Assembly (NCBI GenBank): GCA_012511955.1
Contig: JAAZFC010000099.1
Span: 1-42,661, forward strand
Direction of reading: 5' to 3'
Source of the DNA: Fibrobacter sp.
GTDB lineage: Bacteria; Fibrobacterota; Fibrobacteria; Fibrobacterales; Fibrobacteraceae
Length of the DNA stretch: 42,661 bases
In this document: positions 1 to 42,661 of the stretch, piece after piece
How positions within the stretch are numbered: position 1 is the stretch's first letter
Layout: every line of letters starts with the position of its first letter
Position numbers and translations under genes: made by a program
Notes under the pieces: model-generated
Told to the model about the DNA's origin: nothing
What the model saw: only the letters and a program-made list of their open reading frames with translations
Databases searched by the model: none

Positions 1-313
1 CGTGATAAGTTCGCGGCCAAGTGTTGTATGCTCCTAAGCGTGCCAGGGATCTTTCATCTATGTCGGCAATCCAAATTCTTTGCTCTAAAGTAGAGTCTTT
101 TTCAAAACTTATCTCTTTGCTAGAACCAAAATTTTCGATATATACATATTTTATTTTATAAGTTAAATCGTAAAAAACCCTTTCTAATTGTTCTATATAT
201 TTAGAAAAAGCACCACCGTAAAATGAAAGTAAATAAAGGGACAGCGCTGTGATTATTCCTGCTGCCGAAGCAATAAAAATTTTGTAAAACTTTTTGATAT
301 TTCTTTTTACCAT
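1..313 (-). CDS. CHASE2-domain sensor protein, N-terminal part
   Basis: An open frame begins at an ATG at 313 (minus) and runs off the left edge, giving about 104 residues. It starts with a basic stretch (MVKRNIKKFYK) and one hydrophobic membrane segment at about residues 13-33. Then come a motif of the type ERVFYDLTYKIKY and the block IWIADIDERSLARLGAYNTW. This DIDxxSLxxLG pattern after a membrane anchor is characteristic of CHASE2 extracytoplasmic sensor domains, which precede adenylate cyclase, histidine kinase or similar output domains. The output domain lies outside the window, so the enzymatic role is unknown. The gene is divergent from gcvT, with only about 55 bases between the starts. 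No clear Shine-Dalgarno sequence precedes the ATG. Confidence 0.72.
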   Translation of the reverse strand, partial: MVKRNIKKFYKIFIASAAGIITALSLYLLSFYGGAFSKYIEQLERVFYDLTYKIKYVYIENFGSSKEISFEKDSTLEQRIWIADIDERSLARLGAYNTWPRTYH

Positions 314-368
314 GTAAGGAAATTAGTCATTAGTGTTAAATGCTGCAAGTAAAACTTATATTTGTTTC

Positions 369-1451
369 ATGTCAAAAATTTTAAAAACTCCATTATTTGA
401 AAGTCATACCGCCTTAGGAGCTAAAATGGTGCCTTTTGCGGGTTATTCCATGCCTGTATTTTATGACGGCATTCAATTAGAACATTTTGCCGTGCGCGAA
501 AAAGTCGGCGTATTCGACGCTTCGCACATGGGAGTAATTAGCGTAGAAGGCATACAAGCCCTAGACTTTCTACAATATATGTGTAGCAACGACTTGGCAA
601 AACTATCTATAGGACAATGCCAATATACCGCCCTTTGTAATCCCGATGGTACTTGCATAGAGGATGTTTTTGTGTCCCGCGTGGCCGATCTTGAATACCA
701 AATTGTGGCCAATGCTTCCAATAAACAAAAAGATATGGCTTGGTTGCAAAAAAACCAAAAAGACTATGCTGTGGAAATCTCCATGTTAGCCGTGGGTGTT
801 TTAGCGTTGCAAGGGCCAGAAACTGTGAGTTTATTGCAAAAATTAGGTTTAGAACCCATGCTCGAACTCAAACGCAATCAATGTAAATACATAGATTGGC
901 AAGGGGAAAGTTTTTTGGTGAGCCGCACGGGTTATACTGGCGAAGATGGTTTTGAGTTTTTCCCTTCTGAAGCTAATTTAGTGAAAGTATGGGAGTTATT
1001 GCTAGAAGCTGGAGCCAAGCCTTGCGGTTTGGGATGTCGCGATACTTTGCGCCTAGAGGCGGGACTTTCGCTTTATGGTCATGAAATTAGCGATGAAATT
1101 AATCTAGTAGAAGCAGGCCTTAGTTGGATTGTGGGTTGGGATAAAGAAGATTTTATCGGTAAAAAAGCCCTAGAAACTGTGCGTACTCAAGGTGCTCAGC
1201 GGAAATTAGTGGGTATGGTCGCTCAAGAAAGAGCCTTGCCCCGTGCCGAACAAAGGGTGTTAAATGCAGACGGGGTAGATGTGGGCTATATTACTTCGGG
1301 AGGACTTTCCCCTGTGCTTAAAAAAGGCATTGCTTTGGCAATGATAGATATGAAAAATGCAGATATGGGTACTGAATTAAGCGTGCAAGTGCGCAACAAA
1401 GCATTTAAGTTTATGGTAGCCAGTCGCAGATTTTATGTAGCGGGAAAATAA
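369..1451 (+). CDS. gcvT: Aminomethyltransferase (glycine cleavage system T protein)
   Basis: The 360-aa product matches GcvT along its whole length. This is the cytosolic T protein that transfers the aminomethyl-derived C1 unit from lipoyl-GcvH to tetrahydrofolate and releases ammonia. Visible landmarks are the N-terminal KTPLFESHTALGAKMVPFAG block, FDASHMG near residue 50, an acidic pair E98-D99 matching the folate-binding/catalytic Asp of E. coli GcvT, and RTGYTGEDGFEF. The ATG at 369 (MSKILKTPLF) is chosen over an upstream in-frame GTG at 333, which would add 12 atypical residues. The gene ends one base before ftsK, so the two are probably co-transcribed. gcvH and gcvP are not in the window. 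The nearby metF-like gene also concerns folate C1 chemistry. Confidence 0.95.
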   Translation: MSKILKTPLFESHTALGAKMVPFAGYSMPVFYDGIQLEHFAVREKVGVFDASHMGVISVEGIQALDFLQYMCSNDLAKLSIGQCQYTALCNPDGTCIEDVFVSRVADLEYQIVANASNKQKDMAWLQKNQKDYAVEISMLAVGVLALQGPETVSLLQKLGLEPMLELKRNQCKYIDWQGESFLVSRTGYTGEDGFEFFPSEANLVKVWELLLEAGAKPCGLGCRDTLRLEAGLSLYGHEISDEINLVEAGLSWIVGWDKEDFIGKKALETVRTQGAQRKLVGMVAQERALPRAEQRVLNADGVDVGYITSGGLSPVLKKGIALAMIDMKNADMGTELSVQVRNKAFKFMVASRRFYVAGK

Positions 1452-1452
1452 T

Positions 1453-4074
1453 ATGAACAAAAGAAAGCGTAGTGCCAAAAAGTCTAAGACAAGAGTTGCT
1501 AAAAAGGCTACTCCTGCCAGAGATTACCAATGGTGGGGTGCGCTTTTCAAAGATGTTTTTGCTTGGGGAACCATTATTTTCAGTTTAATTGCTTTGGTGG
1601 CTTCTGTTTCGCGTAGTTATGGTTCCCCTGAGCAGAATGTTCTCGGGCCTTATTTGGGGCATGCCTTAGCAGTAAATTTGTCGCTGTTGTTGGGGAAAAT
1701 GCCTTTATTACTATACATCGCCGCCCTGTTTTTTACAGGGGTTTGGCTGATTATCCCTCAAATACCTCGACGCTTTTTTAAGTTAGCTTGTGCTTTTTGG
1801 GTGTTAGCTTTGTCCCTGCAAATACTTTTGTCCTTAAGCTTAGCCCCAGTCAGTGCTTTTTCTAAGTTGCATTTCGAAAATTACGGGGGGATCATAGGGA
1901 TTTTCTTTTTAGAACACTTAGTAAAGCCTCTTTTTCATCAAGCCATGTTAGCGCCATATATAATACTCATAATTTTAATGGTTTTTGCGGTATTTTGGGG
2001 CTTTGGCTTTAGTTTTGTGGGTCTCGCTAAGGCAATATGGAGTCGTTTAAAGCAGTTTAAAAATTTTATTCTTGGTTTGGTGCAAAATATGGCTGCCCCC
2101 AAAGCTGATTTGCCACCATTGCGCGAAACTTCTGATTTTCCAGTATTGCGCCGGGGTAAAGTTGAACCCATAAATGCCGAAGCGCTTATGCCTTCTTCTG
2201 GCACCATGACTCAATTTTCTACTCAATCCCAAGATTTTGTTACCACTCAGGTGCCTTTGACCCATGAACCCACAGTTAATTTGCGTTTGGCTGCCATGGC
2301 CGAAATAGAGGAACAGCTTAAACATGCTGCTAGTATGGACCCTCGTAAGGTTAGGGCTTTGCGCAAAGAGTTAGAAGATTTACGCCGCGCCGATGCAGAA
2401 AACCAATGGGAAGTTAATCGTTCGGATAACATAGAGATTAAGGGCATAGTCAAATCTGATCAAGATTCCACTAAAACTCAGGTGGCAGACATTTCTGCAG
2501 ACCCCACTTTGCCTAATCCCACCATAAAAAGAGCAGACACAGAATATCCAGATTTAGATGGCGAAACTCCCATAGATGATATTACTAAAATCCCTTTGCG
2601 GGTGGCCCAAGAGTATAAAATCCCTAAAGTCAATGCGGTTTTAGACTCTGTGCCTGAACAGCCAGTGGATTACTCCGAAGCTGAACTCAAAGAAATGAGC
2701 GCCCAGCTGGAACAGCAGTTAAGCAATTTTAAAATTAAGGGCAAAGTTACTGGGGTGGTGGCAGGTCCGGTGATTACTCGTTTCGAAATAGAACCCAGCC
2801 CTGGGGTAAAAGTGGCGCGCTTTACCAGCATCGCTGATGATTTAGCCTTGGCTCTAAAAGCTAATTCCATCAGAGTTTTAGCTCCTATTCCTGGAATGCC
2901 AGTGGTGGGTATAGAAATTCCCAATCGCCAAGCGCAAATAGTCTATTGTCGTGAAATCATTGAATCCTCGCGTTTTATGCCAGATCCATACACCCTGCAA
3001 ATAGCTTTGGGTAAAGATATAGTGGGCAATGCTTTTGTCATGGATTTGGCTCGTGCGCCTCATTTGCTTATAGCGGGGCAAACAGGTTCGGGAAAGTCCG
3101 TTTGCATCAATGCGCTTATGGCTTCGTTGCTGTTTTCTAAAACCCCCGACGAACTGCGGATGATTTTGGTGGATCCCAAGGTGGTGGAACTAAAATCTTA
3201 TGAAAACATTCCTCATTTATTGCATCCCGTAATCACCGACCCCGAAACTGCTGTGCAGGCTTTGGAATGGGCTTGTTGGGAAATGGATAGGCGCTATGAT
3301 TTGTTAGCCAAAGCTCGGGTGCGCAATATAAGTGGTTTTAATCAAAAGATAGAAAACGATGAAATAGGTGATGAACTTAGTGGTGAAGATGCCGAACGCA
3401 TGCCTTTTATTGTGATTATAGTAGATGAATTTGCCGATGTTATTATGCAAGCCAAAAAAGAATTTGAAGATCCTGTTATTAGGTTGGCGCAAAAAGCTCG
3501 GGCTTGTGGTATCCATTTAGTCTTAGCTACTCAAAGACCTTCTACAAATGTTATTACTGGGGTAATTAAAGCCAACTTGCCCAGTCGAATTTCATTTAAA
3601 GTGGCTTCGCATATAGATGCTCGTACGGTTTTAGATCATGCCGGTGCCGAAAAACTGTTGGGCAGGGGAGATATGCTTTTCCGCTCCATTGACGACCCCG
3701 AAGCTGTGCGGGTGCATGGCGCCTTCTTGTCTGACGATGATGCGGAAAATGTGGCTTTGAGTTGTTCTGAACAAAATGTATTCTATCCTCAACTAGATTC
3801 GTTTAGTGTAGAAACAGAAGAAGATGGTGATTTTGGTGGAAATGAAGATAAAGACCCATTGTTTTTAGATGCTTTAGAGGCTATTATTAACAATGGTGGG
3901 GCTTCAACTTCTATGTTACAACGAAGGTTGAGAGTGGGCTATGCTCGGGCTGGTCGCATTATTGATGAACTGTATAGTGAAGGCTTTATTGGACCTGCGC
4001 GGGGCTCTAAACAGCGCGAAGTGCGTGTGGGTTACGATGAGCTAGAAAATTTGCGCAGAACCCATGGATATTAA
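1453..4074 (+). CDS. ftsK: DNA translocase FtsK/SpoIIIE
   Basis: This 873-aa protein is a septal DNA pump that helps resolve and segregate chromosome termini at division. After a very basic N-terminus (MNKRKRSAKKSKTR) there are about four hydrophobic segments in residues 30-190. A charged linker of roughly 200 residues follows, then the FtsK alpha domain (VVAGPVITRFEIEPSPGVKV). The RecA-like motor has Walker A GQTGSGKS at 542-549 and Walker B IIVDEFAD with D658-E659. The C-terminal gamma winged helix (MLQRRLRVGYARAGRIID) is the part that reads KOPS in FtsK. The linker lacks the long Pro/Gln repeats of E. coli FtsK, and the length fits the shorter FtsK/SpoIIIE class. It ends in tandem TAA TAA codons. 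Confidence 0.95.
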   Translation: MNKRKRSAKKSKTRVAKKATPARDYQWWGALFKDVFAWGTIIFSLIALVASVSRSYGSPEQNVLGPYLGHALAVNLSLLLGKMPLLLYIAALFFTGVWLIIPQIPRRFFKLACAFWVLALSLQILLSLSLAPVSAFSKLHFENYGGIIGIFFLEHLVKPLFHQAMLAPYIILIILMVFAVFWGFGFSFVGLAKAIWSRLKQFKNFILGLVQNMAAPKADLPPLRETSDFPVLRRGKVEPINAEALMPSSGTMTQFSTQSQDFVTTQVPLTHEPTVNLRLAAMAEIEEQLKHAASMDPRKVRALRKELEDLRRADAENQWEVNRSDNIEIKGIVKSDQDSTKTQVADISADPTLPNPTIKRADTEYPDLDGETPIDDITKIPLRVAQEYKIPKVNAVLDSVPEQPVDYSEAELKEMSAQLEQQLSNFKIKGKVTGVVAGPVITRFEIEPSPGVKVARFTSIADDLALALKANSIRVLAPIPGMPVVGIEIPNRQAQIVYCREIIESSRFMPDPYTLQIALGKDIVGNAFVMDLARAPHLLIAGQTGSGKSVCINALMASLLFSKTPDELRMILVDPKVVELKSYENIPHLLHPVITDPETAVQALEWACWEMDRRYDLLAKARVRNISGFNQKIENDEIGDELSGEDAERMPFIVIIVDEFADVIMQAKKEFEDPVIRLAQKARACGIHLVLATQRPSTNVITGVIKANLPSRISFKVASHIDARTVLDHAGAEKLLGRGDMLFRSIDDPEAVRVHGAFLSDDDAENVALSCSEQNVFYPQLDSFSVETEEDGDFGGNEDKDPLFLDALEAIINNGGASTSMLQRRLRVGYARAGRIIDELYSEGFIGPARGSKQREVRVGYDELENLRRTHGY

Positions 4075-4087
4075 TAATATTGTGAAT

Positions 4088-4119
4088 TTGACAAAAGAAT
4101 ACTATATTATGCGTATATG
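4088..4119 (+). promoter_or_regulatory. Possible promoter upstream of the metF-like gene
   Basis: A perfect -35 TTGACA lies at 4088-4093 in the ftsK to metF gap. The best downstream -10 candidates are CGTATA (spacing 18) and TATATG at 4114-4119 (spacing 20). Both fit poorly, so transcription start here is only a suggestion. Confidence 0.3.
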
Positions 4120-4143
4120 TGAATTAGTGCATAAGGAGTGCAG

Positions 4144-4896
4144 ATGAACAATTTCTCTCAAAAAATAGCTTTAGAGTTAGTTCCTAATAGTTTTGAAACT
4201 TTGTTGGACGAAGCGCAAATATCCCAAAAAGTTACCCAAAAGGTGCAATGCATAAATATTCCAGAAATGATGTCCAAAGAAATCAAGGCTCATCATGCTG
4301 CAGATTTATTTTTAAAAAATGGTTTTGATGCAATTCCACATTTCCGCACTCGTGAACGCACCATTGACGAACTTGCCGAGCTTATAAGCCCTTTGATTGC
4401 TTTAGGTTTGAATAAAGTGTTGCTTATTACCGGTGATCCCCCTAAAGATAATCCCAATGAAGCTGCGAAACTAACCCCTGTACAAGCAATTCCTCAGCTT
4501 AAAGAGCGCTTTCCCCAATTAAAAATATATGTGGGTTTGGATCCCTATAGGCAGTCGTTTATCACTGAATTCAAATATTGCCAAGAAAAACTAGCTGCTG
4601 GAGCCGATGGTTTTTTCTCCCAACCTTTCTTTTCGCCACATTTGCTTTCCTTATGGTTAGAGCAGTTGCATAATACGGAATTTTGGGTGGGCTTAAGCCC
4701 AGTAACTACGCCCTCGTTTAAAAAATATTGGGAAAACACTAATCATGTGGTTTTTCCACCGGAATTCTCCATAGATCTCAAAGAAAATTGTTTAGAACAG
4801 CAAAAACTAATGAAATTAGCTGCTGAAGCTGGACAGCATATATATTTGATGCCTATTACTGTTACCGTGGAAGAATATTTAAAACAACTTTTATAA
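4144..4896 (+). CDS. Methylenetetrahydrofolate reductase family protein
   Basis: The 250-aa protein has the layout of the MetF TIM barrel, a cytosolic FAD enzyme reducing 5,10-methylene-THF to 5-methyl-THF. Recognisable positions, aligned by eye to E. coli MetF, are ALELVP (the catalytic Glu of FEFFPP), AIPHFRTRERTIDEL (AAPHLTC), LLITGDPP (ALRGDLP, carrying the flavin/folate Asp), GADGFFSQPFF (GANRAITQFFF, with the folate-binding Gln) and GLSPVTTPSFKKYW (GILPVSNFKQAKKF). It is about 45 residues shorter than E. coli MetF, so a divergent or specialised member is possible. The ATG at 4144 is chosen because AAGGAG (4133-4138) sits 5 bases upstream. A GTG at 4138 overlaps that site. The gene converges stop to stop with the small minus gene. 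Confidence 0.75.
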   Translation: MNNFSQKIALELVPNSFETLLDEAQISQKVTQKVQCINIPEMMSKEIKAHHAADLFLKNGFDAIPHFRTRERTIDELAELISPLIALGLNKVLLITGDPPKDNPNEAAKLTPVQAIPQLKERFPQLKIYVGLDPYRQSFITEFKYCQEKLAAGADGFFSQPFFSPHLLSLWLEQLHNTEFWVGLSPVTTPSFKKYWENTNHVVFPPEFSIDLKENCLEQQKLMKLAAEAGQHIYLMPITVTVEEYLKQLL

Positions 4897-5172
4897 TTAC
4901 TTTAAAGAACTCAATAAGTTATCAATTTCATTTTGATCGAGTATTTGCCCTGCTTCGCTTTTAGCTTCAGTTCCACTAGGGTTTGCTTCGGTCAAAATAC
5001 TGTCTATATTGTGGGTACTAGGGATGCTAAGTCCTGCATCCTTGGCGCGATACTCGTTGTAAATAGCCATAAAACTTGAAATTGGCAAACTGTAATTCCA
5101 ACGCGGATCAGACACTGCTTTACTCCAAGCAGTGTGGCAGTCAAAAAGCCATGGATAAAAGTCAGGTTTCAT
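4897..5172 (-). CDS. Small protein with a C-terminal FliM/CheZ-like CheY-binding peptide
   Basis: I do not recognise the 91-aa protein as a whole. The first half is aromatic-rich (FYPWLFDCHTAWSK, DPRWNY). Residues 55-75 are polar and probably flexible. The last 15 residues read ILDQNEIDNLLSSLK. This closely resembles the CheY-P-binding peptide at the FliM N-terminus (LSQxEIDALL) and the CheY-binding tail at the CheZ C-terminus (xVDDLLxSLGF). CheZ also carries it C-terminally. No helical hairpin of CheZ is present. The gene is divergent from a CheA hybrid kinase, 88 bases away. The inferred role is binding a CheY or receiver domain as adaptor, sink or phosphatase partner. The peptide match is visible; the function is inference. 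Confidence 0.6.
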   Translation of the reverse strand: MKPDFYPWLFDCHTAWSKAVSDPRWNYSLPISSFMAIYNEYRAKDAGLSIPSTHNIDSILTEANPSGTEAKSEAGQILDQNEIDNLLSSLK

Positions 5173-5193
5173 GTTTTTTTCTCATAATAAATA

Positions 5194-5239
5194 TATATAA
5201 AGAATTAATATTGTTTTGCAAGTTTTTTTGTGTTAAAAT
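5194..5239. promoter_or_regulatory. Divergent promoter region between the small che-linked gene and cheA
   Basis: The 88-base gap at 5173-5260 is strongly AT-rich and must drive both genes. For the minus gene, TTGCAA (5221-5216) is spaced 16 from TATATA (5199-5194). For cheA, TTGTTT (5211-5216) is spaced 17 from TAAAAT (5234-5239). The -35 elements share bases, so the two directions may compete. Confidence 0.4.
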
Positions 5240-5260
5240 AATAGGAAAAAGGTAAAACCT

Positions 5261-8200
5261 ATGATAGACAATGATGAATCCCTATTGCAAGAATATTTAT
5301 CTGAATCCTTAGAGCATCTCGAAGGAATAGAAGACTCTATTTTAAAAATAGAAGAAGACGGTTCAAACACAGATGATGAGCTAGTAAATAAAGTTTTTAG
5401 AGCTGTTCATACCATTAAAGGCGGGGCAGGTTTTTTAAATTTGCAAAACATATCAGTGGTATGTCACGCCCAAGAAAGCATCTTGAATTTAGTTCGCAAC
5501 GGAGTAATAGTACCGGATAGCGAAATTACAAACGCGTTGTTGGTTAGTATAGATACGGTGCAATTGATGTTAGAAGATATAAGCACAGAAGCTAGCACCG
5601 ATGTAAGTAGTGAATTAGAAACTTTAAATAATATTTTAAAAAAATACTCCTCAGAAACATCAGCCATGGATGGTAATATGACAGATATTAGCACAGGTTC
5701 CTTAGTCGCCCTAATTTCCAGCGATGTTTTGGAAGATTTTACTAAACGGGGGTCTTGGGTATATCAATTTACTTTTAATGTTAAAAAGCCTAAACAATAC
5801 GGATATGACAATTTTGAAAGCTTGATTTCTGTATTGGATAAAACAGGAACTATACTTGCTTCTAATAGTCCAGAATTTCAAGATGCTCCTGATGGCATTT
5901 GGGAGCTGGCTTACGCTACTATATTAGAGCCTGCATTGCTTTACCAAATGCTAAAATTGTCTGCTGAAGAAGTTATAATTATTGTCAATCAAGATAAATT
6001 GTCAGAGTCTCAATCCGCAGAGCCAGCGGCTCAACCTGTGGCTACAAAAGTGGAAAAACAAGTTGTTAGCAAAAGTGATACCCAAGCTTCTCCCATAGGG
6101 GATGCTAGTGTGTCTGTGATAACAAATTCTCCTGAGGCTTCTGAGAAAATTCGAGTAAATTTATCTGTATTAGATAAATTAATGACTTTAGCGGGGGAAC
6201 TAGTGTTGGCGCGCAACCAATTGGTGCAAAGTGTAGCCAGCAAAAATCTAGAAACCATTGAAAGTAATTCTCGACAATTGAATTTTATCACTTCAGAATT
6301 ACAAATGGCTATTATGGCTACGCGCATGCAGCCTATTGGAAATGTTTTTAGCCGTTTTCGCCGTATTGTGCGCGATATGTCGCAGAGATTAGGCAAAAAA
6401 GTTAACCTGGAAATTACCGGTGAAGATGTTGAACTCGACCGCAGTATCATAGATGCCATTGGGGATCCTTTGACTCATATAGTGCGCAACTCCATGGATC
6501 ATGGTGTAGAAGTTCCCCATATACGCGAAGCTGCTGGTAAAAATGGTACTGCGCAAATCAGTTTGAAAGCGCGTCATGAAGCGGGCATGGTGGTTATAGA
6601 AATTGTAGATGATGGGGCGGGCATAGATCCAGCTAAAATCACTGAAAAAGCCATAGAAAAAAAGCTTATAGCTGCCAGTGATGTAGAAAGATTAAGTGAA
6701 AAAGAGGTGCTAAATCTCATTTTTGCTCCTGGATTTTCCACCGCAGCTGAAGTTACCGACATTTCCGGACGAGGCGTGGGGATGGATGTGGTGCGCACAT
6801 CTTTTGCTCGTTTAGGCGGCAGCGTAGATATTTCTTCTACTCTGGGGCAGGGCACTACTTTGCAAGTTCGCTTACCTCTAACTTTGGCTATAATCCCCGC
6901 TTTAATGGTACAAGTGGGAGCCCAAGTTTTTGCCATTCCCCAAGTAAATTTACAAGAGTTGGTGCGCATAGCTCCCGACCAAATAAAGCGCCGCATCAAT
7001 AAGGTAGGGGACTCTGTGTTTTTACGCCTGCGCGAAGAACTTATCCCACTATTATCCCTAAACGAAATTCTAGAGATAAAAAGCACTTTTGTACATCCTG
7101 AAACTGGTGCTGTACAGGAAAGCCAAAGGGAACAGTTTTGGGATCGCCGTCAACTAGACGATGTGGATTTGAATGACGATAATAGAAAGCAAGAGCAAGA
7201 TCGTCGTAATCGTTTAAGCGGTTCCATTAAAATTGCTGTGGTTACCACGGGAAGTGCTTCTTTTGGCGTGGTGGTAGATGGTTTCCAAGATACCGAAGAA
7301 GTCGTGTTGAAACCCTTGGGGTCTCATTTACAAAAATGTCGTTTTTATTCTGGTGCTACTATTTTAGGTGATGGCAATCCCGCTTTGATTTTTGATGTGG
7401 GAGGAATGGCAGAAAAGTGGTTAGATTTACAAGCTGTGGATGAAGTGCGAGAAAGTATAATCCAAAATGACATTCAGGCCGATAATGAAAAGCAGTCGTT
7501 AATTTTAATGAAAGGAGGTGGTAATCAATATTACGGTGCTCCTTTGGGATTAATTACTCGCATCGAAGAAGTGGCAGCTTCAGAAATAGAAAAAGTTGCC
7601 GACAAGTTGCATATCCATTACCGCAATGAAATTTTACAGCTATTTACTTTGGATAATGTGGCTGGAGTAGAGCCTCTAGCTGAGCAAAGCACTTACAATA
7701 TTGTGGTATTTGAAGTGCAAAATAAAAGTGTTGGTTTGATAGTTTCCGAAATCATTGATGCGGTAGAAACAGATGCTTATATTGACCAAGAAGCTTATAG
7801 CCAACCCGGGATAATGGGTTCCTCTATCATAGAAGGGCGCACTACTTTTATCTTGGATTTATATGGAATTGCCATTAAAAAAATGCCGGAACTAGCTGTG
7901 CAAAGCAAGGCTTTGGGGCAAGACGAAGGCTCTGAAGAAAAATTAGTTTTAGTGGTAGATGATTCTATATTTTTCCGTACACAAATACAGAAATTTGTGG
8001 AAGAAGCGGGTTATAAAGCTGTGGTGGCCGACGATGGTGCAACGGCTTGGCCGCTTATGGAAGAGCATAATTTTACTTTAGTGCTTACAGATATAGAAAT
8101 GCCCATCATGGATGGTTTAGAGTTTACTAGGCTTATCAAGGGGCACGAGAAGTTCAAAAACATACCTGTGGTAGCCATTACTTCACTAATGGGTAGTGAG

Positions 8201-8308
8201 GCAGAGGAAAGAGGTTATCAGGCAGGGGTCGATCAATATCTAGTTAAGCTTGATAGAGAGCAAATTGTAAACACTTTAAACCATTACCACAGTGTGGGGG
8301 TGAAATGA
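5261..8308 (+). CDS. cheA: Hybrid chemotaxis histidine kinase CheA with two CheW-like domains and a receiver
   Basis: The 1015-aa kinase sits in chemoreceptor arrays and passes phosphate from ATP to response regulators. The order is: HPt with AVHTIKGGAGFL (phospho-site H50); a region at about 150-260 resembling a CheY-docking P2 domain; dimerisation helices from about 295; an HATPase with N box DPLTHIVRNSMDHG near 402, DDGAGID near 449 and GRGVGMDVV near 503; a first CheW-like domain at about 545-715; a second at about 745-880; and a C-terminal receiver (LVLVVDDS) with phospho-acceptor D944 in LTDIEMP. A classical CheA has one CheW-like domain and no receiver, so this is a hybrid form. It overlaps the following cheW by 4 bases (ATGA). 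A purine-rich ribosome site (AGGAAAAAGG) precedes the ATG. Confidence 0.93.
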   Translation: MIDNDESLLQEYLSESLEHLEGIEDSILKIEEDGSNTDDELVNKVFRAVHTIKGGAGFLNLQNISVVCHAQESILNLVRNGVIVPDSEITNALLVSIDTVQLMLEDISTEASTDVSSELETLNNILKKYSSETSAMDGNMTDISTGSLVALISSDVLEDFTKRGSWVYQFTFNVKKPKQYGYDNFESLISVLDKTGTILASNSPEFQDAPDGIWELAYATILEPALLYQMLKLSAEEVIIIVNQDKLSESQSAEPAAQPVATKVEKQVVSKSDTQASPIGDASVSVITNSPEASEKIRVNLSVLDKLMTLAGELVLARNQLVQSVASKNLETIESNSRQLNFITSELQMAIMATRMQPIGNVFSRFRRIVRDMSQRLGKKVNLEITGEDVELDRSIIDAIGDPLTHIVRNSMDHGVEVPHIREAAGKNGTAQISLKARHEAGMVVIEIVDDGAGIDPAKITEKAIEKKLIAASDVERLSEKEVLNLIFAPGFSTAAEVTDISGRGVGMDVVRTSFARLGGSVDISSTLGQGTTLQVRLPLTLAIIPALMVQVGAQVFAIPQVNLQELVRIAPDQIKRRINKVGDSVFLRLREELIPLLSLNEILEIKSTFVHPETGAVQESQREQFWDRRQLDDVDLNDDNRKQEQDRRNRLSGSIKIAVVTTGSASFGVVVDGFQDTEEVVLKPLGSHLQKCRFYSGATILGDGNPALIFDVGGMAEKWLDLQAVDEVRESIIQNDIQADNEKQSLILMKGGGNQYYGAPLGLITRIEEVAASEIEKVADKLHIHYRNEILQLFTLDNVAGVEPLAEQSTYNIVVFEVQNKSVGLIVSEIIDAVETDAYIDQEAYSQPGIMGSSIIEGRTTFILDLYGIAIKKMPELAVQSKALGQDEGSEEKLVLVVDDSIFFRTQIQKFVEEAGYKAVVADDGATAWPLMEEHNFTLVLTDIEMPIMDGLEFTRLIKGHEKFKNIPVVAITSLMGSEAEERGYQAGVDQYLVKLDREQIVNTLNHYHSVGVK

Positions 8309-8757
8309 AAGTCATAGATACTTTAGACAATATAAACTCAGGTTTAAAAAATATTTTGCTTTTTAAATCGGCAAAAGTTTTATGTGGCATAGATGTTTTA
8401 GATATCCAAGAAGTTCGCAAAGACTTTGAAATTACACCTGTACCCTTAGCCCCTAGCTATGTTACGGGGATAATGAATTTGCGTGGAGAAATCGCCACAG
8501 TGTTTGATTTGTCTTCGCGTTTAGATCTCCCCAGTAAAGGCATAACTGAGGATTCTCAAGTGATAGTATTAAAAGTGCGAGGTGGAGAATTTCAAGGTTT
8601 GTTAGTAGATGAAATAGACGATGTGCTATCAGTAAATTCAGCGGATATTTCTCAGCCAGGGCATTTATCCAATATAGACGAAAAATTTGTTGCAGGAATT
8701 TGTAAACAAGAAGAAGATTTGGTAGCTTTGCTAAATCTTGAGACTATATTATCTTAA
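8305..8757 (+). CDS. cheW: CheW-like coupling protein
   Basis: The 150-aa protein consists of one CheW domain, the adaptor that couples receptors to CheA in the array. Typical blocks are VLCGIDVLDIQEVRK, the VTGIMNLRGEIATVFDL signature (family form IxGxxNLRGxxxPVxDL) and GLLVDEIDDVL. It starts inside the cheA stop through an ATGA overlap, implying translational coupling and stoichiometric production with the kinase. It lies 13 bases before cheR. A second CheW (41916-42434) belongs to the other chemosensory locus. The two sequences differ clearly, so they probably serve separate arrays. Confidence 0.9.
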   Translation: MKVIDTLDNINSGLKNILLFKSAKVLCGIDVLDIQEVRKDFEITPVPLAPSYVTGIMNLRGEIATVFDLSSRLDLPSKGITEDSQVIVLKVRGGEFQGLLVDEIDDVLSVNSADISQPGHLSNIDEKFVAGICKQEEDLVALLNLETILS

Positions 8758-8770
8758 TGCGATGTAATAT

Positions 8771-9613
8771 ATGGCCTTAAAGTCTATTTCTGATACAGAA
8801 TACGCAGAATTTGTACAATTAGTGTACGATCTAACAGGAATTATTCTTGATAATTCCAAAAAGTATCTTATTGAAACGCGTATTGGTCCTATAATCCAAG
8901 AGCAAGGTTTAGGGTCTTATGGCGAATTATTACAAAAAATTCGTTTGCCCACTAATGCTTTTTTCAAAGAGTTGGTCATAGATGCTATTACCACCAATGA
9001 GACATTTTTCTTTAGAGAACCTTGTGCCATCGACTTGTTGCGTCGGCGTTTAATGCCGCCAATTTTAGACTCTATTACTGAAGGTAAAAGGCGTGATTCT
9101 ATGCGTATATGGAGTGCGGCTTGTTCTTCGGGACAAGAAATGTACTCCATAGCTATTAGTGCCATGGAATTCATTGGTGATTTGGCTACCCAATATATTT
9201 CTTTAGATGGCACCGATATAAGTGAGCAAATTTTAGCTAAAGCTAGCATGGGGGTTTACAGTCAGTTTGAAGTTAATAGGGGGCTTAATGCTACTCATCT
9301 GAGTAAATATTTTACTCCTCATTCCCAGGGATATAAAATCAATGATAATATCCGTGCCATGTGTCGTTTTAATAAGGCAAACTTGTTGCGTTTAGCACCT
9401 TCGCCTGTGCGTTACGATGTGATTTTTTGCCGTAATGTGAGTATATATTTTGGAGCTAAAGAACGAGAAGTTCTTTTTAGATCCTTGGGAGAAAGGTTAG
9501 TACCCAATGGAGTATTGATTGTGGGGGCCACTGAGCAAGTGCGTGACTGTGATGATCTCTATTCTTTAGAAAAAGATTTTCCCGGCTGTTTTTACTATAG
9601 GAGAAGGCACTAA
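8771..9613 (+). CDS. cheR: Chemotaxis protein methyltransferase CheR
   Basis: The 280-aa enzyme uses SAM to methylate glutamates on chemoreceptors, the adaptation arm of chemotaxis. An N-terminal helical domain (EYAEFVQLVYDLTGI) is followed by TTNETFFFREP, the SAM-binding block RIWSAACSSGQEMYSIAI (family form RIWSAGCSTGEEPYSLAM), LDGTDIS and FCRNVSIYF. All are CheR hallmarks in the right order and spacing. No cheB methylesterase lies in the window. The stop codon overlaps the start of the PilZ gene by one base (TAATG). No convincing Shine-Dalgarno sequence precedes the ATG, so translation may depend on coupling to cheW. Confidence 0.93.
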   Translation: MALKSISDTEYAEFVQLVYDLTGIILDNSKKYLIETRIGPIIQEQGLGSYGELLQKIRLPTNAFFKELVIDAITTNETFFFREPCAIDLLRRRLMPPILDSITEGKRRDSMRIWSAACSSGQEMYSIAISAMEFIGDLATQYISLDGTDISEQILAKASMGVYSQFEVNRGLNATHLSKYFTPHSQGYKINDNIRAMCRFNKANLLRLAPSPVRYDVIFCRNVSIYFGAKEREVLFRSLGERLVPNGVLIVGATEQVRDCDDLYSLEKDFPGCFYYRRRH

Positions 9614-9948
9614 TGGAAGAACGAAGAAAGCGCCCACGCACTAACATGGAAGTGGAGTTCGAAGTGGGAAACGCTGATGGCTGGTTTAAAGCGCACAATA
9701 GCAAAGATTTAAGTATGAGTGGCGTACAAATATGCAGTAACCACAATTTTGCTTTGGGTAGTGAAGTTAAAATACGCTTAGCCATAAAAGATGTCCATGC
9801 CGAGTTAAAAAATGAGGAAGTTTTGGCTGAGGTTAAAAGAGTTAGTCAAATTAAAGTGGATCAGTGGTGTATTGGTTTAGAATTTAAGCAACTAAGTAGC
9901 GATGCCTCTATATTTTTGTACAATTTGATCAGATACCATAGCGATTAA
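9613..9948 (+). CDS. PilZ-domain protein (probable cyclic di-GMP receptor)
   Basis: The 111-aa protein is a single PilZ domain. It starts with the arginine motif ERRKRPR (RxxxR formed by R5 and R9). The second c-di-GMP motif, D/NxSxxG, appears as DLSMSG at residues 32-37, followed by the expected beta strands and GLEFKQL near the end. Both ligand motifs are intact, so c-di-GMP binding is likely. It overlaps cheR by one base and ends the che part of the operon, nine bases before xseA. This placement suggests that c-di-GMP level feeds into the CheA-CheW-CheR pathway. The direct target cannot be seen. Confidence 0.88.
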   Translation: MEERRKRPRTNMEVEFEVGNADGWFKAHNSKDLSMSGVQICSNHNFALGSEVKIRLAIKDVHAELKNEEVLAEVKRVSQIKVDQWCIGLEFKQLSSDASIFLYNLIRYHSD

Positions 9949-9956
9949 AAATTAGA

Positions 9957-11249
9957 ATGAACACTCCTAAGTCATATTCATTAAGCAAATATTTAAGCAG
10001 TGTACAACGCTTGGTACAAGAAAAAATTCCGCCAGTTTGGGTTCATGGAGTGATTTCCCAAATAAATATACGGGGACGGGCATGTTATATAGATCTTTCT
10101 GAATATGAAGAAGGTGATGTTAAGCCTGTGGCTGTGCTTTCTTTGTTTATTTTCACCTCAGAACTTAGTCTTTTAAATGCTAAACTTGCATCTTTAGCCC
10201 AACCTTTTACTTTGGCCAAAGATTTAAAAGTTTCTTTGCTTTTGCAGGCGGGGTTTTATATTCCTCAGGGACGTTTTCAAGCTAGAATCATAGATATAGA
10301 TCCTAACTATACCTTAGGAGAATTAGCTCTTACTCGGCAAAAAATCATTAAAAAATTACAAACAGAAAATTTAATTAATCGCAACAAAGCACTGCCTTTT
10401 TCTGCAATGCCTATGCGCGTGGGTTTGATTTCAGCAGAGGGCAGTGCTGCTTACAATGATTTTGTCAGTAGTTTAGAAAAGTCTCAATTTGCATTTGACA
10501 TAAGTTTTATCAGCGCTAAAATGCAAGGTCAAGAAACTGAAAATTCTGTGCTTAAAGCTTTAGGAGAATTGCAGCAAATAGCCGATTTAGATGTTATTTG
10601 CATAGTACGAGGTGGTGGTAGTAAAGCAGATTTAAATTATTTTGACTCTGACTCTATCGCTCGGGCCATAGCTTTGGCTAAAGTACCTGTTTTGACGGGG
10701 ATTGGGCATGAAATAGATCAAAGTATTGCCGATTTGGTGGCTTGGCAAGCTTGCATAACTCCCACGGAGTGTGCCCAGCTTTTACTACGCCGCTGCACCG
10801 AAAGTTGGTTGGCATTGGAGAGCATTATAGATGATATTGGTAGTTCCGCTCGACAAAAACTACAAGTTTCCCACAATATTTTAGCACAAATCATCGCTAA
10901 ATTTAGCGCGACTTTGCCTCGCCGCTTGCACATAGAGCATTTAAACTATGAGCGCAATGTGCTGGGGTTAAAACAGGGTTCTCGCAAGATTTTAGAATGG
11001 CATCAAATGCAATTATTACCATACCCATCTCGTTTGCACAATCTAGTTAAAGGAAGCTTTGCCCAAACAGATCTTAAACTCAAGCTTTTAGAGCAAAAGT
11101 TAAAGTCTTTGGATCCCCAAGAAGTGCTGCGTCGAGGTTACAGCTTAAGTACCATTAATGGTAAAATTCCCCAAGCCAATCAAGCTAAAGTCGGTGATGA
11201 ACTAATTACTCGATATTTTTGGGGTGAAATTAAATCTAAGGTGCAGTGA
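9957..11249 (+). CDS. xseA: Exodeoxyribonuclease VII large subunit
   Basis: The 430-aa protein is the catalytic subunit of ExoVII, which degrades single-stranded DNA from both ends in mismatch and damage repair. It has the N-terminal OB-fold (VWVHGVISQINIRGRACYIDL), the catalytic-core blocks VGLISAEGSAAYNDF and VICIVRGGGSKADLNYFD, then PVLTGIGHEIDQSIADLVA, followed by long helices and the C-terminal VLRRGYSLS motif. Length fits the family. The ATG at 9957 lies 8 bases after the PilZ stop and has no strong ribosome site. xseB follows 18 bases later, the usual gene order. Confidence 0.94.
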   Translation: MNTPKSYSLSKYLSSVQRLVQEKIPPVWVHGVISQINIRGRACYIDLSEYEEGDVKPVAVLSLFIFTSELSLLNAKLASLAQPFTLAKDLKVSLLLQAGFYIPQGRFQARIIDIDPNYTLGELALTRQKIIKKLQTENLINRNKALPFSAMPMRVGLISAEGSAAYNDFVSSLEKSQFAFDISFISAKMQGQETENSVLKALGELQQIADLDVICIVRGGGSKADLNYFDSDSIARAIALAKVPVLTGIGHEIDQSIADLVAWQACITPTECAQLLLRRCTESWLALESIIDDIGSSARQKLQVSHNILAQIIAKFSATLPRRLHIEHLNYERNVLGLKQGSRKILEWHQMQLLPYPSRLHNLVKGSFAQTDLKLKLLEQKLKSLDPQEVLRRGYSLSTINGKIPQANQAKVGDELITRYFWGEIKSKVQ

Positions 11250-11267
11250 ATTTGCTAAGTTTGCTCT

Positions 11268-11498
11268 ATGTCTAGTTCACAAAATCAAAGTTATCAGCAA
11301 TCTATGGAGCGTTTAGAACTTATCTTACAAAACATAGATAATAGTGATATTGCCATAGATGAATTGGCGCTGCAGGTACAAGAAGCTGCAGAATTACTTA
11401 AAAATTGCAAAAAGATCTTAGTAAAAACGGAAAAAGAAGTACAAAAATCTTTGGATTCATTGGAAAATGAATTTGATGAAAATACTCCCCAGGAATAA
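11268..11498 (+). CDS. xseB: Exodeoxyribonuclease VII small subunit
   Basis: The 76-aa helical protein has the XseB pattern YQQSMERLELILQNI with later acidic helices (LALQVQEAAELLKNCKKIL). Several copies wrap the coiled-coil of XseA to form active ExoVII. It follows xseA directly and ends one base before the tyrS ATG, so xseA, xseB and tyrS look like one transcript with the upstream che genes. The acidic C-terminus (ENEFDENTPQE) is typical. Confidence 0.9.
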   Translation: MSSSQNQSYQQSMERLELILQNIDNSDIAIDELALQVQEAAELLKNCKKILVKTEKEVQKSLDSLENEFDENTPQE

Positions 11499-11499
11499 A

Positions 11500-12717
11500 A
11501 TGTTAAGTGCCCAAGAACAATTAGATATATTAATGCGCGGTGTCATTGAAGTTGTACCCGAAGCAGAATTACTTAAAAAGTTAGAAAACAGTGTTGCCAA
11601 AAAGCAACCTTTACGCATAAAATTGGGGGTGGATCCCACTGCACCCGATGTGCATTTGGGGCATACCGTAGTTATGCGTAAATTAGCCCAATTTCAAAAA
11701 CTTGGGCACCAGGTGATTCTTATTGTGGGTGATTATACTGCAACAGTGGGAGATCCCAGTGGCCGCAGCAGTGCACGCCCGCGTTTAACCCACGCCGAAG
11801 TTTTGGAAAATGCTAAAACATACCAAGAGCAGTTTTTTAAAGTGGTAAATCGCGAGCAAACAGAAATTGTTTATAACGGCGATTGGTTTAAAACCATGAC
11901 TTTTGACCAAATTACCCAACTTATGGGGCAAATTACCGTGGCGCAAATGTTAGAACGCGAAGATTTTCAAAATCGCTATCGCCAGGGTAATCCCATATCT
12001 TTGCACGAGTTTTTGTATCCGCTGATGCAGGGTTATGATTCTTTAAAAATCAACTCCGATGTGGAATTGGGCGGTACTGATCAGAAGTTTAATGTGTTGC
12101 GCGGTCGCGATATACAGATTAACGAAGGGCAAGAACCGCAAATAGGCTTATTTATGCCAATTTTGTTGGGAACTGACGGTAAAATCAAAATGTCCAAAAG
12201 TGTGGGGAATTATATCGGGATCAATGAAGCACCTGATGTGATGTTTCATAAAATTTATAATATCCCTGACGAAATCATGGAAGATTGGTTTATTTTACTT
12301 ACCGACTTGCCTAATTCTGAAATTGATAAAATCATTGGCGATGTTAAAAGTGGGGTTTTATCTCCATCAGATGCTAAAAATCGCTAGGCTTTAGATGTGG
12401 TTAGCCAATATTACGACATTGAAAAAGCTCAAGCAGCTGCTCAGCGAGAAAAAGCTGTGCATACAGGCCAAGCCCTACCCTCCGATGCGCTTTATTTAGA
12501 AATAGACCCAGGGGAGTACCAAGTGGCAGATTTTTTAGTGAATATTGGTGCTTTTAAATCTAAAGGCGAAGCGCGCCGCATGGTACAAAATGGTGGAGTG
12601 CGACTTAATGATGAGAAAATCGCCGATCCAGTGGGAAGCCTAGATGTAAAAGCTCAATGCAATTGGGTGGTGCGCGTGGGTAAAAGAAGATGCTTTGTGG
12701 TAAATACTAAGGATTAA
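11500..12717 (+). pseudogene. tyrS: Tyrosyl-tRNA synthetase, reading frame interrupted by one TAG
   Basis: Read through one stop, the frame gives a full-length 405-residue TyrRS. It has HLGH at 52-55, DPSGRSSARP, the tyrosine/tRNA-site block YPLMQGYDSLKINSDVELGG, KMSKS at 230-234 and a C-terminal S4 domain (VADFLVNIGAFKSKGEARRM). The in-frame TAG is at 12385-12387 (residue 296), in DAKNR-TAG-ALDVV. Homologues usually have Leu there, so TTG to TAG is the simplest single change. Terminated product would keep the catalytic domain but lose part of the anticodon-binding helices and S4. The enzyme is normally essential, so a base-call error, readthrough, or a second copy elsewhere are the alternatives. 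The ATG at 11500 follows xseB by one base. The gene converges with a minus gene one base after its stop. Confidence 0.88.
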
Positions 12718-12718
12718 T

Positions 12719-13417
12719 TTAAGCTAAGCTTAGAGCTAAATCTATAAAATTATCACTTAGTGATACTGCTAATTTGCGCATACGGTCTTTGTTTAGTGTG
12801 GTTTGTAGCTTTTCAGATTTTAATAAAGATTCTTTAAGATTAGTATTGGCTATAAGATATTCGTATAAAAATTCGATTTCTTCGGGGTTTTTAACCGTAA
12901 CATCATGATTGGAGTCATGTTCTAATAGCTCTAATTTTTGCAAAATCTTCATCAGTTCTTGCAGCTTTTTGGCACTTAGTCCATGTAAAATGTTTATTTG
13001 CTGGCTTAAATCTTCAAAACTATGAGTATCCTCTTTTTGGAGTAGTAATAGGAACACAGCAGGTAAAGCTGTTTGCAGTTCATAAAAATGTTTTAGAGAA
13101 GTGGACCTACGCAATCTGCTAATCATAATGCGTATTATGGCATAAAGCCATTGGGGCAAGACATTCAAAGTGTCTTCAAACATTTCTTGGTCTATAACTG
13201 TTAGCACAGTATCTTCTAAGGTTTTTGCAGTGGCTGAGCGTGGGGCTTTATCCACTAAAGCCATTTCTCCTAGAATATCCCCTGGTCCTAGCTCTGCAAC
13301 CATATTCATGGTGGAACCGGTTTTTTTTAGAATAGCCACACGGCCTTTCTGAATGACATACATTTTATCACCGATTTCCCCTTCATCAAAAATAGTTTGC
13401 ATGGCTTTATATCTCAT
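12719..13417 (-). CDS. Cyclic-nucleotide-binding-domain protein (second of a tandem pair)
   Basis: The 232-aa protein begins directly with a cNMP-binding beta-roll. IFDEGEIGDKMYVIQKGRVAILKK is followed by the phosphate-cassette region LGPGDILGEMALVDKAPRSATAKT (form GELALxxxxPRxAT), then the hinge helix LPQWLYAIIRIMISRLRR. The roughly 130-residue C-terminal part is helical, and I do not see a clear CRP-type helix-turn-helix. It may therefore be a CRP/FNR relative with a divergent output or a cNMP-responsive partner protein. It overlaps its upstream paralogue by 4 bases (ATGA), implying coupled synthesis. The N-terminus is short for a CRP protein. Which nucleotide is bound cannot be told. Confidence 0.8.
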   Translation of the reverse strand: MRYKAMQTIFDEGEIGDKMYVIQKGRVAILKKTGSTMNMVAELGPGDILGEMALVDKAPRSATAKTLEDTVLTVIDQEMFEDTLNVLPQWLYAIIRIMISRLRRSTSLKHFYELQTALPAVFLLLLQKEDTHSFEDLSQQINILHGLSAKKLQELMKILQKLELLEHDSNHDVTVKNPEEIEFLYEYLIANTNLKESLLKSEKLQTTLNKDRMRKLAVSLSDNFIDLALSLA

Positions 13418-14043
13418 TGAGCGCCTTCTTTTAAACTATGGGGTTTTAATGCTTGGATATCTAAGAGCTTTATTTCGTATTGTGAACTAATAGTTATGAT
13501 TTTTTGTTTACATAATTCGTCTAAATGTAATTCAATTGTTTTAGGTGTTGCGCGAGAAACCGCACTAAACTCTTTTATAACACAACTATAATTGTAAGAG
13601 CGCGCTCCATTTTGACTTTTAATCCATAAAAATAATTTAAGGCTTTCTAAGTTTTGCTGAACTGAAACCAGAAGTTTTTTGTCGTTGGATTTGCGTAAGC
13701 GCTGAGATACTACTTGCACAATGGTTTGCAGCCAAGAAGGCAGTTGCTTAATGTGAAAGTGAAAGGCATGGGGCGCAATACTGTGGAGTATTGTGTCTTC
13801 TATGGCTTGAGCTGAAGCAGAGCGTGGATTACCGTCTATTAAACTCATTTCGCCAAATACAGCTCGTTCTCCAAGTTGTGCTAATTCGATTTGTTCATTA
13901 GCTTTCTTTTTAAGAATTGCCACTCGCCCTTGTTTAATTACATAAACTTCCTGGCTACTATCCCCCTCTTTAAATACAAAATGACCAGCCCTAATATGTT
14001 TTTGTAAAGGCTGGTTCATAGAGTTGTTAGCAGCGCTGCTCAT
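13414..14043 (-). CDS. Cyclic-nucleotide-binding-domain protein (first of a tandem pair)
   Basis: This 209-aa paralogue of the next gene has the same beta-roll: HFVFKEGDSSQEVYVIKQGRVAI, then FGEMSLIDGNPRSASAQA (phosphate-binding cassette with Arg), and the hinge helix LPSWLQTIVQVVSQRLRK. The C-terminal part (CVIKEFSAVSRATPKTIELHLDELCKQKII) may form a winged helix, since its layout resembles the DNA-binding half of CRP/FNR regulators, but the recognition helix is not obvious. It lies 13 bases after rplS on the same strand, so it is probably transcribed with the rpsP operon. It ends in a 4-base overlap with its partner. Confidence 0.8.
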   Translation of the reverse strand: MSSAANNSMNQPLQKHIRAGHFVFKEGDSSQEVYVIKQGRVAILKKKANEQIELAQLGERAVFGEMSLIDGNPRSASAQAIEDTILHSIAPHAFHFHIKQLPSWLQTIVQVVSQRLRKSNDKKLLVSVQQNLESLKLFLWIKSQNGARSYNYSCVIKEFSAVSRATPKTIELHLDELCKQKIITISSQYEIKLLDIQALKPHSLKEGAQ

Positions 14044-14056
14044 GTAGGCAGGCTAA

Positions 14057-14401
14057 TTATCTTGTTCGTTCGCTAATGCGAGCTGCTCTACCGCGTAATT
14101 TGCGCATATAATAAATTCGAGCTTGACGAACTTTACCCTTGTGATCAATTTCTATGGATTCAATGCGAGGGGAATGCATTGGAAAAATGCGTTCTACAGC
14201 TACATTTCCGGAAATTTTACGAACAGTAAGTGTAGAGCCTAACCCTGTTCCTTTTTTTTGTATAACCACGCCTTTGAAGGGCTGGATACGCTCTTTGTTA
14301 CCTTCTACAACTTTTATGTTGACGGTAACGGTGTCCCCGGCACGAACAGGAACAAGTTCACGGGTAGTTTCTTGATTCAATGTTTCAATATTGACAGACA
14401 T
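14057..14401 (-). CDS. rplS: 50S ribosomal protein L19
   Basis: The 114-aa protein matches L19, which sits at the 30S-50S interface. It shows FRAGDTV-like [59 protein letters not shown] and the C-terminal [15 protein letters not shown] type block ([18 protein letters not shown]). The ATG at 14401 ([10 protein letters not shown]) is chosen because GAGG at 14410-14407 lies at ideal distance. An upstream in-frame ATG at 14425 would place that site inside the coding part. The gene is the fourth of the classical rpsP-rimM-trmD-rplS set. Confidence 0.96.
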
Positions 14402-14440
14402 AATAACCTCAATTTTATGGTGCATAATTTAGTAATATTT

Positions 14441-15151
14441 TTACAATAACCGTAGGTCTTCGTCGCTTAATTCTGTTTTTTTAAGTAAATCAGGCCTTTT
14501 TTCTTGGGTTATTTTCAAGGCTTGAGCTTTTTGCCACTGCTTAATATTTTTATGATGGCCTGAAAGTAGTACTTTGGGAACTTTAAGTCCCTCAAATTCT
14601 TCTGGGCGCGTATAAATTGGCCAGGCTAGCATGTTTTGAGAAAAACTATCGGTTTCTGCACTTTCAAATCTATTCAAAACCCCAGGGATTAATCTCACCA
14701 CTGCATCGCTAAGCATCATAGCTGCTAATTCACCACCGCTAATCACAAAATCTCCCAGAGACACTTCCATATCTACATATTTGTCTCTAATTCTCTGATC
14801 TATACCCTTATAATGACCGCATACCAAAATTAGATGCTCTTTATGGGCTAATTCTTGGGCCATTTGTTGATCAAAAGTCTTGCCATCGGGGCATAAATGT
14901 ATAACTGTCGATTGAGTTTTAGTTTTTTGACAATGTTTAATAGCTTGGGCCAATGGCTCTGGTCGTAAAACCATTCCCGCTTCGCCACCATAGGGAGCAT
15001 CATCCACTTGGCCATATTCGTTTATGGCAAAGTCTCGTAATTGCACGGTGTTAAAATCTAAAATTCCAGCTTTTTGGGCTCTACCCATAATGGAAACTTC
15101 CATGGGACTAAACATTTCTGGAAAAAGTGTGATGGCATCGATTTTAATCAT
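14441..15151 (-). CDS. trmD: tRNA (guanine-N1)-methyltransferase
   Basis: The 236-aa SPOUT enzyme methylates G37 next to the anticodon of certain tRNAs, preventing +1 frameshifting. Landmarks are MIKIDAITLFPEMFSP at the N-terminus, DDAPYGGEAGMVLRPEPL, LVCGHYKGIDQRI and the trefoil-knot SAM site DFVISGGELAAMMLSDAVVR, then YTRPEEFEGLKVPKVLLSGHH. Usual TrmD reads GGGxGM in the second block, so GGEAGM is a mild variant. The gene overlaps the end of rimM by 8 bases, consistent with coupled translation. Confidence 0.96.
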   Translation of the reverse strand: MIKIDAITLFPEMFSPMEVSIMGRAQKAGILDFNTVQLRDFAINEYGQVDDAPYGGEAGMVLRPEPLAQAIKHCQKTKTQSTVIHLCPDGKTFDQQMAQELAHKEHLILVCGHYKGIDQRIRDKYVDMEVSLGDFVISGGELAAMMLSDAVVRLIPGVLNRFESAETDSFSQNMLAWPIYTRPEEFEGLKVPKVLLSGHHKNIKQWQKAQALKITQEKRPDLLKKTELSDEDLRLL

Positions 15152-15683
15152 TGTTTTCTTCTAAATGGGGATAAACATCTTTTAGATAATCAAAGTTAAT
15201 GGTTATAGATTTATTTTTTTCATTTATTTCTATCACGCATTCATCTATCCACGGAGCAAAAATTTCATTGTTATCTATGTTTAAAATCAAAGTATCCACT
15301 GCAGGTGTATCTAAAATTTCTTTTAAAACTCCTTTTTTTAACCCATTTAAGTTTAGTATATCAAAACCGACTAAATCCACGGGGTAATATTGATCAGGGG
15401 GAGGGGCCACTCTTTCACTAAAAGGCACTTCTAAAAAGCTATTGTTTATTTCTTTGGGGGCAGAATTTAAGTCTATATCTTTAAATTTGAAAAGCCAAAA
15501 ATTGCCACTAGTACGAGCGGACTCTACTTCTACCTTAAGAGTCTTTCCAGAGCCAAAGCGCAAGCGACCGCTTCTAACTTTTTTATGCCTGTTTAGGTCA
15601 TGAGAAAGAATTTCTGCACGATATTCGCCTTTAATGCCTACCGCTTTCCTGATTTTAGCTATTGTAACCCAGTCTTTTTCCAT
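15144..15683 (-). CDS. rimM: Ribosome maturation factor RimM
   Basis: The 179-aa protein assists 30S head assembly and 16S processing, acting with S19. It has the N-terminal RimM barrel (ITIAKIRKAVGIKGEYRAEI-like start, family form GxIxxxxGxxGExxV) and the PRC-barrel half with YYPVDLVGFDIL, then FAPWIDECVIEINEKNKSI. The ATG at 15683 lies only 7 bases beyond the poly-U tract of an intrinsic terminator and has no Shine-Dalgarno sequence. Expression therefore probably depends on readthrough of that terminator and on inefficient initiation. trmD follows with an overlap. Confidence 0.93.
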   Translation of the reverse strand: MEKDWVTIAKIRKAVGIKGEYRAEILSHDLNRHKKVRSGRLRFGSGKTLKVEVESARTSGNFWLFKFKDIDLNSAPKEINNSFLEVPFSERVAPPPDQYYPVDLVGFDILNLNGLKKGVLKEILDTPAVDTLILNIDNNEIFAPWIDECVIEINEKNKSITINFDYLKDVYPHLEENND

Positions 15684-15690
15684 AATGGTT

Positions 15691-15716
15691 AAAAAAAAGA
15701 GCCTAGATAGGCTCTT
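15691..15716 (-). terminator. Intrinsic terminator/attenuator between rpsP and rimM
   Basis: On the minus strand a perfect inverted repeat (AAGAGCCTA, 2-base loop, TAGGCTCTT, at 15716-15697) is followed by eight U residues (15698-15691). It lies 23 bases after the rpsP stop and ends just before the rimM ATG. It should lower rimM-trmD-rplS transcription relative to S16. Confidence 0.85.
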
Positions 15717-15739
15717 GTATAAAGTTATTTAAATTGAAG

Positions 15740-16210
15740 TTATTTCTCTTCAGCTGTTTCTTCAGTTTTTTCTGCTGCTGCCTTTTCGGCTTCTTCTTTT
15801 GCTGCTTTTTCAGCTTCAGCTGCTGCGGCTTTTTCTGCTTCAGCTGCCTTTTCAGCTTCCACTTTGGCTTTAGCTTTTTTACTTAGTTTAGTTCCTTTTT
15901 CTGCTTTTGCTTTAGGTTCTGGAACTCTGCCAGTAATGTCTTGACCAGCTTTTTGCGCATGGAATAAATCCATTATTCCTTGTTGGCGTAATAAAGAACG
16001 CACAGTATCAGAAGGTTGAGCGCCAGTGTTCAGCCATTTTAAAACTTTTTCGTAATCAAAGTTAATTTGTGGTACTTTGGTGTTTGGGTTATAAAAACCC
16101 ACTTGCTCGATAAATTTACCGTCGCGAGATTTGCGGCTATCTACTACTACAGCGCGATATACGGGGTAGTGGCGTTTGCCAAAGCGAGTTAAGCGAATTA
16201 CTGTTGCCAT
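15740..16210 (-). CDS. rpsP: 30S ribosomal protein S16 with a long Ala/Glu/Lys tail
   Basis: Residues 1-85 are a standard S16: MATVIRLTRFGKRHYPVYR, VVDSRKSRDGKFIEQVGFYNP, then DTVRSLLRQQGIMD. S16 is a 16S rRNA-binding protein needed early in 30S assembly. The total of 156 aa is nearly twice the usual 80-90. The extra about 60 residues are almost wholly Ala, Glu and Lys (AEKAAEAEKAAAAEAEKAAK) and probably form a long charged helix or disordered tail. Extended S16 tails occur in some phyla; no function can be assigned here. GGAG lies 6 bases before the ATG, and a good promoter lies just upstream. It leads the rpsP-rimM-trmD-rplS operon. Confidence 0.95.
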   Translation of the reverse strand: MATVIRLTRFGKRHYPVYRAVVVDSRKSRDGKFIEQVGFYNPNTKVPQINFDYEKVLKWLNTGAQPSDTVRSLLRQQGIMDLFHAQKAGQDITGRVPEPKAKAEKGTKLSKKAKAKVEAEKAAEAEKAAAAEAEKAAKEEAEKAAAEKTEETAEEK

Positions 16211-16236
16211 ATTTCTCCAGTTAATGTTAAGTTCAA

Positions 16237-16264
16237 ATTATAGCTAAATAAATTTATATGTAAA
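16237..16264 (-). promoter_or_regulatory. Promoter of the rpsP operon
   Basis: On the minus strand TTTACA (16264-16259) is spaced 16 bases from a perfect TATAAT (16242-16237), about 26 bases upstream of the rpsP ATG. It is a strong sigma70-type match at the expected place for a ribosomal protein operon. Confidence 0.7.
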
Positions 16265-16274
16265 GGACGGAAAG

Positions 16275-18569
16275 TTAAGTTTCAGCAAATTCCCCAGTTT
16301 TTTTCGCGTATCCAATAATTGCACCCACAGTAACCATTAGAATAACAATGGAACTTATTATCCAAAATAGGGAATGTCCTTCAAATATTTGATAAGTTAA
16401 AGTAGCTAAAGTCCATCCTAATACCGTGGCATATAGTATTTGTAAAATAGTGAGCACCGAACCAATTTCTTTCACTGCTACTGCTACTGTGGCTATACAA
16501 GGTACATAGAGCAGCACAAAAAGTAAAAATGCGAATGCGGCGGCTTTACTATGATCAAATTTATCTCGCATGGCGGCAAAAATCCCTTCATCTACTTCCA
16601 AGGCTTCAGCACCCTCTGCAGATTCTTTTACACTACTTAATGATAGTCCCAAGGGGTCAATTAAGCGCTTGCCTAGAGCCCAAGTGTTTTCAGGGATAGA
16701 TGCAAAAGCTTCGCCCATGGCTTCTTTAAAGGAAAAAACTTCCTCTTCGACTTTTTTGGTGTTCGCTTCTTGAGCATATAGAGAATTAAGAGTGCCTACT
16801 ATAACTTCTTTGGCAAACAATCCAGTGAAAAGTCCCATGGCTGCGGGCCAGTTGTCTTCTTTGATACCCATGGGAGCAAAAACAGGTGTTACCGTTTTAC
16901 CAACTGCGGCCAATACTGAATCCTGACTTTCTACCCCAAAAGTGCCGTTGGTACCCACATTGTTTAAAATTCCCAAAATTGCAATAATGGGAATAAGCAT
17001 TTTACCGCCATTTCTTATAAAAGACCGCACCCTAAACCAAGCGTTGCCTAGCACAGCGGAAACTTGTGGAATATGATAGGGAGGGAGTTCCATAATAAAA
17101 GTGGAAAGTTCACCTTTATAGACTGTGCCTTTAAGTAATAACCCTGTAATAACAGCTAATACTACGCCAATTAAATACAAAGCAAATACGATATTTTGCC
17201 CAGTGCCTGGGAAAAACGCTGCGGCAAATAGCACATAAACGGGCAAGCGCGCCCCACAAGACATAAAAGGCACTATAAATACGCTTAAGATCCTATCCCT
17301 TTTGTTTTCTAAGGCTCTAGTGGCCATAATTGCAGGAACAGTACAACCAAAACCTACAAGCATGGGAATAAACGCTTTGCCTGGCAAGCCTATGGCTCGC
17401 ATAAATTTATCCATGACAAAAGCCGCTCGTGACATATATCCAGAGCTTTCTAGCACTGCGATTGCCAAAAACAAAATGAATATAATGGGAATAAAAGTGG
17501 CTAAGGTTTGGATTCCTGTGCCTAAACCATGAGCAAAAAAGGTAATGAAAAAGTCAGGAGCATTCCATGAATTAAGCAAACTTTCTAATCCATCAACAAA
17601 AATTGCTCCAAAAGAAAGGTCAAAAAACTCAATGAATATTTCGCCAACATTTATGGTCAACCAAAAAACCATATACATGATAAACAAGAATATGGGCAAT
17701 CCCCACCAGCGATTTAAAACTACTCCATCAATCTTGTCGGTTAAAGTTGCTTTAGGCGTGCTATGGTGGCCTTTGATGCTATGTTGTAATGAGGCTTCTA
17801 TTTGTTGATAGCGAATTTCGGCAATCCACTCATCGGGATGAATTCCCTGCTGTTGTAAAATACGGTTTCTTGTTTCAGCAATTAAGTTGGCATCAAAAAT
17901 GTTTTTTTCAACGCATAAATTTTCGAGTTCAAGATCGCCCTCGATAATTTTTAAAGCCAACCATTGGGGGTTCCAAGATTTTTTTTGTGCTAGATCCCCT
18001 AATACTGAGCTGAGCAAATCCACCTCTTCGTTTAACTCGTGGGGCAGCTGCATTTCGTAAGTAGGGCGAGTTTTCCCAGATGATGCAAATTTTTCTACGG
18101 CAGTGATTATCTTAGCTTTAGCATTTTTTGCCAGTGCAGAAATAGAAACCACCGGTAAATCTAAAGCTTTAGAGAGTCTAGCAGCACTAATACGCAAACC
18201 TTGTTTAACGGCTAAGTCTTGCATATTGAGCACTAAAAGCAAAGGTACACCCATTTCTTGCAGTTGTTTACTCAGATAGAGATTGCGTTCTAAATTGGTG
18301 CTGTCCACCACTTGTACCACTAAAGAGGCTTCGTTGGCTAGGAGGTAATCCCTTGCCACACGTTCGTCTTCGCTCCATGCGTTAAGTGAGTATATACCAG
18401 GTAAATCTACCACAGTAATTTTTTGATTATCGGTAAAAATAGTCCCAATTTTTTTATCTACGGTAACACCTGGCCAATTTCCTACTTTTTGGTTGCTACC
18501 AGTGAGTAAATTGAAAACAGTGCTCTTCCCTGAGTTGGGATTCCCTGCAATAGCTATGGTTAAACTCAT
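16275..18569 (-). CDS. feoB: Ferrous iron transporter FeoB
   Basis: The 764-aa inner-membrane protein imports Fe2+. The N-terminal GTPase has G1 GNPNSGKST (residues 9-17), VGNWPGVTVDKK (switch I), G3 DLPGIYSL and G4 NMQD. The membrane part carries two gate regions with the conserved cysteine motifs GFGCTVPAIMATRALENKRDR and PFMSCGARLPVY, several hydrophobic helices, and GLFAKEVIVGTLNSLY. Length is normal for FeoB. AAGGTG then AAGG precede the ATG. A 21-base Fur palindrome overlaps the promoter, so iron repression is expected. feoA is not adjacent: a GH16 gene on the other strand separates them. No clear terminator lies between feoB and the rpsP promoter. Confidence 0.96.
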   Translation of the reverse strand: MSLTIAIAGNPNSGKSTVFNLLTGSNQKVGNWPGVTVDKKIGTIFTDNQKITVVDLPGIYSLNAWSEDERVARDYLLANEASLVVQVVDSTNLERNLYLSKQLQEMGVPLLLVLNMQDLAVKQGLRISAARLSKALDLPVVSISALAKNAKAKIITAVEKFASSGKTRPTYEMQLPHELNEEVDLLSSVLGDLAQKKSWNPQWLALKIIEGDLELENLCVEKNIFDANLIAETRNRILQQQGIHPDEWIAEIRYQQIEASLQHSIKGHHSTPKATLTDKIDGVVLNRWWGLPIFLFIMYMVFWLTINVGEIFIEFFDLSFGAIFVDGLESLLNSWNAPDFFITFFAHGLGTGIQTLATFIPIIFILFLAIAVLESSGYMSRAAFVMDKFMRAIGLPGKAFIPMLVGFGCTVPAIMATRALENKRDRILSVFIVPFMSCGARLPVYVLFAAAFFPGTGQNIVFALYLIGVVLAVITGLLLKGTVYKGELSTFIMELPPYHIPQVSAVLGNAWFRVRSFIRNGGKMLIPIIAILGILNNVGTNGTFGVESQDSVLAAVGKTVTPVFAPMGIKEDNWPAAMGLFTGLFAKEVIVGTLNSLYAQEANTKKVEEEVFSFKEAMGEAFASIPENTWALGKRLIDPLGLSLSSVKESAEGAEALEVDEGIFAAMRDKFDHSKAAAFAFLLFVLLYVPCIATVAVAVKEIGSVLTILQILYATVLGWTLATLTYQIFEGHSLFWIISSIVILMVTVGAIIGYAKKTGEFAET

Positions 18570-18579
18570 CCTTCACCTT

Positions 18580-18600
18580 GATTGAGAACGATTCTCAATC
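18580..18600 (-). promoter_or_regulatory. Fur box of feoB
   Basis: A perfect 21-base palindrome has arms GATTGAGAA and TTCTCAATC around CGA. It has the 7-1-7 TGAGAATnnTTCTCA look of Fur operators. It overlaps the -10 and start region of the feoB promoter, 11 bases upstream of the ATG. Repression by Fe2+-Fur is inferred. Confidence 0.8.
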
Positions 18601-18625
18601 TAGTTATAGGCGTTCAAATTGTCAA
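18597..18625 (-). promoter_or_regulatory. Promoter of feoB
   Basis: On the minus strand a perfect TTGACA (18625-18620) is spaced 17 bases from TAGATT (18602-18597). The -10 overlaps the edge of the Fur palindrome, so bound Fur would exclude RNA polymerase. Confidence 0.65.
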
Positions 18626-18721
18626 CATAAATACAAGATTTTAAAAAGTTTTTCTCTTATAATTCTTTACTTATAGTTAAATTCTTTAAAGGTGAGCAAA
18701 AAATATGTGTTAGGAGTAGAA

Positions 18722-19969
18722 ATGAGAAGTACACTAGCTTTTTTAGCTTTGCTTTTGATTGCAAATCTTTGGGCAGCGCCCCCGCCGAGTTTAGAGGGGT
18801 GGGAATTAGTTTTTGAGGACCAATTTACTGGTAATAGTTTAGATCTAAGCAAATGGAACCCCACTTACAACTGGGGAAAAACTCACAATCATCGGGCATT
18901 TTGCGTGCCAGAAAATGTCTTAGTAGAGGATGGTAAACTGCGTATTAAAGGAGAAGCTAAACGCCATCCTGATGCTCCTCCCACCGCATCTAATGGGGGA
19001 GAGACTTATTCCCTAGACTATACTTCGGGGGCCATAGATACGCGCAATAAGTTTGAGGTTAAGTACGGTTATATAGAAGGGCGTTTTAAAGCTCCCAAGC
19101 ATCAGGGGACTTGGCCAGCTTTTTGGACTTTGCAAGATGGTTGGCCCCCAGAAATTGATATTTTAGAAATACCCCACAATCGCAAAGAGCATCACTATTA
19201 CTTACATTTCACTCAGCCCGATTGGTACGACAAACATGGACAAGCATGGGATCACGAAGCTTCTTTTGGGGGCGTGCATAGCGGACCCGATAAATCCGCA
19301 GGCTTTTATAATTATGGCGTAGATTGGTACGAGGGTAATTTAGACTTTTATTTTGACGATAAGCGCATAGCTTCTTACCACAGACCTCGAGAAGTGGGGC
19401 AGTTAAATAAGCAATATCTTTTGGTAAATTTAGCCATTGGTGGTTGGGCGGGGAACACCATCGAAGTTACTGCCAATAATCCCGCATATTATGAGGCTGA
19501 ATGGGTGCGCGTGTGGCAACCCAAAAAGACTCTTCCCGATATTGTGCGTTTGCAATCCGTGGCCAACGATAAATGTATGTTAGGCCAAGATAAGAAGATA
19601 GTTATGGGGGATTGCTTGGATAAAGCCGCCGAAGTTAATTTAGAAGCTTTGAGCGGTTCAATTTACCGCATAAATTTTGGTGAAAAAGTTTTGGAAATCC
19701 CCAATGAGTCTAAAGATGCTGGGGCAAACACTGGCTTATGGGATTGGAATGGCAAAGATCATCAACGCATGGAGTTGCGCATCCAAAAAGATTTTGAAAG
19801 CACAGTGGTGCGTATAAAAATGCAGCATAGTGGGCACTATTTACGCTTGGCAGGGGATTCGGCGGTGATCCAGGATTGGGATGATGCTTGGTCCTGGAAC
19901 CAAAACTGGAAAATCATCAAAGATTTGGCAGAGCTAGAGAATGAAGATCCAGTATATATGGCGAAATAA
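18722..19969 (+). CDS. Secreted GH16 family beta-glucanase (laminarinase/lichenase type)
   Basis: The 415-aa product starts with a signal peptide (MRSTLAFLALLLIANLWAA) and then a GH16 jellyroll: WELVFEDQFTGNSLDLSKW, GYIEGRFKAPKHQGTWPAFW, and the catalytic signature EIDILE with E144 (nucleophile), D146 and E149 (acid/base). The region from about 285 (LQSVANDKCMLGQDKK to NWKII) looks like a ricin-B/CBM13-type lectin. Substrate is probably beta-1,3 or mixed-linkage glucan; the exact specificity cannot be read. The ATG at 18722 has AGGAG 5 bases upstream. A -10-like TATAAT at 18658-18663 lies ahead without a good -35. The frame ends at TAA 19967, but continues in frame into a sorting domain, listed next. 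It lies between feoB and feoA on the opposite strand. Confidence 0.88.
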   Translation: MRSTLAFLALLLIANLWAAPPPSLEGWELVFEDQFTGNSLDLSKWNPTYNWGKTHNHRAFCVPENVLVEDGKLRIKGEAKRHPDAPPTASNGGETYSLDYTSGAIDTRNKFEVKYGYIEGRFKAPKHQGTWPAFWTLQDGWPPEIDILEIPHNRKEHHYYLHFTQPDWYDKHGQAWDHEASFGGVHSGPDKSAGFYNYGVDWYEGNLDFYFDDKRIASYHRPREVGQLNKQYLLVNLAIGGWAGNTIEVTANNPAYYEAEWVRVWQPKKTLPDIVRLQSVANDKCMLGQDKKIVMGDCLDKAAEVNLEALSGSIYRINFGEKVLEIPNESKDAGANTGLWDWNGKDHQRMELRIQKDFESTVVRIKMQHSGHYLRLAGDSAVIQDWDDAWSWNQNWKIIKDLAELENEDPVYMAK

Positions 19970-20206
19970 GAAGTGATTGTGCCGATCAAAACTTTGACCC
20001 ATTCTCAGGGCATAGATTTACAATTAGGTTCTCAGTTTGTTGAAGGAGCTCAAGTAAAAATCATTGACATGCGCGGCAAGGTGTTGTATAATGAATTTAT
20101 AAGCGAGAATCAAAATGTAAACACCCAGACTTGGCGGCCTGGGGTGTATAGAGTTGTATTCAAAAATGCTCAAAAAACAGAAGTTTTGACTGCACTTAAT
20201 TATTAA
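19970..20206 (+). pseudogene. C-terminal sorting domain of the GH16 enzyme, cut off by an in-frame TAA
   Basis: Directly after the TAA (19967-19969) the same frame continues for 78 codons. It contains IDLQLGSQFVEGAQVKIIDMRGKVLYNEF, then WRPGVYRVVFKN. This beta-sandwich pattern (VxIxDxxGKxV, later GxYxVxF) is the type-IX-like C-terminal sorting domain found on secreted enzymes of Bacteroidota and Fibrobacterota. A start inside this piece (GTG 19973) would give a sorting domain with no signal peptide and no cargo, which makes no sense alone. So the original protein was most likely 494 residues. The TAA is either an error, a real truncation that releases the enzyme from its export route, or read through. 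Confidence 0.75.
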
Positions 20207-20248
20207 CTAAGGTGATGCTACAAGCTAACTACTCGATATCTGCGTTTA

Positions 20249-20500
20249 TTAAGAAGCTTTCTTCACTAAAATAGAGTTCGCTTCGTGTTTGCGCAAAGAT
20301 AGTCTGTAACCTCTGAGTTCTATCTCTACAGGGTCGCCCAAAGGAGCTTTTTTCACTATCCTAAACGTGGTGTTACGAGTGAGGCCCAGAGCTAATAACT
20401 TCATCCTATAAGCGGGATCTGTCATATCGTATTTAGCAATAGAAGCATAATCACCAACTTTAAGTTGTGATATATTTGTCAAGTTAGAATTGTGGCGCAT
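20249..20500 (-). CDS. feoA: Ferrous iron transport protein FeoA
   Basis: The 83-aa protein is an SH3-like FeoA, a small cytosolic partner that supports FeoB. It shows ISQLKVGDYASIAKY, RMKLLALGLTRNTTFRIVKKAPLGDPVEIELRGYRLSLRKHEA, the family pattern of L-x-x-LGL-x-x-G then GDP-ixi-xxgxxlaLRxxEA. The ATG at 20500 (MRHNSNL) is chosen because GAGG lies 4 bases upstream and because a longer frame from 20536 would make the Fur box and -10 part of the coding sequence. The gene has its own Fur-controlled promoter and is separated from feoB by the GH16 gene. Confidence 0.92.
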   Translation of the reverse strand: MRHNSNLTNISQLKVGDYASIAKYDMTDPAYRMKLLALGLTRNTTFRIVKKAPLGDPVEIELRGYRLSLRKHEANSILVKKAS

Positions 20501-20510
20501 AAAACCTCTT

Positions 20511-20525
20511 TGAGAATCAATCTCA
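20511..20525 (-). promoter_or_regulatory. Fur box of feoA
   Basis: TGAGAATCAATCTCA is a 7-1-7 palindrome with one mismatched pair. It closely resembles the feoB operator and lies between the -10 and the feoA Shine-Dalgarno sequence. Repression by Fe2+-Fur is inferred. Confidence 0.75.
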
Positions 20526-20526
20526 A

Positions 20527-20553
20527 TGTATATCATATTTCTGCTTTTGTCAA
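20527..20553 (-). promoter_or_regulatory. Promoter of feoA
   Basis: On the minus strand a perfect TTGACA (20553-20548) is followed after 15 bases by TATACA (20532-20527). A TACATT alternative gives 17-base spacing. The Fur box follows immediately and covers the expected start site. Confidence 0.6.
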
Positions 20554-20576
20554 GCAGAAATTAGCAAAAGTTTAAT

Positions 20577-20606
20577 AAAAAAAGCCACCCCCTAAAGGAG
20601 GTGGCT
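20577..20606 (-). terminator. Intrinsic terminator of the GH51 glucanase gene
   Basis: On the minus strand AGCCACC(T)CC, a short loop and GG(G)GGTGGCT (20606-20583) form a stable GC-rich hairpin followed by seven U residues (20583-20577). It lies 24 bases after the GH51 stop and upstream of the feoA promoter, insulating feoA. Confidence 0.88.
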
Positions 20607-20629
20607 ATGAAATTTATCTTATTCTGTTA

Positions 20630-23600
20630 TTAATCTATGATAATAATAGTTACAGAATATTTGGGGAAGGTTATGCTTTGACCTTCTTTAATGGTGATTT
20701 TTTGCACTGGAGGTTCAGCGATTTTGATTACTTTATCAGGATCTTCTCCTTTAGGTGCTTGCATGGTTTGCATTTTTGCTTTACCTTTAAAACCAGGAAT
20801 TTTCATTGTGGCTTTGTAATCAGTGTCAGGATTTTTGTTGATTACCATCATACCTTTGCGTTTGCCATTGATTGACAAATAAGTGGTAAGATTGTCTTCG
20901 CCAGATTGGCTTTCCACTAATTTTCCACGGATAGCATCGGCTGCAAGTTGGAAACCGTAGTAAGAAGGACGAGGTTGGTTGCCACCAATTTGTTCGTCAT
21001 AGCTACGACTTAAGTATCCATAGTCACCACCTTCTGGAGTTATATCGTTGTGGATATCCCAGTATTGGGCGCTACCAGCACCTACTTTGGCCAACATACC
21101 TAAGTAATCAGCTACAAATATACCGTTCACAAGAGATAGGGTTTGCGGACCAGGATTAAAGTCCACAGAATTCCATTCGGTGAGCCATACTTCTAATTTT
21201 TTGTCTTTAGAGTATTTCTCTGCAGTGGCATTAATTCTTTCAAAAATACCTTCGAGGGATTGCGGAGAAGCTAAGAGAGCGTAGTTGTTTTCTTCGCCAT
21301 AGTGTTGAGGATAGTGGTGAATAATAATAGCATCGGCTACATCGTGAGTGGCTTTAAGCACATTATCATTCCATTCGCCATCAAGCACACCAACCACAGC
21401 TACTTTAATAGTGGGATCAACTTTTTTCATTTTCACAATAAAGTCGCGAGCGCGCTTACCGTAAGTGATACCGTTGTCTTTACCCCATTTTTCGTAGTGG
21501 TTGTGCCAATCGCCATAGAGTTCGTTACCGATTTCCCAGTAGCGCACATTAGCTTTGCGTTTGATGTTAGTATGTTGCACCCAACGAGCGGCTTCTTCTG
21601 CGGTTCCAGAACCGAAGTTCACGGTAAACATAGGAGAAGTTTCAGTGCGTTTACACCAGTCTAAGAATTCGTCGGTGTCCACCATCCAGTCTTTGTTGCG
21701 CAATACTTCTTCCCAATGGTCATCATCGGCACGCAATCCACCAGGATAGCGAATAATACCGTGATTAATGCGTTTTACCAATTTCTCGGTTTCAGGCTTG
21801 AGTAAGTCACCATCCCAAAGAGCGGCATTAATACCATAAATGGCATCAGAAATAGCGGGGTTGATTACTTTTTTCATATCACCAGTGATGGTAACATTTT
21901 TCACAGCTTCTACCTTTTTCTTAGGTAGTTCACGCATATTGGTGAGCTTGACATTATCAATTTCAAAGGAACCAGTAGTACCTTCTCCACTAGGCTTAAA
22001 GTCTAGCACTTCGATATTATCTAAGTCGAAAACACCATTTTGTTTAGCATGGGGAGGTTGGTAATAGGGGAATTTTACAAAATCACGGAAAGGAATCAAC
22101 ACAGTGTGTCGTCCGCGTGGAGCACCGGTATTGGCAACAAAAAGTTCGCCGCCGCTATCACCCACTTGCACAGTAATACCTTGCCAGGCTTTTTCGGTGT
22201 AAATATCGAACATAATTGCCCAATGTTTACTCCAGTCACGCAATTTAGCAGGGGATTTTTGCTTTTTAAAGTCATAGACATTATCCACCCAGTCATTCAT
22301 CAAGTATTCTTCGATGATAAGAGCGTTTTTGTCAAGATTTTTAGTGGGACCCACTTTCATTTTCAATTTGGATTTAGGACCGTGTGAAGGTTCCCAAACA
22401 GGCTTGTTTTCAAAATCCATTAACACTACATCGGCAGCTTTAGAATTAAAGCTTTCCCATTTGAGGTCAGGGTCAACCCAGTCGATGTTTTCAGTGAAAG
22501 TAAGTTGATCTACATAAATAGTAACAGGATCACCTTCTCTTTTATTTTCACCCATATTTACGGAAAAACGCACTTCTTGGACTTTATTCCATTGCACTTT
22601 TGTAGCAACTTCAGCTTGTTTGGTTGCATCCCAAGCTCTACCTACATCAGCAAAGCGTTTGAGAGGGATTTTTACCAATTGCCATTTATCGGAAATTTGC
22701 ACCCAATCTTTGAGGCTTACTTTAGTTTGGCTTTTAATGTCATTACCTTGGTTATCTAAGATACCAAAGAGTACGGATTCTCCGCCTTTGCCACCTTTGA
22801 TCCAAAAGTAGAAACCACCAGTATTGCGATATTTAGCAAGATGTAAGAATTTATCTTGACCAATGGAAAGAGTAACACCGGAATAATCGGAGTCATCTAT
22901 ATACATAGCTAAGACATTGGGGTTGTTAGCAGTTTTAGATTTTTGCTCCACCACAGCGGTTTTACCACCATACACATAACTAAATCCTTTCACACCATTA
23001 TCGTAAATAGTGCTTAAAGGTTTGGCTATGCCATCGAGTTTTTCGGGGTTAGCAGGGCCGTTAACCACTTCAACTTTTTCATCCCAATAAGTTTGTTTGG
23101 GTTTGGGTTTAGACTTCTTAACAGTTCCTTTAACAAATTCAATGTTGTCCACCCAAATAGTAGCACCACCAGCGTTTACACCTTTGTCGGCGGAAAAACG
23201 CACTTCGGCAACTTTGTCAAAATCCATATAAGATGGAAGCTCAACTTTTTTGTCTTGATCCCAGTATAGACCTCTTTCGGGGAAGTCAGCCAAAGGAATC
23301 ACAACTTTTTGCCATTTTTTAGTGATTTGCACATAAGGGTTTAAGGGTAAAATAACTTGGGTCTTTTTGTTGTCGGAGATTTCTTCGTCCAACAATCCCA
23401 CTTTAATTTGTTCGCCACCTTTCGCACCTTTGATATAGAATTCAAGGGCACCGTCTAACAAGTTTTTAGAAAGATCAAAAACTTCGTTATAAAGGCAAAT
23501 TGATGCGCCAGAGTAATCGTTATTGTCTAAATCAATTTTGAGCGCTGCAGGAGAGCGATAACCACCAGTTTTGGTGATTTCAATTTTAGCCGAAGGCGGA

Positions 23601-23743
23601 TAAGTGTAATCAAATCCCCCTTGTCTATAAGCGTCATCAAAAAGTTTAGCGATTACGATGCGCGGTGGACGTGGTTGCGCATGGGTAAAAGCGGTTAGCC
23701 CTAAAATTAACACCAGGGCAGAGGTGACTAAGCGTCTTGTCAT
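20630..23743 (-). CDS. Secreted multidomain GH51-type glucanase with three CBM11/CIA30-like modules
   Basis: The 1037-aa protein has a signal peptide (MTRRLVTSALVLILGLTAF to THAQ). Three related beta-sandwich modules follow at about 28-215, 255-430 and 450-620. The first two share GxYSGxxLxxxxDNNDYSG-like, FYFWIKGGKGGE and VxFSxxxGxxxGxxxxIYVDxIxF patterns, as in CBM11/CIA30 carbohydrate-binding domains. The catalytic part (about 640-960) is a clan GH-A barrel with IIRYPGG, acid/base E741 in YWEIGNELYGDW and nucleophile E856 in VWLTEWN, closest to GH51. A short beta domain ends the protein. Fibrobacter endoglucanase F (Cel51A) is known for GH51 plus CBM11. Cellulase or xyloglucanase rather than arabinofuranosidase activity is inferred from that. 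GAGGA lies 7 bases before the ATG. No sorting domain is seen. Confidence 0.8.
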   Translation of the reverse strand: MTRRLVTSALVLILGLTAFTHAQPRPPRIVIAKLFDDAYRQGGFDYTYPPSAKIEITKTGGYRSPAALKIDLDNNDYSGASICLYNEVFDLSKNLLDGALEFYIKGAKGGEQIKVGLLDEEISDNKKTQVILPLNPYVQITKKWQKVVIPLADFPERGLYWDQDKKVELPSYMDFDKVAEVRFSADKGVNAGGATIWVDNIEFVKGTVKKSKPKPKQTYWDEKVEVVNGPANPEKLDGIAKPLSTIYDNGVKGFSYVYGGKTAVVEQKSKTANNPNVLAMYIDDSDYSGVTLSIGQDKFLHLAKYRNTGGFYFWIKGGKGGESVLFGILDNQGNDIKSQTKVSLKDWVQISDKWQLVKIPLKRFADVGRAWDATKQAEVATKVQWNKVQEVRFSVNMGENKREGDPVTIYVDQLTFTENIDWVDPDLKWESFNSKAADVVLMDFENKPVWEPSHGPKSKLKMKVGPTKNLDKNALIIEEYLMNDWVDNVYDFKKQKSPAKLRDWSKHWAIMFDIYTEKAWQGITVQVGDSGGELFVANTGAPRGRHTVLIPFRDFVKFPYYQPPHAKQNGVFDLDNIEVLDFKPSGEGTTGSFEIDNVKLTNMRELPKKKVEAVKNVTITGDMKKVINPAISDAIYGINAALWDGDLLKPETEKLVKRINHGIIRYPGGLRADDDHWEEVLRNKDWMVDTDEFLDWCKRTETSPMFTVNFGSGTAEEAARWVQHTNIKRKANVRYWEIGNELYGDWHNHYEKWGKDNGITYGKRARDFIVKMKKVDPTIKVAVVGVLDGEWNDNVLKATHDVADAIIIHHYPQHYGEENNYALLASPQSLEGIFERINATAEKYSKDKKLEVWLTEWNSVDFNPGPQTLSLVNGIFVADYLGMLAKVGAGSAQYWDIHNDITPEGGDYGYLSRSYDEQIGGNQPRPSYYGFQLAADAIRGKLVESQSGEDNLTTYLSINGKRKGMMVINKNPDTDYKATMKIPGFKGKAKMQTMQAPKGEDPDKVIKIAEPPVQKITIKEGQSITFPKYSVTIIIID

Positions 23744-23888
23744 AGTTAATCCTCAGGTTGTTTGTGAAACTTCAATATAAATAAAGCGAAGTTATTATTC
23801 ATATATATTAATAATTTATGTTTACCGTGGTGCAAATCATTTTAGTTTTTTACAAATCTTTTGTTTTTTTACTTTAAATGGCACCTTT

Positions 23889-24962
23889 TTATAGAAAGTT
23901 TAACTGTAAATGCTCATGTTTTTCGGGCAGCCTAATGCCCATACCCAAAAGTCTGATGGCTTTAGGATTCGCACCGTAGCGCTCTATAAATAATTCCACA
24001 AAATGCTCTAGTTTTATACCGTGCATCTTTTTTTCAATGGTGGTTTGTTGAAAATTGCTGTATTTAATTTTTACAAAGAGAGTATATCCTCCCAAACCCT
24101 TAGCCCACACATATTCTGAACTTTGGCGCCATCGCCCCATAAGTTTTTCATAGAGCTTTTCTAAATGGGGAAGACATTGCTCTGTTCCCCAAACATCATG
24201 TTCAAAAGTTTCTTCCACGGAAATCGACTTAGCTATGCGTTCGTTTTCTACGGGGCTATCGTCGCGACCGTGAGCTAAGTCATAAAGCTTTTGACCCATA
24301 TTTCCAAATTCTTTTATCAGAGGAAAACGCCCAAAATTTTGTAAATCTTGACAAGTGTGCAAATTTAGGCGTTGCAGTTTTTGGGCTAAAACTTTACCCA
24401 CACCAGGGATTTTTGTTACAGGGAGTGCTTTTACAAATTCTTGTACTTGAGAGGGATTAATGGCAAAAAAACCTGCGGGTTTGCGCCAGTCCGATGCCAC
24501 TTTAGCTAAAAACTTGTTGGGAGCTACTCCCGCCGAAGCACTGAGTTTGCGCTCTCGTAAAATAACCTGTTGAATTTCCTGGGTGGTAAGCGTGGCACTA
24601 TTTTGGTGCAAATCATTGTGGGTTAAATCCAAAAAAGCTTCGTCCAAGGCAATGGTTTGGATTTTATCGGTGTATCGTTGCAAAATTGCAAAAATATGTT
24701 TAGATTCCCGGCGATATTTGTCCATATTAGGGGAAACTAAAACCAACTGCGGACATAATTGCACCGCTTGGGCCGTGGGCATAGCAGAATGCAAACCGAA
24801 TTTGCGCGCTTCATAATTACAGGTACTTAGCACCCCGCGATGCCCTCTGTGACCTCCAATAGCCACCGCTTGCCCATGTAGTAAAGGGTTATCTCGCACT
24901 TCTACCGCAGCATAAAAGCAGTCCATATCTATATGGGCAATTTTACGGGACTTTGAATCCAT
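23889..24962 (-). CDS. dinB: DNA polymerase IV (Y family, translesion)
   Basis: The 357-aa enzyme copies damaged templates with low fidelity. It has the metal-binding AHIDMDCFYAAVE (D12, D14) and ALDEAFLDLT (D107-E108), the YEARKFGLHSAMP finger motif, SASAGVAPNKFLAKVASDWRKP, then IPGVGKVLAQKLQRL (helix-hairpin-helix) and the little-finger domain. The extreme C-terminus LQLNFL resembles the beta-clamp-binding peptide QLxLFF/QLVLGL. The motif is usually SLDEAYLD, so A and F here are conservative variants. No SOS/LexA box is obvious in the 43-base gap to the divergent gene at 25006. Confidence 0.95.
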   Translation of the reverse strand: MDSKSRKIAHIDMDCFYAAVEVRDNPLLHGQAVAIGGHRGHRGVLSTCNYEARKFGLHSAMPTAQAVQLCPQLVLVSPNMDKYRRESKHIFAILQRYTDKIQTIALDEAFLDLTHNDLHQNSATLTTQEIQQVILRERKLSASAGVAPNKFLAKVASDWRKPAGFFAINPSQVQEFVKALPVTKIPGVGKVLAQKLQRLNLHTCQDLQNFGRFPLIKEFGNMGQKLYDLAHGRDDSPVENERIAKSISVEETFEHDVWGTEQCLPHLEKLYEKLMGRWRQSSEYVWAKGLGGYTLFVKIKYSNFQQTTIEKKMHGIKLEHFVELFIERYGANPKAIRLLGMGIRLPEKHEHLQLNFL

Positions 24963-25005
24963 AATTATAAGGATAGAAATAAGAAATCTTTAGTAAATTT
25001 ATAGT

Positions 25006-25542
25006 ATGCGCCATTTTTTTGTTCTTAAAAACTTTTATCTCAGTGTATTCCTTTGCGGTGTGCTTTTTAGTGGGAGTTTTGCCCAGAGTTCTCCCAACAC
25101 TAAAGATGGTTTTTCCATGGGCTTAAGTATAGGAAATACCCAATTTTGGTCTTTTAATACAGCTTTTAAACATAAACATCTGTTTTTAAATGGCGGTATT
25201 GGTGGTTTTTGGTATAAAAAAGATCAATGGTGGGCTTCGGGAGACTTTGCCGTGGGAATGGTGGTTTTCCAAAAAGCTAGGACTGTGATAAATCTTAGCC
25301 TAGGCTTAAGTTATGCTTGGTATCAAGCTCCGGATGCCATCGCCCAGTCTATAAATGAGCTTTTTGGCCAAAGAGTTTTGTATGGCTATCAGTATATGGA
25401 AACCGTAAATTTTGGTCCAGTTTTAGGTTTAAGAATAAGGAATCTTCACTTTCAATATATGTGGGTTGTCCATGGTTTACGCGATAAAAACAATCGAATA
25501 GAATATAAATTAGGATATTTGTGGAATTTGCCTTTTTTTTAA
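25006..25542 (+). CDS. Secreted outer-membrane beta-barrel-like protein of unknown function
   Basis: I do not recognise this 178-aa protein. It begins with a long signal peptide (NFYLSVFLCGVLFSGSFA then Q). The rest alternates short strands rich in aromatic and glycine residues (FSMGLSIGNTQFWSF, HLFLNGGIGGFWYKK, TVINLSLGLSYAWYQ, LHFQYMWVVHGL, IEYKLGYLWNLPFF). The final residue is Phe, the classic last residue recognised by the BAM machinery. About eight amphipathic strands can be sketched, so a small outer-membrane barrel is plausible. The gene is divergent from dinB and seven bases before the histidine kinase, with which it is probably transcribed. Confidence 0.55.
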   Translation: MRHFFVLKNFYLSVFLCGVLFSGSFAQSSPNTKDGFSMGLSIGNTQFWSFNTAFKHKHLFLNGGIGGFWYKKDQWWASGDFAVGMVVFQKARTVINLSLGLSYAWYQAPDAIAQSINELFGQRVLYGYQYMETVNFGPVLGLRIRNLHFQYMWVVHGLRDKNNRIEYKLGYLWNLPFF

Positions 25543-25548
25543 GGTAAA

Positions 25549-26715
25549 ATGTTTCCAATGAAGAAAGTGAAAAGTTCTAGCCTTGTTAAAACTTTAGTTG
25601 TGAGTTCCAATCATTTGATTGTAAGAATTTTACAACATTATTTGGTTAAAGATCAAAAACGCAATTATGCATTAACTATTGAAAATAATGCAAGTATTGC
25701 GGTAAAGTTAAGTTTAAAAAACGATTATGATTTGATTTTCATAGGTGCGGAGTGCGATGGTGGTGGTACTAATGTTTTTTTAGAAAAAATACACCTTCAA
25801 GACAAAGAAACTGAGGTGCTTTATTGCCCTATAATATATTTGCATAGCGGTAACGACTTCCAGCAAAGTCTAGAAGCGTTGCATCAGGGAGCTCAAATTA
25901 GTTTGCAGGTAGAAGAGCTCAGTTCTGAGATTTTACATTTAAACATCGCTAAGATTTTGCAAGTACATGAATTGTATAAGCAAAATTATCAAATGACCCA
26001 AGAGTTGCAACGCAGCAACGAAGAGCTTAACCATTTTTCTTATGCAGTTTCCCATGATTTACGAGCTCCAATGCGAAAAATAAAGAGTTTTGCAGAAATT
26101 TTAAGTGATTATTGGGAAGATAAACTCCCCCAAAATGAAAAAGAATATTTGCAACGCATTGAAGACAGCGCGCAAAAATCTATGGATATGATGCAAGGCT
26201 TATTAAGTTACGCTCAGGTTTCCATGCAAAATAAGATTCATAGATGGATTAATTTAGAAGAGGTGATTAACCAAGTTCTTGTTAATTTATCTTTGCCCAT
26301 CGAAGAAAGTTCGGCCCAAGTGCTTTTAAAGGACTTGGCTGTGGATGTTTTTGGTGATGACATAAAATTACAGCAGTTGTTTCAAAACTTATTGGAAAAC
26401 TCGTTGAAATATGCTCCCAAAGACAAGAAACCCGAAATCGTTATAGAGCTTAGTTACCCCAATAATGATTGTGTGCAAATTAGTGTGGCGGACAATGGCA
26501 TGGGATTTTCTGCCAGTGAAGGTGAGTATATTTTCGACTTATTCCAGCGTTTACCATCAGGAATAGAACGCTCCGCAGGGCAAGGGGTAGGTTTGGCTAT
26601 TTGTAAAAGAATAGTAGAAAACATGGACGGAAAAATTTTAGTAGAAAGCATGCCTGGAAAAGGAACTACATTTTATATACAGTTTTATCATTTTCAAAAA
26701 AAGGATAATCCATGA
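25549..26715 (+). CDS. Histidine kinase with a degenerate N-terminal receiver
   Basis: The 388-aa cytosolic kinase has an N-terminal receiver-like fold (TLVVSSNHLIVRILQHYL, YDLIFIGAECDGGG) where the phospho-acceptor Asp is replaced (IGAE instead of LDxxMP). A coiled stretch (TQELQRSNEELNHFSY) leads to the H box VSHDLRAPMRKIKSF with H169. The ATPase has N box FQNLLENSLKY, G1 ADNGMGF, F box IFDLFQRL and GVGLAICKRIVENM. This is the class common in phytochrome-like and hybrid kinases. No membrane segment is seen. AAGG at 25541 precedes the ATG by 4 bases. It overlaps plsC by 4 bases (ATGA). No cognate regulator is adjacent. Confidence 0.85.
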   Translation: MFPMKKVKSSSLVKTLVVSSNHLIVRILQHYLVKDQKRNYALTIENNASIAVKLSLKNDYDLIFIGAECDGGGTNVFLEKIHLQDKETEVLYCPIIYLHSGNDFQQSLEALHQGAQISLQVEELSSEILHLNIAKILQVHELYKQNYQMTQELQRSNEELNHFSYAVSHDLRAPMRKIKSFAEILSDYWEDKLPQNEKEYLQRIEDSAQKSMDMMQGLLSYAQVSMQNKIHRWINLEEVINQVLVNLSLPIEESSAQVLLKDLAVDVFGDDIKLQQLFQNLLENSLKYAPKDKKPEIVIELSYPNNDCVQISVADNGMGFSASEGEYIFDLFQRLPSGIERSAGQGVGLAICKRIVENMDGKILVESMPGKGTTFYIQFYHFQKKDNP

Positions 26716-27437
26716 GATTAAAGAATTTTTTGTTGGCTCTTATTTTCTTTGCGAGTATAAGTATTTCTTTTGTAATAGTTGCTCCTTTTTTAATATTGGC
26801 TTTTGGCATCACAATGCAGCGCAACAAGGCTATAGTTGTAGGTAGTGCTTTTTTTAAGACTTTGCTTCCCATTTTAGGCATTCATCCCATTGTCGAAGGC
26901 AAGCACAACATTCCCAAAGGCCGTAATTTTGTGTTGCTATCCAACCACCAAAGCTTTTTAGATATAGGGGTTTTGCTTCACGAAGTTCATCCCATTGCTT
27001 TTTTAGCCAAAAAAGAGCTCTTTCGCATACCGATTTTTGGTTTTGTCTTGCGTTTTATCGGTTCCTTACCCATTGATAGAGCTGATCGACGCGCCAACGT
27101 ACACATAGCCGAGCGGATGGCAATAAATATCAAAAAGGGCTTTAATTATTGTGTTTATCCCGAAGGTACTCGTTCCACCACCGGCGAACTTTTACCCTTT
27201 AAAAACGGCATATTCCGTATAATTCAGAAATCTCCTGTGGCGGTATTGCCTGTAACCATATACGGAACTGGCGAAATTTTACCTAAAAAGGGTTTTAAAT
27301 TGTTCCCTAAAAGACCGCGGATTATCATCCATCCACTTATCGAAACTGAACAAATAGAAAAGTGGAATCTAGACGAGTTTAAAAGTGCAGTGCGCCATCG
27401 CATACAGCTTGGTTTAGATATGGCTAAAGAATTATAA
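26712..27437 (+). CDS. plsC: 1-acyl-sn-glycerol-3-phosphate acyltransferase
   Basis: The 241-aa membrane-bound enzyme acylates lysophosphatidic acid to phosphatidic acid in phospholipid synthesis. Two N-terminal hydrophobic stretches (FLLALIFFASISISFVIVA) anchor it. Catalytic motif HxxxxD is NHQSFLD (H79, D84), followed by FRIPIFGFVLRFIGSLPIDR (block II with the conserved Arg), YPEGTRS (block III) and AVLPVTIYGTG (block IV). All four family blocks are intact. The start is within the kinase stop (ATGA). A run of nine T residues about 30 bases after the stop has no convincing stem, so termination there is uncertain. Confidence 0.93.
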   Translation: MRLKNFLLALIFFASISISFVIVAPFLILAFGITMQRNKAIVVGSAFFKTLLPILGIHPIVEGKHNIPKGRNFVLLSNHQSFLDIGVLLHEVHPIAFLAKKELFRIPIFGFVLRFIGSLPIDRADRRANVHIAERMAINIKKGFNYCVYPEGTRSTTGELLPFKNGIFRIIQKSPVAVLPVTIYGTGEILPKKGFKLFPKRPRIIIHPLIETEQIEKWNLDEFKSAVRHRIQLGLDMAKEL

Positions 27438-27554
27438 AGCTTGTTTACTTGCTTAACCATTCATGAGTTTTTTTTTGCTTGCTTTTTAAGCATTTACTTA
27501 TATCTTTAGTATCATATATGGCTAGTTTTGCGGTGTTGGATATAAGGTTCGGTT

Positions 27555-30500
27555 ATGCGAAGTTTTTTTACTTATAGTGCTATTTTGATATTACTCTCAG
27601 TTAATTTGGCTGCTGGCGCTGTGCTTATTAACGAAGTACAAAGCTCAAATTTTAGCACTAAGAGTTTGTCAGCATATAATTATTCTCGAAAGTACGATAG
27701 AGATGTTTATTACGATTGGATAGAACTGTATAACAATGGCAGTCGCGAGGTGGATCTCACTGGTTATTATTTATCGGATAATCCCAATAGACCTAAAAAG
27801 TGGCAATTTCCCTCAGCAAAAATCAACGCTGGCGAATATTTAATTGTTTATGCTCCTGGGGAAGACATCAACGATGACAGCCTTAAGGTAAAAGTGCTTA
27901 CCACAAACTTTAAGCTTTCTGCTGCAGGAGAAACTGTGGTGTTATCCGATGCCAATGGAAATCCCTCAGATATGATTGTCGTACCCGAATTGTTAGCCGA
28001 TGTCTCCTATCAACGCTATCCCGATGGGGGAGGGACTTGGTTTTACAGTGATAGACCCACTCCAGGCGAAAGCAATAGAAGCACTAAAGCCACCACCATT
28101 GCCAATGCTCCGCGTTTTGGTACTCCAGGTGGTTTTTATGAGTCTTTGCCCCCTTCTGATGGTATGAGTGCCCACGCTTTGGATCATCAGGCTGAACACA
28201 AACCCTATTCTAAAGATGGAGTCTCTTCAGTGGAGCCAGCCACTGGGTCTAGTTATTATGTGAATCAAGATGGTGGTTATTCCCATATTAAATACAATTT
28301 AGGCACCGACGATCCCAATGACTATTCAGGTTACGAAATGTTTGTTCCCGACCATATATCCTTGGTGGGCGCCCATAAGTGTGAACTTATTGCCACCATA
28401 CCCGAAGGGAAGTTTTTGGATATAGGTTTTCATCAAGATAATTTAGATGGTAGGCCTCGCCACCGAGTTTTGCTTAAGGGCACAGGCAAAGAAAAAGATA
28501 AATATGCTGTTTCTTTAATGGATCCAAGTGGAGTTTTAGATCTTAATAGAATAACAAGTTTTAAAATTCGCGCAGCTACTGTGGGTGAAATGGTGGTGAA
28601 GCTATTTGATTTGCACTTTTTTGCCGATGCCAATAGCGGTGGACCTGTAAATTTGACAATTAGTGCCGATGATGGTGATGAAATCCGCTACACCACCGAT
28701 GGTTCCATACCCACTTCGTCCTCTTCCCGTTATTCCAATCCCATTCTTATAGAAAACACCACTTTTATTCGCGCTCGAGCTTTCAATTCCAATAAATTAC
28801 CCAGCCCAGTGGTGGGCAACTCTTATTTTGTTAATCAGCCTTACGGAATTCCTGTGGTGTCAATTATTATAGATAACGACGATTTTAAAGGTTTTGACAA
28901 CGGGATTTATGTAGAAGGTCCTGGTGGAAAATCAGGAGGCGAACCATATCATAAAGCAAATTTTTGGAAGAATTGGGAAAAAACAGCCAACTTTGAGTTT
29001 TTTGAAGCTAATGGAACCCAGGGTGTCAGCCAAGCAATTGGTTTAAAAATTTTTGGCCGTTGGAGTCGCATGCTTTCACAAAAATCCATGGCTGTACATT
29101 CCCGCAAATCCTATGGTAAAGAGGGCTTGGACTATAAATTGTTTACCAGTCGTCCTTTTAAATCTTATAAAAACATCTTACTTCGCAGCGGTGGGAATGA
29201 CACTTATGAAGGCATAATTCGCGACCCCATGGTTACAGGTTTGGCTCATAATGCGGATATTGAAGTGCAGGCGTGGAGACCTTGTCTATTATTGGTAAAT
29301 GGGGAAAATTTAGGTTTGTACCATATGCGAGAGAAGGTCAATGAGCATTATTTGGCCAATCACTACGATTTAAATCCCAATCATGTGCATATAATGTTTA
29401 AGCACAATGAAGTGCGTGCAGGTAGTGACTCCCAATATGTGGCCATGATTGATTATGCTAAAAAGAATGATCTCAAAAGCAGCGCGCATTATGAATGGAT
29501 GAAAGAGCAAATGGATGTGGCCAATTATGCGGCCTATCAAGTTGTAGAAATTTACGCTGCCAATGCGGATTGGCCTGGCAATAATATTAAATATTGGCGC
29601 CACCGCGCTGAGGGCAATAAATGGCGTTGGATACTATACGATACGGATCAAACCTTTGATATTTGGGAAGGAATAGCACCGGCGCATATAAACACCTTAA
29701 ACCATGCCTTAACTGGCACATCTGACAACTCGCCTTCGCGCTTACTTTTAAATGCTTTAATTGCTAATCAAGAATTTGTGAATCTATTTGTGGTAACCCT
29801 AACCGACTTTTTAAATACCCACCTAAAAACTTCTGTGGTGAAAAAGCATATAGATAGTTTGCGCAATGATATTGATCCTTTCTTAAGCTATCAATGGAGT
29901 TCTAAATATTCCATGCATGATGAACATTATGGTTTAGATGCGAATATTTCAAAAATGAAGCGCTTTGCCGAAGACAGACCCGACAATGTGTTGGGGCACT
30001 TCCGCTCCAAGTTTGGCTTGGGCAGCATGGTAGAATTGGGTATCAAAACCGAAGGTACTGGCTCCGTAAAACTCACCAGTCACGCTTTTGTCAAAGGCAA
30101 TTGGTCTGGAGATTACTTCCAAAATGTACCCGTGGTTTTAACCGCTACCCCGGTGGATGGGCATCCTTTTGAAGGTTGGAGTGGCGGCATTTCTAGCAAA
30201 GATTTAAGCATAACTTTACCCATGCACTCCGCCACCAGCGTTACCGCAAAGTTTGGCAACGATCCCAACTACAAAGCCCCCAAAGCTCCCCCTGTGGTAA
30301 AAATTCCTGTACCGGTAAAGAGTGGCATCAAATTGCGTACAGGCTTGCAATTGCAGTTGGTGCAAAATCAGTTGGCGGTGGATTTACCCCAAACAGGCAA
30401 TTTTAGCTTGACCTTGCTCAATTTAAAAGGTAAAGTAATAAGCCATCAAAATTTGCATGGTCATGCAGGGGTAAATATGATTCCCCTTAATGCAGAAAAT

Positions 30501-30572
30501 GGGATGATTATTGCGAGAGTACGCCAAGGAACTCAAATGCGCAGTATTATGCTTCCTAAAGTTTTTCATTGA
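27555..30572 (+). CDS. Secreted LTD/CotH surface protein with C-terminal sorting domain
   Basis: The 1005-aa protein has a signal peptide (SAILILLSVNLAAGA). A lamin-tail domain at about 22-165 contains VLINEVQSSN, YYDWIELYNNGSREVDLTGYYLSD and PDGGGTWFY. A carbohydrate-type module follows to about 355. A chitobiase-like segment has GDEIRYTTDGSIPTS. A CotH kinase-like region at about 425-760 shows FGRWSRMLSQKSM, LLRSGGNDTYEG and WRWILYDTDQTFD. A bacterial-repeat segment near 830-900 has ATPVDGHPFEGWSGG. The end is a sorting-type domain (FSLTLLNLKGKVISHQ). CotH proteins phosphorylate extracellular substrates in spores and are widespread on lignocellulose degraders, where their role is open. AAGG lies 8 bases before the ATG. 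A terminator follows. Confidence 0.82.
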   Translation: MRSFFTYSAILILLSVNLAAGAVLINEVQSSNFSTKSLSAYNYSRKYDRDVYYDWIELYNNGSREVDLTGYYLSDNPNRPKKWQFPSAKINAGEYLIVYAPGEDINDDSLKVKVLTTNFKLSAAGETVVLSDANGNPSDMIVVPELLADVSYQRYPDGGGTWFYSDRPTPGESNRSTKATTIANAPRFGTPGGFYESLPPSDGMSAHALDHQAEHKPYSKDGVSSVEPATGSSYYVNQDGGYSHIKYNLGTDDPNDYSGYEMFVPDHISLVGAHKCELIATIPEGKFLDIGFHQDNLDGRPRHRVLLKGTGKEKDKYAVSLMDPSGVLDLNRITSFKIRAATVGEMVVKLFDLHFFADANSGGPVNLTISADDGDEIRYTTDGSIPTSSSSRYSNPILIENTTFIRARAFNSNKLPSPVVGNSYFVNQPYGIPVVSIIIDNDDFKGFDNGIYVEGPGGKSGGEPYHKANFWKNWEKTANFEFFEANGTQGVSQAIGLKIFGRWSRMLSQKSMAVHSRKSYGKEGLDYKLFTSRPFKSYKNILLRSGGNDTYEGIIRDPMVTGLAHNADIEVQAWRPCLLLVNGENLGLYHMREKVNEHYLANHYDLNPNHVHIMFKHNEVRAGSDSQYVAMIDYAKKNDLKSSAHYEWMKEQMDVANYAAYQVVEIYAANADWPGNNIKYWRHRAEGNKWRWILYDTDQTFDIWEGIAPAHINTLNHALTGTSDNSPSRLLLNALIANQEFVNLFVVTLTDFLNTHLKTSVVKKHIDSLRNDIDPFLSYQWSSKYSMHDEHYGLDANISKMKRFAEDRPDNVLGHFRSKFGLGSMVELGIKTEGTGSVKLTSHAFVKGNWSGDYFQNVPVVLTATPVDGHPFEGWSGGISSKDLSITLPMHSATSVTAKFGNDPNYKAPKAPPVVKIPVPVKSGIKLRTGLQLQLVQNQLAVDLPQTGNFSLTLLNLKGKVISHQNLHGHAGVNMIPLNAENGMIIARVRQGTQMRSIMLPKVFH

Positions 30573-30599
30573 TCTAAATTTCTAGCCTGTCTGAAAACA

Positions 30600-30626
30600 A
30601 ACCCCTTGCATTTTAAGGGGTTTTTT
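30600..30626 (+). terminator. Intrinsic terminator after the CotH gene
   Basis: AACCCCTT, a 7-base loop and AAGGGGTT (30600-30622) form a hairpin that runs into six T residues (30621-30626). It lies 27 bases after the CotH stop and directly before the promoter of the next gene. Confidence 0.88.
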
Positions 30627-30635
30627 GCGTATAAT
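30606..30635 (+). promoter_or_regulatory. Promoter of the HD-GYP gene, giving a probable leaderless transcript
   Basis: A perfect TATAAT (30630-30635) ends six bases before the ATG at 30642, so the first transcribed base would be at or next to the start codon. TTGCAT (30606-30611, spacing 18) inside the terminator hairpin is the best -35. There is no Shine-Dalgarno sequence. Confidence 0.5.
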
Positions 30636-30641
30636 AAATAC

Positions 30642-32195
30642 ATGAAGATTGTACGAGTAAGTGAATTGCGTGGGGAAAAATTAACCGGACCTGTTTTTCA
30701 TCCTAGTGGTGTAATATTGCTAAAATCCCATGAACTTTGCACTGATCAAATGGTTTCGATTTTAGAAAATGGCGAGTTGCCTCACATAATAATTCCAGAT
30801 GAAGGTGAAAGTATTGATACTGTAATATTTAAGCTACAGTTTGAAGTTTTAAATTTAAATCTTTTAGAAGTGGGACAGGTGGTGGAGCATGCAGTATTTG
30901 ACGATGAAAATATTTTATTGCTACCAGCAGGTTCAGTGATTACAGAAGCTTTTAAACAAACACTGGAACAGCGCAATATAGAGCAAATTTTAGTTAAAAA
31001 AAAGCAAAGTTATACTTCCACCCATGGCTTAGCTTTGCGTAAAGAAATAGAAGACGCATTAAAAGAAGCATCTATTTCTTCTGATTTAGATTTAGAAGAA
31101 GCTGCAGATATTCTTTCGTCCTTAGAAATGCACACGGATAGTAAAGAAGTCCCCACGGATGCCGAAGAATTTAAACAAGCTTTAGAAGAGGAAGAAATAA
31201 CTGAAGTTAAAGCAGAGGGTGCGCTTTTTAGCGAGGTAGTAAAAGATCGACGACACTCTGCAGCTAGCGAGGAATTGAAAGAAACTATATCTGATTTAAC
31301 CTTGGATAATTTATCCATCTGCCGTCAAATACACAATTGGTTTTCTAAAGTAACCATGCTACAACAACCTTCTACTGAGCCTTTGTCGTTGATTAACGAG
31401 GTGGTTTCAAATATAATGGCTGGGGTAATTGAGCATAAAGATATTATGGGGCTTAGCGCAGTGCAATCAGATAGCGAGGATTATTTAACAGCTCATTCTT
31501 TAGCGGTGGGAACCGTAGCTTGTCTAATAGGAACGCGCATGGAGCTGGGAGTAACCCAGGTAAAAACATTGACTTGCGCTGGTTTATTAGCCGATGTAGG
31601 TATGTTGCGCATACCTAAGACTATTGTTTCTAAACCCAGTCCTTTAGACAGCTATGAACGCGCTCGCATTATGAAACATACAGAAATAGGCTTAGAAATG
31701 CTATTGAAAGTAAAAGATTTACCTTATCAAGTTCCTTGGGTGGTATATCAAAGTCATGAACGCTGTGATGGTTCTGGCTATCCCAAAGGGAAATCGGGGC
31801 ATATTATTCATTTATATTCCAAAATTATAGCCGTATCCGATATTTTTGTGGCCATGTGTGCTGTCCGACCATACAGAGATGCTCTTTTGCCTTATAGTGC
31901 CATTGAAGCCTTGCTAAATCTCACCAGTCAAAATAAACTTGACCCCCAAGTAGTGCGGGCGCTTTTAGAAGTTCAATCACTATTTCCTATTGGTTCGTTG
32001 GTGCAATTAGAAGACGGGCGCGTAGCTAGAGTGGTGGCGAGCAATCCTGAACAATATACGCGTCCAGTAATTGTAGTTTTAAGTGACAATTCATTGGAAC
32101 GCATAAATTTATTAGATAATCCTGAAATAAAAGTAGTCAAACCCTTACCTAACCCTAAAGGAATGAAATTAAAGACAAAATTGATAGGAATGTAG
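30642..32195 (+). CDS. HD-GYP domain protein with degenerate catalytic site
   Basis: The 517-aa protein has an N-terminal part seen as two short barrels (VSELRGEKLTGPVFH, LLPAGSVITEAFKQTLEQR), a charged linker with several acidic stretches to about 210, and an HD-GYP domain (about 255-450). HD-GYP enzymes hydrolyse c-di-GMP. Here the HDxGK signature reads ADVGM (A317-D318, M321), and HHExxDGxGYP reads SHERCDGSGYP (S371-H372). The KxH histidine (H346) and a later Asp (D400) remain. Loss of at least two metal ligands suggests binding or signalling rather than hydrolysis. The ATG at 30642 (MKIVRVSELRG) is chosen because an upstream GTG/CTG frame extension would run through the terminator. Confidence 0.85.
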   Translation: MKIVRVSELRGEKLTGPVFHPSGVILLKSHELCTDQMVSILENGELPHIIIPDEGESIDTVIFKLQFEVLNLNLLEVGQVVEHAVFDDENILLLPAGSVITEAFKQTLEQRNIEQILVKKKQSYTSTHGLALRKEIEDALKEASISSDLDLEEAADILSSLEMHTDSKEVPTDAEEFKQALEEEEITEVKAEGALFSEVVKDRRHSAASEELKETISDLTLDNLSICRQIHNWFSKVTMLQQPSTEPLSLINEVVSNIMAGVIEHKDIMGLSAVQSDSEDYLTAHSLAVGTVACLIGTRMELGVTQVKTLTCAGLLADVGMLRIPKTIVSKPSPLDSYERARIMKHTEIGLEMLLKVKDLPYQVPWVVYQSHERCDGSGYPKGKSGHIIHLYSKIIAVSDIFVAMCAVRPYRDALLPYSAIEALLNLTSQNKLDPQVVRALLEVQSLFPIGSLVQLEDGRVARVVASNPEQYTRPVIVVLSDNSLERINLLDNPEIKVVKPLPNPKGMKLKTKLIGM

Positions 32196-32266
32196 GGTAA
32201 TTTTGCTTGAAAAGAACTTAAATCATGAAAAAAAACAAAAAATGCAAAAAATCTTGCTAATTACCC

Positions 32267-32294
32267 TTGATAAGTGAAAACATTAATCTATAAT
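32267..32294 (+). promoter_or_regulatory. Promoter of tRNA-Lys
   Basis: TTGATA (32267-32272) is spaced 16 bases from a perfect TATAAT (32289-32294). Transcription would begin around 32301, about seven bases before the tRNA. This is one of the best sigma70-type promoters in the window. Confidence 0.75.
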
Positions 32295-32307
32295 TAGCAA
32301 CGCTTTC

Positions 32308-32379
32308 GGGCCAGTAGCTCAGTGGTAGAGCAACGCCCTTTTAAGGCGTGGGTCGAAGGTTCAAGTCCTTCCTGGCTCA
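32308..32379 (+). tRNA. tRNA-Lys (anticodon TTT)
   Basis: The 72-base gene folds into a complete cloverleaf. The acceptor stem is GGGCCAG with CTGGCTC (one G-T pair), the D stem GCTC/GAGC, the anticodon stem ACGCC/GGCGT, the T stem GAAGG/CCTTC with loop TTCAAGT, and the discriminator base is A. The seven-base anticodon loop is CTTTTAA, which places TTT at 34-36. It reads AAA and AAG. CCA is not encoded. It has its own promoter and terminator and stands alone between the HD-GYP gene and mfd. Confidence 0.95.
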
Positions 32380-32383
32380 GAAG

Positions 32384-32412
32384 ACCGAGTTTCATTGAAA
32401 CTCGGTTTTTTT
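32384..32412 (+). terminator. Intrinsic terminator after tRNA-Lys
   Basis: ACCGAGTTTC and GAAACTCGGT (32384-32406, 3-base loop) form a perfect 10-bp stem followed by seven T residues. It begins five bases after the tRNA and ends 13 bases before the mfd ATG, so mfd needs readthrough or a start site within this short gap. Confidence 0.9.
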
Positions 32413-32425
32413 ATATTGGGCCATT

Positions 32426-35400
32426 ATGATCGAAACACTAAGCGCACACTTAACTCTAGCTGATGAAAATTTGCCCAATTTAGCGTGGCAAAGCCATACT
32501 TTAAACACCATTCGCAGTACTAGCTTATCTTTTAGAGCATTACTATTAGCCAAAAGTTTTTTGCACAATCCTCGTAATATTATGGTGGTTTGTGCCGACG
32601 AAAAATCTGCCGGAAAATGGCAAGATAATTTGCGTGGTATTTTAGGGGAACAAGCTGTGGCTTATTTTCCTTCTTTGGGGATCTCGGCTTACGAAGACAA
32701 ACTTCCTTTTAGAAGAATTTTAGAACAACGCTTAGAAGTCCTGGTGCATGCGCCCCAAAGGCCCATGGTGGTAGTGGCGCCTTTAGCAGCTGTGATGTTT
32801 AAATTGGCTTCTCCCCAAAGCTTTAAGCAACAAGGTCAAGCTTTTGCAGTAAACGAAGTCCTAGATTTGGACGAAGTCTATCAATGGCTGATACAGTCTG
32901 GGTACGAGGAGCAAAGCATGGTGGAAAATGTCGGGGATTTTTCTCTGCGGGGCTGTATTCTCGACATAAATCCCTTTTTGCAAGAAAACCCCCTGCGTAT
33001 AGAACTTTTTGGCGATGAAATCGAATCTATACGCACTTTTGACCTGTTTTCCCAACGCTCCGTAGAAGAACTACGCCAGGTCAAAATATTCCCCATGGGA
33101 GAATTTACTTTTGACGAAAATGGGGAATCCCACGGGGTTTTCAGCGCAAAATCCGCCCTCACTCGGGCGAGCGACATTTTCCAATGGCTTCCCCAACAAA
33201 ACATCGTTTTAGACGAAGTGGAAAAGATTTTTTCCCAAGTTCCCCAGCTCAATGCCCAACAGCAACAAATTTATGCGGATTCAGGCTTAGATTCTTCCTT
33301 AGAACCTGCGAATTTTTGGCTGAATTTGGAGCAATTAGAAGCTTATTGGAATAACCGTGAGCGTTTAGGATTTTCTAGCGTGCTTTTCGAAGAAAATCAT
33401 GCTCAGCAATACGCCATGGATTTGCAAGGCAGAAATTCCGGTAATTTAGATTTGGTAGGGAAAAATATAGAGGAATTTCATGCCCGTGGTGCTCAAGTTT
33501 GGGTGGTGGCACCCAATCAAGGCCACGCCCAGCGTCTCAAGCAGATTTTAGATGGGCTTCCCATCGCCGGCGTGCTGGTGGGGCATATAGAAGAAGGTTT
33601 TTGGTGCGAAGACCTCGGCGTGGCCTATTTAACCGACCATCAAATTTTTAATCGCCCGCCTCGCCGCCCCAAAAAAGTGGCTTTGTCCAGTTCGGTACAA
33701 AGCGCAGTACAACTGGATTCTCTAAATGTGGGTGATGTGGTGGTGCACCAAGATCACGGTGTGGGCAAGTTCAAAGGATTATCTCGTATCCAAGTGGCCG
33801 ATGCTTGGGTGGACTGCGTCATTTTAGAATACGCCGAAAATGCCACCCTGCAGTTCCCGGTGGAAGATTTATACAAAATAGAAGCTTTACAAGTTTCCGA
33901 AGATTATACCCCAGCTTTGCATAAACTCGGTTCTAAACGCTGGGAAAATGCCAAAGCTCGCGTGCGCAAACGCATCGTAAAAATCGCCAAAGAACTGGTA
34001 GAACTTTACGCTCGCCGCCAGGTTATACCTGGCCATGCTTTCCCCCCTGATGGTCCTGCGCAAAAAGAGTTTGAAGCGGCTTTTGAACACGAAGATACCC
34101 CGGACCAAAGCCGTGCCACCCAAGAAATCAAAAAAGATTTAGAACTAAATCGTCCCATGGATCGACTGGTTTGTGGCGATGTGGGCTTTGGTAAAACCGA
34201 AATCGCATTTCGCGCTTTGTTTAAAGTGGTGCAAGAGCGCAAACAAGTGGCTTTTTTAGTCCCCACAACCATTTTAGCCGCTCAACATTACGAAAGTGTG
34301 CGAAATCGTTTTGCCGATTGGCCGGTGCAAGTGGAATTGTTAAACCGTTATCGCAGTCCTAAAGAAAAGCGTGCGGTTTTAGGTAAACTAGCTTCTGGAG
34401 AGGTGGATGTGGTGGTGGGAACCCACGCTTTGCTCAGTGCCACCATTGAATTCCACGATTTAGGCTTGTTAATCATAGACGAAGAGCAACGCTTTGGGGT
34501 CAAACAAAAAGAGCGTTTGCGGGCTTTGCGCGAAAATGTGGATACTTTAGCTATGAGTGCCACGCCCATACCTCGCACTATGCACCTTTCCATGACGGGA
34601 GTACGAGATATTTCTTTGATCAATACTCCGCCACGCAATCGCTTACCCATAGATACTTCTGTGGTGCAGTACGATGAAAAAATCCTCACCCAAGCCTTAG
34701 AGGCAGAATTTCAGCGGGGCGGACAAAGCTTTGTGGTTTACGATAGGGTAAAAGACATTGACCAAGTGGCGGAAAAAGTCCAGGGTTGGATGCCCCCAGC
34801 TAGAGTGGCTGTAGCCCATGGACAAATGCACGAAAAAGACTTAGAAGCGGTGATGAACGCTTTTGTCAGTGGTTCCGTAGATATTTTAGTGGCTACTTCT
34901 ATTATTGAAAATGGCTTGGATGTGCCCAATGCCAATACCATGATTGTGCTTAATGCTCATAATTTTGGCATGTCGCAACTTTATCAAATGCGGGGTAGGG
35001 TGGGGCGGTCCAATATTAACGCTTTTGCTTATTTAGTAACGCCTGCCAGTGGTATTATTACTCCCGTGGCGCAAAAACGCTTGGAAGCCTTGGAGCATTG
35101 CACCGATTTGGGCAGTGGCTATCAGTTGGCTATGCGCGATTTAGAAATCCGCGGTGCGGGGAATTTATTGGGTGATGAACAGCATGGTTTTATTGCCGAA
35201 GTGGGTTTTGACACTTATGTGCGCATGGTGCGCGAAGCTGTGGAAGAACTTCAGGGTAAGGTTGCTACTCCGGTTTTACAACCCAAGGTGGAATTGGGGG
35301 TGGATGCTTATTTACCCGAAAATTGGATTATAGATGGGGTGCAAAGAGTAGCTTTGTATCAGCGTTTGGTGCGCATCGAAAAACTGGCTGAATTTGGAGA

Positions 35401-35743
35401 ATTGCAACAAGAATTACGAGATCGATACGGTCCCTTACCCCAAGCAGTTACTAATTTAATTTTAACTACTAAAGCTGGTTTTTGGGCGAAAATAGTTGGC
35501 ATTCAACGGGTGCAAGTGAAAAATGGTCTATTAATCTTGACTTTTTTGGAAAATCCCGTGCCCGATTTGCAAAAAATGAGTGCTGGAGCAGAAAAAATCC
35601 CTTATCCTTTGCGCTTTTTATCTAACACTCCTCTGCAGATGGTGGTGGAATTGCCACCCCAATCAGGCGAGCATGCTAAAACCCAATGGGCGGAGCTAGG
35701 GGTGGGAGTTATGGGAGATTTAGGAAAGGTTTTTATTATATAG
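32426..35743 (+). CDS. mfd: Transcription-repair coupling factor Mfd
   Basis: The 1105-aa protein removes stalled RNA polymerase from DNA lesions and recruits UvrA. The N-terminal UvrB-like part includes YFPSLGISAYEDK and GDFSLRGCILDI. The polymerase-interacting CarD-like domain starts near 432 (GDVVVHQDHGVGKFKG). The translocase has Walker A GDVGFGKT (584-591), VVGTHALL, DEEQ (685-688), MSATPIPRT and the RecG-type block MSQLYQMRGRVGRS. A C-terminal TRCF domain (AYLPENWI then EELRDRYGPLP) completes it. Length is in the usual range. It is followed after about 36 bases by a SurA-like lipoprotein gene. Confidence 0.97.
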   Translation: MIETLSAHLTLADENLPNLAWQSHTLNTIRSTSLSFRALLLAKSFLHNPRNIMVVCADEKSAGKWQDNLRGILGEQAVAYFPSLGISAYEDKLPFRRILEQRLEVLVHAPQRPMVVVAPLAAVMFKLASPQSFKQQGQAFAVNEVLDLDEVYQWLIQSGYEEQSMVENVGDFSLRGCILDINPFLQENPLRIELFGDEIESIRTFDLFSQRSVEELRQVKIFPMGEFTFDENGESHGVFSAKSALTRASDIFQWLPQQNIVLDEVEKIFSQVPQLNAQQQQIYADSGLDSSLEPANFWLNLEQLEAYWNNRERLGFSSVLFEENHAQQYAMDLQGRNSGNLDLVGKNIEEFHARGAQVWVVAPNQGHAQRLKQILDGLPIAGVLVGHIEEGFWCEDLGVAYLTDHQIFNRPPRRPKKVALSSSVQSAVQLDSLNVGDVVVHQDHGVGKFKGLSRIQVADAWVDCVILEYAENATLQFPVEDLYKIEALQVSEDYTPALHKLGSKRWENAKARVRKRIVKIAKELVELYARRQVIPGHAFPPDGPAQKEFEAAFEHEDTPDQSRATQEIKKDLELNRPMDRLVCGDVGFGKTEIAFRALFKVVQERKQVAFLVPTTILAAQHYESVRNRFADWPVQVELLNRYRSPKEKRAVLGKLASGEVDVVVGTHALLSATIEFHDLGLLIIDEEQRFGVKQKERLRALRENVDTLAMSATPIPRTMHLSMTGVRDISLINTPPRNRLPIDTSVVQYDEKILTQALEAEFQRGGQSFVVYDRVKDIDQVAEKVQGWMPPARVAVAHGQMHEKDLEAVMNAFVSGSVDILVATSIIENGLDVPNANTMIVLNAHNFGMSQLYQMRGRVGRSNINAFAYLVTPASGIITPVAQKRLEALEHCTDLGSGYQLAMRDLEIRGAGNLLGDEQHGFIAEVGFDTYVRMVREAVEELQGKVATPVLQPKVELGVDAYLPENWIIDGVQRVALYQRLVRIEKLAEFGELQQELRDRYGPLPQAVTNLILTTKAGFWAKIVGIQRVQVKNGLLILTFLENPVPDLQKMSAGAEKIPYPLRFLSNTPLQMVVELPPQSGEHAKTQWAELGVGVMGDLGKVFII

Positions 35744-35779
35744 TAGTCTAAAGCCGTGGTAAATACTAAATTATCAGTT

Positions 35780-36556
35780 ATGCGTTTTTTAATGTTCATG
35801 CTTTTGTTTACGCTCGTTTCTTGTGAAAAGTTTTTTCACACTAGTTTGCCCGTGGCTAAGGTGGGAGACAGTGTTTTGACTTTAGTTCAACTCAAGCAAA
35901 GTTTGCCCAGTGCCGAACACGGAAATAGTCAAGCTAAAATGAGTTTTATCAATCAATGGGTGGATCACGAAGTTCTATACCAAGAAGCACTGCAACAGGA
36001 TTTGCATAAAGATCCCCAAGTGGCGTGGCTTATGCACGATGCCCAACGGAAAGTATTAATTTATGCTCTTTTAGATAGTATGGCGAGTACAGTTAAAGAG
36101 CCTGACGAAGGTCAAATAGAAGCTTTTTATGCCACAAATTCTCATAAATATACTTTAGAAGAGTCTTTGTATAAATATTCTTATATAAATTCTCCCAATG
36201 GTAAAATAGCCTGGGAAGTTTACAAACAGATTCCTAGAGTGAGTTGGGATAGTGTGCAAGAATGGACCACTTTAAATCGAGTAGATTCATGTTTGTGGTC
36301 TCATTTGCAAAAAGATAAAATCGGAGCCATAAGCTATCCCCAAAGATGTCAAGATTTTCAGGTTATAGTGCGTATAGATTCTGTGCGGAAAGCAGGAGAG
36401 CGTAAAACTTACGAAGAGGCTAGATCTTTGGCTTTGGCACAAATGAGTCGAAAAGAGCGTTTAGCAGCGATAGATTCGGCTACTAAGGCTTTAAAAATTA
36501 CCCATCCAGTTTTTACTTGGAAAGAGAATTTTATAGTAAAGGAAGAAAATGATTAG
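35780..36556 (+). CDS. Lipoprotein related to the SurA/PpiC chaperone N-domain
   Basis: The 258-aa protein begins with a lipoprotein signal (MRFLMFMLLFTLVSC, lipobox LVSC), so it is probably attached to the outer or inner membrane. The following VAKVGDSVLTLVQLKQSL and INQWVDHEVLYQEALQQ match the SurA/PpiC N-terminal chaperone helices. EGQIEAFYATNSHKYT matches the linker before a parvulin domain. No parvulin signature (GGxxG, F block) is visible in the last 130 residues, so it is probably a chaperone without isomerase activity. A GTG at 35756 would extend it by 8 residues. ATG 35780 fits the signal peptide better. It overlaps the true SurA-like gene by 8 bases. Confidence 0.75.
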   Translation: MRFLMFMLLFTLVSCEKFFHTSLPVAKVGDSVLTLVQLKQSLPSAEHGNSQAKMSFINQWVDHEVLYQEALQQDLHKDPQVAWLMHDAQRKVLIYALLDSMASTVKEPDEGQIEAFYATNSHKYTLEESLYKYSYINSPNGKIAWEVYKQIPRVSWDSVQEWTTLNRVDSCLWSHLQKDKIGAISYPQRCQDFQVIVRIDSVRKAGERKTYEEARSLALAQMSRKERLAAIDSATKALKITHPVFTWKENFIVKEEND

Positions 36557-37820
36557 AGTACTGTTATTGGTTTTAGTTTCTCTGAGTTTTGCTGCTAGAG
36601 AAAAAGTAGAGTCTGTGGTGGCTTTAGTGGATGGCAAAGTTATTTTGCAAAGCGAATTAATGAGTGCTGTGGAGCAAAGCCAAGGTGCCCCTGGTTTCGG
36701 TGGTTTAAGCCCCCAGGAGCAAAAAGCCAAGGTTTTAGAAAGCTTAATAGATGAAAAAGTGATTATGTCTAGGGCTTCTCGGGATTCCATCGAGGTTTCT
36801 GATGATGAAGTTCGCAATAGGGTAGATATGCACTTGCAAAGCATTGCCCTAAGTCAAGGGGTAGATCAATACCGTTTGGAGCAGGCCATTCAAGCCCAAC
36901 TTGGCATGACCATGGCCCAATATAGAGAGCAATTATCAGCACAATTCTACGATCAATACTTAATGGCGCGTATTAGACAAAGATATATTGGTTTAGTGCA
37001 ACCCACTCGTAAAGATGTGGAGGCTTTTTACCAAGAATATCGAGATTCCTTACCCAAACAATACAATAGCATAAAGGTAAGTCATATTCAGCTTCCCCTA
37101 GAAGCATCCACCGAAATTGTAGATTCAGTGCGCAATTTAGCTGTGCAAATCATCGACAGCTTAGATCAGGGCATAGCCTGGGAAAGCTTAGTGGCCCGCC
37201 ATTCCCAAGATACTTCTGCTCGCCAAGGGGGTGATTTAGGCTTTTGGCGTAAAGGTTCTCTTGAACCCAGCTTTGAGCGAGTGGCTTGGCGCATGCAAAT
37301 TGGGCAATATTCAGAAATACCAGTTAAAACCCGTTTGGGCTGGCATATTATAAAAATCCTAGCCAAAAAAGATGAACAGCTGCGCACGGCGCAAATTTTA
37401 TTGCGAGTTAAACCTAGCGTGGCTGATTCCATAGCTTTGCATCAGCGTTTAGATTCTTTGGTAAATGCAGCGCGAAGCGGAGCGGATTTCGTTGCCATGG
37501 CAAAAACCCATAGCCAAGATCCCGAAACTAATTGGCGTGGAGGGTCTCTGGGGTGGATGGAGCGCAATCAATTGGATAGTGCTTATCAACAAGAGATTGC
37601 CAATCTCGAAGATGGCGAAGTTAGTGACCCTGTACAAATTGAAAATCATTGGCATATATTTAAGTTAGATGAGTCTATGGCAGTACGCTCTTTAACCCTA
37701 GAAGACGACTATAACTTGATAGAAGATATTGTAATCAATAAAATCAGTTCCGAAAAAATGCAAGTTCTTGTAGAAAAATGGCGCAAAGAAGTCTTTATTG
37801 AAGTGAGAAATAAAAAGTAA
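36549..37820 (+). CDS. SurA-like periplasmic peptidyl-prolyl isomerase
   Basis: The 423-aa protein has a short signal peptide (MIRVLLLVLVSLSFAA), then VVALVDGKVILQSELMSAV, LIDEKVIMSRA (SurA N-domain) and two parvulin domains. The first, about 175-280, has VSHIQLPL, HSQDTSARQGGDLGFW and TRLGWHIIKI. The second, about 280-385, has AQILLRVKP, HSQDPETNWRGGSLGWM and NHWHIFKL. Such proteins guide outer-membrane proteins through the periplasm. It matches SurA in order and length. It forms a pair with the preceding lipoprotein gene, which shares only the N-domain. Confidence 0.88.
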   Translation: MIRVLLLVLVSLSFAAREKVESVVALVDGKVILQSELMSAVEQSQGAPGFGGLSPQEQKAKVLESLIDEKVIMSRASRDSIEVSDDEVRNRVDMHLQSIALSQGVDQYRLEQAIQAQLGMTMAQYREQLSAQFYDQYLMARIRQRYIGLVQPTRKDVEAFYQEYRDSLPKQYNSIKVSHIQLPLEASTEIVDSVRNLAVQIIDSLDQGIAWESLVARHSQDTSARQGGDLGFWRKGSLEPSFERVAWRMQIGQYSEIPVKTRLGWHIIKILAKKDEQLRTAQILLRVKPSVADSIALHQRLDSLVNAARSGADFVAMAKTHSQDPETNWRGGSLGWMERNQLDSAYQQEIANLEDGEVSDPVQIENHWHIFKLDESMAVRSLTLEDDYNLIEDIVINKISSEKMQVLVEKWRKEVFIEVRNKK

Positions 37821-37833
37821 TAGTTTGGTGTTT

Positions 37834-38565
37834 ATGCAAAATTATTCCTTGCTCGCAAAATATTACGACCATTTTATGGATCATGTGGCATACAGTTCTT
37901 GGGCGAATTTTATTGAAAACTTGATAACTAAAAATAATTTAAGAACCGAAATTATTTTAGAAATAGCTGCGGGAACTTGTCGTTTGGTGGAAAGTATGCA
38001 AAATATTGCATACCAACAGTATATTTGCACAGATTTGTCTTTACCCATGTTGCAGCAAAGCAAAAATTCTTTTCCCAAAGCTGTGGTGGACATTTGCCAT
38101 ATTCCTTTTGCCGATAATAGCGTAAATATGGTATTAATGACCTACGACGCTTTTAATTATTTGAATCCAGAACAAGCTTCCCAAGCTCTGTCTGAAGTGC
38201 GTAGAGTTTTGCAAAAAGGCGGTGCTTTTATATTCGATGTTAGCACTGAATACAATTCCCTTAAATGGTTTGACGATTATTGCGATGTTTTAAAAATTGA
38301 TGGGGCCACCATTGTCCGCGAAAGCAATTATGATTTTAATCTAGCTGTACAACATAATAATTTCACGTTTTTCATGCCCACGGAAGAAAAAGATATTTAT
38401 CGCCAGCAAAAAGAGCACCATGTTCAATATGTTTATTCCGAAGAAATGTTGGAGGATTGGCTGTGTGATAAAGGATTTGAGGTGGCAGCGAAATATGGTG
38501 ATTTTGAACTAGGAAACACTAAAAATAATACAGAACGCATCCATTTTATGGCGGTGAAACCATGA
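37834..38565 (+). CDS. Class I SAM-dependent methyltransferase
   Basis: The 243-aa protein has a Rossmann methyltransferase fold: YSLLAKYYDHFMDHV at the N-terminus, motif I IILEIAAGTCRLVESM (family EVGCGTG), CTDLSLPMLQ (motif Post I), CHIPFADNSVNMVLMTYDAFNY (motifs II/III) and RRVLQKGGAFIFDV. Such enzymes methylate small molecules, proteins or RNA; the substrate cannot be inferred. The ATG at 37834 (MQNYSLL) is preferred over TTG 37825 and GTG 37828, which add only three residues. It overlaps ftsE by 4 bases (ATGA). Confidence 0.8.
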   Translation: MQNYSLLAKYYDHFMDHVAYSSWANFIENLITKNNLRTEIILEIAAGTCRLVESMQNIAYQQYICTDLSLPMLQQSKNSFPKAVVDICHIPFADNSVNMVLMTYDAFNYLNPEQASQALSEVRRVLQKGGAFIFDVSTEYNSLKWFDDYCDVLKIDGATIVRESNYDFNLAVQHNNFTFFMPTEEKDIYRQQKEHHVQYVYSEEMLEDWLCDKGFEVAAKYGDFELGNTKNNTERIHFMAVKP

Positions 38566-39251
38566 TTCATTTTATGCATGTTACTAAAAGCTATGCCCAG
38601 GGTTGGAAAGCTTTAAATGATGTTAGCTTTAAAATAAATAAGGGCGAGTTTGTATTTTTAACAGGACATTCGGGGGCGGGAAAGACCACTATATTAAGAT
38701 TAATTTATATGGATGAGCGCCCTGATAAAGAACGAGGTGGGCAAGTGTTGGTGCAAATGACACCATAATTGAGTTTCGATAGTAAAAACACCCCTGATAG
38801 CCAAATTCAGACCTTGCGACGCAAATTAGGTATAGTTTTTCAGGATTTTAAACTATTAAATGACCGTAATGTCTTTGAAAATATCGCCTTAGCTTTGCGA
38901 ATTTCCGGTTATCCTAACCATCAAATTAAACCCAAAGTTTATGAAGCCATGACTTTGGTGGGGATTAGTCAACGGCGTTTTGCTATGCCTTACACCTTGT
39001 CCGGGGGAGAGCAACAACGAGTGGCCATCGCTCGCGCCATGGTGCATGATCCTTATATTTTACTTGCCGATGAACCCACGGGAAATTTAGATCCCGAAAA
39101 TGCCCACGGTGTATTTGAAATCTTTAAAGAAATCAATGCTCGGGGCACAGCGGTGCTTATGGCCACCCACAACCCAAACTTCTATTTAAACAGCACTTTT
39201 CGCCGTTTAAACCTAGAGCAAGGGCGCTTATTAAATAGAGAAATCTTATAA
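38562..39251 (+). pseudogene. ftsE: Cell division ATP-binding protein FtsE, frame interrupted by one TAA
   Basis: Read through one stop, the frame gives a complete 229-residue ABC ATPase of the FtsE type. It has Walker A GHSGAGKTT (35-43), RRKLGIVFQDFKLL (Q loop), signature LSGGEQQR (146-153), Walker B ILLADEPTGNLD (D170, E171) and the His switch MATHN. FtsE works with the membrane protein FtsX at the septum to activate cell wall hydrolases. The in-frame TAA is at 38766-38768 (residue 69, GQVLVQMTP then LSFDSK). Stopping there leaves only the Walker A part, which cannot work. No ftsX follows; a CheA gene comes next. A base error, decay or readthrough are possible. It is coupled to the preceding methyltransferase by a 4-base overlap. 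Confidence 0.85.
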
Positions 39252-39265
39252 AACCATTATATTTC

Positions 39266-39293
39266 TTGCATAAACACAAAACTTTGATACAAT
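39266..39293 (+). promoter_or_regulatory. Promoter of the second chemosensory operon
   Basis: TTGCAT (39266-39271) is spaced 16 bases from TACAAT (39288-39293) in the 89-base gap before the second cheA. An ideal ribosome site AAAGGAGG (39327-39334) lies six bases before the ATG at 39341. Confidence 0.55.
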
Positions 39294-39340
39294 AAATTAA
39301 GAGAGGTTTTTGCGTTAGTTGTTGTGAAAGGAGGAAAATA

Positions 39341-41899
39341 ATGACTGATGATGGGTCAGATAGCGAAATATTAAGTTTACTTTCACAGTTAGAAGTTTTA
39401 GTAAATCAGATGAATGTTCATGATTTGCCCACTTTGGTAAATCTTTTTCCTATCATAGATAAAATTAATTGCTGCGATAAAATTCCTTCAGCTTTTGTGG
39501 CTAAAACTTGTCGCATCAAAGAAGATATAGAAGCTGCTATAATGGGTGAAACAGTTTTAGAGAGTGTGTTGCCCAGAATTAAACATGGACTTTTTACGGC
39601 TATATCTAGTTTAAGCCCTTCTACTAATGTAGTTGCAGAAAAGAAAAGTTCACCTATGAAGTCTTTGCCAGAGAAAGAACCGTCCTCTAAAAGCGAAATT
39701 ACTGTAGAAGTTGATTTGGATTTAGTGCGAAAATTCTGTGATGAACAACAAAATCATTTAGAAGACTTAGAGATATACGCCTTAGAATGGGAAAAAGGTT
39801 GTGCCCAAGCTTTACCTGAAATAAAGCGTTATTTACATACTTTAAAAGGCGAGTTTGGGGTTTTAAATTACCCTCAACTGGCGAATTTAATCCATATAGT
39901 AGAAGATGCCCTAGATCAAGATAAATTTAGTGCCGATTATCTTTTACGACTAAAAGATTATTTAAGTAATGTAATGCCATTGCTGTACAAAGGGCAAAGT
40001 GCTGAAATAGAAACTAAGGATTTGATAGAGCTTGGACTAGCAGTCGCAGAAGAAAAAATAGAAAAGGCCGAAAATCCTGAGGAAACTAACACAGATTTTG
40101 CCAATGATCCCAGTTTTGTCATAGATTTTATATAAGAGTCCCTAGAGCATATAGCTGATATGGAAGCTAATTTGCTCCAACTAGACGATGACCTAAACAA
40201 TATTGAAAGATTACATACCTTTTTTAGAGCTTGTCATACCATTAAAGGTTTGGCGGGTTTTTTACGATTTGATGATATTCAAGAGTTGGCCCATGTTGTA
40301 GAAACTTTAGTGGATGAATTGCGCGAGGGTAAATTTGAAGTTAAACATTGCCATGTGGATGTGCTTTTTACCGCCGTGGATTTATTTAAGGACTTATTTG
40401 AGGTGGTGCGTGCTAGTTTAGAGGGGGTTACATTGGTGCGCCCTACAAACTTTGCTAAGGTGCTTAAATGCTTAGTTAATGTAAATAGAAGCGATTGTGA
40501 TTTCAAAGTGGATCCTACCAAAAAGCTAGGTGAAGTTTTAGTGGATGCGGGTATCATTCACCCAAAAAGAGTGGAAACAGCCATTGTTAAGCAGGTCAGG
40601 GGAGATAAACGCAAAGTGGGGGAGATTTTAGTAGAAGAATCGGTGATTACTCCCCAAACTGTGGAAAAAGTGTTACACGCGCAAAAAGAAGGGCGTTCTA
40701 AACGCTCATCTGAAATAATAGAAGAATCCGTGCGAGTGCCAGTACGCCGTTTGGATCATCTCATAGACTCCATTGGCGAAGCGGTAATTGCCCAATCCAT
40801 GATTGCAGCGGATCCTTTAATTAATGATGAAAATTTTGAAGCCAGTGGGGCAGATAGAGAATTACTGCGCTTAAAGGTAGCCCGAGCCGAAGTTATCATG
40901 CGCCAAATCCAAGAACTTTCCATGTCTTTGCGCATGGTTTCCATTAGGAGTGTTTTTCAAAAAATGGGTCGCTTGGTGCGAGATTTATCGCGGGAAACTG
41001 GTAAAAAAGTGGATTTAATTTTAGAGGGAGAAAACACTGAATTAGACAAAACCGTCATCGAAAACATAGGCGACCCCTTGGTGCACATGGTGCGCAACGC
41101 TTTGGATCATGGCTTGGAAACTGTGGAAGAGCGTTTGGCTAATAATAAACCCGAGCAAGGCACGCTGAAGCTGCATGCTTTTCACTGTGCGGGCAATGTG
41201 CATATAGAAATCAAAGATGATGGGCGTGGTTTAGATAAAGCTCAAATTTTAAATAAAGCCATAGAGCGAGGTATTGTAGATGGCAAGCAAAGCTTGTCTG
41301 ATACCGAGATTTACAATTTGATTTTTGCTCCTGGATTTTCCACCGCAGCGGAAGTTACCAATATTTCTGGGCGTGGGGTGGGCATGGATGTGGTGCGTAA
41401 AAACATTGAAGAACTGCGCGGTTCCGTAGAAATTAGTTCTGAATTAGGTCGTGGCACTACTTTTACCATCGCATTGCCCCTTACTTTGGCCATTATTGAC
41501 GGTATGGTGGTGAGTTTAGATAGTGAACGCTATATAGTTCCCACTTTGAGTATTGTTACTACAGTGGCTTTGGAATCTGGAATGATTTCCACTGTGGCCG
41601 GTAAAGGCGAAGTTATCACTTTACGGGGCGAACTGGTGCGCTTGGTGCGTTTAGAACATCTTTTTAATGAAGCTACTACTTGGCAAAATTCAAAAAATGG
41701 CGTGGTAGTGGTTCTCAGCGACTCTACGGGGAAAAAAGTGGGGCTTTTGGTAGATGAAATTTTGGAACAACAGCAGGTAGTAATCAAAAACATGGGAGGT
41801 TCTATAGTCGAAGTCCCCGGTATCAGTGGGGGTGCAATTATGAATGATGGCACTGTTAGTCTTATTATAGATGTGGCAATGCTATTGAGACAAATTTAA
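39341..41899 (+). pseudogene. CheA-type kinase with two HPt domains and MshEN-like motifs, frame interrupted by one TAA
   Basis: Read through one stop, the frame encodes an 852-residue chemotaxis kinase. The first HPt has LHTLKGEFGVL (H166). The second HPt has ACHTIKGLAGFL (H299). Tandem MshEN-like motifs lie at 395-448. Then come dimerisation helices, an HATPase (GDPLVHMVRNALDHG near 575, KDDGRGLD, FAPGFSTAAEVTNISGRG) and one C-terminal CheW-like domain. No receiver is present. The TAA at 40133-40135 (residue 265) falls in DFI-TAA-ESLEHI at the start of the second HPt, where Glu or Gln is common, so GAA or CAA to TAA is a single change. Restart at ATG 40160 would give a 579-aa kinase whose second HPt lacks the first part of its opening helix. 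Sequencing error, truncation or readthrough are the options. Confidence 0.85.
40523..40684 (+). other. Tandem MshEN-like 24-residue motifs inside the second CheA
   Basis: Two 24-residue repeats run from KLGEVLVDAGII to a final Q (40523-40594) and from KVGEILVEESVIT to a final Q (40613-40684), separated by six residues. The pattern xLGxxLxxxGxIxxxxVxxxxxxQ is that of the MshEN/GspE N-terminal c-di-GMP-binding fold. Position 1 is Lys instead of Arg in both, and the second motif has Ser for Gly at position 10. Confidence 0.65.
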
Positions 41900-41915
41900 T
41901 AACAGAGGAGATGTT

Positions 41916-42434
41916 ATGGCAGAAAACACCGAAAACGCTAGCGTGGCTGATAACGAAGTAGGTTTAGCCTTGGCTGGCAAATATCTAACCTTTTTCCTTG
42001 CCGAAGAAGAATACGGACTAAAGATTCTTAAGGTGCAGGAAATTATCCAAATGCAAACCATTACTCGAGTACCCCGTACTCCTGATTTTGTGCGTGGCGT
42101 GATCAACTTGCGAGGCAAAGTGATACCCGTGGTGGAGTTGCGCAAAAAATTTGACCTTCCCACGGTGGAAGATACGGAAAGAACTTGCATTATAGTGGTG
42201 CAGATTCAACAAAAAGCTGAAACTGTAATAATGGGAGTAATCATAGACGAAGTACGCGAAGTCTTAGACATTGAGGCGGAAAACATCGAAGAAGCTCCAT
42301 CATTTGGCGCCAGCATAGACACGGACTTTATTTTAGGAATGGGAAAGTTCGAGCAAAGTGTTAAAATACTCTTGGATATAGATAGAGTGCTAAGTAACGA
42401 TGAACTAGAATCAATAAATAAACTAGGCAATTAA
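41916..42434 (+). CDS. cheW: CheW coupling protein of the second chemosensory locus
   Basis: The 172-aa protein is a clear CheW: KYLTFFLAEEEYGLKILKVQEI, ITRVPRTPDFVRGVINLRGKVIPVVELRKKF (signature VxGxxNLRGxxIPVxDLRxxF) and VIMGVIIDEVREVLDI. It links receptors to the kinase. An N-terminal extension of about 20 polar residues (MAENTENASVADNEV) precedes the domain. GAGGAG sits 5-7 bases before the ATG. It follows the second cheA by 17 bases and precedes an MCP gene by 19 bases, the usual kinase-adaptor-receptor order. It is a more canonical CheW than the one at 8305. Confidence 0.95.
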   Translation: MAENTENASVADNEVGLALAGKYLTFFLAEEEYGLKILKVQEIIQMQTITRVPRTPDFVRGVINLRGKVIPVVELRKKFDLPTVEDTERTCIIVVQIQQKAETVIMGVIIDEVREVLDIEAENIEEAPSFGASIDTDFILGMGKFEQSVKILLDIDRVLSNDELESINKLGN

Positions 42435-42452
42435 TAATACAGAGGATATATT

Positions 42453-42661
42453 ATGTTTAAAAATATGAGAATCGGTGCGCGCTTGGGCCTAGGATTTGGG
42501 CTTTTAGTGCTAATTTTGGCATTGGTGGGCTCTTATGCCATAAACAGTGTGCAAAAAATAGATGACAGTCTTGATGTTATGGTAAACGATAGGTTACCAA
42601 AAATAATTCAAGCTAATGAATGGTACGATGGTGTGAATGCGGTGGCGCGAATTTTACGCAA
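42453..42661 (+). CDS. Methyl-accepting chemotaxis protein, N-terminal part
   Basis: An ATG at 42453 with GAGG seven bases upstream opens a frame that runs off the right edge (69 complete codons). It starts MFKNMRIGARLGLGFGLLVL, a cytoplasmic start followed by the first membrane helix (about 13-33). VQKIDDSLDVMVNDRLPKI and WYDGVNAVARILR follow, as in the periplasmic four-helix-bundle (4HB_MCP) sensor. It is the probable receptor for the preceding CheW and CheA. The signalling domain and methylation sites lie outside the window. Confidence 0.9.
   Translation, partial: MFKNMRIGARLGLGFGLLVLILALVGSYAINSVQKIDDSLDVMVNDRLPKIIQANEWYDGVNAVARILR

Follow-up and report, generated by a model that had tools for sequence, protein, structure and literature searches.

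A small Fibrobacteres protein with a conserved FliM-type tail, encoded mostly beside chemotaxis genes: a candidate accessory docking protein for CheY-P

Docking peptides for CheY-P are known on FliM, FliY and CheZ. To our knowledge, no chemotaxis component of motile Fibrobacteres has been studied biochemically. The N-terminal peptide of FliM serves only to capture CheY-P, prior to binding at the middle domain (PMC9126983). Here, K119 of CheY forms a salt bridge with the Asp of the FliM EID (PMC7012829). Dedicated adaptors have also been described. Archaeal CheF, a large PH-domain dimer, links CheY-P, bound at its C-terminus, to the archaellum motor, which its N-terminus faces (PMC9126983). In Campylobacter, CheO is a lineage-specific extra chemotaxis protein that joins the pathway to the switch, and binds CheA, CheZ, FliM and FliY (PMC9665402).

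The window, a contig of 42,661 nucleotides from Fibrobacter sp., contains a small gene at 4897-5172 on the minus strand, which starts with ATG and encodes 91 aa ending exactly in ILDQNEIDNLLSSLK. A preliminary description of this DNA had placed the gene divergent from a CheA hybrid, and this is so: the CheA-receiver ORF (5261-8308, plus strand) begins 88 bp away. The parts of the locus are given below, with the basis of each in brackets.

4897..5172, minus strand: 91-aa protein with an N-domain, a disordered linker and a FliM-like, putatively CheY-docking tail (ORF, 13 homologues)
5035..5172, minus strand: N-terminal domain, residues 1-46, PWLFD..AW......P...Y..P....M..Y...R (invariant columns, AF2)
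4948..5034, minus strand: linker, residues 47-75 (pLDDT; variable length and sequence among relatives)
4900..4947, minus strand: C-terminal FliM-N-like, putative CheY-docking helix, residues 76-91, QILDQNEIDNLLSSLK (invariant residues, matrix score, AF2, pN/pS)
5173..5260, no strand: intergenic region of 88 bp separating cheA from the divergent small gene (ORF coordinates)
5261..8308, plus strand: cheA hybrid with Hpt, H-kinase_dim, HATPase_c, three CheW-type stretches and a C-terminal receiver (Pfam)
8305..8757, plus strand: cheW (Pfam CheW)
8771..9613, plus strand: cheR (Pfam CheR)
9613..9948, plus strand: PilZ-domain protein of the che operon (Pfam PilZ)

The N-domain is strongly conserved. 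In the family alignment, W8, L9, F10, D11, A15, W16, P23, Y27, P30, M35, Y38 and R42 are invariant, and the pattern M-P-x-F-F-P-W-L-F-D-D-x-x-A-W-E-K...P-I-D-x-F-M-x-x-Y-x-x-x-R is common to all members. AlphaFold2, run with an alignment of the small-protein family, predicts helices at residues 13-20 and 31-45, with a mean pLDDT of 84 for the domain and of about 90 over residues 11-40. The linker, which in the relatives is rich in Ala and Pro and varies in length and sequence, is predicted to be disordered (pLDDT <50 at residues 51-64 and 66-72). A further helix is predicted in the tail at residues 80-89, and the small protein has no membrane segment.

Outside the tail, the protein resembles neither FliM nor CheZ, as the preliminary description had stated. 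No family in Pfam, NCBIfam or the PDB fits the 91-aa protein, and Foldseek gave no significant hit with either the full model or the N-domain alone. Two Pfam matches, SLT_4 (E=0.0014; 2 of 11 members, below the cut-off) and DUF5301 (E=0.15), were too weak and inconsistent to be accepted; the PDB profile matches, a low-complexity Ala/Pro likeness to ribosomal stalk proteins, were also rejected. Judged by sequence, the small protein is a new family.

The tail is of the FliM type. The family consensus is GILSQDEIDALLSGL, and the window protein has ILDQNEIDNLLSSLK; relatives end in (G)ILSQ[DE]EIDALLSG[LIS], and the window and one relative (G010) have ILxQNEIDNLL. L78, Q80, E82, I83, D84, L86, L87 and S88 are invariant, and D84 is the Asp of the EID. 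In all 14 members the tail lies at the extreme C-terminus, with the motif 3-5 residues from the end. An 11-position matrix, trained only on FliM N-termini from genomes outside the taxonomic family of the window, scored the window tail at 22.0 bits and those of the relatives at 26.5-35.7 bits; the best other six-frame ORF reached 11.4 bits (about 1040-1050 ORFs, 11 loci). The peptide had been likened to both FliM and CheZ, and the first likeness is by far the stronger; the E. coli CheZ tail scored -5.6 bits. In addition, the family profile (A1) matches a FliM N-terminus with E=0.004. A six-frame search of the 2.68 Mb genome for the pattern LxQxE[IV]DxL gave two sites, against none in a reversed control. 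The second LxQxEIDxL site is within a 285-aa ORF and the second EID[ND]LL site within a large coiled-coil ATPase-like ORF, both away from the C-terminus. As C-terminal conservation, matrix scores and the rarity of the pattern agree, the likeness to FliM is not due to chance. Among relatives, pN/pS is 0.05 for the tail versus 0.19 for the N-domain, a comparison qualified by the overlap, in most of them, of a downstream gene with the end of the small gene. In the literature, the nearest functional counterpart of the tail is the Caulobacter FliM peptide ...RILNQDEIDSLLG (ILNQDEIDSLLG), which binds the CheY-like protein CleD by NMR, binding that fails when ID is changed to WA (PMC5677366).

A separate match was seen to phrog_31201 (PHROG 31201), a short phage protein family of 35 positions. 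Here, the likeness is confined to 11 tail residues (10 of 11 members; best E 0.0055) and the family was not taken as a relative; the match may reflect a CheY-binding peptide in phage, or chance.

Among the genomes searched, the distribution of the small protein is narrow and follows that of the flagellum. A search of 60 relatives gave 10 convincing homologues, and extending this by profile to 168 genomes of the phylum brought the total to 14, every one inside the window's own taxonomic family (111 genomes); one copy, in G094, is split over two contig ends. A plasmid search and a single-sequence scan of a broader genome contig collection gave no match to the small protein, and a profile scan of that collection gave at least 7 loci, which among the matches listed were all from 'Candidatus Fibrimonas' or relatives. 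The named records with matches are termite-gut 'Candidatus Fibrimonas' and Fibrimonadales MAGs. Such an origin has been reported for the Fibrimonas group, together with the view that the ancestor of Fibrobacteres had flagella and that relatives of Fibrobacter have lost them (PMC4704652); the distribution of FliM and the small protein matches this view.

The window itself was said to be free of flagellar genes; none were found among the ORFs scanned, and the flagellar cluster of the same genome is on another contig (C134), with FliM (MSDILSQDEVDALLTAV...) and FliY (MSDGLLSQEDIDAL...), the latter made up of FliN and CheC/CheX-type domains. Of the 111 genomes, 13 have FliM, and all 13 have the small protein. 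The sole carrier without FliM is G094, which is 62% complete. For this co-occurrence Fisher's test gives p=5e-16 with phylogeny ignored, a value that overstates independence since carriers group by descent. In G036 (87% complete), CheA, CheX and FliY were found, and FliM and the small gene both were not; this genome may have assembly gaps, or may be from a flagellate that lacks the small protein.

The strengths of the FliM peptide and of the tail are opposed in a contrast drawn between two clades only. Within the g6/g8 clade, the peptide of FliM itself has decayed in steps, to EIDAML and then to EIDKMM or AIDSFM (15-28 bits), while the small-protein tail is canonical throughout (32-36 bits). 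In g1/g11 the pattern is reversed, with a canonical FliM peptide and a weaker tail. The FliM N-peptide of the window genome is intact, so FliM there has no need of the small protein as a substitute. Degenerate peptides (EIDKMM, AIDSFM) were observed in termite-gut Fibrimonas relatives (L054, L056, L057, L063 and L067), an unusual finding, since the motif is regarded as universal among motile bacteria. One genome, G029, has a second, divergent FliM (LSEKEIDQLL; L041, G029:C111), possibly through MAG contamination.

As a binding partner for the tail, the CheY encoded beside cheX on contig C76 is the likely candidate. It is identical to E. coli CheY at 64 of 120 positions, and retains A90, K92, I95, Y106, V108, K109, F111, L116 and K119 (E. 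coli numbering), which we take to be the FliM-docking surface of E. coli CheY. Phosphorylation-dependent binding of CheY by the small protein is quite probable. The C-terminal helix (L-x-Q-x-E-I-D-x-L-L) would bind the alpha4-beta5-alpha5 face of phosphorylated CheY, the same contact as that made by the FliM N-terminus. The linker would be a flexible tether and the N-domain (residues 1-46) an anchor, with the flagellar switch complex as its most likely fixed partner, an arrangement that would concentrate CheY-P near the FliM middle domain. A conserved N-domain, a flexible linker and a docking helix together point to such an anchor-and-capture device, and the switch is suggested as the partner by the decay of the g6/g8 FliM peptide beside a canonical tail, with the reverse in g1/g11. 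Sequence and fold searches identified no partner of the N-domain. The small protein would then be a 'FliM-N' supplied as a separate subunit, and this accessory CheY-P docking protein at the switch is the explanation that we tentatively prefer, at slightly short of an even chance. That a small protein with a CheY-docking tail is encoded here, possibly as an adaptor, had been proposed from the window alone. The new family is consistent with this and an adaptor is probable; a tail that varied among homologues would have spoken against the proposal, and it is instead conserved.

By analogy with the two steps of FliM, the capture step could be outsourced to the small protein. It is possible, though doubtful, that a stand-alone CheY-P-capturing subunit took over this step in one Fibrobacteres lineage, letting the FliM peptide decay. 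If so, CheY binding and torque switching, two functions of FliM, would be separable in nature, and the small protein would define a new class of chemotaxis proteins in bacteria. It would also put the two-step model of switch activation to a test provided by nature. For motile Fibrobacteres, a likely missing chemotaxis component is added.

The main rival is suggested by the gene neighbourhood. The small gene adjoins che genes, outside the flagellar cluster: a che neighbour, either head-to-head cheA-cheW-cheR or adjacent cheX, is present in 9 of 11 loci and absent only in G034 and G014. In the window and G010, the small gene is divergent from cheA-cheW-cheR-pilZ-xseA, with cheX following pilZ in G010, so that there the che operon ends in cheX. 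In seven other genomes it adjoins cheX-xseA directly or, in G007, via a DUF2334 gene. The tail may capture CheY-P while CheX (or the CheA array) is bound through the N-domain, delivering CheY-P to the phosphatase by a CheZ-like logic in which the active site is on a separate protein. CheX has ExxN but lacks a docking peptide, which FliY has, and CheZ was above the cut-off in no genome of the taxonomic family. We consider this reading rather unlikely, as CheX enzymes elsewhere are not known to need an adaptor, cheX of the window genome is on another contig, paired with cheY, and the decay of the FliM peptide is left unexplained.

Other features of these neighbourhoods were recorded. In G034 (L029:9242-10339), the small gene is divergent from small coiled-coil, ZapA-like and FliJ-like genes, named by eye, and there is no cheX. 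The DUF2334 gene overlaps the small gene by ~22 nt (L032:6985-7007, with equivalents in g6/g8 genomes), and its first in-frame ATG sits within the EIDALL codons (GATGC). This arrangement suggests translational coupling and may add constraint on the last tail codons in that clade; the overlap is absent from the window and G010. The right end of the window (39341-42434) has a second chemosensory cluster, with an Hpt-domain protein, a second CheA (579 aa, without receiver) and CheW.

A small protein with a linker, a docking peptide and no membrane segment could also be a soluble competitor or sink, binding CheY-P away from FliM and lowering switching frequency or buffering the signal, since FliM-N and a FliM-type peptide would be rivals for one face of CheY. 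This is distinctly unlikely: a pure sink could do without a strongly conserved N-domain, here with 12 invariant residues beyond Met1, unless the domain only oligomerises, and decay of the FliM peptide would be unfavourable.

It is improbable that the helix docks a different receiver or protein, e.g., the CheA receiver or a cell-pole factor. In its favour, helices are generically capped by sequences such as LSxEEIDxLL, 28 receiver matches were counted in the genome, and the receiver of the divergently encoded CheA is close at hand. Nonetheless, the co-occurrence is with the flagellum, and docking residues are absent from two other aligned receivers and lost from that of CheA (A90M, K92S, I95E, K119T). 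The suggestion that the protein docks the CheA receiver is thus not borne out, as the residues lost there are kept in the genome's CheY. One CheY-like receiver gene, at L165 (G000:C48:34698-35045), has an in-frame TAG stop.

The earlier proposal of a phosphatase analogue, in which the small protein itself dephosphorylates CheY-P, draws on a CheZ-like layout of upstream helices, linker and C-terminal CheY-binding helix, and is very improbable because D11 is the only invariant acidic or amide column of an N-domain far shorter than the CheZ four-helix bundle, no ExxN or D/E-Q pair is conserved there, as known CheC/CheX/CheZ chemistry would need, and CheX and FliY, with ExxN, already provide the activity.

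How the candidate docking protein compares with the known systems can now be set out. CheZ shares its layout, an upstream domain, a flexible linker and a C-terminal CheY-binding helix. However, the small protein has a FliM-type tail and lacks the catalytic Gln and long helical bundle; it has no match to the CheZ domain (PF04344) and no invariant Gln in its N-domain. With the CheX/CheC/FliY phosphatases it shares a locus, CheX being a gene neighbour, but neither a CheX/CheC domain, an ExxN active site nor an invariant acid/amide pair was found in it. CheF is alike as a dedicated adaptor, although it binds CheY near the phosphorylation site and not by an EIDALL helix (PMC9126983); the N-domain of the small protein, at ~46 residues, is predicted to be helical, lacks CheF-type PH-like domains and a dimeric tail, and has no sequence or fold match in the PDB. 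CheO, compared by description, is alike in being lineage-specific, but did not bind CheY in pull-downs (PMC9665402).

The closest likeness is to the FliM/FliY N-peptide (EIDALL). The tail matches ILSQxE[IV]DxLL residue for residue, has a predicted helix and the same key Asp, and is conserved among homologues as in proteins with FliM-type docking peptides (14 of 14; pN/pS 0.05). In FliM the peptide is N-terminal, whereas the small protein carries it C-terminally, in the reversed order of anchor, linker and peptide. The small protein is also separate, at 91-119 aa, and the 11 members scanned had no Pfam match to the FliM middle domain (PF02154) or the FliN-like C-domain, FliM being a separate gene. 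The docking motif is already known; what is new, as far as the literature searched shows, is its occurrence on a small protein of its own, which points to CheY-P capture as a module able to pass from one protein to another.

Follow-up and report, generated by a model that had tools for sequence, protein, structure and literature searches.

In bacterial stop-codon reassignment (UGA to Trp or Gly), conserved genes carry in-frame stops, and a stop can also be read without a new anticodon, as described for readthrough by a tRNA-Trp with a 4-bp anticodon stem (PMC13092985). An alternative-code screen of more than 250,000 genomes found that in-frame stops of pseudogenes or contamination imitate recoding (PMC8629427). 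When an essential gene of a draft genome contains an in-frame stop, this may be misread as recoding or as decay. The DNA analysed here (the window) is the entire 42,661-nucleotide contig C81 of a Fibrobacterota draft genome of 2.68 Mb in 150 contigs, with a completeness of 96.85% and an estimated contamination of 2.95%; judged by FtsE, its nearest named relative is a metagenome-assembled genome labelled uncultured Fibrobacteres bacterium (L226). As the initial annotation had reported, four genes of the window are each interrupted by one stop in a continuous frame:

11467..12717, plus strand: tyrS (tyrosyl-tRNA synthetase), interrupted; with the stop translated as X, the sequence gives a full-length match to TIGR00234, residues 17-415
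12385..12387, plus strand: in-frame TAG of tyrS, codon 307; Leu in 24 of 24 relatives
18722..20206, plus strand: GH16 glycoside hydrolase with a lectin-like domain and a Por-type C-terminal sorting tail, interrupted; PF00722, PF14200 and PF18962 on the read-through
19967..19969, plus strand: in-frame TAA of the GH16 gene, in the linker that joins the lectin-like domain to the C-terminal tail; relatives vary at this column
32308..32379, plus strand: tRNA-Lys (TTT), the sole tRNA of the window and not a suppressor; normal 5-bp anticodon stem
38562..39251, plus strand: ftsE (cell division ATP-binding protein), interrupted; the read-through matches TIGR02673, residues 1-222, above the cut-off
38766..38768, plus strand: in-frame TAA of ftsE, codon 69; mostly Asp or Glu in relatives, column variable
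39341..41899, plus strand: second cheA, interrupted; Pfam and NCBIfam domains on the read-through
40133..40135, plus strand: in-frame TAA of the second cheA, codon 265, close to where the second Hpt domain begins; relatives vary at this column

The homology claimed on both sides of the stops was borne out. The tyrS, ftsE and second cheA genes are interrupted within a conserved protein; FtsE is 82% identical to its closest relative, and the second CheA aligns to its relatives on either side of residue 265 and comprises, on the read-through, two Hpt domains, an MshE-type c-di-GMP motif, and dimerisation, HATPase and CheW domains. In the GH16 gene the stop falls within a linker, and homology extends to either side of it too, relatives carrying both parts stop-free in one frame with 53-60% identity. 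The stop in tyrS cuts off the S4/C-terminal tRNA-binding region of the only copy of this gene, which has a single match in its own genome. The contig carries two separate CheA-CheW clusters (window positions 5261-9613 and 39341-42434), the latter being a second chemotaxis operon whose CheA has its MshE-type c-di-GMP-binding motif between the Hpt and dimerisation domains; a comparable CheA match is absent from most same-family relatives.

No frameshifted or split gene was noticed when 26 other ORFs of the window, some of them long and with no or partial family matches, were compared with NCBIfam, in agreement with the initial annotation. Stops without frameshift fit substitution-type errors. 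True mutation likewise yields substitutions without frameshift. Each stop could mark a gene that a genuine nonsense mutation has inactivated, be it as a recent pseudogene or as part of a genome in decay; gene decay would, however, be expected to bring frameshifts as well.

The stops had been described for the window. A scan based on codon usage, which looked for stops flanked on both sides by coding sequence, covered 1.47 Mb, about 55% of the genome, and a candidate was accepted as a true interruption when a protein family or orthologue spanned the stop. A strict scan of 693 kb had suggested that the stops are restricted to contig C81, which was overturned by this looser scan: at least 12 homology-verified interruptions, across 12 other contigs, were present in the 1,428 kb outside the window:

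L024: flagellin, TAA, the stop lying between two domains of the same protein
L041: Fib_succ/CotH protein, TAA
L150: cytidylyltransferase-PEP mutase fusion, TAA
L163, contig C33: gyrB, TAA
L165: class II fructose-bisphosphate aldolase (fba), TAA; column variable
L170: acyl-CoA carboxyltransferase, TAA; Tyr in the top structures
L185: family 5 solute-binding protein, TAA
L196: family 2 glycosyltransferase, TAA
L213: clpC, TAA
L224: lacZ, TAG, between two Pfam domains but within the alignment to solved beta-galactosidases
L155: bacterial PH-domain protein, TAG
L009:17811-17813, contig C1, minus strand: sprA (type 9 secretion outer-membrane translocon), TGA

In total, 16 verified interruptions (12 TAA, 3 TAG and 1 TGA) were found on 13 contigs in 1.47 Mb, a lower bound, since the scan demands at least 40 codons 5' and at least 30 codons 3' of each stop. 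The statement that no stop is TGA therefore holds within the window (one TAG and three TAA) and fails for the genome, given the verified TGA in sprA; this gene is uninterrupted in all family relatives, and its stop column holds Phe or Tyr in nine relatives. At these sites, the orthologues of gyrB, sprA, tyrS and ftsE have no internal stop in about 30 relatives from the same family, order and class, and the same is true of the GH16 and cheA orthologues in those relatives that have them. In the gyrB gene (L163:9988-11190), 11 residues including the stop occur in this genome alone, at columns that are invariant elsewhere, compared with at most three such residues in each relative; several of the 11 are no more than 30 codons away from the stop, a local excess that is not significant.

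Most scan candidates were normal junctions between adjacent genes, which also made up the main part of a rough baseline scan of other organisms' loci. Many same-frame ORF pairs proved to be natural operon junctions (ddl with the next gene, rpe, atpA/atpG and gcvT/gcvH), and the stop-bearing histidine-kinase matches on contig C48 corresponded to a natural end and a natural junction. The only other TGA candidate, L153 (SPFH/GYF protein), was rejected as an interruption and assigned to a natural gene end, because most orthologues terminate at a similar position. For the relative G017, an internal TAA that had seemed to lie in tyrS was likewise dismissed, no internal stop being present in tblastn. 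Own-genome matches of tyrS, ftsE, cheA and GH16 contained no second haplotype of the interrupted genes, and self-comparison of the 1.47 Mb revealed short repeats only; those at the ends of L024, L027, L037, L149, L174, L175 and L202 are 91-98% identical, and such repeats, many of them at contig ends, are probably the cause of assembly breaks.

With the codon usage of this genome, random single substitutions would produce TAA, TAG and TGA in the proportion 49:28:23, and 4.7% of them would be nonsense. The observed 12/3/1 does not differ significantly from this expectation (chi-square p = 0.10), with TGA slightly rarer than expected (at most 1 of 16, P = 0.09). The hits are spread irrespective of gene over 13 contigs and over essential and accessory functions, with no sign of selection against them. 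The stop types are compatible with codon usage and the hits are scattered over the genome, as expected of random substitutions. Verified nonsense changes occur about once per 90 kb genome-wide, and 16 of them imply about 340 substitutions, or about 2.6 per 10,000 bases (about 1 in 4,000). No missense excess was seen near the stops in four genes examined for it, where few changes are expected at this rate. Observations that count against errors as the source include a consensus error of about 2.6e-4, which is high for a well-covered assembly, and a number of stops in the window above the genome-wide rate. Four were found in 42.7 kb against 0.36 expected from the outside rate (Poisson P = 5e-4, a value uncorrected for the choice of the window on account of these very stops). 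Lower coverage or more strain mixing on contig C81 may account for this local excess.

The higher stop density here than elsewhere and the estimated bin contamination could also point to a contig binned in from a recoded organism or phage. This origin is scarcely credible, since the same kind of stops occurs on twelve other contigs, ftsE and tyrS are closest to the same-family genome G010 (82% and 69%, respectively), and most genes on the contig have ordinary stops and represent chromosomal housekeeping content.

The residues replaced by the stops were then compared. Conserved residues have been lost in three genes, namely Leu in tyrS (24/24), Lys in gyrB (19/19), and Tyr in the carboxyltransferase, as judged from its top structures, while the stop columns of ftsE, cheA, GH16 and fba are variable. 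In the family 2 glycosyltransferase, the stop falls at what we take to be the Gln position of the QxxRW motif. Of the ancestral residues proposed earlier, Leu in TyrRS was upheld; the CheA column, for which Glu or Gln had been proposed, is variable. The differing residues need different base changes and speak against one reassigned amino acid and against one type of chemical damage; the many in-frame sites conserved for one amino acid that would mark recoding were not found. The earlier preference for errors or mutation over a single reassigned amino acid is thus strengthened by the three well-conserved sites, the other columns being variable.

The initial annotation had noted that an ochre suppressor would read TAA and TAG together, and had proposed a search for tRNAs with UUA or CUA anticodons and for changes in prfA. 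An ochre-type suppressor tRNA, or weak termination, would cause TAA and TAG to be read as sense in some contexts; 15 of the 16 stops are TAA or TAG, and essential single-copy genes, the products of which must be made, are among those interrupted. Yet the genome-wide search revealed no UUA, CUA or UCA anticodon among 33 tRNAs, although a suppressor might lie among genes missing from the assembly, which is without some expected tRNAs (e.g., Ala-TGC and Ile-GAT). Normal 5-bp anticodon stems were present in all 14 tRNAs checked (Lys, Tyr, Ser, Trp, Gln, Leu and Glu), and 4-bp-stem readthrough is therefore not applicable to them. The prfA gene runs off the end of L140 (contig C9), so that its 3' end is cut; in the portion of RF1 present, about three quarters of the protein, the PAT recognition motif and the GGQ motif are unchanged, and RF2 has its SPF and GGQ motifs. 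In a 693-kb sample, TAA terminates 180 of 299 ORFs of at least 300 codons (60%), which accords with the remark that most genes end in TAA. Neither a tRNA reading the stops, nor an altered or lost release factor, nor avoidance of TAA as terminator was thus found, and the in-frame TGA in sprA also argues against an ochre suppressor. Considering, in addition, that the conserved residues are Leu, Lys and Tyr rather than one amino acid, that the stops are absent in relatives, and that in-frame stops of pseudogenes or contamination are documented imitators of recoding (PMC8629427), suppression appears very unlikely; it is neither required nor supported. Even less probable is that, with normal release factors, inefficient UAA/UAG termination is tolerated, the stops in essential genes being translated by near-cognate tRNAs with the incorporation of mixed amino acids.

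TyrS and GyrB are essential in bacteria, and the fixed loss of the C-terminal quarter of the former or of the Toprim domain of the latter should be lethal. No second full-length tyrS, which the initial annotation had considered a sign of decay, was found, its one match in the genome being the gene itself; gyrB has one close match, the second being a paralogue with 36% identity. Fixed real stops in these genes would probably be lethal, because tyrS is present only once and gyrB lacks a close paralogue; the second copy or dispensable function expected under gene decay is therefore lacking for both. It follows that the stops are either absent from most cells or read through, and the decoding evidence opposes readthrough. 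Real nonsense mutation as the general cause is thus unlikely, all the more so as ftsE, fba, clpC and sprA are also interrupted. The GH16, cheA, flagellin, lacZ and Fib_succ/CotH genes could be dispensable, and in genes of this kind a few of the stops may be due to true mutation.

Taken together, these data indicate, with a probability of roughly 0.8, that each of the four stops goes back to a separate single-base substitution in the consensus, arising from sequencing or assembly errors or from minority-strain alleles, and is not a decoding signal. Such substitutions would have entered the draft consensus by either route, and the stops of the window would be part of a genome-wide scatter of nonsense changes. 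In living cells the affected genes would most likely be read from a sense codon, and we infer that the reads carry sense codons at these positions. The assembly does contain the stop codons as read, but they most likely do not reflect the organism itself. Annotation of this genome has probably mis-split about 1% of its genes. Had suppression been true, it would have altered ideas on the strictness required of termination. In the present genome, error, recoding and decay could be told apart without raw reads on the basis of the genome-wide count, the mixture of stop types, the mixture of lost residues, and a normal decoding machinery.

Compared with known systems, the present stops differ from bacterial UGA reassignment in being mostly TAA and TAG, in being few per genome, and in the lack of a dedicated tRNA, of release-factor loss and of a common residue. 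They differ from readthrough by the 4-bp-stem tRNA-Trp (PMC13092985) in that the tRNA-Trp stem has 5 bp here and the stops are mainly UAA and UAG. With nonsense pseudogenes they share a single stop in an otherwise intact frame, but here essential single-copy genes are hit. The likeness to consensus errors and minority alleles of metagenome-assembled genomes is closer: although the local density on contig C81 exceeds the genome average, both involve single substitutions distributed over many contigs, random genes including essential ones, and mixed stop types that are absent from relatives.

Follow-up and report, generated by a model that had tools for sequence, protein, structure and literature searches.

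Does a chemotaxis kinase of Fibrobacter sp. contain its own binding module for cyclic di-GMP (c-di-GMP)? The question is raised by a reading frame at 39341–41899 in the stretch of DNA analysed here, which is 42,661 nucleotides long and is hereafter called the window. According to the original prediction, a CheA protein has two tandem 24-residue repeats, resembling the motifs of MshEN domains, inserted after its second HPt domain and ahead of its dimerisation helices.

Repeats in the P1–P3 linker of a CheA-type kinase

The frame lies on the forward strand, as do its domains, the repeats and the cheW gene that follows, and its translation, which contains one in-frame TAA, has the order HPt-HPt-repeats-P3-P4-P5. 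The HPt, H-kinase_dim, HATPase_c and CheW domains of a CheA all scored above their Pfam cut-offs. The two HPt (P1) domains are at 39719–39967 and 40145–40360 (PF01627, 39.4 and 38.8 bits), followed beyond the repeats by the dimerisation domain (P3, H-kinase_dim) at 40724–40927 (PF02895, 35.5 bits), the ATP-binding kinase domain (P4, HATPase_c) at 41072–41485 (PF02518, 70.6 bits) and the CheW-like domain (P5) at 41501–41893 (PF01584, 79.3 bits). This Pfam order confirms the predicted location and neighbours of the repeats, and the H-kinase_dim match begins about 13 residues past the second of them. No P2 domain was detected in this CheA. A separate cheW gene is found immediately downstream of the frame at 41916–42434 (PF01584, 127 bits), and Rfam and tRNA scans of the whole window returned one tRNA-Lys only.

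Motif I (KLGEVLVDAGIIHPKRVETAIVKQ, 40523–40594) and motif II (KVGEILVEESVITPQTVEKVLHAQ, 40613–40684) are separated by the six-residue spacer VRGDKR (40595–40612), the gap between the two scored motifs. We ranked all 29,441 stop-free 24-mers of the six frames with a profile made solely from 27 PilB-type proteins. The repeats came first and second, with 14.3 and 8.7 bits, and the third-ranked 24-mer scored -0.6. None of 1000 shuffles of the 587-residue segment reached the pair score of 23.0, the best shuffle scoring -7.0.

Both motifs have Lys1, Gly3 and Gln24, with hydrophobic residues at positions 2, 17 and 21. The deviations that the original prediction had listed are all present: Lys at position 1, a spacer of six residues and the missing Gly of motif II, where Ser10 is found. 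Motif II additionally has Val for Leu at position 2. The strict pair of Wang et al. 2016 (RLG...G...L...L..Q twice, spacer of five) prescribes Arg1, Leu2/17/21, Gly10 and five spacer residues; the window has Lys1 twice, Val or Ile at four of the six Leu places, Ser10 in motif II and a spacer of six, while the Gly3 and Gln24 of the strict pair are retained in both motifs. The strict and the extended published consensus therefore both miss the pair, because of the absent Gly10 in motif II and the Val or Ile residues at four of the six Leu places.

Profile searches and predicted fold

The NCBIfam model NF053729, a curated 53-position model of a cyclic di-GMP-binding domain related to MshE, matched the repeats at exactly 40523–40684. 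The whole model was covered (positions 1–53 of 53), with 41.2 bits in the protein scan and 45.2 bits in the genome search against a cut-off of 38, which, with an agreeing predicted fold, bears out the likening to MshEN motifs. Elsewhere in the genome this model matched only two pairs, both in one PilB-type protein (L001, G000:C69) that has two successive MshEN-type pairs. The window encodes a second CheA (5261–8308), which has HPt and CheW matches and carries a receiver domain at its C-terminus; NF053729 does not match it.

The search against MshEN/T2SSE_N (PF05157) proposed along with the original prediction returned no match. For PilB proteins of the phylum 30 PilB-type frames were listed, and in 28 of them PF05157 first aligns where the motif pairs end or shortly after; the starts for L135 and L137 (about 409 and 417) are an artefact of the assumed 1500-base flank. 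Because PilB proteins have their motif pair ahead of the region that the Pfam model covers, the model is blind to the module, and we rejected its miss as evidence against MshEN. The C-terminal subdomain of PF05157 had no match in the window repeats, which thus fall short of a full MshEN/T2SSE_N domain. The Pfam family DUF4388 scored 19.8–24.0 bits on the repeats, below its cut-off of 25.

A profile of 30 CheA repeat pairs was compared with PDB sequences, and chains of PilF, PilB or MshE were the best 14 of the 16 matches. Aligned by hhalign with both PilB pairs, the CheA repeat-pair profile gave a probability of 98.7 percent.

We used AlphaFold2 to predict the structure of the 68-residue segment, aligned with 29 relatives. 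The alignments used for structure prediction were made without L033, L097 and any loci from the genome search. The model comprises four helices with a mean pLDDT of 85.4; motif position 2 marks the start of helices 1 and 3, and there is no extra N-terminal turn. The first two Foldseek rows are 5htl, MshE with c-di-GMP (rmsd of 1.0–1.1 over 57 columns, probability 1.00, E 0.23), and the third is 8pdk, PilF GSPII-B with c-di-GMP (probability 0.93, E 0.70), E-values that are weak for so short a model, with the further proviso that AlphaFold2 may know 5htl. VIA-align gave Z-scores of 10.1 and 10.0 over 59 residues (10.1 for 5htl); by the tool's own caution, a Z of about 10 alone is unsafe for a helical bundle, and here sequence and fold point to one family. 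The structure prediction called for at the outset thus yields, as a model, the four-helix fold of the MshEN N-terminal subdomain, on which Foldseek and VIA-align agree.

In a longer AlphaFold2 model of 275 residues, helix 4 of the module spans residues 173–197 (40652–40726), continuing towards the dimerisation helices and ending just before those of P3, with a mean pLDDT of 64 for residues 191–200. CheA P1 structures came first in the structure search with this model because P1 dominates it, and no MshEN chain was among the 50 matches listed; the MshEN comparison used the 68-residue model only. The profile matches and the predicted fold support the identification of the window repeats as an MshEN-type c-di-GMP motif pair.

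Conservation among CheA and PilB relatives

The relatives compared come from the best 80 of 593 loci, which is not a random sample. They include 42 repeat-bearing CheAs, the window's among them, after removal of the PilB rows (L001), both L080 pieces, and L042_196 and L042_219, which are pieces of a second CheA-like frame at locus L042. This locus is a single Nitrospinaceae contig with two CheA-like frames, both repeat-bearing, the second of 524 residues. The 51 CheAs without detected repeats were taken from the 63 supplied with alignment A6; the other 12, relatives of the window (L015–L017 and L019–L027, in part), were left out.

Among the 42 CheAs, Gly3 is found in both repeats of all, Gln24 in both repeats of 39, and hydrophobic residues at 2, 17 and 21 in both repeats of 40. 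Other positions vary. Arg, Lys or Leu occupies position 1 of both repeats in 12/42, Pro occurs there in motif I of 10 and motif II of 16, and 25, including the window, lack Gly10 in motif II. The spacer ranges from 1 to 17 residues, with six residues in 18/42 and five to seven in 25/42. Ten CheAs, the window among them, keep all contact rules in both repeats, including R/K/L at position 1, and nine of these ten have a spacer of five to seven. Unlike the CheAs, 25 of 27 PilB-type proteins of the phylum have the spacing 5-7-5. The second pair of these proteins keeps Gln24 in both motifs in 27/27, and the first pair keeps it in its first motif in 5/27. Given the range of spacers and the frequent Pro1, unlike PilB, not all CheA pairs need bind c-di-GMP.

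NF053729 matched 24 of the 42 repeat-bearing CheAs with E <= 1e-9, a threshold near the 38-bit cut-off (38.9 bits corresponds to 5.3e-10), compared with at most 3 of the 51 without detected repeats, an upper bound, since the listing of 25 families ends with ones of 3 members and does not include the model. Repeat-bearing CheAs occur in nine named phyla besides the window's own: Thermodesulfobacteriota, Nitrospirota, Nitrospinota, Myxococcota, Actinomycetota, Gemmatimonadota, Planctomycetota, Pseudomonadota and Candidatus Auribacterota. A tree of 105 kinase cores was built by a quick method; L045 and L007 form very long branches in it, and three rows are less than half filled. We use it only for the number of changes in repeat presence, which is at least 10 by the starred branches, gains or losses, and 17 by the simplest count.

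GGDEF proteins co-occur with 41/41 repeat-bearing CheAs and 47/51 of the others (Fisher p 0.13), and we rejected this as a discriminator. The neighbour genes of two relatives are ordinary che genes with no c-di-GMP clue among them. The genome itself has 13 GGDEF matches, three PilZ matches and FliG (c-di-GMP enzymes and a flagellar gene). A single-domain PilZ gene (9613–9948), with RxxxR-like and DxSxxG motifs, starts at the stop of cheR (8771–9613), which belongs to the window's other che cluster, and is possibly a second link between c-di-GMP and chemotaxis.

Proposed function, alternatives and known systems

We propose, with a probability of about 0.6, that the repeats are an isolated MshEN/GSPII N-terminal subdomain in the P1–P3 linker of CheA, which binds c-di-GMP and thereby alters autophosphorylation or phosphotransfer. 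The sequence family, the predicted fold, the conserved ligand-contact positions and the P1–P3 location support this proposal, and from them we infer ligand binding and the steps beyond. The four helices, two per repeat, would form one c-di-GMP site with one guanine for each repeat. Binding would pin the two helical hairpins together, and the change may travel along helix 4 to the P3 dimerisation helices, or else alter the reach of P1 to P4. The outcome would be changed autophosphorylation or phosphotransfer; as for its sign, we would hazard a guess, weakly held, that the kinase is damped at high c-di-GMP.

Measured binders offer an analogy for the deviant positions. As reported in PMC11731258, PilF GSPII-B, which has Lys and Leu as its position-1 residues, binds c-di-GMP at 6 nM, and the extended consensus allows R/K/L there. 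In a weaker site, ascribed to GSPII-C, this position of motif II is occupied by Pro335. By our own count from the alignment of the CheA profile with PDB sequences, GSPII-C has a spacer of seven residues. Deviations in position 1 and in the spacer are thus tolerated in measured binders, and the caveats attached to the original prediction are not fatal. According to PMC12002112, replacing Leu by Ile at positions 17 and 21 brings a loss of about 2.4-fold, both Gln24 residues and a suitable position 1 are indispensable, and high affinity depends on Gly3.

The same source supplies the precedent for the strongest alternative, namely that the module keeps the MshEN fold and has lost its ligand, serving as a structural spacer or docking surface: PilF GSPII-A folds and does not bind, an extra first turn helping to block it. 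The variable spacers (1–17) and frequent Pro1 of the CheA relatives fit such a loss, as does the weak similarity to DUF4388 (24.0 bits against 25). However, Gly3 and Gln24 are near-invariant in both CheA repeats, in contrast to the erosion of Gln24 in the first pair of PilB. The window also keeps the positions found necessary in PMC12002112 (Gln24 twice, a suitable position 1 and Gly3), and the blocking turn of GSPII-A is not predicted in its module. We consider loss of the ligand unlikely, though worth weighing.

A replacement of P2 by the module, which would recruit a response regulator such as CheY with or without c-di-GMP, appears improbable. The module does occupy the place of P2, and the CheY-binding domain (PF09078) is present in 0/42 repeat-bearing CheAs against 6/51 of the others (Fisher p 0.03, counts uncorrected for kinship). 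According to PMC10782961, however, P2 models are insensitive; moreover, many CheAs lack both P2 and repeats, and the module has the fold of a nucleotide-binding subdomain. With a p-value that ignores kinship, we set the absence of P2 aside as weak evidence.

The in-frame TAA of cheA (40133–40135), which the original prediction had overlooked, lies within the second HPt, at an alignment column that is variable among relatives. Single in-frame stops also interrupt tyrS (TAG, 12385–12387) and an ftsE-like ABC gene (TAA, 38766–38768) in the window, and elsewhere in this genome TAA cuts gyrB (L147) and a gene for a carboxyltransferase (L148). The interrupted frames lie within the 279 kb examined, and their stops are all TAA or TAG, none TGA. 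Because several conserved genes of the assembly are cut in the same way, consensus errors are the simplest reading, and the cheA TAA is probably an assembly error of this kind. A recoded stop codon was rejected: both TAA and TAG are involved, the place in cheA is variable in relatives, TAA also ends genes, and the stops in gyrB and the carboxyltransferase gene presumably replace different residues. That the kinase gene is broken in this organism, leaving the module idle, is accordingly improbable as well: the TAA speaks for it, as does the ATG at 40160, which has no clear ribosome site upstream, while the similarly cut gyrB, tyrS, ftsE-like and carboxyltransferase genes and the otherwise intact cheA frame speak against.

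We thus return to c-di-GMP binding as the preferred reading, a putative function of the module that is well founded. Known links between c-di-GMP and chemotaxis run via PilZ adaptors or receptors. Should the module bind c-di-GMP, the messenger would target the central chemotaxis kinase itself, a direct wire from biofilm signalling to chemotaxis without a PilZ adaptor. More tentatively, and with the odds slightly against it, a wide and mostly unannotated class of CheAs, in the nine named phyla and the window's own, may be c-di-GMP receptors in which the messenger sets kinase output directly from the P1–P3 linker. Pfam's MshEN model does not see this module. The available text of a 2023 survey of CheA architectures (PMC10542144; journal version PMC10782961) makes no mention of MshEN, T2SS or c-di-GMP, and we found no report of c-di-GMP binding to CheA in the open-licence literature, subscription journals being outside the scope of the search.

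The combination itself is not new. A single sentence in the portion of Wang et al. 2016 (PMC5013675) available to us names CheA as one of several domains with which MshEN is associated; these CheAs share the MshEN-type motif and CheA combination with the window, and that portion gives no position, conservation or test. Comparison with known domains indicates what is particular to the window module. To DUF4388 its repeats have a weak, sub-threshold similarity. With GSPII-B and GSPII-C of Thermus thermophilus PilF, both of which bind c-di-GMP, it has in common an Arg-free position 1 (Lys and Leu in B, Pro in motif II of C), but these are full GSPII domains in a pilus ATPase, and GSPII-C has a third motif. 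It resembles the MshEN domain of Vibrio cholerae MshE (5HTL) in its two 24-residue motifs, its predicted four-helix subdomain and the Gly3 and Gln24 of both motifs. Relative to MshE, the window module has Lys in place of Arg1, a spacer of six rather than five, Ser for Gly10 in motif II and no C-terminal subdomain, and its host is a chemotaxis kinase instead of an ATPase.
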